NCBI GenBank assembly: GCA_947034885.2
Contig: OX344755.2
Span: forward strand, 24,621,052 to 24,685,051
Direction of reading: 5' to 3'
DNA: 64,000 bases
Origin: Thuidium tamariscinum
Lineage: Eukaryota; Streptophyta; Bryopsida; Hypnales; Thuidiaceae
Shown: piece after piece, positions 1 to 64,000 of the stretch
Numbering within the stretch: position 1 is the first letter of the stretch
Layout of the letters: each line of letters starts with the position of its first letter
Made by a program: the position numbers and the translations under genes
Notes under the pieces: generated by a model
The model's database searches: none
Told to the model about the DNA's origin: nothing
What the model saw: only the letters and a program-made list of their open reading frames with translations

Positions 1-556
1 GTAGGTCCAAGATTGAAAGAAAAACTAAATGGTTAATAACTCTAAGATGGGATTGAAATACAATAATCCCAATGGTGAGATTGTTCTAGAAAGTAAACAT
101 AACCTTGTCCAACAATTTTTTTTGAAAAATTGTGAAAATTGCATTAAAAAATGAATCCTATAAGTTATTTTTTCAAGAAATTGTTTAGATTGCCCGAAAA
201 ACAAGATTGTCCATAACTTTCTCATTATAAGTCCAAATAGAGTGAATCAAAGCTTCACATGTAGGCAAAAATATATTATTTTAGAATAAAAAATTAAAAA
301 ACTAAATTTTGACTTTTTGCAAAAAAAAATTTATGCCCGCCGAATGAAAATTTGGGCTTTTTGTGGTATAACTTTTGCTCCCGGTCACCAATTGAAATAA
401 AAATTACATTCCCATGAAGCTAATCAGTTTTCCTATCTTATGAGAAAGTTTCAAAAAGATTAATTAAAAATTGAGGTCTACGGAACCTGCCCGAACTCCA
501 AATTGTCCCCCGAGGGGACAATGGTCCTTTAGGGGCAATGGTCCTTTAGGGGTTAA
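1..556 (-). mobile_element. piggyBac-like non-autonomous element, cut by window start
   Basis: The right end reads TGGTCCTTTAGGGGTTAA (539-556). The body is the reverse complement of the element at 21486-22394: shared blocks include the pair around GGGGACAATTTGGAGTT, the stretch about light-dependent-looking TAACTTTTGCTCC, and the block ending in TTGGACCTAC. A short CCATTG-CCCCTAAAGGA unit near the end is doubled relative to that copy. No coding capacity is seen. The superfamily is inferred from the TTAA/CCCT ends only. Confidence 0.6.
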
Positions 557-1550
557 AATGGATCATTTACTGTGAGAAAATGAATTGTGGATTACATTGA
601 AGCATGCTAAGACTTTGTTTTCACTAATTGAATGGATGGTTTCAGAGTCCCATTGGGCTCATCCTCAACTATGTGGATAGGTGTCTCTTGATTATATTCA
701 AAATAAGGATTGATTGTTGAACTACCTTCTCTCAAGTGATAAAAAAATCTGAAAAAATTATTTATTCAACCATCCATTTCAGTTTTTGAAAGGGATGCAT
801 TTATAAACAAATTATATCACTTTTGACATGTTGCACTGCTAGTTTTTGAACCAAGCCAGATTTTTTTTCAAATTGTGCATGTATGGGGTTTGCAAGGCCT
901 ACTGATTACCACTATGGGCCCTATGCCAAACTATGTTTGAAAATTCATAACTAATTCAATAATGCTTCAAAAATTATGAAACAACTTGTGTTAGAATCCT
1001 CATCTATTTCTCCTTGACTGAAAAATGAGTTAAAAATATTCCAGTCCAAGGAAATATGTGAAAAGGGGGAACCAGCCCTTAGATGGGCGGTTTCTGAACC
1101 TCTTAGCTTATGGGTGGAAGTCATAAAAATAATTCAAAATCTGGTAATCTGGTAATCTTCCATGTAAGCTTTTGCAAGGGCAGTGCCATTTGAGAGTACT
1201 TGAATTTGCTCCAAACTGCAGAAGAGTCTTTGGTTGTGCATCTAACACAGCAGTTATTTAAAAGTTTGAGCATAGCTGGTCTTAAAAATTAAATTAAAAA
1301 AATTAAAAATTAATTTTAAAAAAATGAGAGTTGGAGCATTGGTCACAAGGAAGTTGGGATTTTGCACGCACAAAAAGGGGGTTGGTCATGTCAGTGGGTT
1401 CACCATTTCAATTGCAAAATTCTGTCATTTCCAAATCCTGTCCGATTTGATTCGTGGCCCCATAATCTCATCTCTGGTATGAACCTCTAGTGCGGTACAA
1501 AAATTCAAATCCAGTTTCACATAAGTTAGAAAGGCCAAGGCGGATCACTT
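557..1550. other. intergenic, with one dispersed repeat
   Basis: No gene is seen. About 840-1110 is a diverged inverted copy of a dispersed repeat also present near 26600-26800 and 41290-41510 (shared features: an AAAATATTTTTCA-like block and TTATGAATTTTCAAA). The rest shows nothing recognisable. Confidence 0.45.
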
Positions 1551-2487
1551 GAGGTGAAGCCACCCATAACCAATCCAACATGCTATTCTAGACAAGATCT
1601 GGTGTAATGCAAGGTAAGCAAATATTTGCAGAGGTACAATGATACAAATGATGGGGATTGCAAAAACTTTGGTAAGCAGGACGTTAAATCTGTCCCATGA
1701 AGTGGGTCCAGTAAGGTAAAATTCATGTTACTTGAGGATAAAAGTAAAAAAGTCCCCTACTTTTGTGCCATATTTTTGGGTATATTGTAAGCTTCCCTAC
1801 CTAATTTGGGGTCTCTCATAATATATAATATAATAAACTCCGATCCACTTGCAAAAAGCAGTCCGGCGTGAATAAAGTGTCTGTTCGTCATGACAATGAG
1901 CCAATGTCCATGTCTCTCATAACATTCAGTAGCAGCCTGTCACACTGCTTCCTAGCGGATGAAATGGTGTGTAATGTTCCACACCATTCGGTAACTAAAG
2001 TTGCAAATTTCAAGAAATGTCAGATGAAATTAGGTGATGGGGACTTCACAAAGGGAAAGGCAGTCCTTCTATGGGTTACAAAATGTTATGCTAATTGCAA
2101 ATATGAATTCAGAATTTGCAAAAAGAAATTTGTGCAAAAAATAAAAAATTTCAGTGTTTATCCTTGGGGAAAATCTAGCTTGTTGGTTTCACTTTGTGGG
2201 GCAGATTTAATATCTTGCCTTTGGCAATATTATCAAGTGAATTGAAATTTTTATGAATTTTGGAAGGTAAAAAGTCAGTGTTAGATCCATAGTCAATCTT
2301 TAAATTCTTCCAATTCTGATCATTCAAGAACTACTTTCCCACTCACTACTTTGGAACATGTGTCATGAAATTATTAGTCCCAATTTTGAAATGAAAAAAA
2401 ACAAAACATTTTAGCCTTGGTTGGAAATAAGTCAATCCAAAGGTTGGTTTTATTGGGCACTAGTTAGGAATGGGTGGCTTCATCTTA
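1551..2487. mobile_element. TIR element, interrupted by a nested MULE-like MITE
   Basis: The left end GAGGTGAAGCCACCCATAAC pairs with a right end that reads in reverse TTAAGATGAAGCCACCCATT. The sequence on both sides of the insertion at 1676-2218 aligns with the uninterrupted copy at about 25993-26403, which gives the order of events: this element first, the MITE second. Non-coding; superfamily unknown. Confidence 0.6.
1676..2218. mobile_element. MULE-like MITE with 9-bp target duplication
   Basis: It is bounded by CTTTGGTAA (1667-1675) and CTTTGGCAA (2219-2227), an 8/9 match. The related uninterrupted locus near 26110 has CTTTGGTTA once at the same place. Terminal inverted repeats begin GCAGGACGTTAAATCTGTCC and, from the other end, GCAAGATATTAAATCTGCCC. 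A nine-base duplication is typical of Mutator-like elements. An open frame of about 125 codons inside has no recognisable product and lacks an ATG start. Relatives are at 17472-17743 and 56365-56564. Confidence 0.75.
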
Positions 2488-5100
2488 ATGGATTCAAAAA
2501 AAAATTCTACAAAACAACGGCAATTAAGAGAATGTGTGTTTTCACATGTATTTTGGTCAACCTTTTTCTAGTAAAGTATACATACATTAAAAATAAGTAT
2601 AAATTGTGTGCAATGAAGGCTAGGAGTTGGAGTTGAGGAAAACACAACTTGGGATGAAAATCCTTGTAGCACCCAATCTAAGGATTGCTTTATATTCAAA
2701 AGCTTGGCCAATTTACTATGTCAAAGCCGAGATCCAAGGCCAAGAATCCTTATTTATAATTGAACGCAACATTGAAATTGGTCCCAACCCCTTCCTCCTT
2801 TACACCTATACAAAATAGTAAAATTAGGTTGCCTTATCCCAAGAAAGTTACTCTACAAGTCATCAAAGTCAACAAATATTTCTACAAATACTTCCATCTG
2901 TACTTATAACTTAGAGGATCATGAGTTCCAACTACATCAATAAATAGTTCAAAAGTAATGCATTCTTATATAGTAACAATGAATATTTATATAGTGTAGA
3001 ATGTTAAGTAATTAGTGAGGAGCAACCTATTTTCACTATTTAGTGTAGAAGCTCGGCTAATTTGGAAGAGTGATTTCTTAAAATTCAAAATAGGCATAAA
3101 TTAATATGGTCCAAGCTTCTTGGATTGGATGCACCAAGAATGAAAGGCCAATTCTTAGCCTAGGGGTCAATGTCAAATTTCACTTTCAATTTTTTTTCCA
3201 TACAATATTCTTTATTTCAACAAACTTGATGTACTAAATTTTGTGCAATTGGACTCAAGGAAATTGGCTTGGGCTCTAGATGTAAAGTGGCCTTAAATTA
3301 GGGTGTAGTGGAGTTTGGTGTTGTGTTTTTCTTATAATATTCCTAGTTAAGCCATCCTCTAACATTCATAGGATTTACTTTTATTATTAATTCTAATATA
3401 GGTGGTCAAAGTAAAATCACATTAATAGCCATTACAGACCCTAGAAGTAGCCTATTGGTCTACCTCATTTTGGATGCTAATATGGCTACTTAAATTTTTT
3501 TTTGAAACACATAGACATAGCTTCTTAATTTTCTAAACAATTCTATTGGCAAACCAAAAGGATTCTTCAAGATGATAGGATAATGAATAAATCTTTTGCC
3601 ATGTGTAGAGGTTGCATGGTGATATTTATTGAATTCATGAAAAAGAATTAGAGGGGGTTTCCGGGTAGAAGAAGCCCATTTTAGCCTTATTCTCTAAACT
3701 ATTCTCAAACTACTGGCTGTTGTTAGGCCAATTGCTAACCAAAATAAATAAATAATTTTTTTGGGGTCCTCAAGTGTGAAAAAAAGTCCAAAATATTTTG
3801 TTTTTTTCAAAAAAAAATTGATGATGTGACACGCTCTTGACCACATTGGATTCCTATTTGTGTAGTCCAAGAACTCACAATCTTCCGTACCCCGAAATCT
3901 CCTCTAATGTGACTTTTCAATTATTTCCAAATCCTTAAGTACCAATTCCACATGCATTGTGTACAATATCTACTACTTTTGGATGTAAGAGAAAAAAATT
4001 GGGACATGAACTAGAGGATTGAATTTGGTAGGTTACCTCATTGCTTCAGTTTTGAAAAACATTATTCAACAAGGTTTTGTTGTCTCTTCTTACTAAAATG
4101 GTCATTGCACAAAATACTTTATTGTTGAAGGTAGAATATTCAACAAGTGAGTGGGGGAAAAAGATATGGCATCATGTAATCAAGGAGAATGGGAGAATAG
4201 CATCTACAATGGAAGAAACATATCTATAGTGAAGTAGAAGGCCATGGCTAATTCAATGAAAGAGATGCAAAGTTGCAATGGTCACATGACCATTTTTTCT
4301 CCTTTTGTATTGAATAAATTAGCTTTCTTTGCATGAATTCCAAAGACATTTTGCTAATATTATTGAATAGTTCTATATTCAACCCAAACTTTAAACTTTA
4401 ACATTCTCCAGTTAAAAACAAAAAATTTATACAAAGTATTGTATTGATGTTGTTGGAAATTTTAATTGAGGTACCCCATTTCAATAACTTTGTTTTGAAT
4501 TTATCTTTATGATTAGGAGTCTTAAAATACTAGCACCAATTAGAGATTTCATGAAACTCAATTCTTTGCCCCAAAATGTAGCACATGACCAAAAGTGTCC
4601 AATGAGGAGTTTCAAGATTAGAGATGAAGAATGCACCTCTCATTTAGGAAATTGATCATCTAACTACCTTGGTGATAGGCCCCATCCTTCCACCCTTCCA
4701 AGTTTAATATAAAAATGAAGTCAAGGAACACACATGTCTTCTATAAATGAATTTTAAAAAAACAATAAGAAAGATGAATACATCCAATCATCCAAGAATT
4801 CGGAGAACTTTGACTCACTACCTTCGTAATAGGACCACGTTTCTTTACGATTAACCTTGACTAATTCTACAAAGGGCAATAAATATCTAATGAATGACTT
4901 TTAAAAAAACTAGAGAACTAAGAAATGTACCTATTTATGAGGAACTTGATATTTTTTTAGCTAACTTTCTACAATGGAAAGAGGCTACTACCTTTATGGC
5001 TTACCTAGATGACATGAGACTTGGAATGTAAGGTAACTCAGCCTATGACAAACAAAACTTTGAAAATACTAGTGATGCTAGTTTTCTAGTCCCCAAAATG
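2488..5100. other. AT-rich intergenic DNA
   Basis: No gene, RNA gene or bounded mobile element was recognised here. The open frames are short and of AT-rich composition unlike the real exons of this window. Confidence 0.6.
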
Positions 5101-5139
5101 CTTGCACATGATGTACATGTGACTTCAATTCTTGTAAAA

Positions 5140-6792
5140 TGTACCGCCCCGAAAGAAGTGGGATCACAATGGACTTGTGCCTGTCGTAGGCTGAGTTACC
5201 TTAGCGTGGAACAGCCCACTCACGTAGAATTTCAAAAGAGTGAAACCACACTGTTGCCGGTTTTGCACCGAAATCTGCAGTTTTTCAAAGTGACAGTTTC
5301 GCAAAGAGGTGGGTGGGTCAGGACGTTCCAGTAAGTTAGTCCGTGCTCTCTCTCACACAGGTCTCCGGTCTCCCCATAAAAAGAACGTTGGTCCGCGTCA
5401 TTCCTTTTTTAAATTGGTTCGGTGGATTTCATGGAGTTTCCACTGTAATTTAAGTTTTTTGTTCCCGCTTGCTTCGGCTTTGTACTGTTCCCAACAGTGC
5501 ATTCCTTCCACTTTGAATCCTCAGTTTCCCAGCTTCCAGCTTCCAGCTTCTAGCTTCCTGTGTGACCTTTGTCCTCTTCCCCCACCGAACTACCTTTCTT
5601 TTCCAGCCTTGAGTGTTTTACTCGGGATCGCCGTTTGTTGGGAGGCATCTTTTGAATCGAAGGGGAAGCTGTAACGGTTGCTTTCCCTCTTCTTCTACTT
5701 CTTCTCGGCATTTTCCTCCATCTCTGTGTTTTTGGAGCTAGTCCTGTTTCCAACGCATTGCAGGTTTGAATCTGGAGTGCTACCAATGGCTTGTTGAACA
5801 TTAGTCCCGTTGGATGTGTGATCCGTTTTGCATCACCTCCAGGAACTGCCCCCGGGTCCTCCTCTTTGGCTGGCGTCCTTGTGGACATGTAGCATTGTGA
5901 GGTCAAGATTTTTGAAAGTAGCGGAGAATAGGGTTTAGGAAGGACAATGGGGGCGGCTACAGAGCTTCACCGGTGTGTTTTCGTCGAAGTGGATCCGAAG
6001 CGGATGGGGATATCGAACTGGGTTTTGTGGAGCTCATGAGCGTCGATCCAGGGGCTTCACTCGGCTAGACCGATCACTACATTTTTCTTCAGGTGAAGTT
6101 AGTGGAAACAGTTTTTGGGAATTTGGGCCGCATTGGAAGGGTCTTCGTTAGATTGTACTACCAGAGAGGATGATCGCATTGCGAATCTTATTTTGGTCGG
6201 CAGTGACGTCTCCTTAAGTTACGGATCTCACTAGATACTCCTGCATTTGGATGGCTTATGGAACCGTGAAACATCCTCTGTGAATAGGGGCACTGGAGAA
6301 ACAGATGCAAATCTATTGAAGAAATACTCTGGACTTTAAATGATAGTTTAGACTTTTTAACGGCTAGTTTATTCTTTTCCGGGTGGGTATGCTTACGAGC
6401 ATCGGGAATTGATGTTTAGCGTAATTCGCGAGGAAGGGGCTGTGTAGGAAATCTATTGCTGACATTTCAAATTGACCCAGGTGTGGAATACATAAAACCA
6501 GAGCAAAATGTGGCGTGCTTTGCATCAGGTGAAATTTCAGTGGATTTTAAAGCTGCATTGACAGGTTACACACTGTAATATCAACGGCTGTGTTTGTTGT
6601 TTTGGCTATCAATAGTTCGATTTCAATTGAGATGTAGGAATCTTTTAGAAATTCAGTTCAGTGTTGCGTGTCTACAACCGTTTCCTCATTATATTTCATC
6701 TCCTGGAATTCAGATCCTCAATAGTTGGTGACTCCACTGGAAATCAGACTGGGTCCAAGTGAAAGAATCTTTCTTTAGAAAGCACAATCAAG
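5140..6792 (+). promoter_or_regulatory. probable promoter and 5' leader of the GSTH gene
   Basis: Base composition rises sharply at about 5,140 and stays high up to the start codon at 6793. A CT-rich stretch with four near-repeats of TTCCAGC lies at about 5528-5560. A TATA-like CCATAAAAAG is at about 5374. No open frame here resembles a known protein. A 5' UTR intron is possible but no boundary can be fixed from sequence alone. Confidence 0.4.
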
Positions 6793-9339
6793 ATGGGGAT
6801 ATGTTTCCCAAAGGCGGCTCGACCGAAATACAAGGATGAGCCTTTGAATCCCAAGCCCTCCGCGGTTGTGCCAACGTCGTCTTCTCCAATTTATTGCGAT
6901 CCGAGTCCGGAAGATTCTGCTCCTCCTGATGCTGCGTATTCGGAAGCTGAAAGTAATCTCCCTAGAGTGCAGTTGATCGGAGACATGCTGTGTCCCTTCA
7001 CACTGCGTGTGCAAATTGCGCTGCAATTCAAGGTGTGCCCTCTTTGTATGTCAAAATTATGAAACGTAATGCCAAGTCTGGTGTTCAATCACTGTCAAAC
7101 TGGTTATTTAGAAAAGGATTATGATCCTTGTCCTCAATCACAGATCACTCATAGATCAATCCTGAGCTCTTCGATCAATCATAGAGCACAGATCTGAACA
7201 TTACTTGGTCTGATGTCTTGAAATACCTGAGTTTTGAGGAAATCTTGTCACTCTTGTTGGTTAGCCATTGCACTTCTTCTCAATATCCTAAACCCTTGAT
7301 CAACCATGGATTTGAATATTGAAAGATTCAATGCAATGACTCGGAATTATGTCTCACAACCTTCCCCAGCCTGCTGGATCTTCTAGGTTCTTTCTCAAAT
7401 TATGACAAGGGTGACATCCCGAGCGTCATTAACCCATTGTTTTTCCATTTCTGTGATGTGCCCAGGGTATCCTCGTGGATCCCACCTGGTTGACTCCTGC
7501 AGATTTGGTGAACCCCAAGTTGGTAAACACCAGCCCAAACGGCAAGTACCCCGTTTTACATTACGGGAACCACAAACTGAGTGGCTCCACCGATGCCATG
7601 CTGGATTACATTGAGGAGACGTTCCAAGACCCGACGCTGATCCCTTCTCCAGTGGAAGATGACGTGATGGAGTGGGTGGCGTTCATTCGCGACGAGCTCA
7701 CTCCCATTGTGGGCCAGCTCTTGTACGACGGCAGTCCTCTCGTGCAACAGGAGCTCCAACCGATGCTGGAGACCACGTTTTCGAAACTCGACAGTGGCAT
7801 ATGGGAACACGGCAAGCAGGGCCGGTTCTTCTTCGGCAACCTGTTCACACTTGTCGATGTCTATCTGATTCCCATCCTTCTCCTCGTCGACGTCGCCAAG
7901 TTCTTCCGTGGTGTTGAAATTGGGATCGTGCACTCCCATTTGCTGGCTTACAGTCGAGCCATGCATTCTTTTCCGAATTACTCCCCGGTGAGGGTGAACA
8001 CGGATTTGCTGAAAGGAGCTGTGGCCAAGACGTTGGTGGAGAGGGCGCCGTCTCCTTTGATTGTCATGACGGTGTTGCAACATAGGAGCATTTTGTGGCA
8101 CTTGGAGAGGCTGGTCAATCTGGCGGATGGGCTGCCGGTCGACAAAGTGGCCATTGAAGACTCGGGGAGAAGGGGAGTGGCGGGGAAGCAGATGCAGCTG
8201 CTGTGGAAAATGTATGGACGGTTGTTGGAACTCATGCAAGAGCATGCACAAATGGAGGAACGAGTCATTTTTCCTGCAATAGACTCCACAGAGGAAGGTA
8301 TGGATTCGATAAATACGGAGTCTCTCTTTTTGGTCTGAATTGATTGGAGCTGCTTCGATGTGTTGCTGATTCGAAGGTCTTAACTTGTGTATTGAATTCT
8401 CCAGGAATGAGCGAACAAGCACTTGCAGATCATGCCCGGGATCTGCCTGTAATGAATGGCATTCGTGAGGACATCAAGGGAGTCATGGCATTGGAGCAGG
8501 GTTGCTCTGACCATCTAGAAGGCCTGCATGCTCTTGCAATCCGGCTTCACTCTCTTCAAGTAAGGATCTGGTCATAATAACCTTCCTCTCTGATTACTTA
8601 CACTAAAGTGTGCAATTATCTCGGTTCAAAACTACTCGGCTACAAATGCACAGTGGGTTGCAACTCTTTCAAATTTCTTCAGATTTTGTGTTTTTCATCC
8701 ATGTCTGTAAATTAAAAGTAACTACTTTCTAGATATTATTACTCAAAGTAAAGGGTGTAGTAGAATCATTGTGGTTTCAAATATACTGGCCTACAAATGA
8801 ATTGTGGGTTGCAAAATCTTCAAATCGTGTAAGAGTACACAGATTTGTGAATTTAAAAAAACAACTCAACTCAAGGATGATAGTATCACCCTTAGTAATT
8901 GCCCAGTTTGGCGTAGTATTCTGCCTTGCGTGAGTTTATTATGTACTCGTTATTTAATAGCGTTCTCATATTCGTATGATTCTTCCAGGAAAATAGCGTG
9001 GAACACTACCATGAGGAAGAGAGGGATCTCTTGCCTCAACTGAATGCAGCTGGTCTGGGGAACAAGAAGCAGGACGAGCTGGTGATTCAAAGCATCGCAG
9101 TGATGGAGGAGACGCACGGGAGGTTGCTGCCGTTTCTTCTTCAAGGATTGGAGGCCCACGAAATCAGCCAGTACATTGGGCTCCTGCAAAGCTCCTTTGA
9201 AGGAGGGAAGAGCCGAGCCTACACGAGGATGTCCTTCTGTTTGAAGAACGCAGACGAAGAATTCAAGGAAGTGTGCAGAGTGGCTCAAGCGAAGATGATT
9301 GAGCTTGCCAACCCTTCCAGCAACAAGGCTGCTGGGTAA
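6793..9339 (+). CDS. GSTH: GST-hemerythrin fusion protein (hemerythrin-class GST)
   Basis: Exons are 6793-7032, 7466-8297, 8405-8559 and 8989-9339. All introns are GT-AG with matching phase and the product is 525 residues. A short N-terminal extension (1-56) is followed by a thioredoxin-fold GST N domain (about 57-133). This carries CPFT at 67-70, so Cys stands where many plant GSTs have Ser, as in lambda and DHAR classes. A helical GST C domain follows (about 140-255). A hemerythrin/HHE four-helix domain (about 283-435) has His286 and His292, the HxxxE pair His340/Glu344, His367, and a second EHYHEEE motif at 414-420: the expected ligands of a non-haem di-iron centre. The likely role is thiol-dependent redox or detoxification chemistry coupled to iron or oxygen binding, which is inference. 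The class is known from Physcomitrium. The protein begins MGIC, but Pro6 breaks the usual N-myristoylation pattern, so a lipid anchor is doubtful. The start is the first ATG of the frame. Confidence 0.9.
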
Positions 9340-10680
9340 CAAGGGAATGGAACGGGCTTCTTCTTCTCAGTTCTCACTTTGCCTTTGCTGTACTATGTAA
9401 AGAGTTGGGTTGGCTTCGAGGTTTGGATGGATATCAACTGTACGATCTGTGACACAAAACAAGCTCCTTGTACCTCGGCACAGTTTTGATATAATGCTGT
9501 TTTCAGCTGGTGGTAATTAGTTGGTGATTTTTCTTCATCCCTCCCCCCATGATGGTGCTTTTGTCCGTCTTTTAAAATATCTTTTTCTCTTTACCTCAGG
9601 TCTGGTCGAGTGTTGTAGTGTGACGGATTTTGAGAACCTCTGTCACCTCTAGTGTACTAATAGGTCCAGGTAAAGGTAGCGTAACTCTTTAAACCTAGTG
9701 AAATTATTATTGATGGCTCTCAAATGGGTTATCAGTCGTATCAGTATGTAGTGTATTTTCCCAATTGCTTGTCTAATTGTGGGTAAAGAGGAAACTCTTG
9801 TTTCTGATCAAATGGCTACCAGTGTTGGTGAGATGCTGAATTGCTGAGTTTACTGTGTTGTGGAGGATTATCTGCCTGGAATCCAGGCATTGTAGGTAAT
9901 TGGGCTCCATTATCATTGACCTGAAGAGAGGCCGCGCTTGAATGCATAAGGTAACGGTCTCAAAAAATTCTGAAAAGACATGGAGGGGCTTTCAGACTGG
10001 TCAATAGAGGTACTCTTTAAGTGTTTTCTGAGTTTCATGCGGAGTTTCCCTCCAAGCACAGGCTTTGTGCAGACATAAGTTATACGGTGATGAGTTTAGA
10101 ATCTCATACCCACTTGGATGTCCTTGAAAGGAGCGTTTTCCAGTGATTTTTGGAAGATGCACTGAGCTCTGGAAAGTCCTTCGGAGTCTAGGACGGAGCC
10201 CTTGACCGACTCTGGAGTCAAACCTTTATGTAGCCTCATTTTTCTCTGCTACAGTATGTATGGGTGGTTTTTAAAATTTTAGATTTTTCAGAGATGAAAT
10301 CACATGTCTAATGTGTGTCGCAAAATTTCAGATTTGATTGTGGAAATTTTAAAATTTCTATGAATTTTCATGAAGGACAAGTGATGAAAATGGTTCATGT
10401 AATTCTGAATTTCATCATTTTAGCTTCAGCAAGAAGTAGATTACAGAATGGAACAACTTTTTTTGTGTCTCCCTATACAGATCCTCAACTTCAAACTTCA
10501 TGAAAATGCATGCTTTTAAGTAGGATAGAATCTACACATCAGAAATTTGTCTTACTAGTTTTACTCATGAGCGAAAGAAGTGATTTTGATTGCCAAATCC
10601 ATGTTTTAAGGGAAAAAGAAGCCCACAATATCAAAGTGCCACTTTTTTGATCAACTACGTATTAAAAAAACAATTAACAA
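9340..10680. other. 3' region of GSTH and intergenic DNA
   Basis: The first few hundred bases are probably 3' UTR and terminator of GSTH; no clear AATAAA signal was found. Nothing else is recognisable. Confidence 0.4.
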
Positions 10681-10725
10681 AACCCTAAAAGCCTAAACCT
10701 TAAAAACCCTAAAACCCTTAAACTC
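10681..10725. repeat. degenerate telomere-like AAACCCT run
   Basis: Several imperfect copies of the plant telomere unit (AACCCTAAAA, CCTAAACC, AAACCCTAAAACCCTTAAA) occur in about 45 bases. It may be a telobox-type promoter element, a relic interstitial telomeric tract or chance. No divergent gene starts next to it. Confidence 0.4.
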
Positions 10726-12640
10726 CAAAATGCAAACATAAAAATTTCGTTTAGGAATACGTAGTTGCAAAATGCTTGCAGACAGAAAGCGTTGTCATCC
10801 GCCCCTCTTTCCGGGGTTACAGTACGCCTTCAGTCAAATACAGAATCTGGAAGATTCCTGTCAAAGATATGACTCTGCTTCGAAAGGGTGTCGCGTTGCC
10901 TGCAAAGATCATTATGATACTGTCTAGAATTGGGCATTTGAAGCCATCAATACAAATTTGTGGACTCCAGTCAAGACACACACTGCTTGTACAGTACAGT
11001 GCTTTCCGAGCTTCAGTTTGCCCTGCCACGATCGATATGAATTCATCAATGCCAATTTGTTGTAAGCTGTCGAAAGTTCTATCGAACTTCCAGAAAATTA
11101 ATGTTTTTTTACAGACATTGCTAGAATTGGCAGACGATCGGTCTCAACCAATTCGAATCTGGAAAGTGCAAATAAACACCCTGATCGTCAGGGTGGTCTA
11201 CTGTAGAGCCTTACCACCTGGTGTATTCTTCACTGATTCTGACAGCGGAAGTGTTAAATAACTGTTGCCGGGGTCGGCACTCGGCAGTGCGCTGAAGAGA
11301 ATCGAACTTATAAGTTCAGTACCATGATGGCCGACTAGTCAGAGTTGACATTGCTGACAACATATACAACAACGGGTTTTTAATATCACCTTCGAATATC
11401 GAATCCTCTTATTCTTTAATTAATTTCACCAAGCGGCAGGGAACTCAAGTGGCAATCCAAAGTCTCCCAGAGTCCCAGAGCCCCAGAGCCTGCCTGCTAT
11501 GAGTGCTGTCACCCCCCCACGCCGACATTCGAAGTACTGAATAACAGCAGACTGACCTACGTTTATATTCAAGAGGACCAGGAATTGGAAGTCACGGACT
11601 CTTTTAGAGATGAATATTTACGACAATTGCATCCAGTTCCGATCAGCTCCGTCACTACAGTAGATACTCAAGCCACGAATCTGCTCTCCATTAATTGCAC
11701 AGGCGAGTCATGCGCGCAGACAGGGGGAAGTGAGACGAAGGGATTTCATATAGAACTAAAATTTCCTCTGGGATAACAGGGAAATATGTGAATTTCCCGT
11801 GTGATGATAGTCAGTGGAATCTGTACAAACCCCCCTGCGGACTCACTTGCAAGTCCCCTTGCGAGTCAATAAAAAAGTTTGCCAGATCCTCCGTGAGGTC
11901 GAAGATCGAAGAAATGCTGAGTTGAACAGTCAAGTGAGGAAGTGAAATCATTTTCATGTGTGAGAGGCCCAACAACTGTGATCAACTTGCTAGTTGGGAA
12001 GACTCTTTTCTGCATGATTCGAGAAACCAAGGTTTTGCGTCTGCAGACACTCGGAGAATAGTGTCACTTTTCACCAAGCGCTGTAGTGAAAAACGTGGAA
12101 GGTGAAGGCAGTGGGGAGGCGCCGATTGTGGTGAGATTGGACACAGTATTACTCAGTTCAAACTCCTCACACCTGTAGCTGAGGAGAAGCGACACCTTTG
12201 CTTCCCAGGAAGAAACCCAGCATAAGGGTATCGATCACTAGGAAATTTCAAACATCGATTCTATCACTACGCACAGGCAAAAGAGTTTGGAATTGTTGCT
12301 TTGGGTTATATATGCAGATTCGCCTGGAAACAAAAGCCATGTGGAAAGGTCATAATCTATTGGAATATTACTATCGCTATTGTTATGTGCAAATGTGCAA
12401 AATGAAGGAATTCAGCATGAAATACTTCACAAAACTCTAAAGAAAACGCAATTCATTCTCACAATGTCTACGACATTTATCCTTAAAATCCAGGGTTTGC
12501 GGATGACAAATTTGGGGATCAGATTGACAAAATTGGTGTGGGAAAATTTGATCTCTCACCACAATCAGTGAAGACTGAAGAGTATTGCATCTGTATGGTC
12601 AATGAATAATTGAAATGGAAACAAAGTTTAATTCCTCCAC
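10726..12640. other. unassigned mixed-composition segment
   Basis: Composition is higher in GC than the flanks, as in old coding or element sequence. The longest frame (10776-11261, +) does not resemble any family I know. No splice-consistent gene could be built. A dead gene or unknown transposon is possible. Confidence 0.3.
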
Positions 12641-13960
12641 GATGCACTCAAAACTGTTATTGAAAGCATAAGTAAAACACGAGTGTCCTATGGGGCGTCT
12701 TGGTCCTTGAGGGATAAAAAGAAGTCTGCTGCGTTCTTGTCGCGTTGCAGTAATGGACATTTAACTCTGCTACATCTCCTTAAATGAATATTTTTTGAAA
12801 TAAAAATAAACTATTGAATGAGACACTCTCAAATCTCAATTAGTCGCTACGTTTTGTACCCAGAGTTGACGTCCTTCTTGCGCCAGGTCTCGAATCAAAC
12901 GCAGGTTCCTCTGCAATGCAATCCACCACAACCTAATCAGCAACGCAATCAATCCTCGAAGCAAGCAACCAATGCAGGATTTTGAAGCTCATGCTGCGGA
13001 GTCTGCATGGTGGAAGGAGGAGGATTGAAACTCAAAATGCTGCCATTTCTTAATGGTGCTTACAACCTGCAAGCTGTGGAATTAGATTGAAGTCCATGTT
13101 CTTCCAAATTTCAATGGTTGCTTTGTACTCACCAAGTACAACCCATGGTGCATTGATTCACATTTGTTGCTATTTGAGATAATACAGACTTGCATATTGT
13201 AAGTAATGTGCTACAATTTGTTGTAGTGGTCACATAGCACACAGATTGTGTGATATGCATCCACAACAAGCCATAGAATACACACCTCATGCATTACTTA
13301 ATTTACGTTGTAGCCAACTCTGCTTTCTAGGAGCAATATGATGTAGCCTAGTTTGCTTTCCACTCAATAGAGACAACACTGACGTTTCAATTTGTTGCTA
13401 CATTTCATCCTTGGCTACTCTAGAACGAGTATTGCTTCCGTGCTCCACTGCACAAGTTAGTTTCAATTATTTTGTCTTGCAGAAATGACACTAATTCAAA
13501 CAAAATCCTAAATTATGCATTTTTAAAAGGCACACTAGTATAGTAGTTCTAAGTGAAAGCATGAAACACTTGTAGGCTCATTTTGTTGCATTGGGTTATT
13601 TCAAAAGTAGTATTGAAATTAATATGAATACCTTGGCTACAAAATAAGTTACATACAATAGTATAAAAGTTTTTTTTGCTTTCACCCTTGATAGAATTTT
13701 AGATAAATTTAATAATGTAGTCTACACCTATATTCATACTATTTTGAACATTGAGATTGTTATCCATCTTTCATCTATTTTCATCCAATTTTCATCTAGA
13801 TTGACATCAATTAGATCACATTCTGATTCAATATTATTCAAATTAGTATTAAAGGCTCTAATATTATTTAATTTCTTGCATTGCCCTATACAAAGGTCAA
13901 ATTTATCATAAATGAAGTCATTTTTGGTCAAATTAAATCTCTAAAGGGCATTGAGACCAA
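12641..13960. other. AT-rich intergenic DNA
   Basis: No gene is seen. A CTTGGTCCTTGAGGGATAAA stretch near 12700 resembles a decayed end of the TTAACCC elements, but no partner end was found. Confidence 0.4.
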
Positions 13961-13964
13961 AACA

Positions 13965-14210
13965 TTACAGGAGATTTCAGCTCAAAAAAGACTATGAGTT
14001 CCCATGCAATTCAAAACTGCGGAAACTATAGATCAGCAATAAGCTGATGTGGTCGGGTGACGACCACATCAGATTTTTTTTCAATTTCATTGGCCCAAAT
14101 TTTTTAACTTTGTATTTATATCAATTGACTGCTGTTAGTCGTTCCTTCATGCAGGAACAAGGGGAACTAGCCTAAAACAGGCTTTTGAGGAGCCAAATTT
14201 CATCTACTGA
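13965..14210. mobile_element. MITE of the GAGATTTGAG family (copy 1)
   Basis: It starts near ACAGGAGATTTCAGCTC and ends near CCAAATTTCATCTACTGATG, which pair as diverged inverted repeats. It shares the internal words GACTATGAGTTC and AACTGCGGAAAC with copies at 32910, 37609 and 50644. Non-coding. Confidence 0.5.
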
Positions 14211-14511
14211 TGAGTCCAAAGATGACTTTTAAGACTACTATAAAAATGAAAAATGCACCTATTGATTGATAAATTAATTCACTTTCTACAAAATCACTTG
14301 CTAATAGATCTTGTCTTGTTCTATTGTCAAGGTTGTTAAGTGATTGAAGTCTTACAATTAATTTCTTTAAAATGGCAATATTTTAGAAGAATGGCACAAT
14401 GTTTCATTAAAATGGCACAAAATATGTTAAAAATAGCACGACATTCCACTAAAATGGTAGTAAATATCTCAAAATTGGCACATGAATACTGCCACTTTAA
14501 TTAAATTCATT

Positions 14512-14660
14512 CATTAGGGGAGATTTGAGGGCATTTCAACAAGATTGTAAGCTCTGAGATTGTGGAAACTCTTGGAACAATACCACATTAGCAATCTAAC
14601 ATGACCAAGATTGTGTCATGTCAAATTTTAATTTAATTAATTAATTTTTCAAAAAAAAAA
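14512..14660. mobile_element. partial MITE of the GAGATTTGAG family (copy 2)
   Basis: The left end CATTAGGGGAGATTTGAGGG and the internal GAGATTGTGGAAACTC match the family. No right end was found. It lies just downstream of the Cys-rich protein gene and may contribute to its 3' region. Confidence 0.45.
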
Positions 14661-14939
14661 TTCAAAAATTTGAAAAATCAAATTGTCAAGATTAGTTTGC
14701 AGTTTCTCAACAGCAGAAGAAATTGCCATAGGAATAACCCCAAAACAATCTCTTCTTGCCCTCAATTCTTGGGATTGGTTTTGGGTGCCACTTCTCTCTC
14801 CAAATCTGACATGCCGTTCAATTTTGGCACTTCCTTGAGGAATCTGACCCTCTAATACGATGATTGCGTCAACGTCTGTAGCACGAGTAAGTTGCATGGG
14901 CCTAAAGCAACTGATAGCTGAGGATTCAATGCCGGGCAC

Positions 14940-17149
14940 TTACCCTTGACAAGTAGCTCCGGCAGCGCACACCACGTTGCACGCCCCGCAGTTGTTCCCG
15001 TCACTAGCAAAATCGATCTTCGAGCACCCGCGCTCGTCCACCTCCACGCCATAGCAGTAGCTGAAGCCTTCCTTGCAAACCGCATGGCACATCTCGCCTC
15101 CGCACACAGGCTCGGCGTTCGGGAACGAGGGGCAAACGAGCCCGCACCCGCCGCAGTTCAGGATGTTGTACACCACGATCGCCTCGCACCCGTCGGCCAG
15201 CACACCGTTGCAGTCGTCGGTGCCCGTGTAGCACCAGACCAAGCCGCACTGGCCTGCGCTGCACTGGAACACGCCGTTCGGAAACTGATCCTCCCTGCAC
15301 AACGGACCCGCGGGGGGACATGCATGTAACGAGCTTTAGGTAAGCAAGATTAAGATACAGAGGAGAGCATGAGCCGCAACACAAACCCTTAATTAGCTAG
15401 CTTAAGAAGACAGCAGAAGAGAAGACTGAGAACATGCAGGAATGCTACGAGCTAGAGGCAATTGTCTGTCTGTGCTAGCAATGTGTCTAGCTTGGCTTTT
15501 CAAGTACGAGCCTACTCAAACTCCCTCACGAAGTAGCTTTTGTCAATGCAAAGCCTTCTCTCCTTTGGTACCGAGTGAGTAAATGCGTAATTCCAAACAG
15601 AACATCAATGCATAGGCTCCCGTCATCTTCTTCGGTCCAGAGTCAATAAATGCATATTTCTGAATGAATGTGACATCAATGCAAAGCCTCCTTTCGATAT
15701 CCTTTAGGCCAGAGGCAACAATTGCATATTTCCAAACACTACGTCAATGCAAAGCCTCCTCTAGATCTTCTTTGGTCGAGAGCCACTCAACGTGTAATTC
15801 CAAACACATCATTTTTGTTACATTGGGCATTTGGGGTGTCTCAGCTCCAGCACAAAAATGCGGCACGAACCTGCACAAAGCTCTCTGGAAAACTAGGTGT
15901 AGTGTAACTTTGACCTTCAAAGTCGCACAGACACGTGCCCACGTCATGAATATTAGCCAATGTACAGTAACAAACTTGACATTGCATTTTATATGAAAAA
16001 CCGTTTTGGATTGCTCTGAGCAAACCGAGTTTACAAGAAATGGGTTGTTGCCCACCTGCAAGTGGCGCCACATTGGCCGCAATTGGCTCGGTCAGACCCC
16101 GCGCCGAAGGTTTCGCAGCCATCGAGGGTCATGTTGTTGTTGCAGTCCTTCCAGCCGGAGTTGCATTGTGCGCTGCAGCGGCCGTTGACGCAAGTAGGGA
16201 CGGCGTTCGCACGCGTGGGGCACTTGGTGCCGCACTTGCCGCAGTTGAGCGGGGACGTTTGGAGCTGCGAAGAGGTGGTCTCGCAGCCGTTGCTGCTCTG
16301 GCCGTCGCAGTCGTGGAAGTTTTTGGTGCAGCGGTAGTTGCAGCGGCCGTTGCTGCATATGGGCGTGCTGTTAGGGCGCTGGGGGCACTTCACGCCGCAG
16401 CAGCCGCAGTTCTTCGCGTCCGTCTTCGTGGATGTCAGGCAAGGCTTTGCGGGGTTCTTGCCGCAGGTTTTGAACCCGGGAGGACAGCCAGCGTCAACAA
16501 TACCTGACCATCCAAGCATGCACGCGCACGATTGAAACAATAATCATATACTTGAATCTTCCATATTTCGTGCCACGAGAATAAGCTAGGATGAAGCGCA
16601 AGAGAACAGCAATAAAGGTTAGAATTCACCTAGGTCACGAAAACAATAGATCAATGGGCACTGAGCATCCTACAATTGCAATGATCAGACCAGAAACCCC
16701 ATCTATTTGAAAGTCTTAAGAAGTCAACGCAGAATTGTGAGATCGATGCCATTAATACTCTGAAACTGCATTAGCATTAATTTGTTTCAGCGTTCCGTAC
16801 CAATCTCATCAGAAGTTCTGTGTCAATCCAAGCACCTATACCCATTTGCAAATACTACGTACCACTGTGGCTCCCCGTAATATTCCTCTGTGAGCTTACA
16901 GACTTCAAGCCCGTTCTCAGGAAGAATGGACACAAACGGAACTAGCTAATGCTAGCCAAAACAAGGTCGAATGTAGCCTAGCTAGAAATGCAAAGACGGT
17001 TTATTAATTTGAACACCCATTTATTGTGACTCTGCAATGCCAGGCGCACATACAGAAGTACGCAAGAAATTCTCACCAGTTTGCAGAGAACAGATTACTA
17101 GCAGGACGGAGATTGCGACAAATGTTGCCGACTGCCAGTTGAGCCCCAT
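14940..17149 (-). CDS. secreted tandem 8-Cys repeat protein, Stig1-like
   Basis: Exons on the minus strand are 17149-17077, 16503-16056 and 15294-14940, with phases 1 and 2 matching across both GT-AG introns. The product is 291 residues. Exon 1 is a textbook signal peptide: MGLNWQS, then a hydrophobic core about 8-22. The mature part opens with GCPPGFKTCG and then holds four repeats of about 55 residues starting at 56, 111, 165 and 220, plus a half repeat at 275. Each reads NCGxCGxxC, then PxC, GxC, C, DC and GCE; repeat 1 has an extra Cys (NCGCCG). NCGxCGxxC is the hallmark of plant Stig1-like extracellular proteins, and the longer DC...GCE form also resembles repeats in myxobacterial surface proteins. 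It probably acts in the apoplast or wall, by inference. The frame stops right after CQG, but that stop overlaps a strong GTAAGT donor, so a further 3' exon is possible. Confidence 0.8.
15543..15812. repeat. minisatellite in intron 2 of the Cys-rich gene
   Basis: Four imperfect units start at about 15543, 15605, 15676 and 15744, a period of 62-71 bases. Each begins TCAATGCAAAGCCTCC and contains TCTTTGGTCCAGAG and CATATTTCCAAACA variants. It lies wholly inside the 762-base intron. Confidence 0.75.
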
Positions 17150-17471
17150 TCTGTGTCGATCTCTTCAATTCCTGCCCAACGGTGCGCAGGTTGCAGATTG
17201 TGAGTCAAGCGTAGTACGCTGATGAAGTGTGAGTATCTATACATTTTACACACCAATATCGATCTGTGGAGCGTCCACTGAAGTTGATGGGACGGTGAAC
17301 GTCCTGCATCTCTAGCTATACGACACTGTAGGCTGCGTGCGAGATTGGATTGAATTTGGGGTGATAGCAAAAGTCTGCTAGTGTGTCGTTGGCGACACAG
17401 CGCCCGATTCAGGGCGCTGATTTTTGGGAGGAGGAAATAGGATGTGCCGAGCTTCTGAAGTTCAATAGGGA

Positions 17472-17743
17472 GGCTATTAATTAAACCCGTCCCACGAAGT
17501 GAGACCAGCGGGCTGGATTTACCCCAGGCTATATTTTATTTTATTTTGCACATTATTATTATTTTTTCGAATTCTGAATTCATATTTGCAATCAGAGATC
17601 CTGAATTAGCTAAGTGAGGTCAAGAACATAATTATCCAAAACATGGCACAAAATAGGGGGCTTTTTCTTCACTTTTATCCTTGGATAATACGAATTATAC
17701 CTTGCTGGTCCTACTTCATAAGACAGATTTAATGTCTTTTGTG
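17472..17743. mobile_element. MULE-like MITE (second copy)
   Basis: It is flanked by CAATAGGGA (17463-17471) and CAATAGTGA (17744-17752), an 8/9 direct repeat. The inverted ends contain ATTAAACCCGTCCCACGAAG and, from the other side, ATTAAATCTGTCTTATGAAG, the same core as the element at 1676-2218. It sits about 320 bases upstream of the Cys-rich gene's start codon, so it may affect its promoter. Confidence 0.7.
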
Positions 17744-17752
17744 CAATAGTGA

Positions 17753-18578
17753 CTCTTTGCAATAACAATTAGAGTTTGTTACACCTTCACCACCACTGCA
17801 TGTCTTAAAGAAAGTGCACAACTTAGTTTCCTTGAGAATTCAAAGTAGGGGTTGTCACAACACTTCTAATATTGGCACATTTCCCTGAAAATATCCACGT
17901 GTTTAGCGGTCATTGGTTGTCCACAAAAGCCAGATCATGAATTCCTTGAGAAATTTGAGTGTTGTTTCTTCTTGTGAGCAAGTGAAGAAACAATACTTGT
18001 GACAGATTTCTTGAAGAATGTTTCATCCTCCACTCCTCTAGCTAGTGTCATCCTTCACAGATTTTACTTTCTTTGTTGCTCATTAATGTTGGAGGCTTTG
18101 ATGGTTGGTGAGCTTGAGAGTATTCATTGTTCATCCCAGTTTCATGGAAGTAAACTGATTATTGGATTTTCATTCTCCATACTCAATGCATTTAAAAGGG
18201 GTGTCACACCACTTGAGAGGACAATGGCTCCTCATTGGCTCCTTGCTTTTCTCACCAACTTCTCATTCTTTGAGAAAATTTGCTTCTAAAAAGTGGTGTG
18301 ACAATCCCTAATGCTGATTCTTTTCCTTCAAAGGTGAAGAAACGTTCCAGAGGAAAAAAATTCTGAGGACTTTTGTAATTTAGTTGATTATGCTTGACTT
18401 GTGGAGCTCCCATTAGTTTTGTAAGTAATAGAGTCTTTGAGAATTGCTTCAAACAACAAAAAAGGGTGTCACACCTCCTTCATGTAATCATGCAGAACAT
18501 TCAACATAGGCTCTTCAGTATTTTCTTTCACCACTTTCTGTAAATTTAGAGAATTTTTCCTTCTCAAAGGATATGGTT
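17753..18578. other. intergenic with scattered GGTGTCACACC words
   Basis: No gene is seen. Short words such as GTGTCACACC and AGTGGTGTGAC recur on both strands near 18200, 18290 and 18465, and again near 19405. They suggest an eroded inverted-repeat element whose limits I cannot set. Confidence 0.35.
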
Positions 18579-19389
18579 GTTAGTATGTGAGCATAGAAAG
18601 TGTGAGCCCATATATAAGCCTAGAATTCTATACACCTATAGTATAGGTTTTTATATTATAGACACCTCAATGGTTATAGTGTATCTATGTTCTAAACACC
18701 TATATTATAGGTGTTTCTATTATAAATACTTTTAGTGAGTGTATTATACTTTTACTTAGGCTCCTCAGGGGGTGCAGTCCATGTATCTATAGTAGACCAC
18801 GTGTGAACAAGTGAATGTACAATCTCATAATACTTTCTTAGAAACTATAATTTCAACCTATAATTTTGAAGTTTATTTAATAATGTTTATAGGTTTCTAT
18901 TACCAAAAATTTCAATCCCAAATATCATGTGATATATTGTCTAGAAAGGATTGAAAAATGAACTAAAATGGCATGTTTTTAAATTAAAATATTCATAGAG
19001 ATCACATAAAGATGACTATTGCATCAATATTCAGCCAAAATAAACTTTTGATAGAAAGCTATTCTATAGATTTTTTTTTTCATTTTCCAAATTTTTTTTC
19101 TTATATAAAGTAGGGATGTGAAAGTTATTTTCAACTTTACAATGTATATTTTTTCTTCAAAAATTTGTAACTAATTATTATTAACATAAAAAATACCAAT
19201 AATTCAGAACATAAACTTTCAAAGTAGAAAAACCTATTCATATTTCTTTTAGGAAAAAATATATATATTAGGATATAAAATAGGGTGTCTAAAATTTGTT
19301 CACTCATAGTCTACTATAGATATATAGAGTGCACCCCCAGAGTTAGGCTGAAGGCTTATAGGCTCACACTTCTATGCTTACATACTTGC
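18579..19389. mobile_element. CTAG-TIR MITE, copy A, split by an hAT-like MITE
   Basis: The left end ATGTGAGCATAGAAAGTGTG and the right end GGCTCACACTTCTATGCTTA pair as terminal inverted repeats. Internal blocks (ACACCTATAGTATAGG, ATTATAGACACCTCAATG) are shared with copies at 29655, 31721, 35184 and 40264. Removing 18764-19342 restores the usual 190-220 base length. Confidence 0.75.
18764..19342. mobile_element. hAT-like MITE nested in copy A
   Basis: The terminal repeats CTCAGGGGGTGCA and, reversed from the far end, CTCTGGGGGTGCA continue into ATGTATCTATAGTAGACCA versus ATATATCTATAGTAGACTA. Flanks TTAGGCTC (18756-18763) and TTAGGCTG (19343-19350) form an 8-base duplication (7/8), as in hAT elements. 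AT-rich and non-coding inside. Confidence 0.7.
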
Positions 19390-21485
19390 GTCATTGCTTA
19401 GAGGAGGTGTGACTATTCCTAATGAGGTTTAGATATAAATTATTTTGAGAATCTAAAATAAACCTTATTCTGAAAGCATCTTCTAATACAAAGGCAACAT
19501 ATTTTGTTTTCTTCAATGCACCAATAGTGTGTAAATTTTAGGAAGAGGATACTTTTAGTGATCATTGCGTTTCAACTCCAAAAGTTCATGACTAATTCTA
19601 TGAAGGTCCAAAACTTATGAAATGAATTGAATTAAATGTTTATTCTATTTTTTTCTACAAAAATTTAAGAAATTCTTTTAGGAATTTAGCTTCTTCTAAA
19701 CTAAGCCCGTAAAAAAGGTCATTCAACTAACTTATCCAACTTTTTTTGAACTTTTGAAGGTTTGAATTTTGTGTCTTTGGCAAATAGAATAAATTTGACA
19801 ATTCAACATTTTGGATTATTAAACTCAACTTATTTTTTAGTTTACCACCTACTTTCCTTCAATTCCCATATTAAATTAGTATTTCCTCAAGGGATGCATA
19901 ATTACATATGTGTGTGTGTTTAGGGGTTTGTTAATATCATGCAATCAAGCCCTAATGGTCCTAATGGCCCTAACACATGGAGGCTATGTAGGTAAATTTT
20001 GTGAATTTTTGTAGGGTTGTCTCTTGGGGAGATCACTTTTAGTTCTTTTTTAAAACTATGTGAATTAAAAGATAGGGTCCATTTAATTCAAGGGGTAAAT
20101 TTTTTTTATAATATGTAGGATTACTATAGGGTCAATGAAATGCTACACACTCTATTATATATATGTTAGATCGTGTAAAACATCATGTAGTAGGAATTTT
20201 TAATAATACGTTAGCCTTAACAAGTAGAAGTTGTACAAATTTTTCATTGTACAATGAATATAGATGTAGATAGATAATTTCATGTAGATGACAAAAATGA
20301 ATACAATTAAGCTTAAGGAATCTACAATGAAGGATAGTACACTAAAAATTTTCCACATGTAATACAAATAGTATACATAATTAAAAATTAAATACAAGTG
20401 TAAGACATTAATTATAAGTGACAGAAATTGCCTCGTTCAGCATGAATATGGAGCCTTTACCTTTGTAGATTCAAAAAATTAAAAATTGTGTAACATAAGA
20501 ATAAAATTTATGGTCCATTTAACTTCAATCTTTGAAGTCATATATGTTATACACAATCAGAGTGAGTAGAATTTTTATAGGATAGTTTCAATGGAGATTT
20601 TGAAAGTATTTAGTATTAAACTTCTTCTTATTCTCTAAATCATGAAGGGTGTTTTGGGAAGAAAAAAATCTAAATAGCCAATTTTAGATGCATTGTCCAA
20701 TTTTTAAAAAAAATTCAATCATACAAAAAATTTATTGAACAAGTAAGGCAATGTCTAGGAAAACATTTAGCCTATTTGTCCTTGTGGATTGAAAGATTAC
20801 AATGTTTGAAGTGAGAATTTTCTTTTATTACCACTAAACAAGGGTAATGAACTTTAAGCCTTGTTAGAGTGAAGTTTTTGACCATTCATGAGTATATGGT
20901 GTTAGGTTCAGTCACAAAAAAAATTCAAAAGCAAGTATGGAATTTTGCTTGTTCTAAATCAATCTACAATGAAAGATTTGGCAATATACTAGGCATTTTT
21001 TGATGTCATCTTATGCAATGAAGAAATTTTTCACTTGAAATTGAAATTTAATAAAATTTTCAAAAGAAAACATTTGGAATATGTAGGAAAAGTTTCAAGA
21101 ACTTTGACTTCATAGGTTGCAAAATAATAGAACTTGAAGTTAAAATTTTTTAATTTTGAGCTACCCCAATATAGCTAACAAAATTTGACTTCTCTTAGAA
21201 TGTGAATTGAGAACTAAATTTTTTTAGGGCACTTATTAGTTGTATAAGTATGTAGTAGAAGGAAAAAAGTTTGTAAAGAAAGAAGGAGGGAAAAATTAGA
21301 CACTTGAATTTTAAATGTAAAATACCTCCACTTAAAAACCCACAAGAATGAATTTACAAAAACCATAGGGTATTGAAAATATGCCCTTTGTAGATTTTTA
21401 TGTAAAAATACACTCATCTTAAATACTAAAATTAAGGTAAATAGCCTTACATCAAATATCCTCTTAACTCAAGTTATTATATACC
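19390..21485. other. AT-rich intergenic DNA
   Basis: No gene or bounded element was recognised. Poly-A/T runs are frequent. Confidence 0.55.
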
Positions 21486-22394
21486 TTAACCCCTAAAAGC
21501 CCATTGTCCCTTCGGGGGACAATTTGGAGTTTAGGCAGGTTCCATAGACCTCAATTTTTAATGAAGCTTTTGAATCTTTCTCATAATATAGGAAAAATGA
21601 TTAGCTTTGTAGGAATATATTTTTTATTTGAATTGGTGCCCAGGAGCAAAAGTTATACTACAGAAAGCCCAAATTTTAACTTGGCAAGCAGAAAAATAAA
21701 TCCACAAAAACTTGAAATTGAAATTAAATTTTTTTAATCTTATAGATTGTATTTTTGTCTATGTGTGAAGATTTGATTCATTCCATTTGGATTAGTTATG
21801 TAAAAGTCATGAACAATCTTGTTTTTGGGTAGTTTTTGAAAAAATAACTTATAGGATTCATTTCTGAATGAAATTTTCATATTTAAAAAAAAATTATTGA
21901 CAAGGTTAAATTTTCTTGCTAGAACTATTTCACCGTTGAGAATATTGTGTTTCAATTCCATCTTAGAGCTATTAACAATTTCATTTTTCTTTCAATCTTG
22001 GACCTACCTCTACTTAATAATTTTTTAAAGAATGAAAATCAAGCATTCTTTTTTGAAATTTTTTCCTAGACTTTCAACTCAATTCTTAAGGAAATTTTTT
22101 TTAATTCAAAGTCTATAGTGTTAAAAAAACTCAACAAATGGCAATTAAAGTCATTTGAAATTGCAGGACAGTGTTTCAAAAAACTATGTTTTCCAACTTT
22201 GAATGCTCATATCTTCCAATTTATATGGTCAAATTTCATAAAAATTTTACCACTTGATTTCAGACAAACAAAGTAGAAGGTTCTATAGTTAGATTCTATA
22301 AAAACACTTTTTTTTGTTCTTTGGATGAACACAACAAAAATGGCAGTTTGAGTGGTTTTTGACAAAACAATGGCCTTGGGCCTTTAGGGGTTAA
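21486..22394 (+). mobile_element. piggyBac-like non-autonomous element, both ends present
   Basis: The left end TTAACCCCTAAAAGCCCA and the right end, read in reverse, TTAACCCCTAAAGGCCCA match at 17 of 18 positions. No direct repeat extends beyond TTAA, so TTAA itself is the likely target duplication, with CCCCTAAA as the inverted repeat. It is 909 bases with no transposase frame. An inverted truncated copy opens the window (1-556). Confidence 0.7.
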
Positions 22395-22743
22395 ACTACA
22401 AAGAATAATCTCCCCAAGGGTTGTCTTTACAAGAATTTTTAAATTCTTCTTATTTAATTCATGTAGTTTATATTTCATTTTTAAAAAAATTGCAATAATT
22501 TTATGTAACCTATGTTCATTATAAATACAAGATAGTAGCAAATTTTGTTCAAGAACTTGGTGGAGTCATAGGATAATTAATCTCTAAAAATTGAATATAA
22601 AAAAATTATATAAAAAACAAGAAGTGGAAAATTCAAGAAGCTAGTTACAAAGATAAACTACTTTGAAATCAAAAGTGGAATCCAACATTCTAGGTACTTT
22701 CAAACTAAAGAAGTTTCAAGTACAAACTACTTTCAATACTAAT

Positions 22744-23692
22744 TTAACCCTTAAAGGACCAAAATGCCTTTTTTGGCAATATAGTGATTTTGGGCAAGTA
22801 TGTGTGACTAAAGATTTCCATGTTTTGGAACCAAACTTTAATAGAAGATAGGGGACAAGGAGTATCTTTAAAGCCCAACAATTTTTGTGACTTTTGACTA
22901 CATGGTTGAAAAGTTATCGCATAATATATTGTTTGTTTCTCAACTCGGACAGTTCGGGCCTTGGTTCGGGCAGATTAGGAAAATCTCTTTTTTTGGAAAC
23001 CAAAATTTTTAATTGGTTTTATAGATTTATATATACATGGAAAGCTTTGAATCAGTCTATTTGGATTAATGAGTCAAAATTTATGAAGAATTTTAGTTTG
23101 TGGGTACTTATGGATTCTCTACTCTAAAATAAACTTTGAAGTCTTTTATTTTACTCAATTTTCAATATTTTTGAAAAAAAACCAAAAAAAGCATTGGTTG
23201 TAGATTGTTTATTACAACATTTGAACCATTAGGATTGGCATTTTTCAATTCAATAAATAAATTGTTAACAATTTAGTATTTTGAATCATTCTCTACTTCT
23301 TTCTACTTACTATTTTTCTTGTATATGTTGGACAATTCCAAATGATTTGAAAATTTTCAAGCATGTAGCCAACTTTAATTGAAAAATGAATCCAAAGGAT
23401 AACAACCATTTTGAACATTTTTTTATACAAATTTGGCCTTCTAAAGTACAGCTGCCCGGATTTTTGCAATGGTAAAAAAAGAATTTTTCTAACTTCGAAC
23501 ACTAATATCTTGCAATCTACAGGGCGAAACTTTCTGAAATTTTTTCTACATCTTCTCAAACTAGTACACTAAAATATCCTATGGTTACATTATACCAAAA
23601 ATGTTTTTTTTCTAAAATTTGGTAGTTGTCTTTGAAATGACAGTTTTGGAGTAGTTTTGGTAAAAACATAGTCAAAAACCTTTAGGGGTTAA
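22744..23692 (+). mobile_element. piggyBac-like non-autonomous element, second subfamily
   Basis: It starts TTAACCCTTAAAGGACCAAA and ends, in reverse, TTAACCCCTAAAGGTTTTT. It is 949 bases. The body is the reverse complement of elements at about 28470-29344, 30055-30937 and 52521-53792 (shared block TTCCAAATGATTTGAAAATT in this orientation). No coding sequence. Confidence 0.7.
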
Positions 23693-24150
23693 AGTACTTC
23701 CAAACACAAAGTATTGTTAAGAAAAACCCAAATAGAAACAAGTGCTGAGTTCAAACTCATGATAGACACCTAAATGTAGTGTTCAAATGCTATATGCAAA
23801 TGCAAGTGTATGTGTTAGAAAACACAATACAAAGCATATACAAAATGTTTAAAAATTGGAGTCTATAGGATAATTGAATTTACATTCAAAGTTCAAAACG
23901 TAGGAACAAACCATATGTTAGAGCCACAAGTAATCCAAAATTTGAAACAATTTGTGCAACTATATGTTCCAAACCTTCTCTCTTGATCCAAACATTAAAA
24001 GCTTGAGCTTCCTCTTTAAAAACCAAACCTCTAAGCTTGTTCATACATCCACAACATTCCCAACTTGTAACCTATGTGAGTTAAAGTAAACAAAACCCTC
24101 AATCCAAAAACTTAGCAAATGTCAAAGCCTTGAATTGCAAGTGTTGTCAT

Positions 24151-24897
24151 TTAATTCCTAAATGCAAAAACTTTGATTTCTAGCAATCTAGTGATTTTGG
24201 GCAAATCACTATAAGTGGAGTTTTTAGTTTTTCTTTTTAAATCTCACAAAACATATTCCTACAAAGTAGCTTTAAGGTCCAACAATTTTCATAACTATTG
24301 ACTATATGGTTAAAAGATTATTGCATGATATATGATTTTCATCACTCGGCTTGTAGTCTAGGCAACTCAAAATACTTTTTTTAAAATCATTTTCTTAAGA
24401 AATAAAATTTGAAATTGATCCTTTAGATTTACATACACATACAAAGCTTCAAATCATTCCATTTTGATCAATGAAATAAAAATTATAAGGAGTTTAATTT
24501 GTAGGTAGGTACAGTTTTTAGAAACTCCATAATTATCCACAAACTAAGACTTCACATAACTTTCATCTCATAAATCAAGATGGAATGATTCAAAGCTTCC
24601 TATGTGTATATAATTCTAAAGAATCAATTTCAAATTTCATTTTAAAAAAAAGTAGTTCTTAAAGAAATTTTTTGAGTTGTCTGGGTTGTCTGTCAAGCAA
24701 TGAAAACTACATATCATACAATAACTTTTTAACCATGCAGACAATCAATATTTATCAAAAATTTTGGGCCTTAAAGCTACTCTTTAGGCACATGTTCTAT
24801 GAGATTTTCAAAGAAAAAAATTAAAAACTCCACTTGTAGTGAATTGCACAAAATTGCTATATTGCCAAAAAACGCAATTTTTGCATTTAATGGTTAA
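24151..24897. mobile_element. foldback piggyBac-like derivative (long inverted repeat)
   Basis: The left half (from TTAATTCCTAAATGCAAAAA) is mirrored by the right half (reversed: TTAACCATTAAATGCAAAAA), with a centre near 24520. Each arm of about 370 bases corresponds to one end of the element at 22744-23692. If transcribed, it would form a long imperfect hairpin. Confidence 0.7.
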
Positions 24898-25992
24898 AGT
24901 ACATTCTAGGACCCACTTTCTTATTCATTGCAATTTTTTTACTTCATCCTTCAACAAGTACATTTTTTATACTAATTATTCCTATACAATAAACTGTGGT
25001 GTCCAAATTAAAAAAACATTGGATCTTGCATGGAATACTACTTATAGAGTTATATAATAAACATGCCACTTTCCACACAATAGGAGTACATCTTAAAATT
25101 TTAGATTTTTTTGGCAAGCTACTGTAGAAGTTTAGGAAAAAGGATAAAATTTAACATTATCTCCTATCCTTCATTATCTACAAAGACCCTGAGTCCATTA
25201 TAATGATACTAATTAACTTCTAAGCATTGTCTAAAATTTAGAAACAAGGTAATAATAACAGTAACAATTCTTCATTTGATTGCACATCTCTAACAAAAAA
25301 AAATAGGAGTGCACCTCCTAAGAGTATTTCAAGTACCAAGTCTATTTTTTACCTTTATTTTTAGTCCAAATAGAAATTTTATAGATTTTTCACCAAGTTT
25401 TTCTAGATGGTTTCAAATTGCAACGAAAGTTATTCCCAACTCTAGTAGCTAATAATGAACTAATTAGAAGTTCACCTCAAATATTGTTGCAAAGTGTTTC
25501 TTTGGGGATGCCAACTTCCTATTACTAGTATCTTGAAATCAATAAACACAATATTGTTTCCATGGTGGAAGCTTGCACATACTTTAGAATACAATTAGAT
25601 CAAACAAAGTACCTTCATTTTGATCATCCATCCTTTAATAAGCTAAAAGTTGTAAACTTCATTCCAATATAATGAAAGTCAACTTAGAAATTGCATAAGA
25701 TTTTGACACTTAAGGTAAATTCATCTAATTTTAACCCCATGTGTAAAATTGACCCCTACAAATTCTTGTTTTAAGTGTACTCCCACTATTAATGAGAGTC
25801 TAGGATCAATTTTAGAAACACCTATTTTCAAGACTTTGAATATTCGTAGTTTATTCATACTGTGTCCAAAAATTGCATTCTAAGAGAATCTAAAATCCCT
25901 TTTGGACTGCCAACAAGATCCTACAAGTAGTTTTTCAATTTAATAATGGAAACCATGAAGAATTGCTTACTTGTTCGATTAGTTTTAGGTGT
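24898..25992. other. AT-rich intergenic DNA
   Basis: No gene, RNA gene or bounded element is seen. Confidence 0.5.
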
Positions 25993-26403
25993 AGTTAAGG
26001 TAGAACCACCCGTAACCGATCATTTAAGGTATTCTGAACATGATCTAGTGAAAGGTAAGGCAAAACAAATATTTTCAAAGGTATAAAGATTAAAATGATG
26101 GAGATTGCAAGAACTTTGGTTATTTTATGACATGAATTGAAATCATTATGAATTTTGGAAGGCAAAAAGTGTATTAGACCCAATGCCAATCTTTGAAGTC
26201 TTCTAATTTTGATCACACAAAAAACTACTTTTTTACTCACTCCTTACTACTTTCTTGCACACTACTTTGGGATATGTGTCATGAACTTTTAGTCCCAACT
26301 TTAAAAATGAGAAGAAAACACATTCTAGTCTTGGTTGGAAATACGTCCATCAATAGGTTGGCTATAGGAGGCCAATTAGTTATACGTGGTTCTACCTTAC
26401 CTC
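25993..26403. mobile_element. TIR element, uninterrupted copy
   Basis: The inverted ends contain AAGGTAGAACCACCCGTAAC and, reversed, AAGGTAGAACCACGTATAAC. It aligns with 1551-2487 on both sides of the MITE inserted there and so serves as the empty-site control for that insertion. Confidence 0.6.
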
Positions 26404-27477
26404 ACTTGCCATCAAAAATTCCACTGCGTAAGTGAAAGTTGGGAATGTGGAGCACCCACTTCACTGAATCAGTGGACCTCGAGGGCCCATCATTGACTTT
26501 CAAACACACCAGCTGGATTATAGGACGTCAAGTCAACCCGCTCAGTAGTAAAATGAAATGTAGCCATTAGATGTGTCAAAAAAATGTAAGGTAGAAGGTC
26601 CGGAAATGGACCATCTAAGCACTGAATCTGAATTTCGGGTAGGTGAAACTTCTTGAAATATTTTTCAGTAAATTTTTATTCAAAGATAAGAGGAATTGGC
26701 ATTTAATCCAAGTTGTTTTATATTTTTTGGATCATTTTTGAATTAGTTATGAATTTTCAAATGAGATGAGTCGTAGGTCCCTATTTATGATCCTAGGTCC
26801 TTAAAGTGTTCATTGCAGCTTCCAGAGAAAAATGGGAAAAGCAAGGAAAATTACTGGCTCTTAGAATAATGAATAATTTTTTTCTTGATTCATTCAATGA
26901 CTATAGATGTCAATTTAGTAACCACATCCAGTCCATTCAATCACCATTTATAGGGTCCATTCTTAATGCCCGCTCCATTTCAGGACCTCCTGCCTTAGCA
27001 ATTAGTCAACGTTGTTTGGTCTGTGAATCGTAAGAGATGTCTATAGTCATGCTTATTTAGATATTTCTAGTGTGCCCTAATTTATGATGTTGCCTCCAAA
27101 AAAAATTTGGTAGTTTTCTTTTTTTTATTCATAAAAATTTCAAACTTCAATATCTTTCACACTATAGGTCCATTGCTATGAAACAAAGCTTGTTCCAATT
27201 CCTCCTATTGATAGAGAGCTTTCCAAGGGTACCAAGAACATGACATGGGAATGCATAGTTTTGTAGGTCTCAACAATTAAACAAAACAAACAACCTCACT
27301 TAATGTATGGATCATGGCTTGATTTCAAAGTCTCTCGAATCTAAGCAAAATGAGTGTAGAAGTTTGAATATGAACATCACCAACTGACATTTAGAAAAAA
27401 CGGTGGTTAATACAGAGTTAGCTAATGAAATTGACTGTTATGACTATTTCAAAAATTGAATGTACACTACTAATATG
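26404..27477. other. intergenic, with a dispersed repeat at about 26600-26800
   Basis: The repeat at 26600-26800 matches about 41290-41510 in the same orientation (TTCTTGAAATATTTTTCA; GTTTTATATTTTTTGGA) and 840-1110 inverted. No gene is seen. Confidence 0.45.
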
Positions 27478-27479
27478 TA

Positions 27480-28056
27480 CTACCTCCATCCCACTAAAAA
27501 GCTCAAAAAACATTCCTCTTGAAGGATTAACTATAATTTCAATCATAGTGCCACAAATATATGCATTCAAGAACAAGTAAATTATCCCTTAGATCTATAC
27601 AAAATCTTTAGTTTAGGTGTTGTTGTTTAGGTACCAAAAATTCATGTGGAAAGTGTGGTATTTGAGCACATTTTGTGAATGCTGCCAACTCTATCATTTT
27701 AAATGATCTAAAATGTAGTGGCAACAATGGGATTTTGAAAACATGTTCCCCAACCTAAATATATATCCAAAAAAAATACTAACTCATTTTATGATCAAAT
27801 TTTCATAGCACCAAAGTAATCACTAAATGCATTGTCAACACTACTATGTGTAGAAGCAATTAGTACAAAGTGCCTTATATAGACAAGACTAAGCTTGCAA
27901 GACCAAAGAAATGCTCCAAGATTGTTATATTTACCAGCACAAGGTTGTTCAATGCAACAAACAATTACTAATAAAATGGTTGAAACAAAAAAATGGAACT
28001 TTTTAGTGGGACAAAAATTCTATTTGATTTGGAGCTTTTTAGTGGGACGGAGGTAG
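27480..28056. mobile_element. Stowaway-like MITE (Tc1/mariner type)
   Basis: The ends CTACCTCCATCCCACTAAAA and, reversed, CTACCTCCGTCCCACTAAAA are inverted repeats of about 25 bases with one mismatch, flanked by TA on both sides (27478-27479 and 28057-28058). The CTCCNTCC-type end and TA duplication are typical of plant Stowaway elements. Non-coding. Confidence 0.85.
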
Positions 28057-28469
28057 TATAATTTAGTCCACAATGGAATGAGGGACTTACTCCCATTTGG
28101 TTTGGAATAGGCAGGGGTAGTTTACCTATAGCATTGACTCAAGTAAGGTCTACACTTATTCAAACTAAGCTTTTGTCATGTACAAAATCTTTTGTCAATG
28201 CAAAGAATCTTCGAAAGAAAATGTTTTAAGGTGGGTACACCCAAAATTGCACTGTGTCTAAAAGGGTCAACTAGAAAAGGCACTAAAATGGCTTTGGCAT
28301 ATACAAAGAATGGTCATTCATGTGGCAATTTTAGAAGTTGTCAAGGTTTTTATGAGAGAATTCATATCAAATTATGGACATCATTAAGAGTCTTTAAGTG
28401 ATAGTTAAAGAATTTTAGAGGATGATGAGTTACATGTCACTGATGAGGGGATGGTGTTATACTTTGATA

Positions 28470-29344
28470 GTCTCCAAAACTACCTTTTCTAGTATAAGTA
28501 CCAAACTTTTTTTCAAACTTTTTTTAGGCACATGTGACTATAGATTCCTGTAGTATGCTACTTTAGGAAGATGTGGAAAAAATTTCACCATGTAGATGCA
28601 AGATATTAGCATTTGAATTGGCAAAAATCATTTTTTAGGTTTTGTGAAAAAAATGGCAATTGCACTTTACAAGCTCATATTTGTATGAAAAATGTCCAAA
28701 TGGTGGTGTATCTTTGGATTCATTCTTCAAATCAGCTACATGCTTGAAAAGTTTTAGATCATTTGGAATAACAAAACATATAGGGAAAAAATAGTAAATA
28801 GAATAAAGTAGAAAATGATTCAAAATATTAAATTGTTAAGAATTTATTTGTGAATTGAAAATTTCCAATTCTATTGTTTGTGATGTTTCAATAAACAATA
28901 TACACTCAATGTTTTAGTTTTTTCCAAAATATTGAAAATAGAGTAAAATAAAGGACTTCAAAGTTTATTTTAGAGTAGAGATTCCATAAGTGCTCGCAAA
29001 CTAAAACTCCTCATAACTTTTGATTCATTGATTAAAATAGAATGATTCAAAGATTTTAATGTACATATAATCTATAGAACCAATTTCAAATTTTTATTTT
29101 TTCAAAAATTGATTTTTTCGTTTAGCTGCCAAAGCTGCTCAAGTTCATAAAGAAACTACATATTATACATTAATCTTTAACCATTAATTCAAAAGTTATA
29201 AAAATTGTTATGCCTTAAAGCTACTTCTGAACCACATATTGTGTGAAAAACTCAGAGAGTAACAATGAAAATTACACTCATAGTGAGTTGTCCAAAAAAT
29301 CTATGTTTCCAAAAAACACACCTTAGGACTTTAGGGGTAATTAA
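28470..29344 (-). mobile_element. piggyBac-like element, 5' limit uncertain
   Basis: The body matches the reverse complement of 22744-23692. It ends GGACTTTAGGGGTAATTAA, a decayed GGGGTTAA end. The left limit is eroded and approximate. Confidence 0.55.
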
Positions 29345-29654
29345 TTTACCTCTACATTAATGAGTGAAAATCAAGTGTATCATTTTTTAATTCCTAAATT
29401 TTCAACTCGATTCTTCAACATAAAAAATTCAAAATTCAAAATTAGTAGTACAAAAATTTTAGGTTGAGAAGATTCAAAATCAAAAGCTCTATTGATTTGA
29501 ACAAGAATTTTACAACATTCACTATCCAAATAGTAGAGGGGTTGTGTGTTTAGTGGTTAACAATTGCTAGTTGTCATAGCCAATGGATATAGTTATAGTC
29601 TTGGTAGTTGAGATGAGAATGATCCATTTACACATTAATTGAAACCCAACGACA

Positions 29655-29846
29655 TTAGCATGTGAGCATAGAAGTGTGAGCCTATAAGCCTTGAGCCTAA
29701 GTATAAATAAGTATAATACACTCATTGAAGGTATTTATAATATAGATATACTATAACCATTGAGGTGTCTATAATATAGACACCTATATCATAGGTGTAT
29801 AGAATTCTAAGCTCATAGGCTCACACTTTCTATGCTTACATACTAG
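29655..29846 (-). mobile_element. CTAG-TIR MITE, copy B
   Basis: The left end ATGTGAGCATAGAAGTGTGA and the right end CACACTTTCTATGCTTACAT are inverted repeats. It is 192 bases and the cleanest intact copy beside the one at 35184. Non-coding. Confidence 0.8.
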
Positions 29847-30054
29847 AAATCATGACTGAAACTTACTTCAACTTTTGAATCAGTGAAATTTTGTCTCTTT
29901 TTCTTACAAAGGATCATCCACATTTACATTTACTTGCAAAGTGGATGAAGTCACATTCACATTCACTTGGAAGGCAAGTGATTGCTCATGCCAAACAAGT
30001 AAAGTTACTTACTTGGATTTACATCCACATGCATGTATTTCTACTATTTATTCT

Positions 30055-30937
30055 TTAAGTCCCTTGACTAAGTTTTCACCAAAAATGTTCCAAAACTACT
30101 ATTTTTAGTAAGATCTTGTAGTATACTCATTTAAAAACATGTGGAAAGAAATTCAAAATTTTTCACCCCATGGATTGTAAGATATCAACATTTTAATTCA
30201 CAAAAATCTTTTTTTTGTCCTTGCAAAATCCCGTGGTAGCTACACTTTACAAACTCACATTTGCATTAAAAAAAAGTCCAAAATGGTAGTGTGTCTTTGA
30301 AATCATTCTTCAGGGCAAGTTGGCTACATACTTGAAAATTTTCAAATCATTTGGAATTGTATAGACTTATATAGGATGAAAGTAGTATGTAGAACAAAAT
30401 AGAAAATGATTCAAAACACAAAATTGTTAAGAATTTAGTTATGAAATTGAGAAATGATAATCCTAATGATTGCAATGTTGTTATAAATAATCTATATCCT
30501 ATGGTTTAATTTATTTTCAAGAAACACTGAAAATTGAGTAAAGTAAAGGACTTCAAAGTTATTTTTAAGAATAGAAAATTCAAAACTATTTGCAAACAAA
30601 AACTCCTCATAACTTTTGACTCATTGATCAAAACGGAATGATTCAAAGCTTTTGAGGCATACATTAATCTAGAAAATCAATTTCAAATTTTTATTTATGT
30701 AAAAAGTTTTTTTTTAATTTGCCCAAAATGTCCATTTAGGGGGGATTGTGAGTTATTAGGCCACAACTTTTGATTGAAATTTCCAAATGTCTTGATTTTT
30801 AGTGCACATGAAAGATATTCTTTGTCCCTACTTTCTATCAAGTTTTGGGCCTAAAACATGGAACTCTCTAATCACACATACTTGTCCAAAATTCCTATAT
30901 TGCTCAATTTAGCAAGCTAGGCTTTTAGGGATTTGAT
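30055..30937 (-). mobile_element. piggyBac-like element
   Basis: It starts TTAAGTCCCTTGACTAAG and ends in a decayed GGCTTTTAGGGATTTGA. The internal sequence closely matches 28470-29344 and 52521-53792. Confidence 0.55.
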
Positions 30938-31720
30938 TGTGGATAGATGAATCATGAGTGATAAGAATGGAGTAGACATTCACAAGTTAATGAATGTTAA
31001 CTCTTGAAGGTCAATTGTCCATTCAAATGGACAACTAAAAATTGGAGTAGGTCCTAATCATGTCAATTTTGGCTAAATGTTTACAGAATTTTGACACAAG
31101 GTGTGAATATTTCTATCTTGAATGGAGAGATCATTTTTTTTCCAATAAAGTACCTATGAAAAAAAACTTTTGTTATTCTAAATTTTCTAGTAACCCAAGC
31201 AAATTGGGCATCTTTTGCAAAAGGGTGATTGCAAGAATGACTTCACGTTTTTGTCTCAAAAATGCAATTTTTGGCTATATGACTAGTAATACTACCTTAC
31301 ACTACTAGTACCACATGTTAGCAAAGCGCCTAAAAATCTAAACTATTGATTTAGGGTACTTGAAGATATGGACCATCAGTTCTATACTATGCAATACTAT
31401 GTAGTACTATAGACTACTACAAAATACTACAAAAGCCATTGGTAGCAGAAAATAGCAAAAAAGGGGTCTATAAACCTTTTCATTTTTAGTAATTCAAAAA
31501 AAATTCAAAAAATTATTTGTAAAAACCCCATTTTTCTAAACAATCTTTGAAGTCAAAGTTCTTAAAAAATTCGTACGTACTCCAAAATTGAAATCTCTAA
31601 TTTTTAACCATTTGGATTTTAGAATAAAAAAATTTGTCATTATACAAAAAAATCATACCAAAATGGCTGCTAGTAGTATATTGCCAGCTCACTTACTAAA
31701 CATGCAAAAACTATAGAGGT
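30938..31720. other. AT-rich intergenic DNA
   Basis: It contains a TACTA-rich simple stretch at about 31380-31435. No gene is seen. Confidence 0.5.
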
Positions 31721-31944
31721 GCTAAAATGTGAGCTTAGAATTATGAGCATGTGAGCCTAAGAATCCACATCCTTATATTATAGGTGTTTGCATTATAAAA
31801 AAATTCTATGATTATAGGATATTTATATTATAGATACCTTTATTATTAGTGTTTATGTTATAAATACCTTCAATGATTGTAGTGTATCTAATTATATCTA
31901 AGTTGAAAGCTTGTATGCTTGCATTTCTATACTCACATGCTAGC
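31721..31944. mobile_element. CTAG-TIR MITE, copy C
   Basis: The ends GCTAAAATGTGAGC and CTCACATGCTAGC pair. The internal TTATATTATAGGTGTTTG and CAATGATTGTAGTGTATC blocks are shared with the other copies. It is more diverged than copies B and D. Confidence 0.65.
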
Positions 31945-32909
31945 ATTGTTGTACTTTAATCACTCCCTCCTATTATTTGACTCTCTATATGTCATTCAAT
32001 TGATTCATGAGATATTTTTAATCTTTTCTCTTCTCTCCCTTCTTTAACTATATATTGTACCATTATACCAATCATTCATCTCTTTATTCATGGCAACTAG
32101 AAAACCTACTTTAGTTAACCCCTTGAGGACCTAATCCATTGTATAATGGTCAAACATCATTTTTGAGCTAAATTTAGTATTTTAAATTGTGTCAAAATAT
32201 TGAATTTATACTTTCAACAAATGATTATGGATTTTCAAATATTGTAAAAAGAATATCAGTGCGTTTCATTAAAAATTGTCATTGCTTTCATTTTGTAGCA
32301 AATAGTGACAATAAATTATTAAATATAGCAAAAATAATCCAATTAATTTAATTTTTTTTCAAGAAATATATGTAGCAATGAAAATTGGTGTGAAATCTTG
32401 TCAATGAATTATTTTACATTTTAATTCTAAAATTTCCTAGCCAATATCTTTGAAGTCAAATTCCACCATGCATCAGGCTAAATTTATCCTTTTCATACAA
32501 CTGATATGTTAAATTTGATTTTTTTTATTTTTGAAAACTAAAATTTCAAAGTAGGATATAATGAACCTAGAGATAAATGAGTGTGAATCTTTTGCTCTTG
32601 TAAGATCCTTTTGTTTTGAAATTTATACTCTACCATTATTTGTCATATCATGTATAATGATCATTATAGTAACAACAAAATTTTCCATCAACTAAGTAGG
32701 ATGATCCACTGTCATTCCTTTAGTCATTATATGTACTTAGACTAATGTACCTCATGATTTTTTGCAACAAGACAATAAATTAGTGAATTTCTGATATACA
32801 TTTTAGTCAATTCATTCTTGAGAAAGAAAAGTTTTCACATTGTATTGAATCAAAGCAAAAACAAACCGATTCCTATTATTGTTTGAAGAATTGAAGGGCT
32901 CTTCTTGTC
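31945..32909. other. intergenic; orphan TTAACCCC end at 32115
   Basis: TTAACCCCTTGAGGACCTAA at 32115 looks like a left end of the piggyBac-like set. A compatible right end (TTGGTCCTTGAAGGATTAA) appears only at 39552-39570. Nothing else is recognisable. Confidence 0.4.
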
Positions 32910-33238
32910 CATTAAATGGGTTTGGGGGCCTCTGGAAGACTATGAGTTCGTAGACTATAGGAATTCTATGAATTCTCCGATGTAAGCAATTTGACTTGTT
33001 TGAGAGATTGCCACATCAAATAATATTAATTAGTTAAACAATTATTGATTATATTTTTTAAATATTTTTAAAAATATTTTTTAGGTTCTTACCACTTTCT
33101 GAAATTTTGAAATATTAAATCTTTTTAAATTTAAACATTAAAAATTTTGAATGTTCAAAACATCAATGGTTGGTTTACAATGATTTTGGAGAACAACCCC
33201 AAAACAGTGTTCTAAAGGCCTCAAAAAACATCTAATGC
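32910..33238. mobile_element. MITE of the GAGATTTGAG family (copy 3)
   Basis: It starts at CATTAAATGGGTTTGGGGGC, carries GACTATGAGTTC near the left end, and ends GGCCTCAAAAAACATCTAATG, which pairs with the left end. Non-coding. Confidence 0.5.
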
Positions 33239-33804
33239 CATTTCAATGGATTTTAAGGTGGTCATCATAATTTTCTACACCTTTACAACAAGAATCCAAT
33301 AGTATTTTTTAAGCTTGTGTCATAAATGAATGAATTTGATCCCATGTTTGTAAACTATAAACATGTTGGTGTTCATTGAATTCAAAAAACGGTCACTTTT
33401 CAACCCAATTCCATCATGTAATTCTACTTTGTAGTTGTCAAGAATCTCAATCTTTTTTAGTTCTAGCAACAGTAGGATGTGATAGGTCTCAATTAGACCA
33501 AAACAAGGGGTGAAGGGTCACAATTGAGTGGGTAATCTATTTGCATTTTACTTGAGGCAGTGATTGCCTCTTTTGAGCTCATTGTCATTGTCATTGTGAC
33601 AAACTGTCACAATGAGCTCATTAATTAATTTTGTTTTCATTTACCAACTACCTCCTAATCCCCCCCAACATTTAGAAATATTCAAAAATATTCAGATATT
33701 CAAAAATTCAGAAATATTTTAAATTAAATTTTTTCAGGACCTCCCACCTCCCCCTTCTTTGTAATTTTGAGAATCAGGTGAGCTTACAATCAATATGGAA
33801 TAAG
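33239..33804. other. intergenic with a small hairpin at about 33574-33618
   Basis: GAGCTCATTGTC, a CATTGT run and GTGAC face GTCACAATGAGCTC across a short loop. No gene is seen. Confidence 0.4.
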
Positions 33805-33985
33805 TATGTGTATTCCCAAGTACATGTATGTATATGTATGCATATCTACATATCTACATATCTACATACCTATATTTGTATTTGTATATGCGTATGCATA
33901 TGAAACTTATGTATGTATACCAATATGTGCCCATATCCATATCTATGAATGCATATGCATGTACGCATACATATGTATATCAGAG
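33805..33985. repeat. microsatellite-like TATGTA/CATATC tract
   Basis: About 180 bases built of TATG, CATA and TATC tetramers in changing order, including repeated ATCTACAT units. Open frames through it are Tyr/Ile/Cys-rich by-products of the repeat and not genes. Confidence 0.8.
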
Positions 33986-35183
33986 TTTTTTAAGATCAAC
34001 GGTGGAGGGAGTGGTTTGTGATTTTTTCTCAAAATAATCAACGACTTTCGGTTTTTAGGAGGGAAGAGGGGCTGTTAATTAATGGAAAAAACATTGTTCG
34101 CCACTTTTCGTCACATTGCACATTGTGTCACATTGTGTGACTCACTATGCATTATGACAATTAGTGCCATCATTTTTGATAATCTTGAATTAGGGTTTTA
34201 AGTGTTTCGATTACTATGAACACTTCATCTTATGTTAGGTATATATACCTATAATGGTCCCTTGACCCATTTGTGTCCCTATCTTTTTTTCCAACATTTT
34301 GAGGTTTAAATGTTCAAAAAATATATAACATATTTAGACACAGTTGCACTAAAAATTTGTAATCAACATGCTTACCTCAATGGTACAAAGTTTATTTTGA
34401 TTCATAAAATCTGCATTTATATATGCAAATGCTTTTTCATTACTAACAACCATATAATCTTTGACAAAAACAAATGTCATAGATGCTAGTATATAAGGAA
34501 AAATTGGAAATCTTAAAGAGGGTATGAAGGTTGCTATTGTATCATACTAGCATTGTTGAAGTGGATACACCCAAAAACATTATTTTTTATTTTTTTGCCT
34601 AATCACTATTATTTTCCTATTCAAATTTTCCTATTTTCTTATTGGGGAGTGACAAGAGGTTCCAATGCACCAAAAAAACATTACATTTGGATACCACATG
34701 CAAAAGTTACAAAGGGTTGAAGTTTTCTTTACTAAAGCACCTAAAATTGTTTCTTCCACATAAACTAGACAAACTTATTGAGACCTTGATTGCAATCTAA
34801 CTACCGAGGGGACAATTCTAACAAGGTTACATATTTTTTTCAGGTTTGCACTTGTTTCATGAATCAAACCTTAGAAGAGTTTTTATTTTCCAATCAAAAA
34901 TGTAATTTCTATGAATTTTTGAAGTGATCTACCTTAAAATTACAAAACCGAATATAGCATAGGGGCACAAACACCTTATACACAATCCATAACCACTATT
35001 TTGCATATCCATTGGCCTTCAAGTGTTCACCAATAAAAGATTGATACATTATCCCTTTTGAAATTAATGCATTGAAATTGTCAAAAAAATGAGCAAATTC
35101 GCATGATGAACTAGATGGAATGGGAGTCAAAACTAGGTCGGTGGAATAAGGAAGTAAATTGGTCTACCTTACCCTTTACAGTT
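33986..35183. other. AT-rich intergenic DNA
   Basis: No gene or bounded element is seen. Confidence 0.5.
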
Positions 35184-35376
35184 GCTAGAATGTAAGCATA
35201 GAAAGTGTAAGCCTATGAGCCTAGAATTCTACACACCTATAGTATAGGTGTCTATATTATAGACATTTCAATGATTATGGTGTACATATGTTTTAAACAC
35301 CTTCAATGAGTGTAGGATACTTATTTATACTTAGGCTCAAGGCTCATAGGCTCACACTTCTATGCTCATACACTAG
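35184..35376 (+). mobile_element. CTAG-TIR MITE, copy D
   Basis: Begins GCTAGAATGTAAGCATAGAA and ends TTCTATGCTCATACACTAGC, a clear terminal inverted repeat of about 40 bases. It is 193 bases. If the internal TA of GCTAG/CTAGC is the target duplication, it would be a TA-targeting element; this is not certain. Confidence 0.8.
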
Positions 35377-35386
35377 CTCCGTTGCC

Positions 35387-35623
35387 TTATCCCTTAAAGG
35401 ACATATTGGTGACTATGGAAATCAACCATTTTAATACCATAGGAATCATTAGTATAAAAATGAATAAAAATTCAAAAGTACTCATTGGAAGTCACACTAA
35501 TGTAGAAGTTTTTTCTTTTTCACCCCTGATTTTGAGGATGAATAGTTGTAATTTTGTCCTAGACAGAAAAATTCCTTGTCGCTCATTGGACGCCAAATGC
35601 CTATGGCGTTATTCATAGGTTAA
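35387..35623 (+). mobile_element. short piggyBac-like MITE (type S, copy 1)
   Basis: Starts TTATCCCTTAAAGGACATAT and ends in GGTTAA. Its 237 bases align throughout with 54915-55143 (shared CATTGGAAGTCA, TTTTCACCCC, TGAGGATGAA and GACGCCAAATG-like blocks). It begins only ten bases after copy D. Confidence 0.65.
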
Positions 35624-36504
35624 GTACATATTAATTTTAGAGATGTACAACAGCAATTTTTGGGTCAGTGGCACATTGGGGGGCGCCCACCTCAAGCCTT
35701 GAAATCCACCCTGATGCAACCGACAATTTCCTTGGCTGGCCAAGTCTCCCTTACAATAATAGGTCCAATAATCTTAGACTCCTGTCCATACCCATGTGGT
35801 CTTGTCATCAAGTTATCCATAGGTTTGAGCACTTTGGAGGTGGCCATTCCATTTGTTGTCTGAAAGTGTACTTGAGTTGTAGGAAAGCTCATGTTGGAGG
35901 GGAGGGCAGAAATGGAATTAGGGCCTCCTTCTATGTGAGCCTGGCGGGAAAAAAAAGCACTAGAAGACAAGAAGTGAACACAGATTTTCTTGCTAGTCTT
36001 GGTGAGCAGAAAAGAAGGATTCCAACATTCACCAAAATCAGTGGACAAGCCCATTGGTGGAGAGTGGTCAAGCTTGTAGGGAATTAGTTTGTGTGACATT
36101 CTTATTCCATCTCTCCCCACCCACCTGATCCACATGGAAGTCACTTGGACCTGTAGCTTACCTTTCCAACTGTGCCTTTCTTGCTCACATAGAACTGTGG
36201 AAGGAGGGCCCATAGGGACGCTTTACATCTAGAAGCTGGGCCAATTTGTTGTGTATGAGTCCTAGTACAAAATGTTTGATTTTGATGACTCCGGAGTATT
36301 ATAAAACAAATAAATCTGAGTTGGACTATCAACTTCTATGACACAAAATTACATGATTTGAGGTGGCTGGTGTAGATGTTAGTTTCTTGTACAAAATTAA
36401 ATGATGTAATCATGTGAGAGACCAGTGAATTCTTTATTTTGTGTTTTTATAAAAATTTAATAAAATTTCATTGCAAAAGAGTTAGAGCAACCCTATAGTT
36501 GCAT
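35624..36504. other. unassigned segment with long open frames on both strands
   Basis: Frames of 139 codons (+, 35668-36087) and 173 codons (-, 35692-36213) overlap. GC is higher than the surroundings. Neither translation shows a domain I recognise. It may be a fragment of a transposon gene. Confidence 0.3.
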
Positions 36505-36597
36505 TGTGAAACAACACTATAATTGATGTTTTGCACCATTGATCTCCCTTGTCAAAGGAAGACCAATGGTGCAAAACATTTACAAGATTGCTTCACA
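36505..36597. repeat. short hairpin
   Basis: GTTTTGCACCATTGATCTCC faces GGAAGACCAATGGTGCAAAAC across a 3-4 base loop. The pairing extends outward, less perfectly, through TGTGAAACAA / TTGCTTCACA. It may be a MITE core or a small-RNA-like foldback. Confidence 0.6.
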
Positions 36598-37608
36598 GTG
36601 TAGCCATGGCCATGCTTAGAGCACAAGTTGCCAACCTCAAGTGGCCTAGACAATTGAATTGGATATGTTGTGGATAATATACACTTCCATTAATTATGCT
36701 TCATGTGCATTTTTTAGGGGACTAAAACTAAGATAAGTTATATACAATATAAATAAGTTATATGGATTTTTAATTGTGTCTAAGTTTAATTACTATATTT
36801 TAGTACAAAGTAAAAATAATACTATAATATTTTTAGATCCTCCAAAATACTACTATGCTATACAATCTATTGTATCTTCTATTCTCATTTATTGGTACTA
36901 CTAGTGATCCCAAAATTTTGCTCCATTTCTACTTAATGTTTTCATACCCTCAATGTAAATTCGAAAGAAAATCTTCCAAAATTGAACATTTGGCTAAAAA
37001 CCCCAAACCCATTCTAAGATTGTTGCCCATTGTAGGAATAGTTAGGATGGTTTAAGAGAGAAGTGTTTACAAAAAAGACCTAAAATAAGGTAATAAATGG
37101 AGAAATGGACTCAATTGTTGAATGGATTCAATTATTGAAACTCAAATATAAGTTAACTTAAAATTCAACTATGTTTGCCAGACATTCATCTTCCATCCAT
37201 TAATCTCTTATGAAGAATAGTACACACACAAAGTTGTGGTAGTTCAGAGGTAAGCTAATGTACATAAAGTAGAATGGTCTATTCCCATATATGTAAGTCA
37301 AAACCACAATTACATGTTATTTTTGCTCTGTAGGCATATTGAAATCACTAAGTTTCAATAGAAAAAGAATTATTTTAAAGAATTATTTCATATATTTTGT
37401 GATGTTTCAAAGTCAAGACTTCAAGGATCTTCAAAATGTTCAATACGTGCATGTTTAAAGCACCTTGAGAAAGACATGAATCATTCACTAAAAATTTATT
37501 TTTTTACAATGACATAATGTCATTCATAAAGTAATAGCCAATTTAAGGTCATGTTGGTGATACATTACTAAACACATATATGACAAAAGTAGAAGGAAGG
37601 TTGGAACC
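36598..37608. other. AT-rich intergenic DNA
   Basis: No gene is seen. Confidence 0.5.
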
Positions 37609-37932
37609 AATAATAGGGGAGATTTGAGTCCTCCGGAAGATTAGTATGAGTTCCTAAATTGTGGAAATGCTGGGAATGTTGCCACATCAACAATGTAACA
37701 ACGATGGGTGACTATCACGTCAAATAATATTAATTAATTAAATTATTAAATATTTTAAAAACATTATTTCAAAATCATTTTTTTGCTTTTTAATACATTG
37801 TGGAAAAAAATTCAAATTCAAATGTTTTTTTAATTAAAAAATTCACACCAACATTACCGGTTTGCAACATTGAGAACAATTTTAGGAAACAACCTTGAAG
37901 TAGTCTTCTCGAGGCTCCAAAACTCCTCTATT
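37609..37932. mobile_element. MITE of the GAGATTTGAG family (copy 4)
   Basis: The left AATAGGGGAGATTTGAGTCC and right GGCTCCAAAACTCCTCTATT are inverted. It carries TATGAGTTCCTAAATTGTGG inside, as in the other copies. Confidence 0.55.
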
Positions 37933-40263
37933 GCTACTTCCAACTTAAATCTACTATTGGTCAAATTGTTTTTAGATCAAAAATACCAATTATAGGTGGT
38001 CAAAGGAAAAACATATATATGCATTTCCATTGTTGTCTTTAAGGGGGACTATTTCTGTTTATTTGGATTTTTAATGTGGTTTTTCTAATCCCTATATAAT
38101 TACAATTGTAATCCAAAAGCATCTTTTGAACTTCTAAAATAATGAATGAACCTTTTTCAATGGATTGTCCTACTGTGATGTTTTTTGTACACTAACCTTG
38201 AAGTACTTTGACATCTAATTTCTAGAGAATGTATAGATTGAGAATCAAATTTCTTTCGCATTACACTAGGGATGAAAGTCATCCTAATTTTTAGAGACAC
38301 TTTAAGAAGTTGTTGTCCTATCCAAAGATTGGATTTGGTGTTATTAGAGTTTATATTTTTCTAAAAATACAAATGCAGAAGTATGTCAAGTAGTTGACCA
38401 AGCCAAAATTACATTGTCTTTAATTCAAACTTTGAATTGCAAACATGAAGTCATAGAATCAAAGAATACAAAAATTCCAAAATCATTGTGTCAAGAGAAG
38501 GTCATTTCAAATCCATTCCAACAAAATTTATTCAAAGAATGACAATATTTTGCTTGTAATTGAATTCTGGAGGAATTTTGAATTTTGAATTTTAAAATTT
38601 ATAGAAAATATTGGTGATAGCATTAGTGAATATAACTATATGGATAGAATCTAAAAATCAAACTCTACAACTTTTATTTGCATCTCAATTCCAAATATTC
38701 TTCCAAATAGTACTTTAAAAATATTTTTCCAAAATTGCCAATTCTGAAGGTGAGTTTGAATACTTAGGGATTAATGTGCCTACATTTCTTAAAATTTTAA
38801 CTATAAAAAATAAAAGCTATTTTGTCTAATTGCAAGGAATTAATTTAAGAAACTATTGACCATTGGATTTTGAGATTATAAGAATTTTGGATGGTCAACT
38901 TTATAGGCAAAAAAATATAGCTTCAGGGAAAGAAAATTTATAAAAAGATAAATATTGCTATCTAATCCTCCAAAAAATTGTATTAGAATCAAAAAATCAA
39001 AAAATTCTCTCAAATTTGTACAAATTCTTAAACAAAGAGAATAGGAAGCCAAAACTAACCTAATTGAATCCTACAAAGTTTTAAAAAATTTGTATATGCA
39101 TCAATTTTTGAAGTTGAATAATTAAAATCATTAGCATATTGTTTAGAACATCTTCAAAAAATTTGGAATCATTTCTTCTTCTTATTTTTTCTTCATCATA
39201 CCAAATTGAACCTTGTATTTCTAAAATTGCTACAAATATAAATTTGAAAAAGAATTCTCTAAACCTAATATTCTATACAAAACAAAGACTGGAAATGTCT
39301 ACAAAAAAGGTTTTTTTTCCATCCCTATGATTCTTTTTGTTGAAAAAAGATTATGTTTGCTCCCTTTGCCTATTAGACTACATTTCTAAAATAAAATTTT
39401 AAATTCTTCTCACATTGAAATTGTAGAAATAAAAAAATACAACAAGTATGTGAACTTGTTCTACAAGATTCTACTTTACAAAACATTGAGATTTCTTTGA
39501 TTCTACTAAGAATATGCCATTGAAAATTTGAAGAAGATGTATTGTGTCTACTTGGTCCTTGAAGGATTAAAGACCAAAAGGTAATTGAGATTTTCAAAAT
39601 TGTAAAAATATATTATAAAATGCAGCTTAGAATAATAATTTAATGATGATTCTAAAACAATAGTTGTAAAACATGATCTATAGTAGATCATATCCATATG
39701 ATTAGATGTACAAGTTCACAAATCAATGTTTTTTAATAAAATTTGAAGTAAAAAATTGAAAGTTGTTTTGAAAATTGAAAGTAGATTGAAGATTTTCTTG
39801 ATTTTCTTAGGTTTCTCCCCTATAAGTTCAAAATGTTAGCTTCTAATCATGGTGTTTTTTGAAGATTTTTATTTTGTTTTCTTATTCAAATTGTTTTTGA
39901 AGAGTCATTTTTTGAATTAAATAAAGTTACTTTTAGAAACAAGACATACTAATTGCTTTTGAATTATAGAATATTTTAGAAAAAAAGTCTTCAAAATTTG
40001 TAGGTACCACACAAATGTCAAATCTCAAACTACTACACAAATATTAAATAAAATGAATGGATGAAAAAATTCATTTTTGCAGGCTTGTGATGTGTTTGCA
40101 TTCATCTATTGTTTGAAATTTAAACATCTAGTCATGAAGGATTAAAAAAAACATATCATTGCAATGAACCATAAAAATGATTCAATGTGAATATTCTTGG
40201 GGTAATTGGATAGTTATTAAAGCCTATATGTGCCTCCAATTGCTTAGTTGAAAAAAAAGGCTT
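37933..40263. other. AT-rich intergenic DNA; orphan GGATTAA end at 39570
   Basis: TTGGTCCTTGAAGGATTAA at 39552-39570 resembles a right end of the piggyBac-like set. The only candidate left end is 7.4 kb away at 32115. No gene is seen. Confidence 0.4.
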
Positions 40264-40452
40264 GCTATTATGTGAGCCTAGAATTGTCAATCCATGAGCC
40301 TGGAAGACCATACACCTATATTGTAGGTACCTATATTATAGATACTTATATTATAGGTGTTCATATTATAAGCAATTTCAATGGTTGCAAGATATTTAAT
40401 TAAATATATGCTCAAAGGTCACATTCTTGCATTTTCATATTTACTCACTAGC
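40264..40452. mobile_element. CTAG-TIR MITE, copy E
   Basis: The ends GCTATTATGTGAGCC and TTTACTCACTAGC pair, and the internal ACACCTATATTGTAGG and TTATAGATACTTATATTATA blocks are shared. This is the most decayed copy; the terminal repeat match is weak. Confidence 0.6.
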
Positions 40453-42104
40453 ATTATTGATTGGAAAAAAAACATATTTCATCATTTTCAAAAAACAATA
40501 TGATTTTTGGGCAATTTTCTATGACCAAATTTTGTCCAAAATTTTAGAAACTTTTTATTAATTTGCAATGACATTTGAATCCATTGAGGTCAATAGATTA
40601 TTGCCTATTTGGTCCCCTAATTTGTAGCAAAAATAGACAGTAGGTTGCATACTAAATAAGTTGGTAGCTAGGAATTTATATCATTAAAAAATTTCCATAA
40701 ACTTTTAGAAAGCTAAGACAAGTATATTTAAAAGATAAAAAATATAAATCTCTTATAGAATAAATCCATTTCTATAAGAAAAACATTTATTTCTTCTACT
40801 ATGACTATTGAGGTAAATAGTCATATTGTAATGAATTTTGTTTTTTCATTATATAATATCTTAAATTTACAAAATGTGCTAAGAATTTAGGTGGTTTACA
40901 ACAAAATTTTCACCATTGGAATAAATCCATACAAATTAGAATATTAGGGATTTACTTTTTTGTGTCATCTTGTACATCCTTCTTCAAAATGATTATTTTG
41001 AGTATGACATATTAAGCTTTTTTTTGTTGGAATTATTTTCCTATAGATTCAATTCAATTTTTCGACAAACTATCAAATTCCTCAAGTTGCAAAAGATACA
41101 ACTTTTTTTATTAAAAGTTTCAAAATTGAAACTTCACTTTTGGAAAGGTTTGGAAGGTTCTTGTATATAGCCTTCATGCTGAAATAAATCCAGATTTTCA
41201 AATATACTTGTTTCAAATAAAATTTGAAATTGGCTCTCCAAAACTTGATGAACAATGATTGAAGCTAGTTCAAATACCTTGAAGCAAAAATATTTGTTGA
41301 TACCACATTCCAAAGACTAATAATTGTCCATCTAAGAGCTGAAATTGAATTTTGGGGAGTTGAAACATCTTGAAATATTTTTCAATATATTTTCCTTGAA
41401 AGACAAGTGAAATTGACATCTAACCCAAGTCGTTTTATATTTTTTGGAGCTTTGTGAAATTAGTTATCAAAATTTGAAGTTGAAAGGATATAGGTCTCTA
41501 AAATGGTACCCTAATTAAAATGTACACTATCAGTACACTATGAAAAAGCAACATGTACAAATATTGCACATTTAAGGTAGGGCACCATTATTTATGGAAC
41601 TTGTTCCATTTAAGAGCCTTCTACCTTATAACAATTCAATCCTCGCAAAGGGAGTTGAGATGCAACCTTTGACCAACCATAGATGAAGAATTCAACACAA
41701 CACTATACAATAACCACTACTACTAAATTTGTTGTTGAGAATTTTCTAGAGTTGAATCACAATATAGTGTTGGAGTTGACTAGACAAGACATCAATAGAC
41801 ATCATTACACCAATGGTCCTTAGAAAATGATCAAAATTAATACCAATGGAGCATTTCGGAAAAGGGCAATAATTTGTCGATTTCACCACTTATTTTTAAC
41901 ATGCTGTGCTTCTCTCTTGACTTCCGTTCTTTTACGCCCAATGGGGTTTTATAGAAGTTACATGAACTATGCAATCCCTTGAAAATAGAAGCATAATCTC
42001 GCCATTTACACAAAACTCCTGATTTATTTTGTTTTGATTTTGAGATGGAGGGAGTACTTCAGTTAGCATCATGCCGTGTCCTTTCATCCCATTCATTCAT
42101 CCTC
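40453..42104. other. intergenic with dispersed repeat and a lone Stowaway-like end
   Basis: About 41290-41510 is the repeat also at 26600-26800. GAGATGGAGGGAGTAC at 42042-42057 is a Stowaway-type terminus without a visible partner. Confidence 0.45.
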
Positions 42105-42353
42105 CTAATCGGATGAGACCGCGTAACAGTAGCAGCACAACACGCCCATCGACGACCCCACGTCCTCGATGCCTGTGCCCATCCAGCGGCCTCCAGTCCA
42201 CCACGCGAACGCCCGCACCCTCGGGAACACCGACGGGAACGGGATACTGTAGAACCTGGGAACCACACTGTAGAACCACCTACTGTAGAACGTGTTGTCT
42301 CCGGCTTGCTTGCGGGCGAAGGGGAATGCGGAGGAGAGCGCGGCGTTGGCCAT
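42105..42353 (-). CDS. hypothetical 82-residue protein, doubtful
   Basis: A GC-rich frame starts MANAALSSAFPFARKQ and is rich in Phe, Trp and Arg, with the motif FYS occurring three times because TTCTACAGT repeats in the DNA. Codon composition is GC-rich at third positions. The frame is divergent to the NYN/LOTUS gene 1.6 kb away, so a shared promoter region is conceivable. Overlapping frames exist on both strands and no family was recognised. It may equally be a relic first exon. Confidence 0.25.
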   Translation of the reverse strand: MANAALSSAFPFARKQAGDNTFYSRWFYSVVPRFYSIPFPSVFPRVRAFAWWTGGRWMGTGIEDVGSSMGVLCCYCYAVSSD

Positions 42354-42689
42354 TGTGCGGAGCGGAGAGGGAGGGTACAGGGCTGGTGCGGGTAGGGGAA
42401 TTTACAATGCGCTCTTACATCCATCGCTCCAGGTATGCCTCCATCCACATGGCTTACTTTTTGCGCTTTCGATTGGTATGCGGGATGTCGAAAGAGATGG
42501 TTAATTGGGGTAACAAGACCATTTCGAATCGCTTTTGCAAAACCCTCCTTAAGCTTGCAATCCGTGACTCGGAAGCTTCGAGAGTAGGAAAGAGACCTAA
42601 ATGGATTCGTGTCTCGATGGATTCTTCTCTTGTTGCCGTTGAAAGGTTAGGCCGAGGGTATGTCGGTGAACGAGTGAAGAAGGTGTAAT

Positions 42690-43922
42690 TGTTCGGAGAT
42701 GAGTGGTGTTGTTGTTGTTATTGAAGGGACTTGAATGGCGTCGGGCGTCGATTTCTTGTTGTAATCGCGTGATGGCAAGAGTTAAGATCGGTTTGTGTAA
42801 GTTGGCGGAGATGGTGGCAAAATGGGGTTTCGAGTGATTTGCGGAGGTGATTTGGACGTAGGATGCGATCGGTGTGTGAATATGAGCTCGTTATTGTGGC
42901 TTTCGCGGTATGAATCGTTATCTGGACGTTCTTTCTTGTTAATTTGGTTCGATACGGTAACAACTAGAGATCTAGGTTTTTGGTTTTGACTATTTCTCTC
43001 TTATTTTATTTGACTTTGTAGTATCAGCTACGTTTGGCTTTCTTCTGGTCCTGAGCTATCGTTCATGAGCAAATCGATTACTGTACCTCGGTTTGGGAAT
43101 ATTCGTGGATTCTACGGTCGTCGTTTCTTGGTTCTAAGTTATCGCGGTAGTGTGTATGGCGTTCTCGTCCTCATTGTTCTCTATGAGCATGGGAAATTTA
43201 TTGTTATTTTATTTCACCTCATGCACTTGCTCCCTAAGTACAGTGGTGTGCACAAGAACTTCAATTTTGGGGGCTAGTGCTACTCTGGATACAGCACTCC
43301 TAGAATGTACAACTTCGGCACATTCTCTCTACAGAACATACACTGGGTGCCTCCTGAGTAGCAGTCTACCCACGGTTATTTCACTTCTTGGTGTACATTT
43401 GGCATGTCCATTGTTCCGGTCACCTCATGTTTGCTCTGTATCGCTTGTCTGGCTATGTCTGGTTATTTCACTTCTTTGTCTCTCATATGGAGAGTACTTT
43501 TTATCACTTGGCAGTCTTTTGCCTCCCATTATTTTTTATGATTTAGTAATCGTCTTCTGTCGTTGTCCTGTTCCGCAGTTTTGATAAAAAGTTCGCTTGT
43601 CACATTTTTGCTTGTCGTAAAGCTACTTGTTCTTTATATATCTTTAGATGATGAGTTGCTGACTATGTGCAGTAGGTAAAGACTTGAAGGGTACAAGATG
43701 GGACTGGGTGGATGCTTATATGCTCTGGAGTCGTGGAATTAGTAGGGAGGCGACTGTGTCCAACCCTGGTTGGAAGTCAATTGCCTATACACTTTGGTGA
43801 AGCGAAAGTCCCAAACTTTGGATCCGGCTAGTTAACGAGGCACTGATATACTCTTCGTTGGCTATTGGAGCGGGTTGAAGAGCATATCATTGTACCAGCC
43901 GGTCGCAGTTTCGACAACTACA
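42690..43922 (+). promoter_or_regulatory. probable promoter and 5' leader of the NYN/LOTUS gene
   Basis: A mixed-composition region without a convincing protein frame leads into the start codon at 43923. A 5' UTR intron is likely for a gene of this kind, but its borders cannot be fixed. Confidence 0.4.
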
Positions 43923-46626
43923 ATGGCGTCCTACTCACGATCTCGGACTCCATCGAGGCAGCCACCAGGAATGGATAGTGCTGCGATCGCCCGAGCTCAA
44001 CAGCAGCATCGGGCAAATGTGATGCAGCAGCAGCAACAACTTCGAGCACCACCTCCAGTGCAACCCGTTTCATGCCCAGTAGCCATTCTTTGGGATATTG
44101 AGAACTGCCCTGTGCCCGGGGAGGTGAATGCCGAGGATGTTGCTGGAAACATTAGGATTGCTCTGAGGGAGCACCCACACGTTGGAGCTGTGACGATGTT
44201 TTCTGCATACGGTGATTTTAATCATTTTCCTAGGAAGGTTCGAGAAGGATGCCAGAGAACGGGTGTCAATTTGATTGATGTTCCAAATGGGAAGAAGGAT
44301 GCTGCGGACAAAGCTATCTTGGTGGACATGTTTCTGTTTGCACTTGATAACCCTCCACCTTCCACCATTTTCCTTATCACAGGGGATGTGGACTTCGCTC
44401 CTGCCTTGCACAAGCTTGGCCAACGGGCATACGTTGTGGTTCTTGTGATTCCGGATAAAGTGGACGTCTCGTCTGCTCTGAGGGGTGCAGGTCGCTTCGT
44501 CTACGATTGGCCCTGTCTGTGTCGTGGGGAAGGATTACGTGACCCTCAGAGACCAGGCCGGGTTATCAATAATCTCTATCCTGTGGACGACCGGAACGCG
44601 GGTCCGGTACCCAATAATATGTATGCAGTCGAGGATCGCATACCTGTTAGCCAGTTTCAGGATGTTTACTCTGATTATAACATGCCCTGGACAGCTGAGG
44701 AATCAGACCCTCGCAGTGATGAGGATGTGTACGGAGAAGAGATTCTGCCTTGGGTACAGAGGCCCAACATGTATAGTGTGCCGCCCGTCGATTATGGACA
44801 CCAGCAATATGTGATGCCGGGGCAGGTGCAACCGCAGGGACCCAGGATGAGTTCAGGTCACAGCGGGTATCGCTCTTCGCATCCTGTTCAGCCAGGACAG
44901 CTAAGGAATCAAGCACCTGGTGGATTCATGAACAGATCGAGCATACCTACTTCTGAAGGCGGTCACGTCATGTCTTCTCAACTCCATCCAGGAATGCAAG
45001 CAGCTGAATCGGAGGAACCGACAAGCCCCGGAGGAAGTTCTCCTCTGTGGGTTCAGCCAGGGGATCTTATAGGGTTGAAAAAGCAGCTTGTGCAACTTCT
45101 AAACCAACATGGAGGGAAGATGATGCTCTCGAAAGTGCCTGCCGAGTACAATAAGTTGTTTGGACGACCTCTTTATCTGGCTGAGTATAACGCGCAGAGG
45201 TTAGTGCATCTCATAGACAAGATGAAGGATACGTTGGTCATTAAAGGAGATGGTACGTCGAAGACTTTGCATTTGGCGAAGAAGGAACAAGGCCGTGCGA
45301 CCAACAAGTACAAGCCTTCTGGCAACCGGGCTTCCGCTCCTAAGGGCGACAAAGACAAGTAAGCATCCCGTGTCTTTTGTTCGATTTTTGTCTTGTTTTG
45401 GGTATCCTGGAGTACGTAAGTATCGTGATATACTTTTGTTTGTAGCGGCAAGCTGTTCATTTGTATCGACTCGCAGCTTTATCTTGTGCTCCTGCTATTG
45501 TTTGATAGTTTTTTCAAGATTCTTTAGGACAGAGTATTGTGTGTAGGTATATGTTCTTACTTAATGTTGATGACATTATTAGGGACACAAGTGAGGATTC
45601 CGAGCCTGAAGGGACCCTGCCATCAAGTAAGGAACTTGAGAAGGAGACAACGAAGATGGAGTTTACTACGGATCTTCTGAGCAAAACTAGTTTGCTCGAG
45701 GTGGAAAATGATACAGACAAGGAAACATTTGCTGCAAGAGATACTGTAAGCAAGAGGCATCTGCTCGATATGGACATGGATACAGAAGAGACAATTTTGG
45801 TCCAAAGTTCTGTATCTTCTGACTGGGGTTCTTCTCCTGTCGTCATCAAGAATAACATCGATGCTGCGAAAGTTGAGACTGTTGTTGATGTTGAAGAGGT
45901 AGGCACAGCATGGCATCATGATGTTTCAGAATAATGTCACTGTATCATGGTGTATCAGAATATTGTCATGTGTCGGAACAAGTTGCTGTTGGTTGGGGTG
46001 CCATAAACGTAGGTTTTGCATCCCAGGTTAGTATAGGTTCAAATACGTAATATATGCAAGCATCGATCTGTGAATTTTTTTTGCTTTCTAACTCTATTAT
46101 CACTTGTGTGCTATGGCATCCAACAGGAGGACATAAAGGTGGAAGACTTCGTTGAGGATGTTAAGTCGACCTACTTGGCAAACTTGTCAGTATTTAAGCG
46201 TCAGCTGCAGGAGCTGCTGGTTGTTTATTCATTTCAGATTCCTTTGAAGGACTTCATTAAGGCTTACCAGCAGCGCTATGCTCGGGCCCTTGACCTATCG
46301 TCGTTCGGAGTAGACACTGTGGACGCACTTTTTGGAATGGTGATTATTGTCTCTGCACTCTCTCATCGAATGGGTCTTTTTGGTTCGTCTTTTTGTTAGC
46401 ATGCCGATTCCAAAATGAAAACGATTATCAAGTGTACTAGTACCGATACGTTTGTTTTAGGCTGTGCAGAGTTTGGAATTTGAGTAGTCAGGAATATTTA
46501 GTTGCTGGTTTGGCTTTGGTTGGCTTACAACTAAATTGTTTATGCTCTTGGCAGGTTAAGGACGTGGCTGTCGTCAAGGAGAAAATGGATACTGGAATGA
46601 AGGTCTTCGTCTTAACAGCTGTGTAG
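43923..46626 (+). CDS. MARF1-like NYN-domain protein with two LOTUS domains
   Basis: Exons are 43923-45358, 45583-45898, 46127-46339 and 46555-46626. Junction phases (2, 0, 0) all match and the product is 678 residues. The NYN (PIN-fold) ribonuclease-like domain spans about 50-197, with the acidic set Asp58 (LWDIEN), Asp127 and Asp135 (KKDAADKAILVD), and Asp155/Asp157 (TGDVDFAP) intact, so metal-dependent RNA cleavage is plausible. LOTUS/OST-HTH domain 1 is at about 380-453 and domain 2 at about 603-678; these bind RNA (G-quadruplex) or Vasa-type helicases in other families. A Gln-rich N terminus and disordered linkers (210-375, 455-590) join them. Reading straight through exon 1 gives a TAA after residue 479, but that stop overlaps a CAA/GTAAGC donor, and the second LOTUS domain lies on the spliced continuation. 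Retaining intron 1 would give a shorter protein with one LOTUS domain. The start is the first ATG of the frame. Confidence 0.88.
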
Positions 46627-49600
46627 GGTTACGAGGAACTGGGACTGCAGCAGGCGCTTTCGGATGATTATATGAAATGTGTGCTATCCTGAGGAGGCTC
46701 CTTTTAAGCATAAAAACTTCCTTCAGTGTGTAGGCGCTAAAGCAGAAACTGAGGGCATGAAAATAATGGGAATTTGAGCGATGTTTTTCGTCTCGTATAG
46801 TTTGGAAGGCTCATGAAGCTCGAACCTGACCACTCGAAAGTACAAGGTTCGTGTTCTACCTGTTGCCTGGAGGACCTGTTATGTGGAGCTCCAGAACCGA
46901 GAGCTAGCGCTTTTTGTTTGGAGACGAATGAGGTGGGGAAAGATCCACTTCGTTTATATTTACAGGCTTATGAGTGATATTCAGAAGACCCGCTGTGGAG
47001 AATAGACTCATCATGATTTCTCCTGTAATCTTTGTCAAATGATTAGTCTAGTACAGATGGTATTGACAGTCCTGTTTTAGAGGACCTGATCATCTACCTA
47101 GTGTGGAATAGTTTTATTTAATCGACCTCTTTTGCAAAGATCTACTAGGTTAAGAAATACTTTGTAGTTATCTAAGAGTGCACAGAGGGCTGGAGACAGT
47201 TTGGAAACCTCTCCTTGTCTTTCTTAGCAATCACTCATGACAATTATTTAGTGAGGGATTAGGAATGTTCTATTCGGAAGGCCCCTTGACTTCCTTAGCT
47301 AGTGACTTTGCTATGACGTAGTTTGTAGTTCGTAGGCTGAAGTTGGAACCATATCGCCGTGTTTTGAGGCTTTCGTTCCAATTCTATTTCTATTTTCGAT
47401 TCCGAAGTCCAAATGCAGCTCCGTGGGCACTGCTGCGATTTCGGTATCGTACGCCATTTTTAAGGCTTTCCGATTTCTTGCTGTTCCCTTCGGTGGCGTT
47501 TGACTGGATACCTTCTCCAAAGCGTCTTTGAACCTGGTGGTCGGAATACGAAATGAATCTCATTGGTGTGGTATGACTCTTTCCACTTCCGAGCGGTTTC
47601 TCCTTTTTATTTTTGGCAAGTCTGGAGTGTACTTATTTCCCGTTGCGTTTGTTAGTATGGTCATTTTGAAATGAATTTTTTTGAGTCGTTTGTTGGATTC
47701 TTTTGAAAACGATTTTTTAAGGTCTTCTATTGGATGCTGAATATTGAAATGCTTGGGTTGTTTGAACAGGAAACTAGGTTTGTTTAGTGATCAGTTGCAG
47801 GAATATGCTGTCTATGGTGGGCTTATGGAGAGGACTGCTTCCTGAACGCTGTAGTATGGTATCCTGCTGACCTGAGGTGAACATTCCGTTGATCTGGGGA
47901 GTGTATGTATGTGCATTGCTCCCATAGTTGGCTGCTGCGTCTTAATTGCAAGAGGCTAGCAGTTTCGTCTTACAGATGATGGAGGTTTGTTCCTGGGTAT
48001 CTTCGCCAAGCTCACGACGGTTCTTATCTGCTCTCCGTTGAAGGACAAACTATTCACTGCTGCTATTTGTTTGAGTAGCTTACATCCATTACATTCGTGG
48101 GTGTTTGCTTTGTTGAAGCTTGTTGCAATGCTTGGTTTGCTGCCCGGAAATGATGTCTTTCAACGAAGACTTCTAAATGTTTTTCAGGAATTGGGGTATT
48201 AAGTGGTTTCAACAGTGTGTCTTAGGTCTTTTCTCCGCAGAAGAGTAGGACTATGCTGTTCTCTAGAGCTTCGCAAGTGATGTGTAATAGTTTGTTTCGA
48301 GGCATTGGGTTTGACGGATTACTGTTCCAGTATTAGAAAACTTTACTCAGTTGACGTACTGTTAGTGCCTTCTGTCACATTCTCAGTGTACTGTACAAGT
48401 AGGTAGAGAGACTTCAGCGATGCGAATGGTGCTAGCATTGTATCAGCTCTTTTTCCAGGAGATTGTTTCTCCACTGAATACATCATAAACTTTTGAGCCG
48501 TTCAGTATTTGTCATATCAGTGATTATTCAAATGTCAAATTGTATGCGCACCTACAAGGCAGATGGTCTCTAAACTGACCATTTACCCGCTGTTATTAGT
48601 TTTGGTGGGTTTAGATGTGAAAAAGCAGTTTTCAGTCATTTTTACTAGAAGAAAAATGGAATTCTGGAGTAAGAGCACCGATTTCGAAATTTTAGGTGCT
48701 CTGAATTATTAGCTATGATTTATCAAAGTCGGATGCACTTTTCCGCTTGTCAATATGTAGAAGGACGCTGTTACCTCCCATCTGACGCTTCGGAAGCATA
48801 CTGGGATAGCGCCCCAACCTTGCATTGGACCAGTCACATGTGTATATATTCAGACAAAAGTATAGCGTTTACCATTTCGAATTGAATAGAAGTGAAACTC
48901 TTTAATTTTCATCGAAGGTAATATTACATGATTTGAATGCGTCCTCTTTAGGATTTGATCATTGTTCCTATTATTGAGTTGTAAAAAAATTTGTTAGGTG
49001 ATTGTTGGTACTAGTCAAAAAGGGGATTCTAGATTCATTTTCGTAGAAAGCATTTTTTGGACCCCTATTTATTTATATGACTCTTAAGGTACATTCTTAC
49101 TTGGTGCTAGTTAAAATGATGGTGTTATTAGAGAGGATCCGGTTTGACATAGTTTGCTACCAGGCCCTTTTCAAAGGTAGGATTGGGACGTAGTTGGGCA
49201 ATTTCCTTTGTGAAGAAATGGATTTGCAGACCTTGTCTTGTCCCATTGTAGATGTCTTTTGCAACTTGATTTGGGAGAACCAATTCCTCATAGTCGTTGA
49301 AGTCTTAGCCAATCGAAACGCTCCACATTGAAGTGAATTAGCATAGATCATGCCTGTCTTGCAAAGATAAGGCATGCTCGAAAGTGGATCCTTCATAACC
49401 AACTCTGATTGTGTATATCAGTCTACTCGAACGCATTTCATCCACAAATAGGATAATTTGATCATAATCACACAATATTCATCCACGAAGGCAACAATTA
49501 CGAGACTTTTCGTTCACAAACAAAGCAGATTACATCGTGTAACCTTTGAGCTGAAAGGTTACCTAGTCCATAGCACATGTCATGGACATATCAATGCTCA

Positions 49601-50643
49601 TGATCTACTCCATACATGCGTAGGCAAACTGGCGAGTCAATAGATCATTTGAGATCTCAAGGCTACATCAAGGTGTATTTGAATGATTTTTGATAGTGAA
49701 TTGGAATTGAATTCCAAGAATACCCAAAGATTTGGTCACTGGGGTTGAATAGGACTTCAAGTCAAGCAGTTAGACAAAGTCCTCATTTGTTCAGTTGTCC
49801 CCTCGAGTTTCAAATTTTACTTATTCTAGTGACACCCAATGAACGTGACACCCAATGAACGGGGAATACCAACATTTAGTTACAAGTTAGTCGGTTGAAA
49901 TCCAGAATTTCCAAATGAAAGTTCAAACTTTCAGGAAAAAATCGATCATTTTAGAGGGAAAAAAAAATTCTTTATTTTCTTAAGGCCTAGCCGAGAGTAT
50001 TCTCCAAGCAACCGGTTGGTTCAAGAAAATGTAGGATTTTAGCTGGTTACGCTAAAATTTCTTCCTGGACTGTGGTGATACCTTATAATTTATTCATGTA
50101 TAATATTAAAACACTACGTATTTAGTATGTGTGGAATCTTTAAAAACCAATGGGCAATGTCAATATAACAAAATTCCATTCCAATAATGAAAACATTCAA
50201 TATAAATGACAAAATGGATAGGAATGGATTCCCTCATCTATGACTCAATGCATAACTGGATATGAATCTAGACTCTTAAAGTTGCACAACTCCACATTTT
50301 CACCTAAGGGAATAAATTGAAAAATTGCCTCTATTTTGTAGTTGACTAATATTATATTATTTAACATTCTCTAGAAAATTTGGACATTTGAGACAAAAGA
50401 TGGATCTAACTGAATTTGCAAAATTGACCATACAATGATATTTAAATAATGTGTTCCTACATTTTCTAGATGAAAAATTGGATTGGGGATGTGCACTTGA
50501 CATTTGCAAACTAGTTAAAGTAGTGTTGTGAGCCGAAAGAACATATTCAATAGATGTATTGGCCTTCTAAATGTTGAATGATCAAATTTGTAGTATTAAA
50601 GGCAATCTTCACTCTAAACTTTTGACTTTGAAAAAAATGTACA
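46627..50643. other. 3' region of the NYN/LOTUS gene and intergenic DNA
   Basis: The first few hundred bases are likely 3' UTR. From about 46,700 to 49,700 composition stays gene-like, but frames are short and no splice-consistent gene or known domain was found. Frames near 47311-47531 (both strands) and 49157-49402 (-) are unassigned. Beyond 49,700 the sequence is AT-rich. Confidence 0.35.
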
Positions 50644-50899
50644 CATTAGATGAAATTTGAGGGTATTGGGAGACTACAGGTTTCCAAACTGCGGAAACAG
50701 GAATCTTACATGGTCAAGGCATTGTCATGTAATTAAATTTTTCTTTTGAAAAAAATAAAAAATAAAAATTGGACTTTTTTTGTATTTTAAGATCCAATTT
50801 TTTTAATTAATGTTAGCGTGACAATGGCTAGCGACATCGGGAGCAATTTTGGGAATAGACCTAAAATAGCCCTGTAATGCCCTCAAATTTCATCTAATG
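50644..50899. mobile_element. MITE of the GAGATTTGAG family (copy 5, intact)
   Basis: CATTAGATGAAATTTGAGGG at the left pairs with CCTCAAATTTCATCTAATG at the right, nearly perfectly for 19-20 bases. It is 256 bases with AAACTGCGGAAAC inside. This copy defines the ends of the family. Confidence 0.7.
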
Positions 50900-52520
50900 A
50901 ATTCTATTCTTAGTAATCCAAAACCAAATTTGAATTAAATTTTGTATTCAAAAATCCCCAATTCAAGAATTTCAAGTCCATCACTCTTCTTTCTTCCTTT
51001 TACAAATTAGTGGCCAAAGTATTGGCTTTTGGAGATTCTAGGGTATTTTGCTCGAGATAATCACGCCAAATTAGACTAGATTTGTAAAAAAAAGATACAT
51101 AACAGACAACATCTTCCTAGTCCAAAAATCACTTCATTTCACTAAAGAGTCAAGATACAGCTTAGTCCTTATGCTTCTGAACTTTGAAAAGGCTTATGAT
51201 CAAATCTCCTAGAGCTTCATAAAAAGCGTCTTAGAGAAAAGATTTTTCCATCTAGAATTCATCAAGGGACTTATGACCCTCTATGCTAATGCTTCATCAA
51301 CAATTTTAATTAATTAATAAGTAGGAAAGAACTTCAATTTGACAAGATCAATGAGTTGAGATAGGGTTGTCCTAAAGCCCCATTTTTTTATTGTAGTACT
51401 GGGTGCTTTAGGATTTATATTAGAAGATCCCAAATATAGGATCCAAGGATTTCTCCTTCGAAATGGAAGGGAGGTCATAGATGCCTCATTTGCCGATGAT
51501 ACATTTTTATATTTGCTAGGTACAATTGTCAATTTGAACAAAGCTTACTTTGTCTTCTAAAGCACTTTTCTCCCTAACTTCCAAAGTTATTTAGGACAAA
51601 ACACATGCAATTTGGGCTTCAAAAAATCCCAAAACCTTTTAATGGAGATATGGAGTGGTACTTAATTGGATCCTTGAATGGACTTGGGTCCGCTACCTTG
51701 GACCTCTCATAAATCACCATCTTCCAAAGGATGCCAACACTCCACCTTTACTTGATCTTTTAAAGCACAAACTAAAGGCTTGGGCTACCAAGATGATATC
51801 ACAAGCAGAGAGAGTATTAATATGCAACCAAGTCATCTTAGGGATGTGCTAGTATATTGCATCATGCTCTAGACTTTTACCAAAGAATTGTGAATTAATT
51901 CAAAAATTGATCATCCAATACCTCTGGACAAGTAAAGATGAAGGGTGCAGAGTAGTGAGAATCAAGTAGAGTGCCTATATACTCCCAATAGAAGAAAGAG
52001 GTGTGGGCTTGATTGACTTTTTTTCTAGACCCAAACCTTATTAGACAAATTAGTAGTGAGGAGTCATGTGTTGAGACCTAAACCATGGAAATCTTTGATG
52101 AGATATAAATTGGAGGAAGGCATGCCTCTCGGTGATACTGAGTAGCATCCAACCTATACTTGGCTCCTTGTCACCAAAGGATTCAAGAAGGATAACCACT
52201 CCTCTTTAGTCTCAACATATATGCTTGAAAGCCATTTTTTCCATCATAGATAACCTCATCCAAGGGGATCCAACCATGGTGAGAAAAACTATGAGATAAC
52301 TCATCTTTGGGAATCCCTTAATCTTATAATTAGAAGATACTCCTTTAGAAATGGATCTGAATGTAGGATTTCAATTACATGGGCTAGGGCAGAGGTGACC
52401 ATAGTCTAATATATGTAGGACCATGTAAGAGATGATTGGTTACTTGCCTTAGAGATTCCAAAAAAATTGCCTCGTGGAGGTGCAATGACGGAGAAAGACA
52501 AAGTACACAGGTTGAAGATC

Positions 52521-53792
52521 TTAATTCCTAAAGTTCCTTGACTATATTTTCACCAAAAACCCTCTAAAACTGCCATTTCTAATACAAGTACCAAATATTT
52601 AGAAAATATTATTTTTAAACACATGTAACTATAGGATCTTGTAGTATGTTGGTTTGAAAAGATCATTAGGGAAAAATTGAACCTACAAAGAGGCTTTGAG
52701 TTTTCTTACTAATTTTAATACAAATTGAATGAGCATGAGGATGTCTACATCATCATTACTACTTCCATATAGGATTGCATATAGCCACTTGGCTTATAGA
52801 TATTTGTAGGAGGTGTGTGCTCCATCCTCTATGATGGAACCATCATGAGATTTATGAGATTTTGGAGATGGATTGGGTAATGATGATATATTTTTGAATT
52901 CATCAAGTAATTCTTGGTTCAACTAGTGAGTTGAGAAGGCTTTTTCTATCCAATCTCTTTATGAAGCAGCCTCTTTTGGGGTTCAATTTTCTCCTAATAG
53001 AGGAAAATTTTCAAAAAAAAATCTTTTATATGGATTACAAGATATGAGTATTTGAAATGACCAAAATATTTTTTTTGGCCCTGCAAAAATCGGGCATTGT
53101 ACTTTACAAGCTCACATTTTCATGAAAAAAAGTTCAAAATAGTAGTGCTTCTTTGGATTCATTCTCTAAGGCAATATGGCTACATGCTTGAAAATTTTCA
53201 AATGATTTGGAATTGTACAACATATAGGAAAAAAAATATTAAGTAAAAAAAAGCAAAGAATGATTCAAAATACTATATTGTTAAGAATTTATTTGTGAAA
53301 TTGAAACTTACCAATTTCAATAGTTCAAATGTTGTAATAAACAATCTACATGCAATTCTTTTAATTTTTTTCAAAAATATTGAAAAGTGATTAGAAAAAG
53401 GACTTTAAAGTTTATTTTAGAGTAGATAATCTATAACTACCTACAAACTAAAACTCTTCATAACTCTTGACTCATTAATCCAAATAGAATGATCTAAATC
53501 TTTCCACATAGATATAAATCTACAAAATCAATTTCAAAATTTTTTTTCAAAAAAATGATTTTTTCTGATTTGCCCAAATTGCCCAAGTTGAGAAACAAAC
53601 AACCTATCATGTAATCACTTTTTAACTATGTAGTCAAAAGTCAAGAAAATCATCGGGCTTTGAAGATGTTCCCCATTAGTACCTTCTATTAATATGGAAA
53701 TCTTGTTTCTAAAATATGGAAATCTTTAGTCACATATACCTGCCAAAAATTTTATATTGTCAAAAAAGGCACTTTAGTCCTTTAAAGGTTCA
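52521..53792 (-). mobile_element. piggyBac-like element inserted in the LINE
   Basis: It starts TTAATTCCTAAAGTTCCTTG and ends TAGTCCTTTAAAGGTTCA, a decayed TTAA. The body matches 28470-29344 and 30055-30937. It splits the LINE between its thumb region and its C-terminal zinc-binding region, and is itself split by 52669-52994. Confidence 0.6.
52669..52994. mobile_element. MITE nested inside the LINE-borne element
   Basis: Inverted ends GGGAAAAATTGAACC..AAAGAGGCT and, reversed, GGAGAAAATTGAACC..AAAGAGGCT extend about 28 bases. The sister elements at 28470 and 30055 lack this block, so it is a later insertion. Target duplication unclear. Confidence 0.65.
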
Positions 53793-54088
53793 CACACATT
53801 CTATAGGACCTAAGGGTGCATGTAGACATGCAAAGGATAGCTTGGCTTCATGATGGACATAACTTACAAGTTTTCTTTCGTAAGTATGATTCCCAAGGAG
53901 GGGATCAAATACTTTGTTTCCAAAGGCAAGAACAAAGTGAACTCCTCACATATAGGGAAGATAGAGTTTCCTTGCTATAACACAAACTTTGTGAAATTTG
54001 GGTTGTCCACTGGGATGTAATCAAGTGCTTGTTCTAGGAATGCAACCTAGAGGAAGTGCTAAACACCCCCATCTTAGTTAAGTATTTT

Positions 54089-54358
54089 CACTATAAGAAA
54101 CCCCTGTTTTGGGTGATGAGCTCTAATTTTTTATGACGGATTTTAGGTGATGTCAATGTTGACAACCCAAAAATTTATGTCAACAAAAATATCCAATGTA
54201 ACATCAATGTTGATATAAAAACATTGGACTATCAACATTGATGTTACATTGGACATTTTTGTTGACATAAAATTTTTGGATTGTCAACATTGACATCACC
54301 TAAAATCCGTCATAAAAAATTAGGGCTCATCACCAAAGACAAGACTTTTTTTATAGTG
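54089..54358. mobile_element. CACTA-like hairpin MITE in the LINE
   Basis: It begins CACTATAAGAAACCCC and ends TTTTTTTATAGTG, i.e. CACTATAA on both strands, flanked by TTT (54086-54088 and 54359-54361): a 3-base duplication as in CACTA/En-Spm elements. Almost the whole 270 bases are two arms of about 125 bases, with a short loop near 54220 (arms share GTGATGTCAATGTTGACAA and TCCAATGTAACATCAATGTT). Confidence 0.85.
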
Positions 54359-54914
54359 TTTGAAGGTAGAAGAATTCAGTACCGTAGTTGGGATTGATGA
54401 GAGTGGTCTTGGAGAAGACTAGGCAAACTGAAAGAAGCCCCCTTCTTCGGGTATACTGTACAATCAAGAGAGGCTACCTAGAGGGATTCAAGTGCACAGG
54501 AGAGAGCGAGGGAAAAAGATCAATATGGACACATGAGCTAGTTAATTAGGAATTAATTTTGGATTAATATGCCTCCATGTACAAATGCCTATGGCATCAA
54601 GCACGCCCAAGGAAACAAGCAATGTTGTTGTGGCAAATCATGAATTGAGGAGTTGTTGTAGATGAATGGTTATCTTGGAGGATTCCTCAAGCACATGACA
54701 CATGTCTTCTTTGTGGGCATTATGTGGAAACATCTACACATTTATTTTGGGACTATTAGTTTGTAAAAGAGTTGTAGCAGAAGTATAATTCTTTTGCCTA
54801 GGCTTCCAAAACACTTATTTTTTCCAACCTTCAACAAGCTTTGTTAGGAAGGATTAATTTGAATACTGGTTCTCCTTTTTAGGAAAATATATATACATAA
54901 GCCAACCATGGGAT

Positions 54915-55143
54915 TTAACCCTTGAAGGACGGACTGGTGGCTGCGGAAACCATGCATTTAGATACCGTGTGACATCACCTACTTTGAAAAAGCCAAATAT
55001 ATGCATTGGAAGTCAAAGTACTGTAGAAGATCTTCCCTTTTCACCCCAATACTGAGGATGAAAAGTTGCATTTTTGTCTTGGAAGGAAAGATTCTTTGTC
55101 ATTCAGCGGACACCAAACGTCCGCAGCGTCGTTGAAGGGTTAA
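54915..55143 (+). mobile_element. short piggyBac-like MITE (type S, copy 2)
   Basis: TTAACCCTTGAAGGACG at the left and, reversed, TTAACCCTTCAACGACG at the right match at 15 of 17. It is 229 bases and aligns with 35387-35623. No direct repeat lies beyond TTAA. Confidence 0.75.
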
Positions 55144-55518
55144 GGAGATCATTTTTTATATGACACCTCTAGGTAGAAAGATATAACACAAAATACGGTA
55201 CCCAAGACTTTAGCATTCATAGTGTTATGAGCTCTACTTGGATTTCTACAATTCATGCCGGCATGGCCATTAGGGAACATATTAATGGTGGCATTAACAA
55301 CAAGGAACAATTACATCAAAAAAGTTGGGCCAGACTAATTTGGTGCTATTTTAACACCAAAGGCTGCATTTTGACAATATTGGTGCCATTTTCTCCTTAC
55401 TCAGTTGGTATGGGGATTAGCACCAAATTTACTTGATTGCATTTCAATGCACCATCATGGCACCATATTCACATGCTGTTAAGTTCCTGATGTAGCTAGC
55501 ACTATTTCTTGGGGCATG
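55144..55518. other. short intergenic stretch
   Basis: GGTGCCATTTT/GGCACCAT words recur. No gene is seen. Confidence 0.4.
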
Positions 55519-56364
55519 TTAACCCCTAAAAGCCCAAGGGGTTAGGACAAAACACAAATGTGCTATAAAATATAAGAATTACAACTTTTCTGAAGTTAGT
55601 ATCAAAGAAGATAATGTAAAGCACAACAAGTAGAAAGTATCCATACAGTCAAAGTAAAAAAAATGTTTTTAGATTATTTTTAAATGAATTTTGAAGATAT
55701 AACTTCAAAAATTCACCAAAAATACAATTTCTATTTTTAGGATTTGAAATTTTTTTTGATTGGTCAAAATTGTGTTTTTTATTGATTTATAGAAAAATGC
55801 AAAATATTCAACCTCTAAAAGCCCAAGGGATTAAGACAAAATACAAATGTGTTATAAAATATAAGCTTTACAACTTTTTTGAAGTTAGCATCAAAGAAGA
55901 TAATGTAAAGCACAAAAAGTAGAAAGTATACATATCATCAAAATTTAAAAAATATTTATAGATTCTCTTCAAATGAATTTTGAAGATATAACTTCAAAAA
56001 CTCACCAAAAATACAATTTCTATTTTTATGATTTGAAATTTTTTTTGATTGGTCAAAATTATGGTTTTTATTGACTTGTAAAAAAATAAAAAGTATTTAC
56101 TAATGAGAGCATTAGTAATTCCCCCAAATAGTAATTTTTTCAACACTAAGCAATTTTAGACACTTTGTACTATTTCTCCTTTTTTTTGCTCTAACTCATG
56201 TTTGACCGTACTGATCTTAGTTTTGAATATCAATGTTGAAAGAAAACCCAATTTTTTCAAAACTGAAAAAAAAAAAATTTGAAAAAAGTTTTTTTTTTGC
56301 TCGAAAATTCTGCCCGAAGTTAGGCAGCGACCAGAAAATGGTCGCTTGAGCACTTAGGGGTTAA
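55519..56364 (+). mobile_element. piggyBac-like element with internal tandem duplication
   Basis: The left end TTAACCCCTAAAAGCCCAAG and the reversed right end TTAACCCCTAAGTGCTCAAG pair. The first 289 bases are repeated in tandem (55522 onward and 55811 onward), so the second unit carries a second internal copy of the terminal motif CCTCTAAAAGCCCAAGGG. Confidence 0.7.
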
Positions 56365-56564
56365 ATGATACCATCGAAACCCTCAGGAAAAACGCTGAAA
56401 TTTTTTATTTTTTTCAAATTCAGATTCAGAATCAGAGACCCCAAATTAGCTAGGGGGACCATGAACATACCAAAAAACCCAACACAATTATAAACCCCAA
56501 ACCCTTGTCAACCCCTAGTAAAATGAGATTTACCCCTGGGCCCACTTTCGATGGTATCATTTAA
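56365..56564. mobile_element. third relative of the MULE-like MITE
   Basis: AAATGATACCATCGAAA at the left is inverted exactly at the right (TTTCGATGGTATCATTT). The inside (CAGAGACCCCAAATTAGCTA) matches the interior of 17472-17743, and in reverse 1676-2218. It abuts the TTAA of the preceding element. No 9-base duplication is evident here. Confidence 0.6.
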
Positions 56565-57904
56565 CGTTCTGCCTATTCCTCAGTTTGAGATAGCTTGGAC
56601 TCCGGTTTTTTGTGATTGAGGTAGACTGGTTTGGCATTTCACTATGCCTACCATTTTGCTCTGATTTGTTGTGTATTAATTCGTGGCTTTCAGAGCAAAA
56701 ATCCCAAACTTCTTTACATGGTCTGACATGAACTACTATGGCACACATTTTTTTCATTTCTCTGTCAAGGTGAAATTTGAAGTCAGCCCTACTCTAGCAA
56801 CTTGGGTGCAACATAGGCAATTGACTTCCTTGGGACATCTGGAACTCTGGATTCCTACAGAGTCAGATCTTCAAATGGAAATTCCTATAATTTTGAATGT
56901 GCTCATTAGTAAAAACAAAAGTTTCCGACACATGGAATTCCGTTCCGATTGTGCTGAAAAAGAGAAGAAAAAGTTTCTGACACAAGAGACAAGGATGTAC
57001 TGTAAAATCACGTAACTTACTGTACTGTACTGTCAGATTCACTTCTTAGAAAGATAGAAAGTCAAAAAGGCAATTCAATAAAGAACCCAAACTGTCACAA
57101 TTTACCCAACAGTTCCACACAGAATCTAAGATAAGTTATTTAGAAACCGTGAAATCGTTGCCCACGGCTACTGGGCCCCGGCCCGGGTCTACGATTCCGG
57201 GGCCTAAACCTCTGCCCCAACCACTCTGCCCGGAAAAAAAGAAGAAGGGGAGCGCGTGAGCCCCCGCGGGCATGCATGCCTGGCGCGGTGATGGGGCGGC
57301 ATGGAGCCATGGGGCCCATGGCATTCGAGAGCGCCTCTTTCTTCATCGTCTTCGGCAGCGCCGCCCCGCAGTGCAAATGAACAACGACGCTCGTGGACTT
57401 TCTACCGGCGCTGGCCCAAGTGGCATTGCAATCGCATTGCTTCCTTTTCATGGATTGCAAATTGCGCTGCCCTCTTCCTTCTCGTTCCAACGAGCCATTG
57501 CTCGCCCTCTCTCGCGCTCTGTAGCACTCGTTTTACAGCTATCTTCATTCCTCTGGCTCCCACGCGTACGTTGCATGCGCGGCAAATAGGAAATTCGACG
57601 CCGTCCCGGATTGACGCGGGGGATTGAGGGACCCGGAGGTCGCCATCGCGCCTCGAGGGATCAAGTCTTGTGTGTCAGTTGCGATTTGTGGACGGAAAGG
57701 CATTGGCCTGGGAGTTTAGACATCTAACGGCTTCAAATTTTGGGAGGGGAATTTTGACCTGCATTGTCAAAGGGAAACCCTAGGGTGGGAATTGACGTGA
57801 TTAGGGAGTGTCTGTGATGGTGAGGAGGGAGTGGCTGGGGGCGATTGTGGCATGAGAGACGGGGGTGGATAATCAGGCGGAACTGGTTGAGGACGGTTGT
57901 GAGG
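56565..57904 (+). promoter_or_regulatory. intergenic and probable promoter/5' leader of the DCD gene
   Basis: About 57130-57904 is strongly GC-rich and CpG-containing, unlike the DNA before it. This fits a promoter and 5' UTR. Overlapping long frames on both strands there follow from the composition. Confidence 0.4.
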
Positions 57905-60900
57905 ATGGTGGCCACCGCCAAATACCATCGTCCGGGACCGACATTGTCCGTGGACGTGAGTTGCATGAGAGAGCGGAAGGTGGATGGAGGCGCCTCTGCT
58001 GGCAATGCCGGCGGTCTGAATGAGCCTCTCGGAGGCTTCATATTCGTATGCAACAATGACACCATGCGCGAAGACTTGGAGCGTCACTTGTTTGGTACAG
58101 TCTCTTCCCTTTCAATCAATGTTTCTGCCTCCCGACTCTGACTTGGTCAAGTTACAGTTTTCCATCGCTGTAGGTGACGTTAGGTTTTCTGGGCAATCGG
58201 AGCAGGGATTACCAATGTCACCTTTTTTCTCACATCAATGACATTTCTCCTATGGAATTTGAATGGGATTTTCCCTTCTGTTATTTGAGTCTCAGACGAG
58301 GCGTGAAGTGTAATTAGGTGGACAACACGTTCGATTGTATTGTGGAGCGGTTTTAACCGACTGCATCTTCCCCGTTTTTTACTTTGATTCCTTCTCTACG
58401 CTTTGGCACAGACGTGTCAATGCTCTCCATTTGCGGCGGGGGAGTAGAATGAGGTGACATTGAGAGAAAGAGGTCAATTTCTGCTAAAGCAGTCGTGAGA
58501 ATTTGTCAGAACCCTACATTGAGTTTGTGCTGGGGTCAGGGATAAGCTCCAGCAATTCGCGACAGTTTTAGGATGTGAAATATGCGAATGACGTAGTCAT
58601 GGCAATGCCATCGTAGAAGAAGTCGGGCGGAGTGTCCATGGCAAGAGATGAGAATGCACATGTATTGTGAAGTCGTGAAAGGGGAGGATTTGCGATTCCA
58701 GTAAGGTTTTAGAAAGAAAAAATACTCCTGTCATTTAACCCTGGAGCGCTCCGACGTCCAAAAAGTGGATGACGGACAGAGTTCAAGACTCACAGAGATT
58801 TCATTCATCCATTTTTCTCATAGTTCAGCGATAAGTTTGGAATGCATTAGTGGTAATGGCGTTTGTATTTGTGACAGCAATAGGAAGAGAAAAATGGATG
58901 TAATCAAATATGCAAAGGTCTGTAGAAAATTGTAGAAAATTCTCAGGTGCCCTAGGTGAAGAGAGTGCTGCCCTGACTTTGATCGGGCAAAAAAATACAA
59001 TGGGGTAGTCAGTAGTGGGCATGGGTGTCTTAGTTGTACTTTTGAGTTCGATAAAAAATTCGAGGGTGTTGATTTCAAAATTAGTGGAAGTGACGATTGA
59101 GCATTTTCCTAGAACTAGAACAGTAAAGAGACTGTATACAAGAGTGCTAGATGTCAGGAACTTGTGAACAACTGATAATCTATTTTGTAAAGTGGACGAA
59201 GGCATTTAAATGTGTCGGTATGGAAATGCGAATAAAGTGTTATTAAATTCAGCATCGGGCATCTGTGGAATTGGCCCCCGTCATTGAAAATTTTGTGTTT
59301 GTTCTTGTCATCCGATAGGTCTGCGTGTTGCAAGATGCATAGTAATGCATATCTTTCAAACTTGTCAATGTAATATGATCGGTTGCATTCGTCTTTCGAT
59401 GCTCTTCTTACAGTGAATTTCCCTAGTATTTTTCCAAGCAAGCACCTGGTCGTTTCGACATGATTTCTGCAGAAGTGATCACCTGACTGACAAGGTCAAC
59501 GCTCAAATTATCTTGGTCAAACCTGATCATCTTTACAGGAACTGAATTTTTCCTCATTTTCACTTCATTTTCCAAGAGTGTGCATGCTACTACTCGAGAT
59601 CTTACGGTTACCTGCTGCATTCTCTAAAGTTGATCTCAGAAATTGTCGTCCAAAATGTATACAGTTTTCAAGCGGCTTCCCACTTCTACAATTATTCTGT
59701 GCGCTCCAGGGTTAATACGAGGTCTGCTCAACTACCATTTTTCATGAATAACTTACAGAAAATAGCACCTCTGGGTCGCTTGCGTTTTTGAGGTAGGCGC
59801 CACTACCAGGAGCCTGCCCGACTAATTATGTCCACAATATTTTGTGCATTTTTAAAAGGAGTGTTTCTCAGTGACGGTGATGTGTCAGCAGTTGAGTTGT
59901 TCCATTTCAGAGAAGTAGGCAAAAATACATTGACGAGTTCTGTCACTAGAGTTTGCTTCTCAATAATTGCTTGCTTGTTTACAGGGCTTCCTCAGCGGTA
60001 TCAAGACTCCGTAAAGGCAATACAGACGGGGCTTCCGCTGTTTCTTTACAACTATTCCACAAGATCTATGCATGGCGTTTTCGAGGTGAGTGCATGACTT
60101 GCCGTGAGGTGCACACAGCAGACACCGGCAACGTACGCTTGCTGTTCTTTGGGAACTAGACCTTTGGCCTGTACGGACGATTGCTGATATATCATCTTCT
60201 GTTTTCAATTTCTTATTCACTCTGGTGCTAAGGTATGTCTAGCGGTTAGATATAGATAGTTTTGCGGGCTGCCTCAGATGACCTGACCTGTACTTCAATA
60301 TCTTACAGGCGACGAGTGATGGTGGCTTCAACATTGAACCTGAGGCTTGGGAGATCAAAGAAGCAAGACGGAATGGTCGGCCTATGTCTCGTTTTCCTGC
60401 ACAGGCATGCTTTACTTCCTGCGATTGCGTTGGTCATAGGGTCTTGTACTCGCTGGGTGACGGTCATGGTTCAGTTTCTTACGCATTTGTTTTGATCAGT
60501 ATTATAAATGGTGGTGCTCTTTGATTTTGGTCATTAGTCCTGTCTTCTCTTAAGTTTTCCTGTCCAACGGTGAGTCGTAATCATTTGCTGCCTCGAAAAA
60601 CAAGCGGTTCTTGCGTAATGACACTAGATAGAGAGCCTGAATAATACACTGACAAATATGGAACTTGATCATGTAAACTGACTAGTCACTTGCTGTGTGT
60701 TCTTCTATTAGGAAATTGCAGTTGTTTATAGCCTTCAAATTTTTTTTGTCGCTCCAACCTACATCTCGCCCAATTCGAACGCTTCAGATTTTTGTGATTT
60801 GCTGCACCGTATTCATGCTCTTGTTCTGCTCTTGGGAATATGACAATCCTTTCAAACATTTGAACATGCAGGTCAGAGTTCGTTTGAGAGAGGAAAGACC

Positions 60901-63900
60901 CGCACTGGAAGAATCCATGTTTCGATCCACGGTTAATTATTACGATGGTCCTAAATTTAGGTTAGAGCTGACAGTGCCCGAGGTAAGCTGGATCTTGCTA
61001 ACAAGCTTGTGATGGCCGCTTTCCTGAGTCGTCGAGTTTTTGCCTGCTTTGAATCAGTACTGATCTAATCTGGGGGCTCTGGACGCATGGTTGTCATTTC
61101 GGTTCAGGATGTCAGGCTACGCCTGACACAATTGTATTTTTGAGTATACTCTTTGTGATAGATAACAGTGGGATTTGATAACTTCTTTAGTTTACTGCTA
61201 GCTTAAGCTGAATTTGATCAAATTTGTCTCAGCTTAGGTCTTCCTGAATGGTGCAAGCTGTCGAAATGGAGGTAGATAGGGTCTGGATGTGGAAGACCAC
61301 TGTTTGAGATTTTTCACAGCTGAATGGCACTATTTGATGCAAGCATATTGATTGAAATCCAGAGTTGAGTGTCGAGGTTGCTCACGTGTAGAAGATTGAA
61401 GAATCGTTGTGTGTGGCGTTTGTCTCTGAGTTCCGGTGATGTGTAACTTTCAGGCAGAAGAATTGTTGAAGCTTTTCGGCACTTCTAGCGCACCGAAGGC
61501 ACTAAAGGGTGCGGACGATCCAGAAGGCGAGTGGGAGAGAGTGAAGGTGAAGAGCAAGGGGAGTGGGACTCGCGTTCATCGTCCGCAGACTACAAAGAGA
61601 TCGAACTCCCCGAACTCTTTATCAGGGAGAAGAAGAGTAGGGCCGACTGTGAATTGGTCCAGTGCGAACAGCAATGCATCGCAGTCCAGCGGCCACTATT
61701 CTTCGAACGGCGACTACGGACGGGTTAGGGAGGCCAGGGCTGATGCGGTGCAACGATGGCGGTCGGCGCAACGATGGCGGTCGGACCCAGATTGCGTGAG
61801 CGGTTCAGCGAGTGCGGGATTGTCAACGTCGAGTTGGGCATCACACGATGAGGAAAGGTTAAAGAAGGGTACGAAGGAGAACGGCGTAGCTTATGGTGAG
61901 GCAAATGGTGTAGTTAGAGCAGGTGAGTATCTCGACCCTCGCAACGCCACCACTGTGAAGAGCGATGAGCACACGAATGGGTCGTGTGAAACCGGCAGTG
62001 AGAGGGGTTCTAGGTCAGATTCAGATGAGCAAAATATGGAGTGTAGTGGATTGAGGAGTACTGTGGAAGGGGACTCGCAAGTAGGGTCCCAGTCTCCGAC
62101 TCTTTCCGGGTTTAGTTCGTATAGTGCAGCGTTGAAAGCGGGAATGCCAGCGGATGTAGGTAGTGTCGATAGCGTTGATAGGAATGCGTGTGTTGCAAGT
62201 GGTGAGGACGGCGTCAGTAGAGTTGGATCCATTGTTAATGTTTGTGTCTCGTCGAGTGCGAGCGCAGATTTTGTTGGAGACGGTAGTAAAGTAGGGAGTG
62301 TTAAACACACTGAGGCGGTAGGGAGTAGAAGGTCATCGGCCAATTCAGAAGCGTCTGGCAGTGGCGCGCAAGCGGTTTTGGGCTCTCACCACGCAGGCGA
62401 CCTAGTGTGGCTCGAGAGGAAAGTGGGCAAATCCTCGACATGTTGGGACGGCGAAGCGAAGAAGGCGGATAGCCGGTCGGCGCGGAGCGACACGAAATCA
62501 TCTGAGGCTGCGGTAGTGGCGGAGGGAGGGAACAGGGCACCGTCGAGAGTCGGTGGTAGCAATGGTAAGAAGAGCCCTCCCGATGGCTCAGTCGCGGACG
62601 AGGACGACTGCACTGGGAGCTCCAGCAGCCAAGGTCATCCCGTTGCTGTCGACGGTGCAGGCAGTGCAAGCTTGGGCCCCGAGAGTGCTGGTAAGAAGGT
62701 CCCTTCGGAAGGGAGTGATGCGGTCCTTCGGCGATTGCTGGAGCCTTCGTCGGGTTCGATTGTTGGAACTGCAATGTCTCCTGCGTCATCTGAGCAGCAG
62801 ACGCAGACTGAGGTGGAAGTCTCGGCGAGTGTGGCCGAGCCTGACAGCAGCACGAAAACGAGGTTTCAGACGCAGGAAGCCCGAGAGAATGCCAATCGCA
62901 AGGTTCCGGCAGTTAGCTTAGTGCAGGAGAGAGTTCGGTCATCGGAAGCGCGATCCGGGATGGCCTCCAGTGCTTCTCAGACGAAGATTGAAGAGCAGGG
63001 CCCAGTGTCTATGTCGACGGGGCCTGCAAACAATGTTGAAAGGGATCAGCAGTCTAAGGTCGCGACAGAGAGGGACGAGAAATCACATTTTCGGAGGACG
63101 CAATCGGCTTCAGCTGCTGAAGCTCCGTCCCTGGTCCAACAGCTTCCGATTGATCCTACGTCGACTCCCGCGACGATATCTCCGCCTCCAATGCAGTCTT
63201 CTCAACAGCCCTTTCGTCCTGGTGAGTGACGTGTTAATGTCAGTCCTATTGTGGTAGCTGATGAGGTGGTCGTTCGTGTTTGCGGTGTGGTACTAGCTGA
63301 AGGTCTCCGCAATTTGGGCTGCCGAAGTCGGTGACACGGGGTTGTGTTCTTAGTGGAGCGTGAATTCCATCGTGCTGCGCCTGAGTTGAGTGCGGCCTGT
63401 ACGCTTTGTCCGTTGTTTGTATGAGACTTTGTGCTTGGTTCTATCTGCGGGATTAATTTCCGTGAGTACGAGAGGTAGTTCAGGAGACTCAATCTGTGCG
63501 GATCCTGTAGGAGCCAAACCAATCTTTTCGAATAGGAGGTTTCGGTGAATTCGGTGGCAAGGACGTCGTCATTGTTTTAGCGCGAGGAGCCGTTTCTGCG
63601 CATTTTCTTGTGATGCGTGTGTTGTGATTGTATATACCATTGGAGCCCGCGTTCTGGGCAAGGAATTGGTGGAGAGTTTTCGGATGCCCTTCCTATGTCC
63701 AAATCCTTGTTTCTTTGAGAAACTGAAAGTGCGTGACATGCGTTGCAGACGTGTTGCATCATGAGATGTCGTATCGAGCGATCCCTCGTGGATTGCGAGA
63801 GGGCGAGTATGGAGTCCAGAACGGAATAGTCCAAGGTGGGTGGGGCGTCCCTTCGTCCGTGCCAGCGATGGCGCCGGGCTATCTTTTCGACGCGAATGGC

Positions 63901-64000
63901 ATGTTTCCGATTCCCCCGCAGCAATTCTTGGTGAACGCCGAGGAGCTGCACTCGGAGATCTTGGATTTTGCACACACAGCCAGTCCGTCGTCGGAAGCCC
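57905..64000 (+). CDS. DCD-domain protein, 3' part beyond the window
   Basis: Visible exons are 57905-58094, 59985-60085, 60309-60404, 60872-60982, 61454-63221 and 63749-64000 (runs on), giving 839 residues so far; phases match at all five junctions. The plant DCD (development and cell death) domain spans about 43-175 across exons 1-5: GGFIFVCNN, GLPQRYQDSV, GLPLFLYNYS, MHGVFEA, FNIEPEAW, FPAQVRVRLR, AEELLKLFG. DCD proteins such as the N-rich proteins act in stress, ABA and cell-death signalling. Exon 5 encodes a Ser/Gly/Ala-rich, probably disordered stretch of nearly 590 residues with a duplicated QRWRS unit. The final visible residues, EELHSEILDFAHTASPSSEA, resemble the helix that opens TRF4-type non-canonical poly(A) polymerases; this is a hint only. 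Intron 3 uses a GC donor. Intron 1 (1.9 kb) holds a transposon. Confidence 0.88.
58735..59715. mobile_element. piggyBac-like element in intron 1 of the DCD gene
   Basis: TTAACCCTGGAGCGC at 58735-58749 is inverted exactly at 59701-59715 (GCGCTCCAGGGTTAA), a perfect 15-base terminal repeat. It is 981 bases. TTAA is the only candidate duplication. The interior differs from the AT-rich copies and has no transposase frame recognisable. It lies wholly within the intron, 640 bases from the donor and 269 from the acceptor. Confidence 0.75.

Follow-up and report, generated by a model that had tools for sequence, protein, structure and literature searches.

PiggyBac transposons are known mainly from animals; piggyBat, for instance, is a bat element. 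In animals, piggyBac MITEs are short non-coding elements that carry piggyBac ends and are moved in trans, and the moss elements reported here are likened to them by description only. For piggyBac of Trichoplusia ni (T. ni), the available text of PMC7351741 places a palindrome at bp 17-33 and describes a minor groove that narrows around bp 25, where the zinc domain binds. The superfamily is already known and listed for plants. PiggyBac-class MITEs, classed by terminal repeats and target duplication, are listed for angiosperms in the accessible portion of PMC10004981, and PiggyBac-annotated repeats of Ceratopteris amount to 1,230 pieces and 122,417 bp (PMC6890710, available text). The six TIR superfamilies that a 2022 review gives for land plants do not include piggyBac in the accessible part of that review (PMC9033089), whereas piggyBac does appear among plant elements in other reviews (e.g. 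PMC10004981, available text).

The window analysed here is a 64,000-nucleotide stretch of the moss Thuidium tamariscinum. LEAFY, too, points to a land-plant genome, very probably that of a moss. Its repeated elements are almost certainly non-autonomous members of the piggyBac superfamily, namely MITEs and one shortened derivative. The moss elements resemble T. ni piggyBac (6x67/6x68) in TTAA flanks, CCCT-type ends, a DDD transposase, a C-terminal cysteine-rich segment and a left-end palindrome near bp 25; they differ from it in their land-plant host, in the size of the transposase elements (4.9-7.2 kb) and in their distant sequence (phmmer 1.1e-22). Transposase-bearing, full-length or young copies, which are present here, are not described for the angiosperm MITEs or the Ceratopteris repeats in the available parts of PMC10004981 and PMC6890710. 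No description of a transposase-rich, recently active moss piggyBac population was found in the literature searched on plants and bryophytes, mainly freely accessible papers.

Elements of the window

The original prediction had proposed five elements with TTAA + CCC(C/T) inverted repeats at both ends. Reading of the sequence confirmed TTAACCC(C/T)...(A/G)GGGTTAA at both termini of all five (no strand is assigned to this or the following list):

21486..22394: A1a, piggyBac-type MITE of 909 bp, ends TTAACCCC
22744..23692: A2a, piggyBac-type MITE of 949 bp belonging to a large family, from its ends and own-genome matches
54915..55143: B1, MITE of 229 bp, from its ends and right-end palindrome
55519..56364: C, MITE of 846 bp with an internal 288-bp tandem duplication and a right-end palindrome; both ends match the transposase element F9
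58735..59715: D, shortened relative (981 bp) of a piggyBac that bears a transposase; ends collinear with the transposase element F8

End pairs spaced 200-1300 bp apart occurred five times in the window, whereas 100 first-order Markov sequences averaged 0.13 such pairs and never exceeded 1. The end consensus TTAACCCYTWAARGRCC, built from the very window ends that it then scored, gave 10 window matches with at most two mismatches (2+4+4) versus 0.05 per Markov sequence (n=20). The terminal inverted repeats were short and unequal: among the 16 bases that follow TTAA, left and right share 13 in A1a, 9 in A2a, 11 in B1, 13 in C and 14 in D. Short repeats of the piggyBac form 5'-CC(C/T)...GG-3' were found in the five complete elements (9-14 of 16) and likewise in 10 transposase elements (9-13 of 16). 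Agreement in the decayed copies A2c, A2d, A2e and B2 was 5-7 of the first 16 bases.

Comparison of the window with itself supported a grouping into A1, A2, B, C and D. The A1 group consists of 21486-22394 and 1-556, parts of which are 61-72% like A2; the A2 group consists of 22744-23692, 24151-24897, 28470-29344, 30055-30937 and 52521-53792; the B group comprises 54915-55143 together with 35387-35623; C and D each occur once within the window. The decayed and partial members are:

1..556: A1 element truncated by the window start, 80% to 21483-22007 over 542 columns, right end TTAACCCCTAAAGGACC
24151..24897: A2-related foldback with decayed CCC ends, aligning with its own reverse complement over the whole length at 74%
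28470..29344: decayed A2 copy, 72% to A2a over 905 columns, limits approximate and outer ends decayed
30055..30937: decayed A2 copy, 72% to A2a over 847 columns, limits approximate and outer ends decayed
35387..35623: decayed B copy, 70% to 54915-55149
52521..53792: A2-type element of 1,272 bp with ends TTAA / TGAA, 79% to A2a over 779 columns

These six regions had been predicted as decayed or partial copies. They belong to the A1, A2 and B groups. As corrections to that prediction, the limits of 28470-29344 and 30055-30937 are approximate, the window edge truncates 1-556, and 52521-53792 retains a single TTAA. Additional A-like ends were seen at 32115(+), 39570(-), 12718(-), 26812(-) and 30997(+), for which a search gave no convincing partner.

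Pfam scans of C (four frames), D and 52521-53792 (six frames each) detected no transposase, the single match of C being at chance level (E 0.32). The frame 59154-59495(-) of D looked piggyBac-like by eye. Pfam gave no match for it, nor for six frames with X at stops, and a comparison with PDB returned one chance-level match only, so that the reading of D as a transposase relic was dropped. D is linked to piggyBac by its ends.

Target site and nested insertions

TTAA was present on both sides of the five window elements, of 11 of 11 copies of the transposase-bearing family F1 and of 11 of 12 A2 copies. Across 27 insertions, a set that leaves out one decayed copy (L030), no outside repeat longer than TTAA was found beyond chance. 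Two nested cases were also analysed, a piggyBac inside an A1 element (L024) and an A2 inside an A2 (L013+L044). When the insert and one TTAA were removed, the host could be aligned gap-free across the join with 4 of 6 A1 copies (L014 does not reach the site and L027 aligns badly) and with 17 of 18 A2 copies (A2c is gapped at the site). At the L024 site A1a is the uninterrupted counterpart, and A1b is likewise gap-free. No uninterrupted copy has TTAA at the nested sites, where TAAG, TCAA, ATAT, GTAT and similar letters are found; these sites therefore show the four-base length of the duplication and not a single TTAA. The expectation of empty sites with a single TTAA was borne out in part: four bases account for both nested insertions, but the reference copies carry other letters there. 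Element C was also considered as lying within an inverted repeat that might serve as an empty site, since its right flank recurs inverted at 56545-56564. The joined flanks aligned weakly (46 versus a shuffle maximum of 38, n=200) and this candidate was rejected.

Transposase-bearing elements of the genome

The 363-Mb genome of this moss contains at least 116 matches to PF13843 (DDE_Tnp_1_7), all 116 of those scored lying above the cut-off (658 candidates), and no match was obtained in 14 control genomes. There are at least 11 piggyBac groups, with 33-73% identity in the catalytic domain. The open frames read in the transposase elements measure 408-1,214 aa; the limits of F5 and F6 each come from a single copy. 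In the F1 family (5,096 bp), the 11 fetched copies lie between TTAAs in unrelated flanking DNA; compared with copy L012, 8 were identical and 3 differed by 1, 1 and 2 bases. The two F7 elements, of 7,186 and 7,225 bp, are 98% alike and their alignment stops exactly at TTAA on both sides, the copy in L027 having the ends TTAACCCATTAAGGACT / TTAACCCTTTAAGGACCA. One check proposed with the original prediction was a search for such transposases between matching ends; DDE_Tnp_1_7 genes are indeed abundant in the genome and lie between ends of this type (F1, F7, F8, F9). A scan of viral contigs with the transposase alignment gave 104 pattern matches and no relatives.

The catalytic domain of F1 matches PF13843 at 5.9e-79. 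In phmmer searches its nearest solved structures were piggyBat 9c0f, the closest by sequence (3.4e-27, two matched stretches covering about 365 of 1,023 residues), and T. ni piggyBac 6x67 (1.1e-22). The catalytic residues D144, D249 and D365 are invariant in 14 of 14 domains, near-duplicates among them, and fall inside the stretches aligned to 6x67 and 9c0f. Inspection by eye recognised a C-terminal cysteine-rich segment, as in the piggyBac zinc domain, in 9 of the 10 elements; in F6 the frame stops short of it; for F1, Pfam gives no match for the zinc domain itself.

Subterminal palindrome

Near its left end, A1a carries the palindrome ATTGTCCC-TTCGG-GGGACAAT. Among eight left ends of transposase elements (F1-F6, F7_L027 and F8), palindrome pairing peaked at index 28, which is bp 25, with a mean of 5.5 of 7 pairs versus 1.68 over all centres and 2.75 at the next best centre. 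The right ends showed no average peak, but F8_R reached 5 of 7 pairs, so that the one-sidedness is imperfect. The asymmetric left-end palindrome near bp 25 known from T. ni piggyBac was found on average, F4 and A2 not being significant. In A1 the palindrome is centred one base off, in A2 it is weak, and that of the decayed B2, like that of F4, is not significant at the bp-25 position. In B1 the palindrome lies at the right end (GCGGAC-GTTTGGT-GTCCGC) and at index 28 forms 6 of 7 pairs. T. ni piggyBac has an inner repeat in its right end, for which the moss elements showed no significant counterpart.

Relation of the MITEs to the transposase elements

Positions 1-62 and 743-981 of D are collinear with the two ends of the transposase element F8 (6,882 bp). 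Against single-base shuffles, however, F5 gives a slightly better score with the left end of D (6.3) than F8 does (5.8). The right end of C matches the left end of the 5,108-bp F9, the first 42 nt being identical (79% over 102 columns, E 1e-17, at that one locus), and its left end matches the F9 right end over 23 bp at 91%. Against single-base shuffles, the right subterminal region 16-110 of A1a resembles the F9 right end (z=6.1), as does that of A2 (z=6.6 for copy L031 but only 3.2 for the window copy A2a). Among the fetched transposase-bearing copies there was no parent for the A-type left ends. A parent of B was not found either, the nearest listed transposase being at least 224 kb from its 7 exact ends. 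An autonomous parent between the same ends is therefore available for D (F8) and C (F9), on the right side only for A, and for B none was found. Mobilisation by one transposase type had been suggested; several families are involved, all of one superfamily: F8 goes with D, and F9-like elements go with both C and A.

The proposed genome-wide collection of TTAACCC ends was obtained. In the genome, exact copies of the 18-bp A-type end are found 4,488 times (reversed control 0), C-type ends with at most one mismatch 262 times (control 0), D-type ends 52 times (control 1) and the exact B1 right-end 18-mer 7 times (control 0).

Alternative explanations and proposed mechanism

Sola elements also make a 4-bp target duplication. 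Sola1 of Physcomitrella is listed among the six land-plant superfamilies in the available text of the 2022 review (PMC9033089). The parents with the same ends as the moss elements carry PF13843, the DDD residues and a cysteine-rich C-terminus, which makes a Sola origin extremely improbable. Kolobok MITEs, from another TTAA-duplicating superfamily, would equally show TTAA on both sides, and Kolobok is known from chlorophytes and rhodophytes; the same source, in its available text, gives Kolobok termini as 5'-RR...YY-3', unlike piggyBac (PMC9587614). Here the termini are 5'-CCC...GGG-3' and DDE_Tnp_1_7 is encoded by elements with these ends, so that the Kolobok reading is already contradicted and can practically be dismissed. 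Tourist (TTA/TAA) and Stowaway (TA) elements are common plant MITEs (PMC10004981, available text) whose target letters are contained in TTAA and might by chance sit within it. Against the 3-bp duplication of Tourist/PIF-Harbinger, full TTAA stands on both sides in 27 of 27 insertions with nothing longer outside; against the TA duplication and mariner transposase of Stowaway/Tc1-mariner, PF13843 is what the parents of both C and D encode; and the nested sites account for four bases, not two or three. These elements are accordingly hardly credible as a source.

It could further be argued that groups A and B were moved by something else and that their ends merely converged on piggyBac, since no fetched transposase-bearing copy matches A at both subterminal regions and B is without a parent. 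This is very improbable, because the right subterminal region of A matches F9 (A1a, L031 and A2a, z values above), the F7 transposase elements have CCCNTTAAGGAC ends and the one-sided palindrome is present in A1 and B1.

The piggyBac-type reading of the window elements is supported by these comparisons. Judging from sequence, the many complete, very young piggyBac elements of the genome could be the movers of the MITEs, and we infer present-day piggyBac activity. A DDE_Tnp_1_7 transposase supplied from another locus of the genome would bind the short CCC(C/T)TNA... ends, and its C-terminal cysteine-rich domain would bind the asymmetric palindrome whose centre lies 25 bp inside one end. The transposase would then cut the element out precisely at TTAA and the element would be pasted into a new TTAA, which would thereby be duplicated. 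An old, diversified and still mobile endogenous land-plant piggyBac population probably drove thousands of MITE insertions, the bp-25 palindrome being kept by compensatory change despite letters that differ between families; we hold this broader view with some reserve. If it is true, the palindrome at bp 25 would be the site at which the zinc domain of the transposase docks, conserved from one kingdom to another.

In this moss chromosome assembly there are more than 100 matches to the piggyBac transposase and young copies that are nearly identical, and the ends of miniature elements run into the thousands. The assembly offers a native plant piggyBac in which entry into plants and silencing can be studied, an evolutionary test of the DNA features that the transposase truly needs, and possibly a plant-adapted tool for scarless insertion and excision. 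In rice the insect piggyBac is functional; in P. patens it had not yet been tried at the time of PMC5505980 (available text).

Copies of A2 elsewhere in the genome

A search of the moss genome with A2a gave 9,460 first-look candidates. All 40 that were scored matched, each over positions 1-949 or 1-948 of the query, with a 77-bp piece in addition; L029-L040 are related copies.

Ends and Interiors of the Window Elements

Five complete elements with TTAACCC(C/T) and (A/G)GGGTTAA ends were found in the window. The original prediction had placed all five and called them candidate piggyBac-type MITEs, and we judge both the structure and the class assignment to be right.

21486-22394, A1a, interior type A1
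22744-23692, A2a, interior type A2
54915-55143, B1, interior type B
55519-56364, C, the only element of its type in the window
58735-59715, D, the only element of its type in the window

End pairs spaced 200-1300 bp number five in the window, versus a mean of 0.13 and a maximum of 1 in 100 first-order Markov sequences of the window's composition. Self-comparison gave five copies of A2 (four of them decayed or altered), two of A1, whose interior is related to that of A2, two of B, and C and D as further groups. This grouping leaves four to five interiors with one common kind of end.

The A2-type sequence at 24151-24897 is a foldback along its entire length, as if two half elements were joined head to head. 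Imperfect scattered repeats rich in CACCTATATTATAGGTG-like palindromes occur at 18566-18751, 29638-29853, 31708-31951, 35174-35385 and 40251-40459, one copy of this type stopping directly ahead of the B element at 35387. A 270-bp palindrome (54089-54358) is self-complementary at 88%. A repeat of about 545 bp (1673-2220) is absent at 26114-26120 from the matching stretch 25995-26399, an empty site within the window; its boundary is not TTAA, and shorter copies lie at 17471-17736 and 56431-56575.

PiggyBac Transposases of the Same Genome

The DDE_Tnp_1_7 domain (PF13843) gave at least 116 matches in this genome (116 scored out of 658 first-look candidates), all above cut-off, with a best value of 5.7e-80 and many inside open frames of 500-1,200 aa. 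None of the 14 control genomes was matched. The genome search for this transposase within such ends, proposed with the original prediction, was positive: ends were located for nine families, F1 to F9, of 4,896-7,225 bp, every one TTAA(C/T)CC, the limits of F3, F4, F5, F6, F8 and F9 resting on a single copy each. The two F7 copies are 98% alike and their alignment ends exactly at TTAA on both sides; the ends of copy L027 (TTAACCCATTAAGGACT and TTAACCCTTTAAGGACCA) are of the same kind as the A and B ends.

F1 is a 5,096-bp element to which all 11 fetched matches at 269.4-269.6 bits (L009-L019) belong. Compared with copy L012, 8 of the 11 are identical throughout and the other three differ by 1, 1 and 2 bases. 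The copies are spread over five contigs with unrelated flanks, and every one reads TTAACCCCTAAACGCCGG...CCGGCGTTTCAGGGTTAA. The 1,023-aa frame of F1 carries the PF13843 domain (5.9e-79), is alignable to the structures of piggyBat and T. ni piggyBac, and has a cysteine-rich C-terminal segment. Fourteen transposase domains from fetched loci, F9 not included, are 33-100% alike overall and 37-73% to F1; they fall into at least 11 groups with between-group likeness of at most 73%, and three aspartates are invariant among them. F5, F6 and F8 form one clade (55-64% alike). A further group with near-identical domains comprises two oppositely oriented copies separated by about 7 kb, L006 and L007 (contig C8, 23.93-23.94 Mb), and a third copy, L008 (contig C1).

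Transposase-bearing Parents of the Window Elements

The genome contains 52 occurrences of the D 15-mer TTAACCCTGGAGCGC (control, 1); at one of them a same-strand transposase from the list follows 3.4 kb downstream. This locus, L045, contains the 6,882-bp element F8, whose left and right ends carry TTAACCCTGGAGCGC and TTAACCCTGGAGCG, respectively. Against this locus alone, D 1-62 matches the F8 left end at 79% (4e-11) and D 743-981 the right end at 59% (1.5e-5), collinear up to the last base. The right-end 22-mer of C occurs 262 times at no more than one mismatch (control, 0), and among the 100 places listed one exact copy is followed 3.2 kb later by a transposase whose frame is open for 705 aa. 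The 5,108-bp element to which this copy belongs, F9, has 42 terminal nt identical to those of C, within 102 columns at 79% (1e-17), while the other ends share 23 bp at 91%.

Subterminal sequences were compared without their first 16 nt (216 comparisons, median z 0.55; F7 copy L028 omitted as a duplicate). The right 94 bp scored against the F9 right end at z 6.1 for A1a, 6.6 for A2 copy L031 and only 3.2 for A2a, and the left end of D at 6.3 with F5 and 5.8 with F8, values in which A-rich composition is just partly controlled because single bases were shuffled. B has seven exact ends in the genome, and no listed transposase is nearer than 224 kb to any of them.

Target Duplication and Recency

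TTAA stands on both sides of 11 of the 12 A2 copies fetched among 40 matched (A2a query; 40 scored out of 9,460 first-look candidates), the exception, L030, having TTAT/TTAC flanks. In 27 insertions (5 from the window, 11 F1 and 11 A2, L030 excluded) no repeat beyond TTAA exceeded chance. At L024 a piggyBac of 5,493 bp is nested inside an A1 element, and the 932-bp remainder, insert and one TTAA removed, is gap-free at the join against 4 of 6 A1 copies (of the others, one does not cover the site and one is badly aligned). In a second case, spanning L013 and L044, an A2 is nested inside an A2, with the remainder gap-free at the join against 17 of 18 A2 copies. Uninterrupted copies carry TAAG and TCAA, or ATAT, GTAT and others, and a single TTAA is absent from them at both nested sites. 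The duplication length of four bases is thus supported, whereas the single TTAA expected at empty sites was not recovered. At L010 an F1 copy occupies the terminal TTAA of an A2 element.

A2 pairs L031/L033 and L038/L039 are each identical across 932 bp on different contigs; A2a has diverged by about 10%. The exact A-type end 18-mer TTAACCCCTAAAGGACCA occurs 4,488 times (2,294 + 2,194; reversed control, 0). Among 100 places listed, 15 opposite pairs, chosen by eye, have spans of 915-934 bp; at least one other pair measures 1,171 bp.

A Palindrome at the Left End

In T. ni piggyBac, a palindrome at left-end bp 17-33 is contacted by a dimer of the two cysteine-rich domains, and the minor groove is narrowed around bp 25 (PMC7351741). 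The left ends of eight transposase elements (F1-F6, F7 copy L027, F8) likewise have a single sharp palindrome peak centred at bp 25 (index 28 from TTAA), with a mean of 5.5 of 7 pairs versus 1.68 across all centres and 2.75 at the runner-up. Their right ends have no peak on average, F8 alone reaching 5 of 7 there. Against shuffles, seven of eight left ends reached p<=0.043 (F1, F2, F3, F5, F6 and both F7; F4, p 0.81) and none of the eight right ends did. Since the arms are unlike between families (CGCCA/TGGCG, CGTCCA/TGGACG, TCGACC/GGTCGA), symmetry and position are retained while the letters change.

The palindrome is present at one end of C, B1 and D, at the same position as in the transposase elements; that of A1a is off by one base, that of A2a is weak, and none was found at this position in the decayed B2 (35387-35623) or in A2 copies A2c and A2e. 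The bp-25 palindrome may be the docking site of the transposase zinc domain, and mobilisation of a MITE would require one palindrome end, one plain end and transposase in trans.

PiggyBac in Plants

In the parts available of these sources, a 2022 review does not include piggyBac in its six TIR superfamilies of land plants (PMC9033089), and the word does not appear in a P. patens transposon-expression study (PMC7466625). Elsewhere, PiggyBac is included among angiosperm MITE superfamilies (PMC10004981) and plant DNA transposon superfamilies (2024 review, PMC10794571), is reported to have been isolated from plants as well (PMC10813416), and is annotated in 1,230 pieces in Ceratopteris (PMC6890710), which weakens full novelty. 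No description of a transposase-bearing piggyBac in a moss was found in the literature searched, mostly papers outside subscription and in part only. The novelty lies in the host and in how vigorous its population is, the kind of element being already known.

Host Genome and Neighbouring Genes

The assembly searched has 363,211,507 bases in 19 contigs, the window being C7:24621052-24685051. The LEAFY N-terminal domain (PF01698) matched six times in it and in none of the 14 control genomes. A LEAFY DNA-binding exon at the same locus (107 aa) best matched 4bhk, the LEAFY homologue from Physcomitrella (6.8e-71; 100 of 106 identical, counted by hand from the alignment), with 2vy1, Arabidopsis LEAFY, more distant (2.4e-50). 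The genome is that of a land plant, very probably a moss. The window also contains a NYN-LOTUS gene and, at 7457-8338, one frame combining GST and hemerythrin domains, the hemerythrin and GST_N matches being below Pfam's cut-off.
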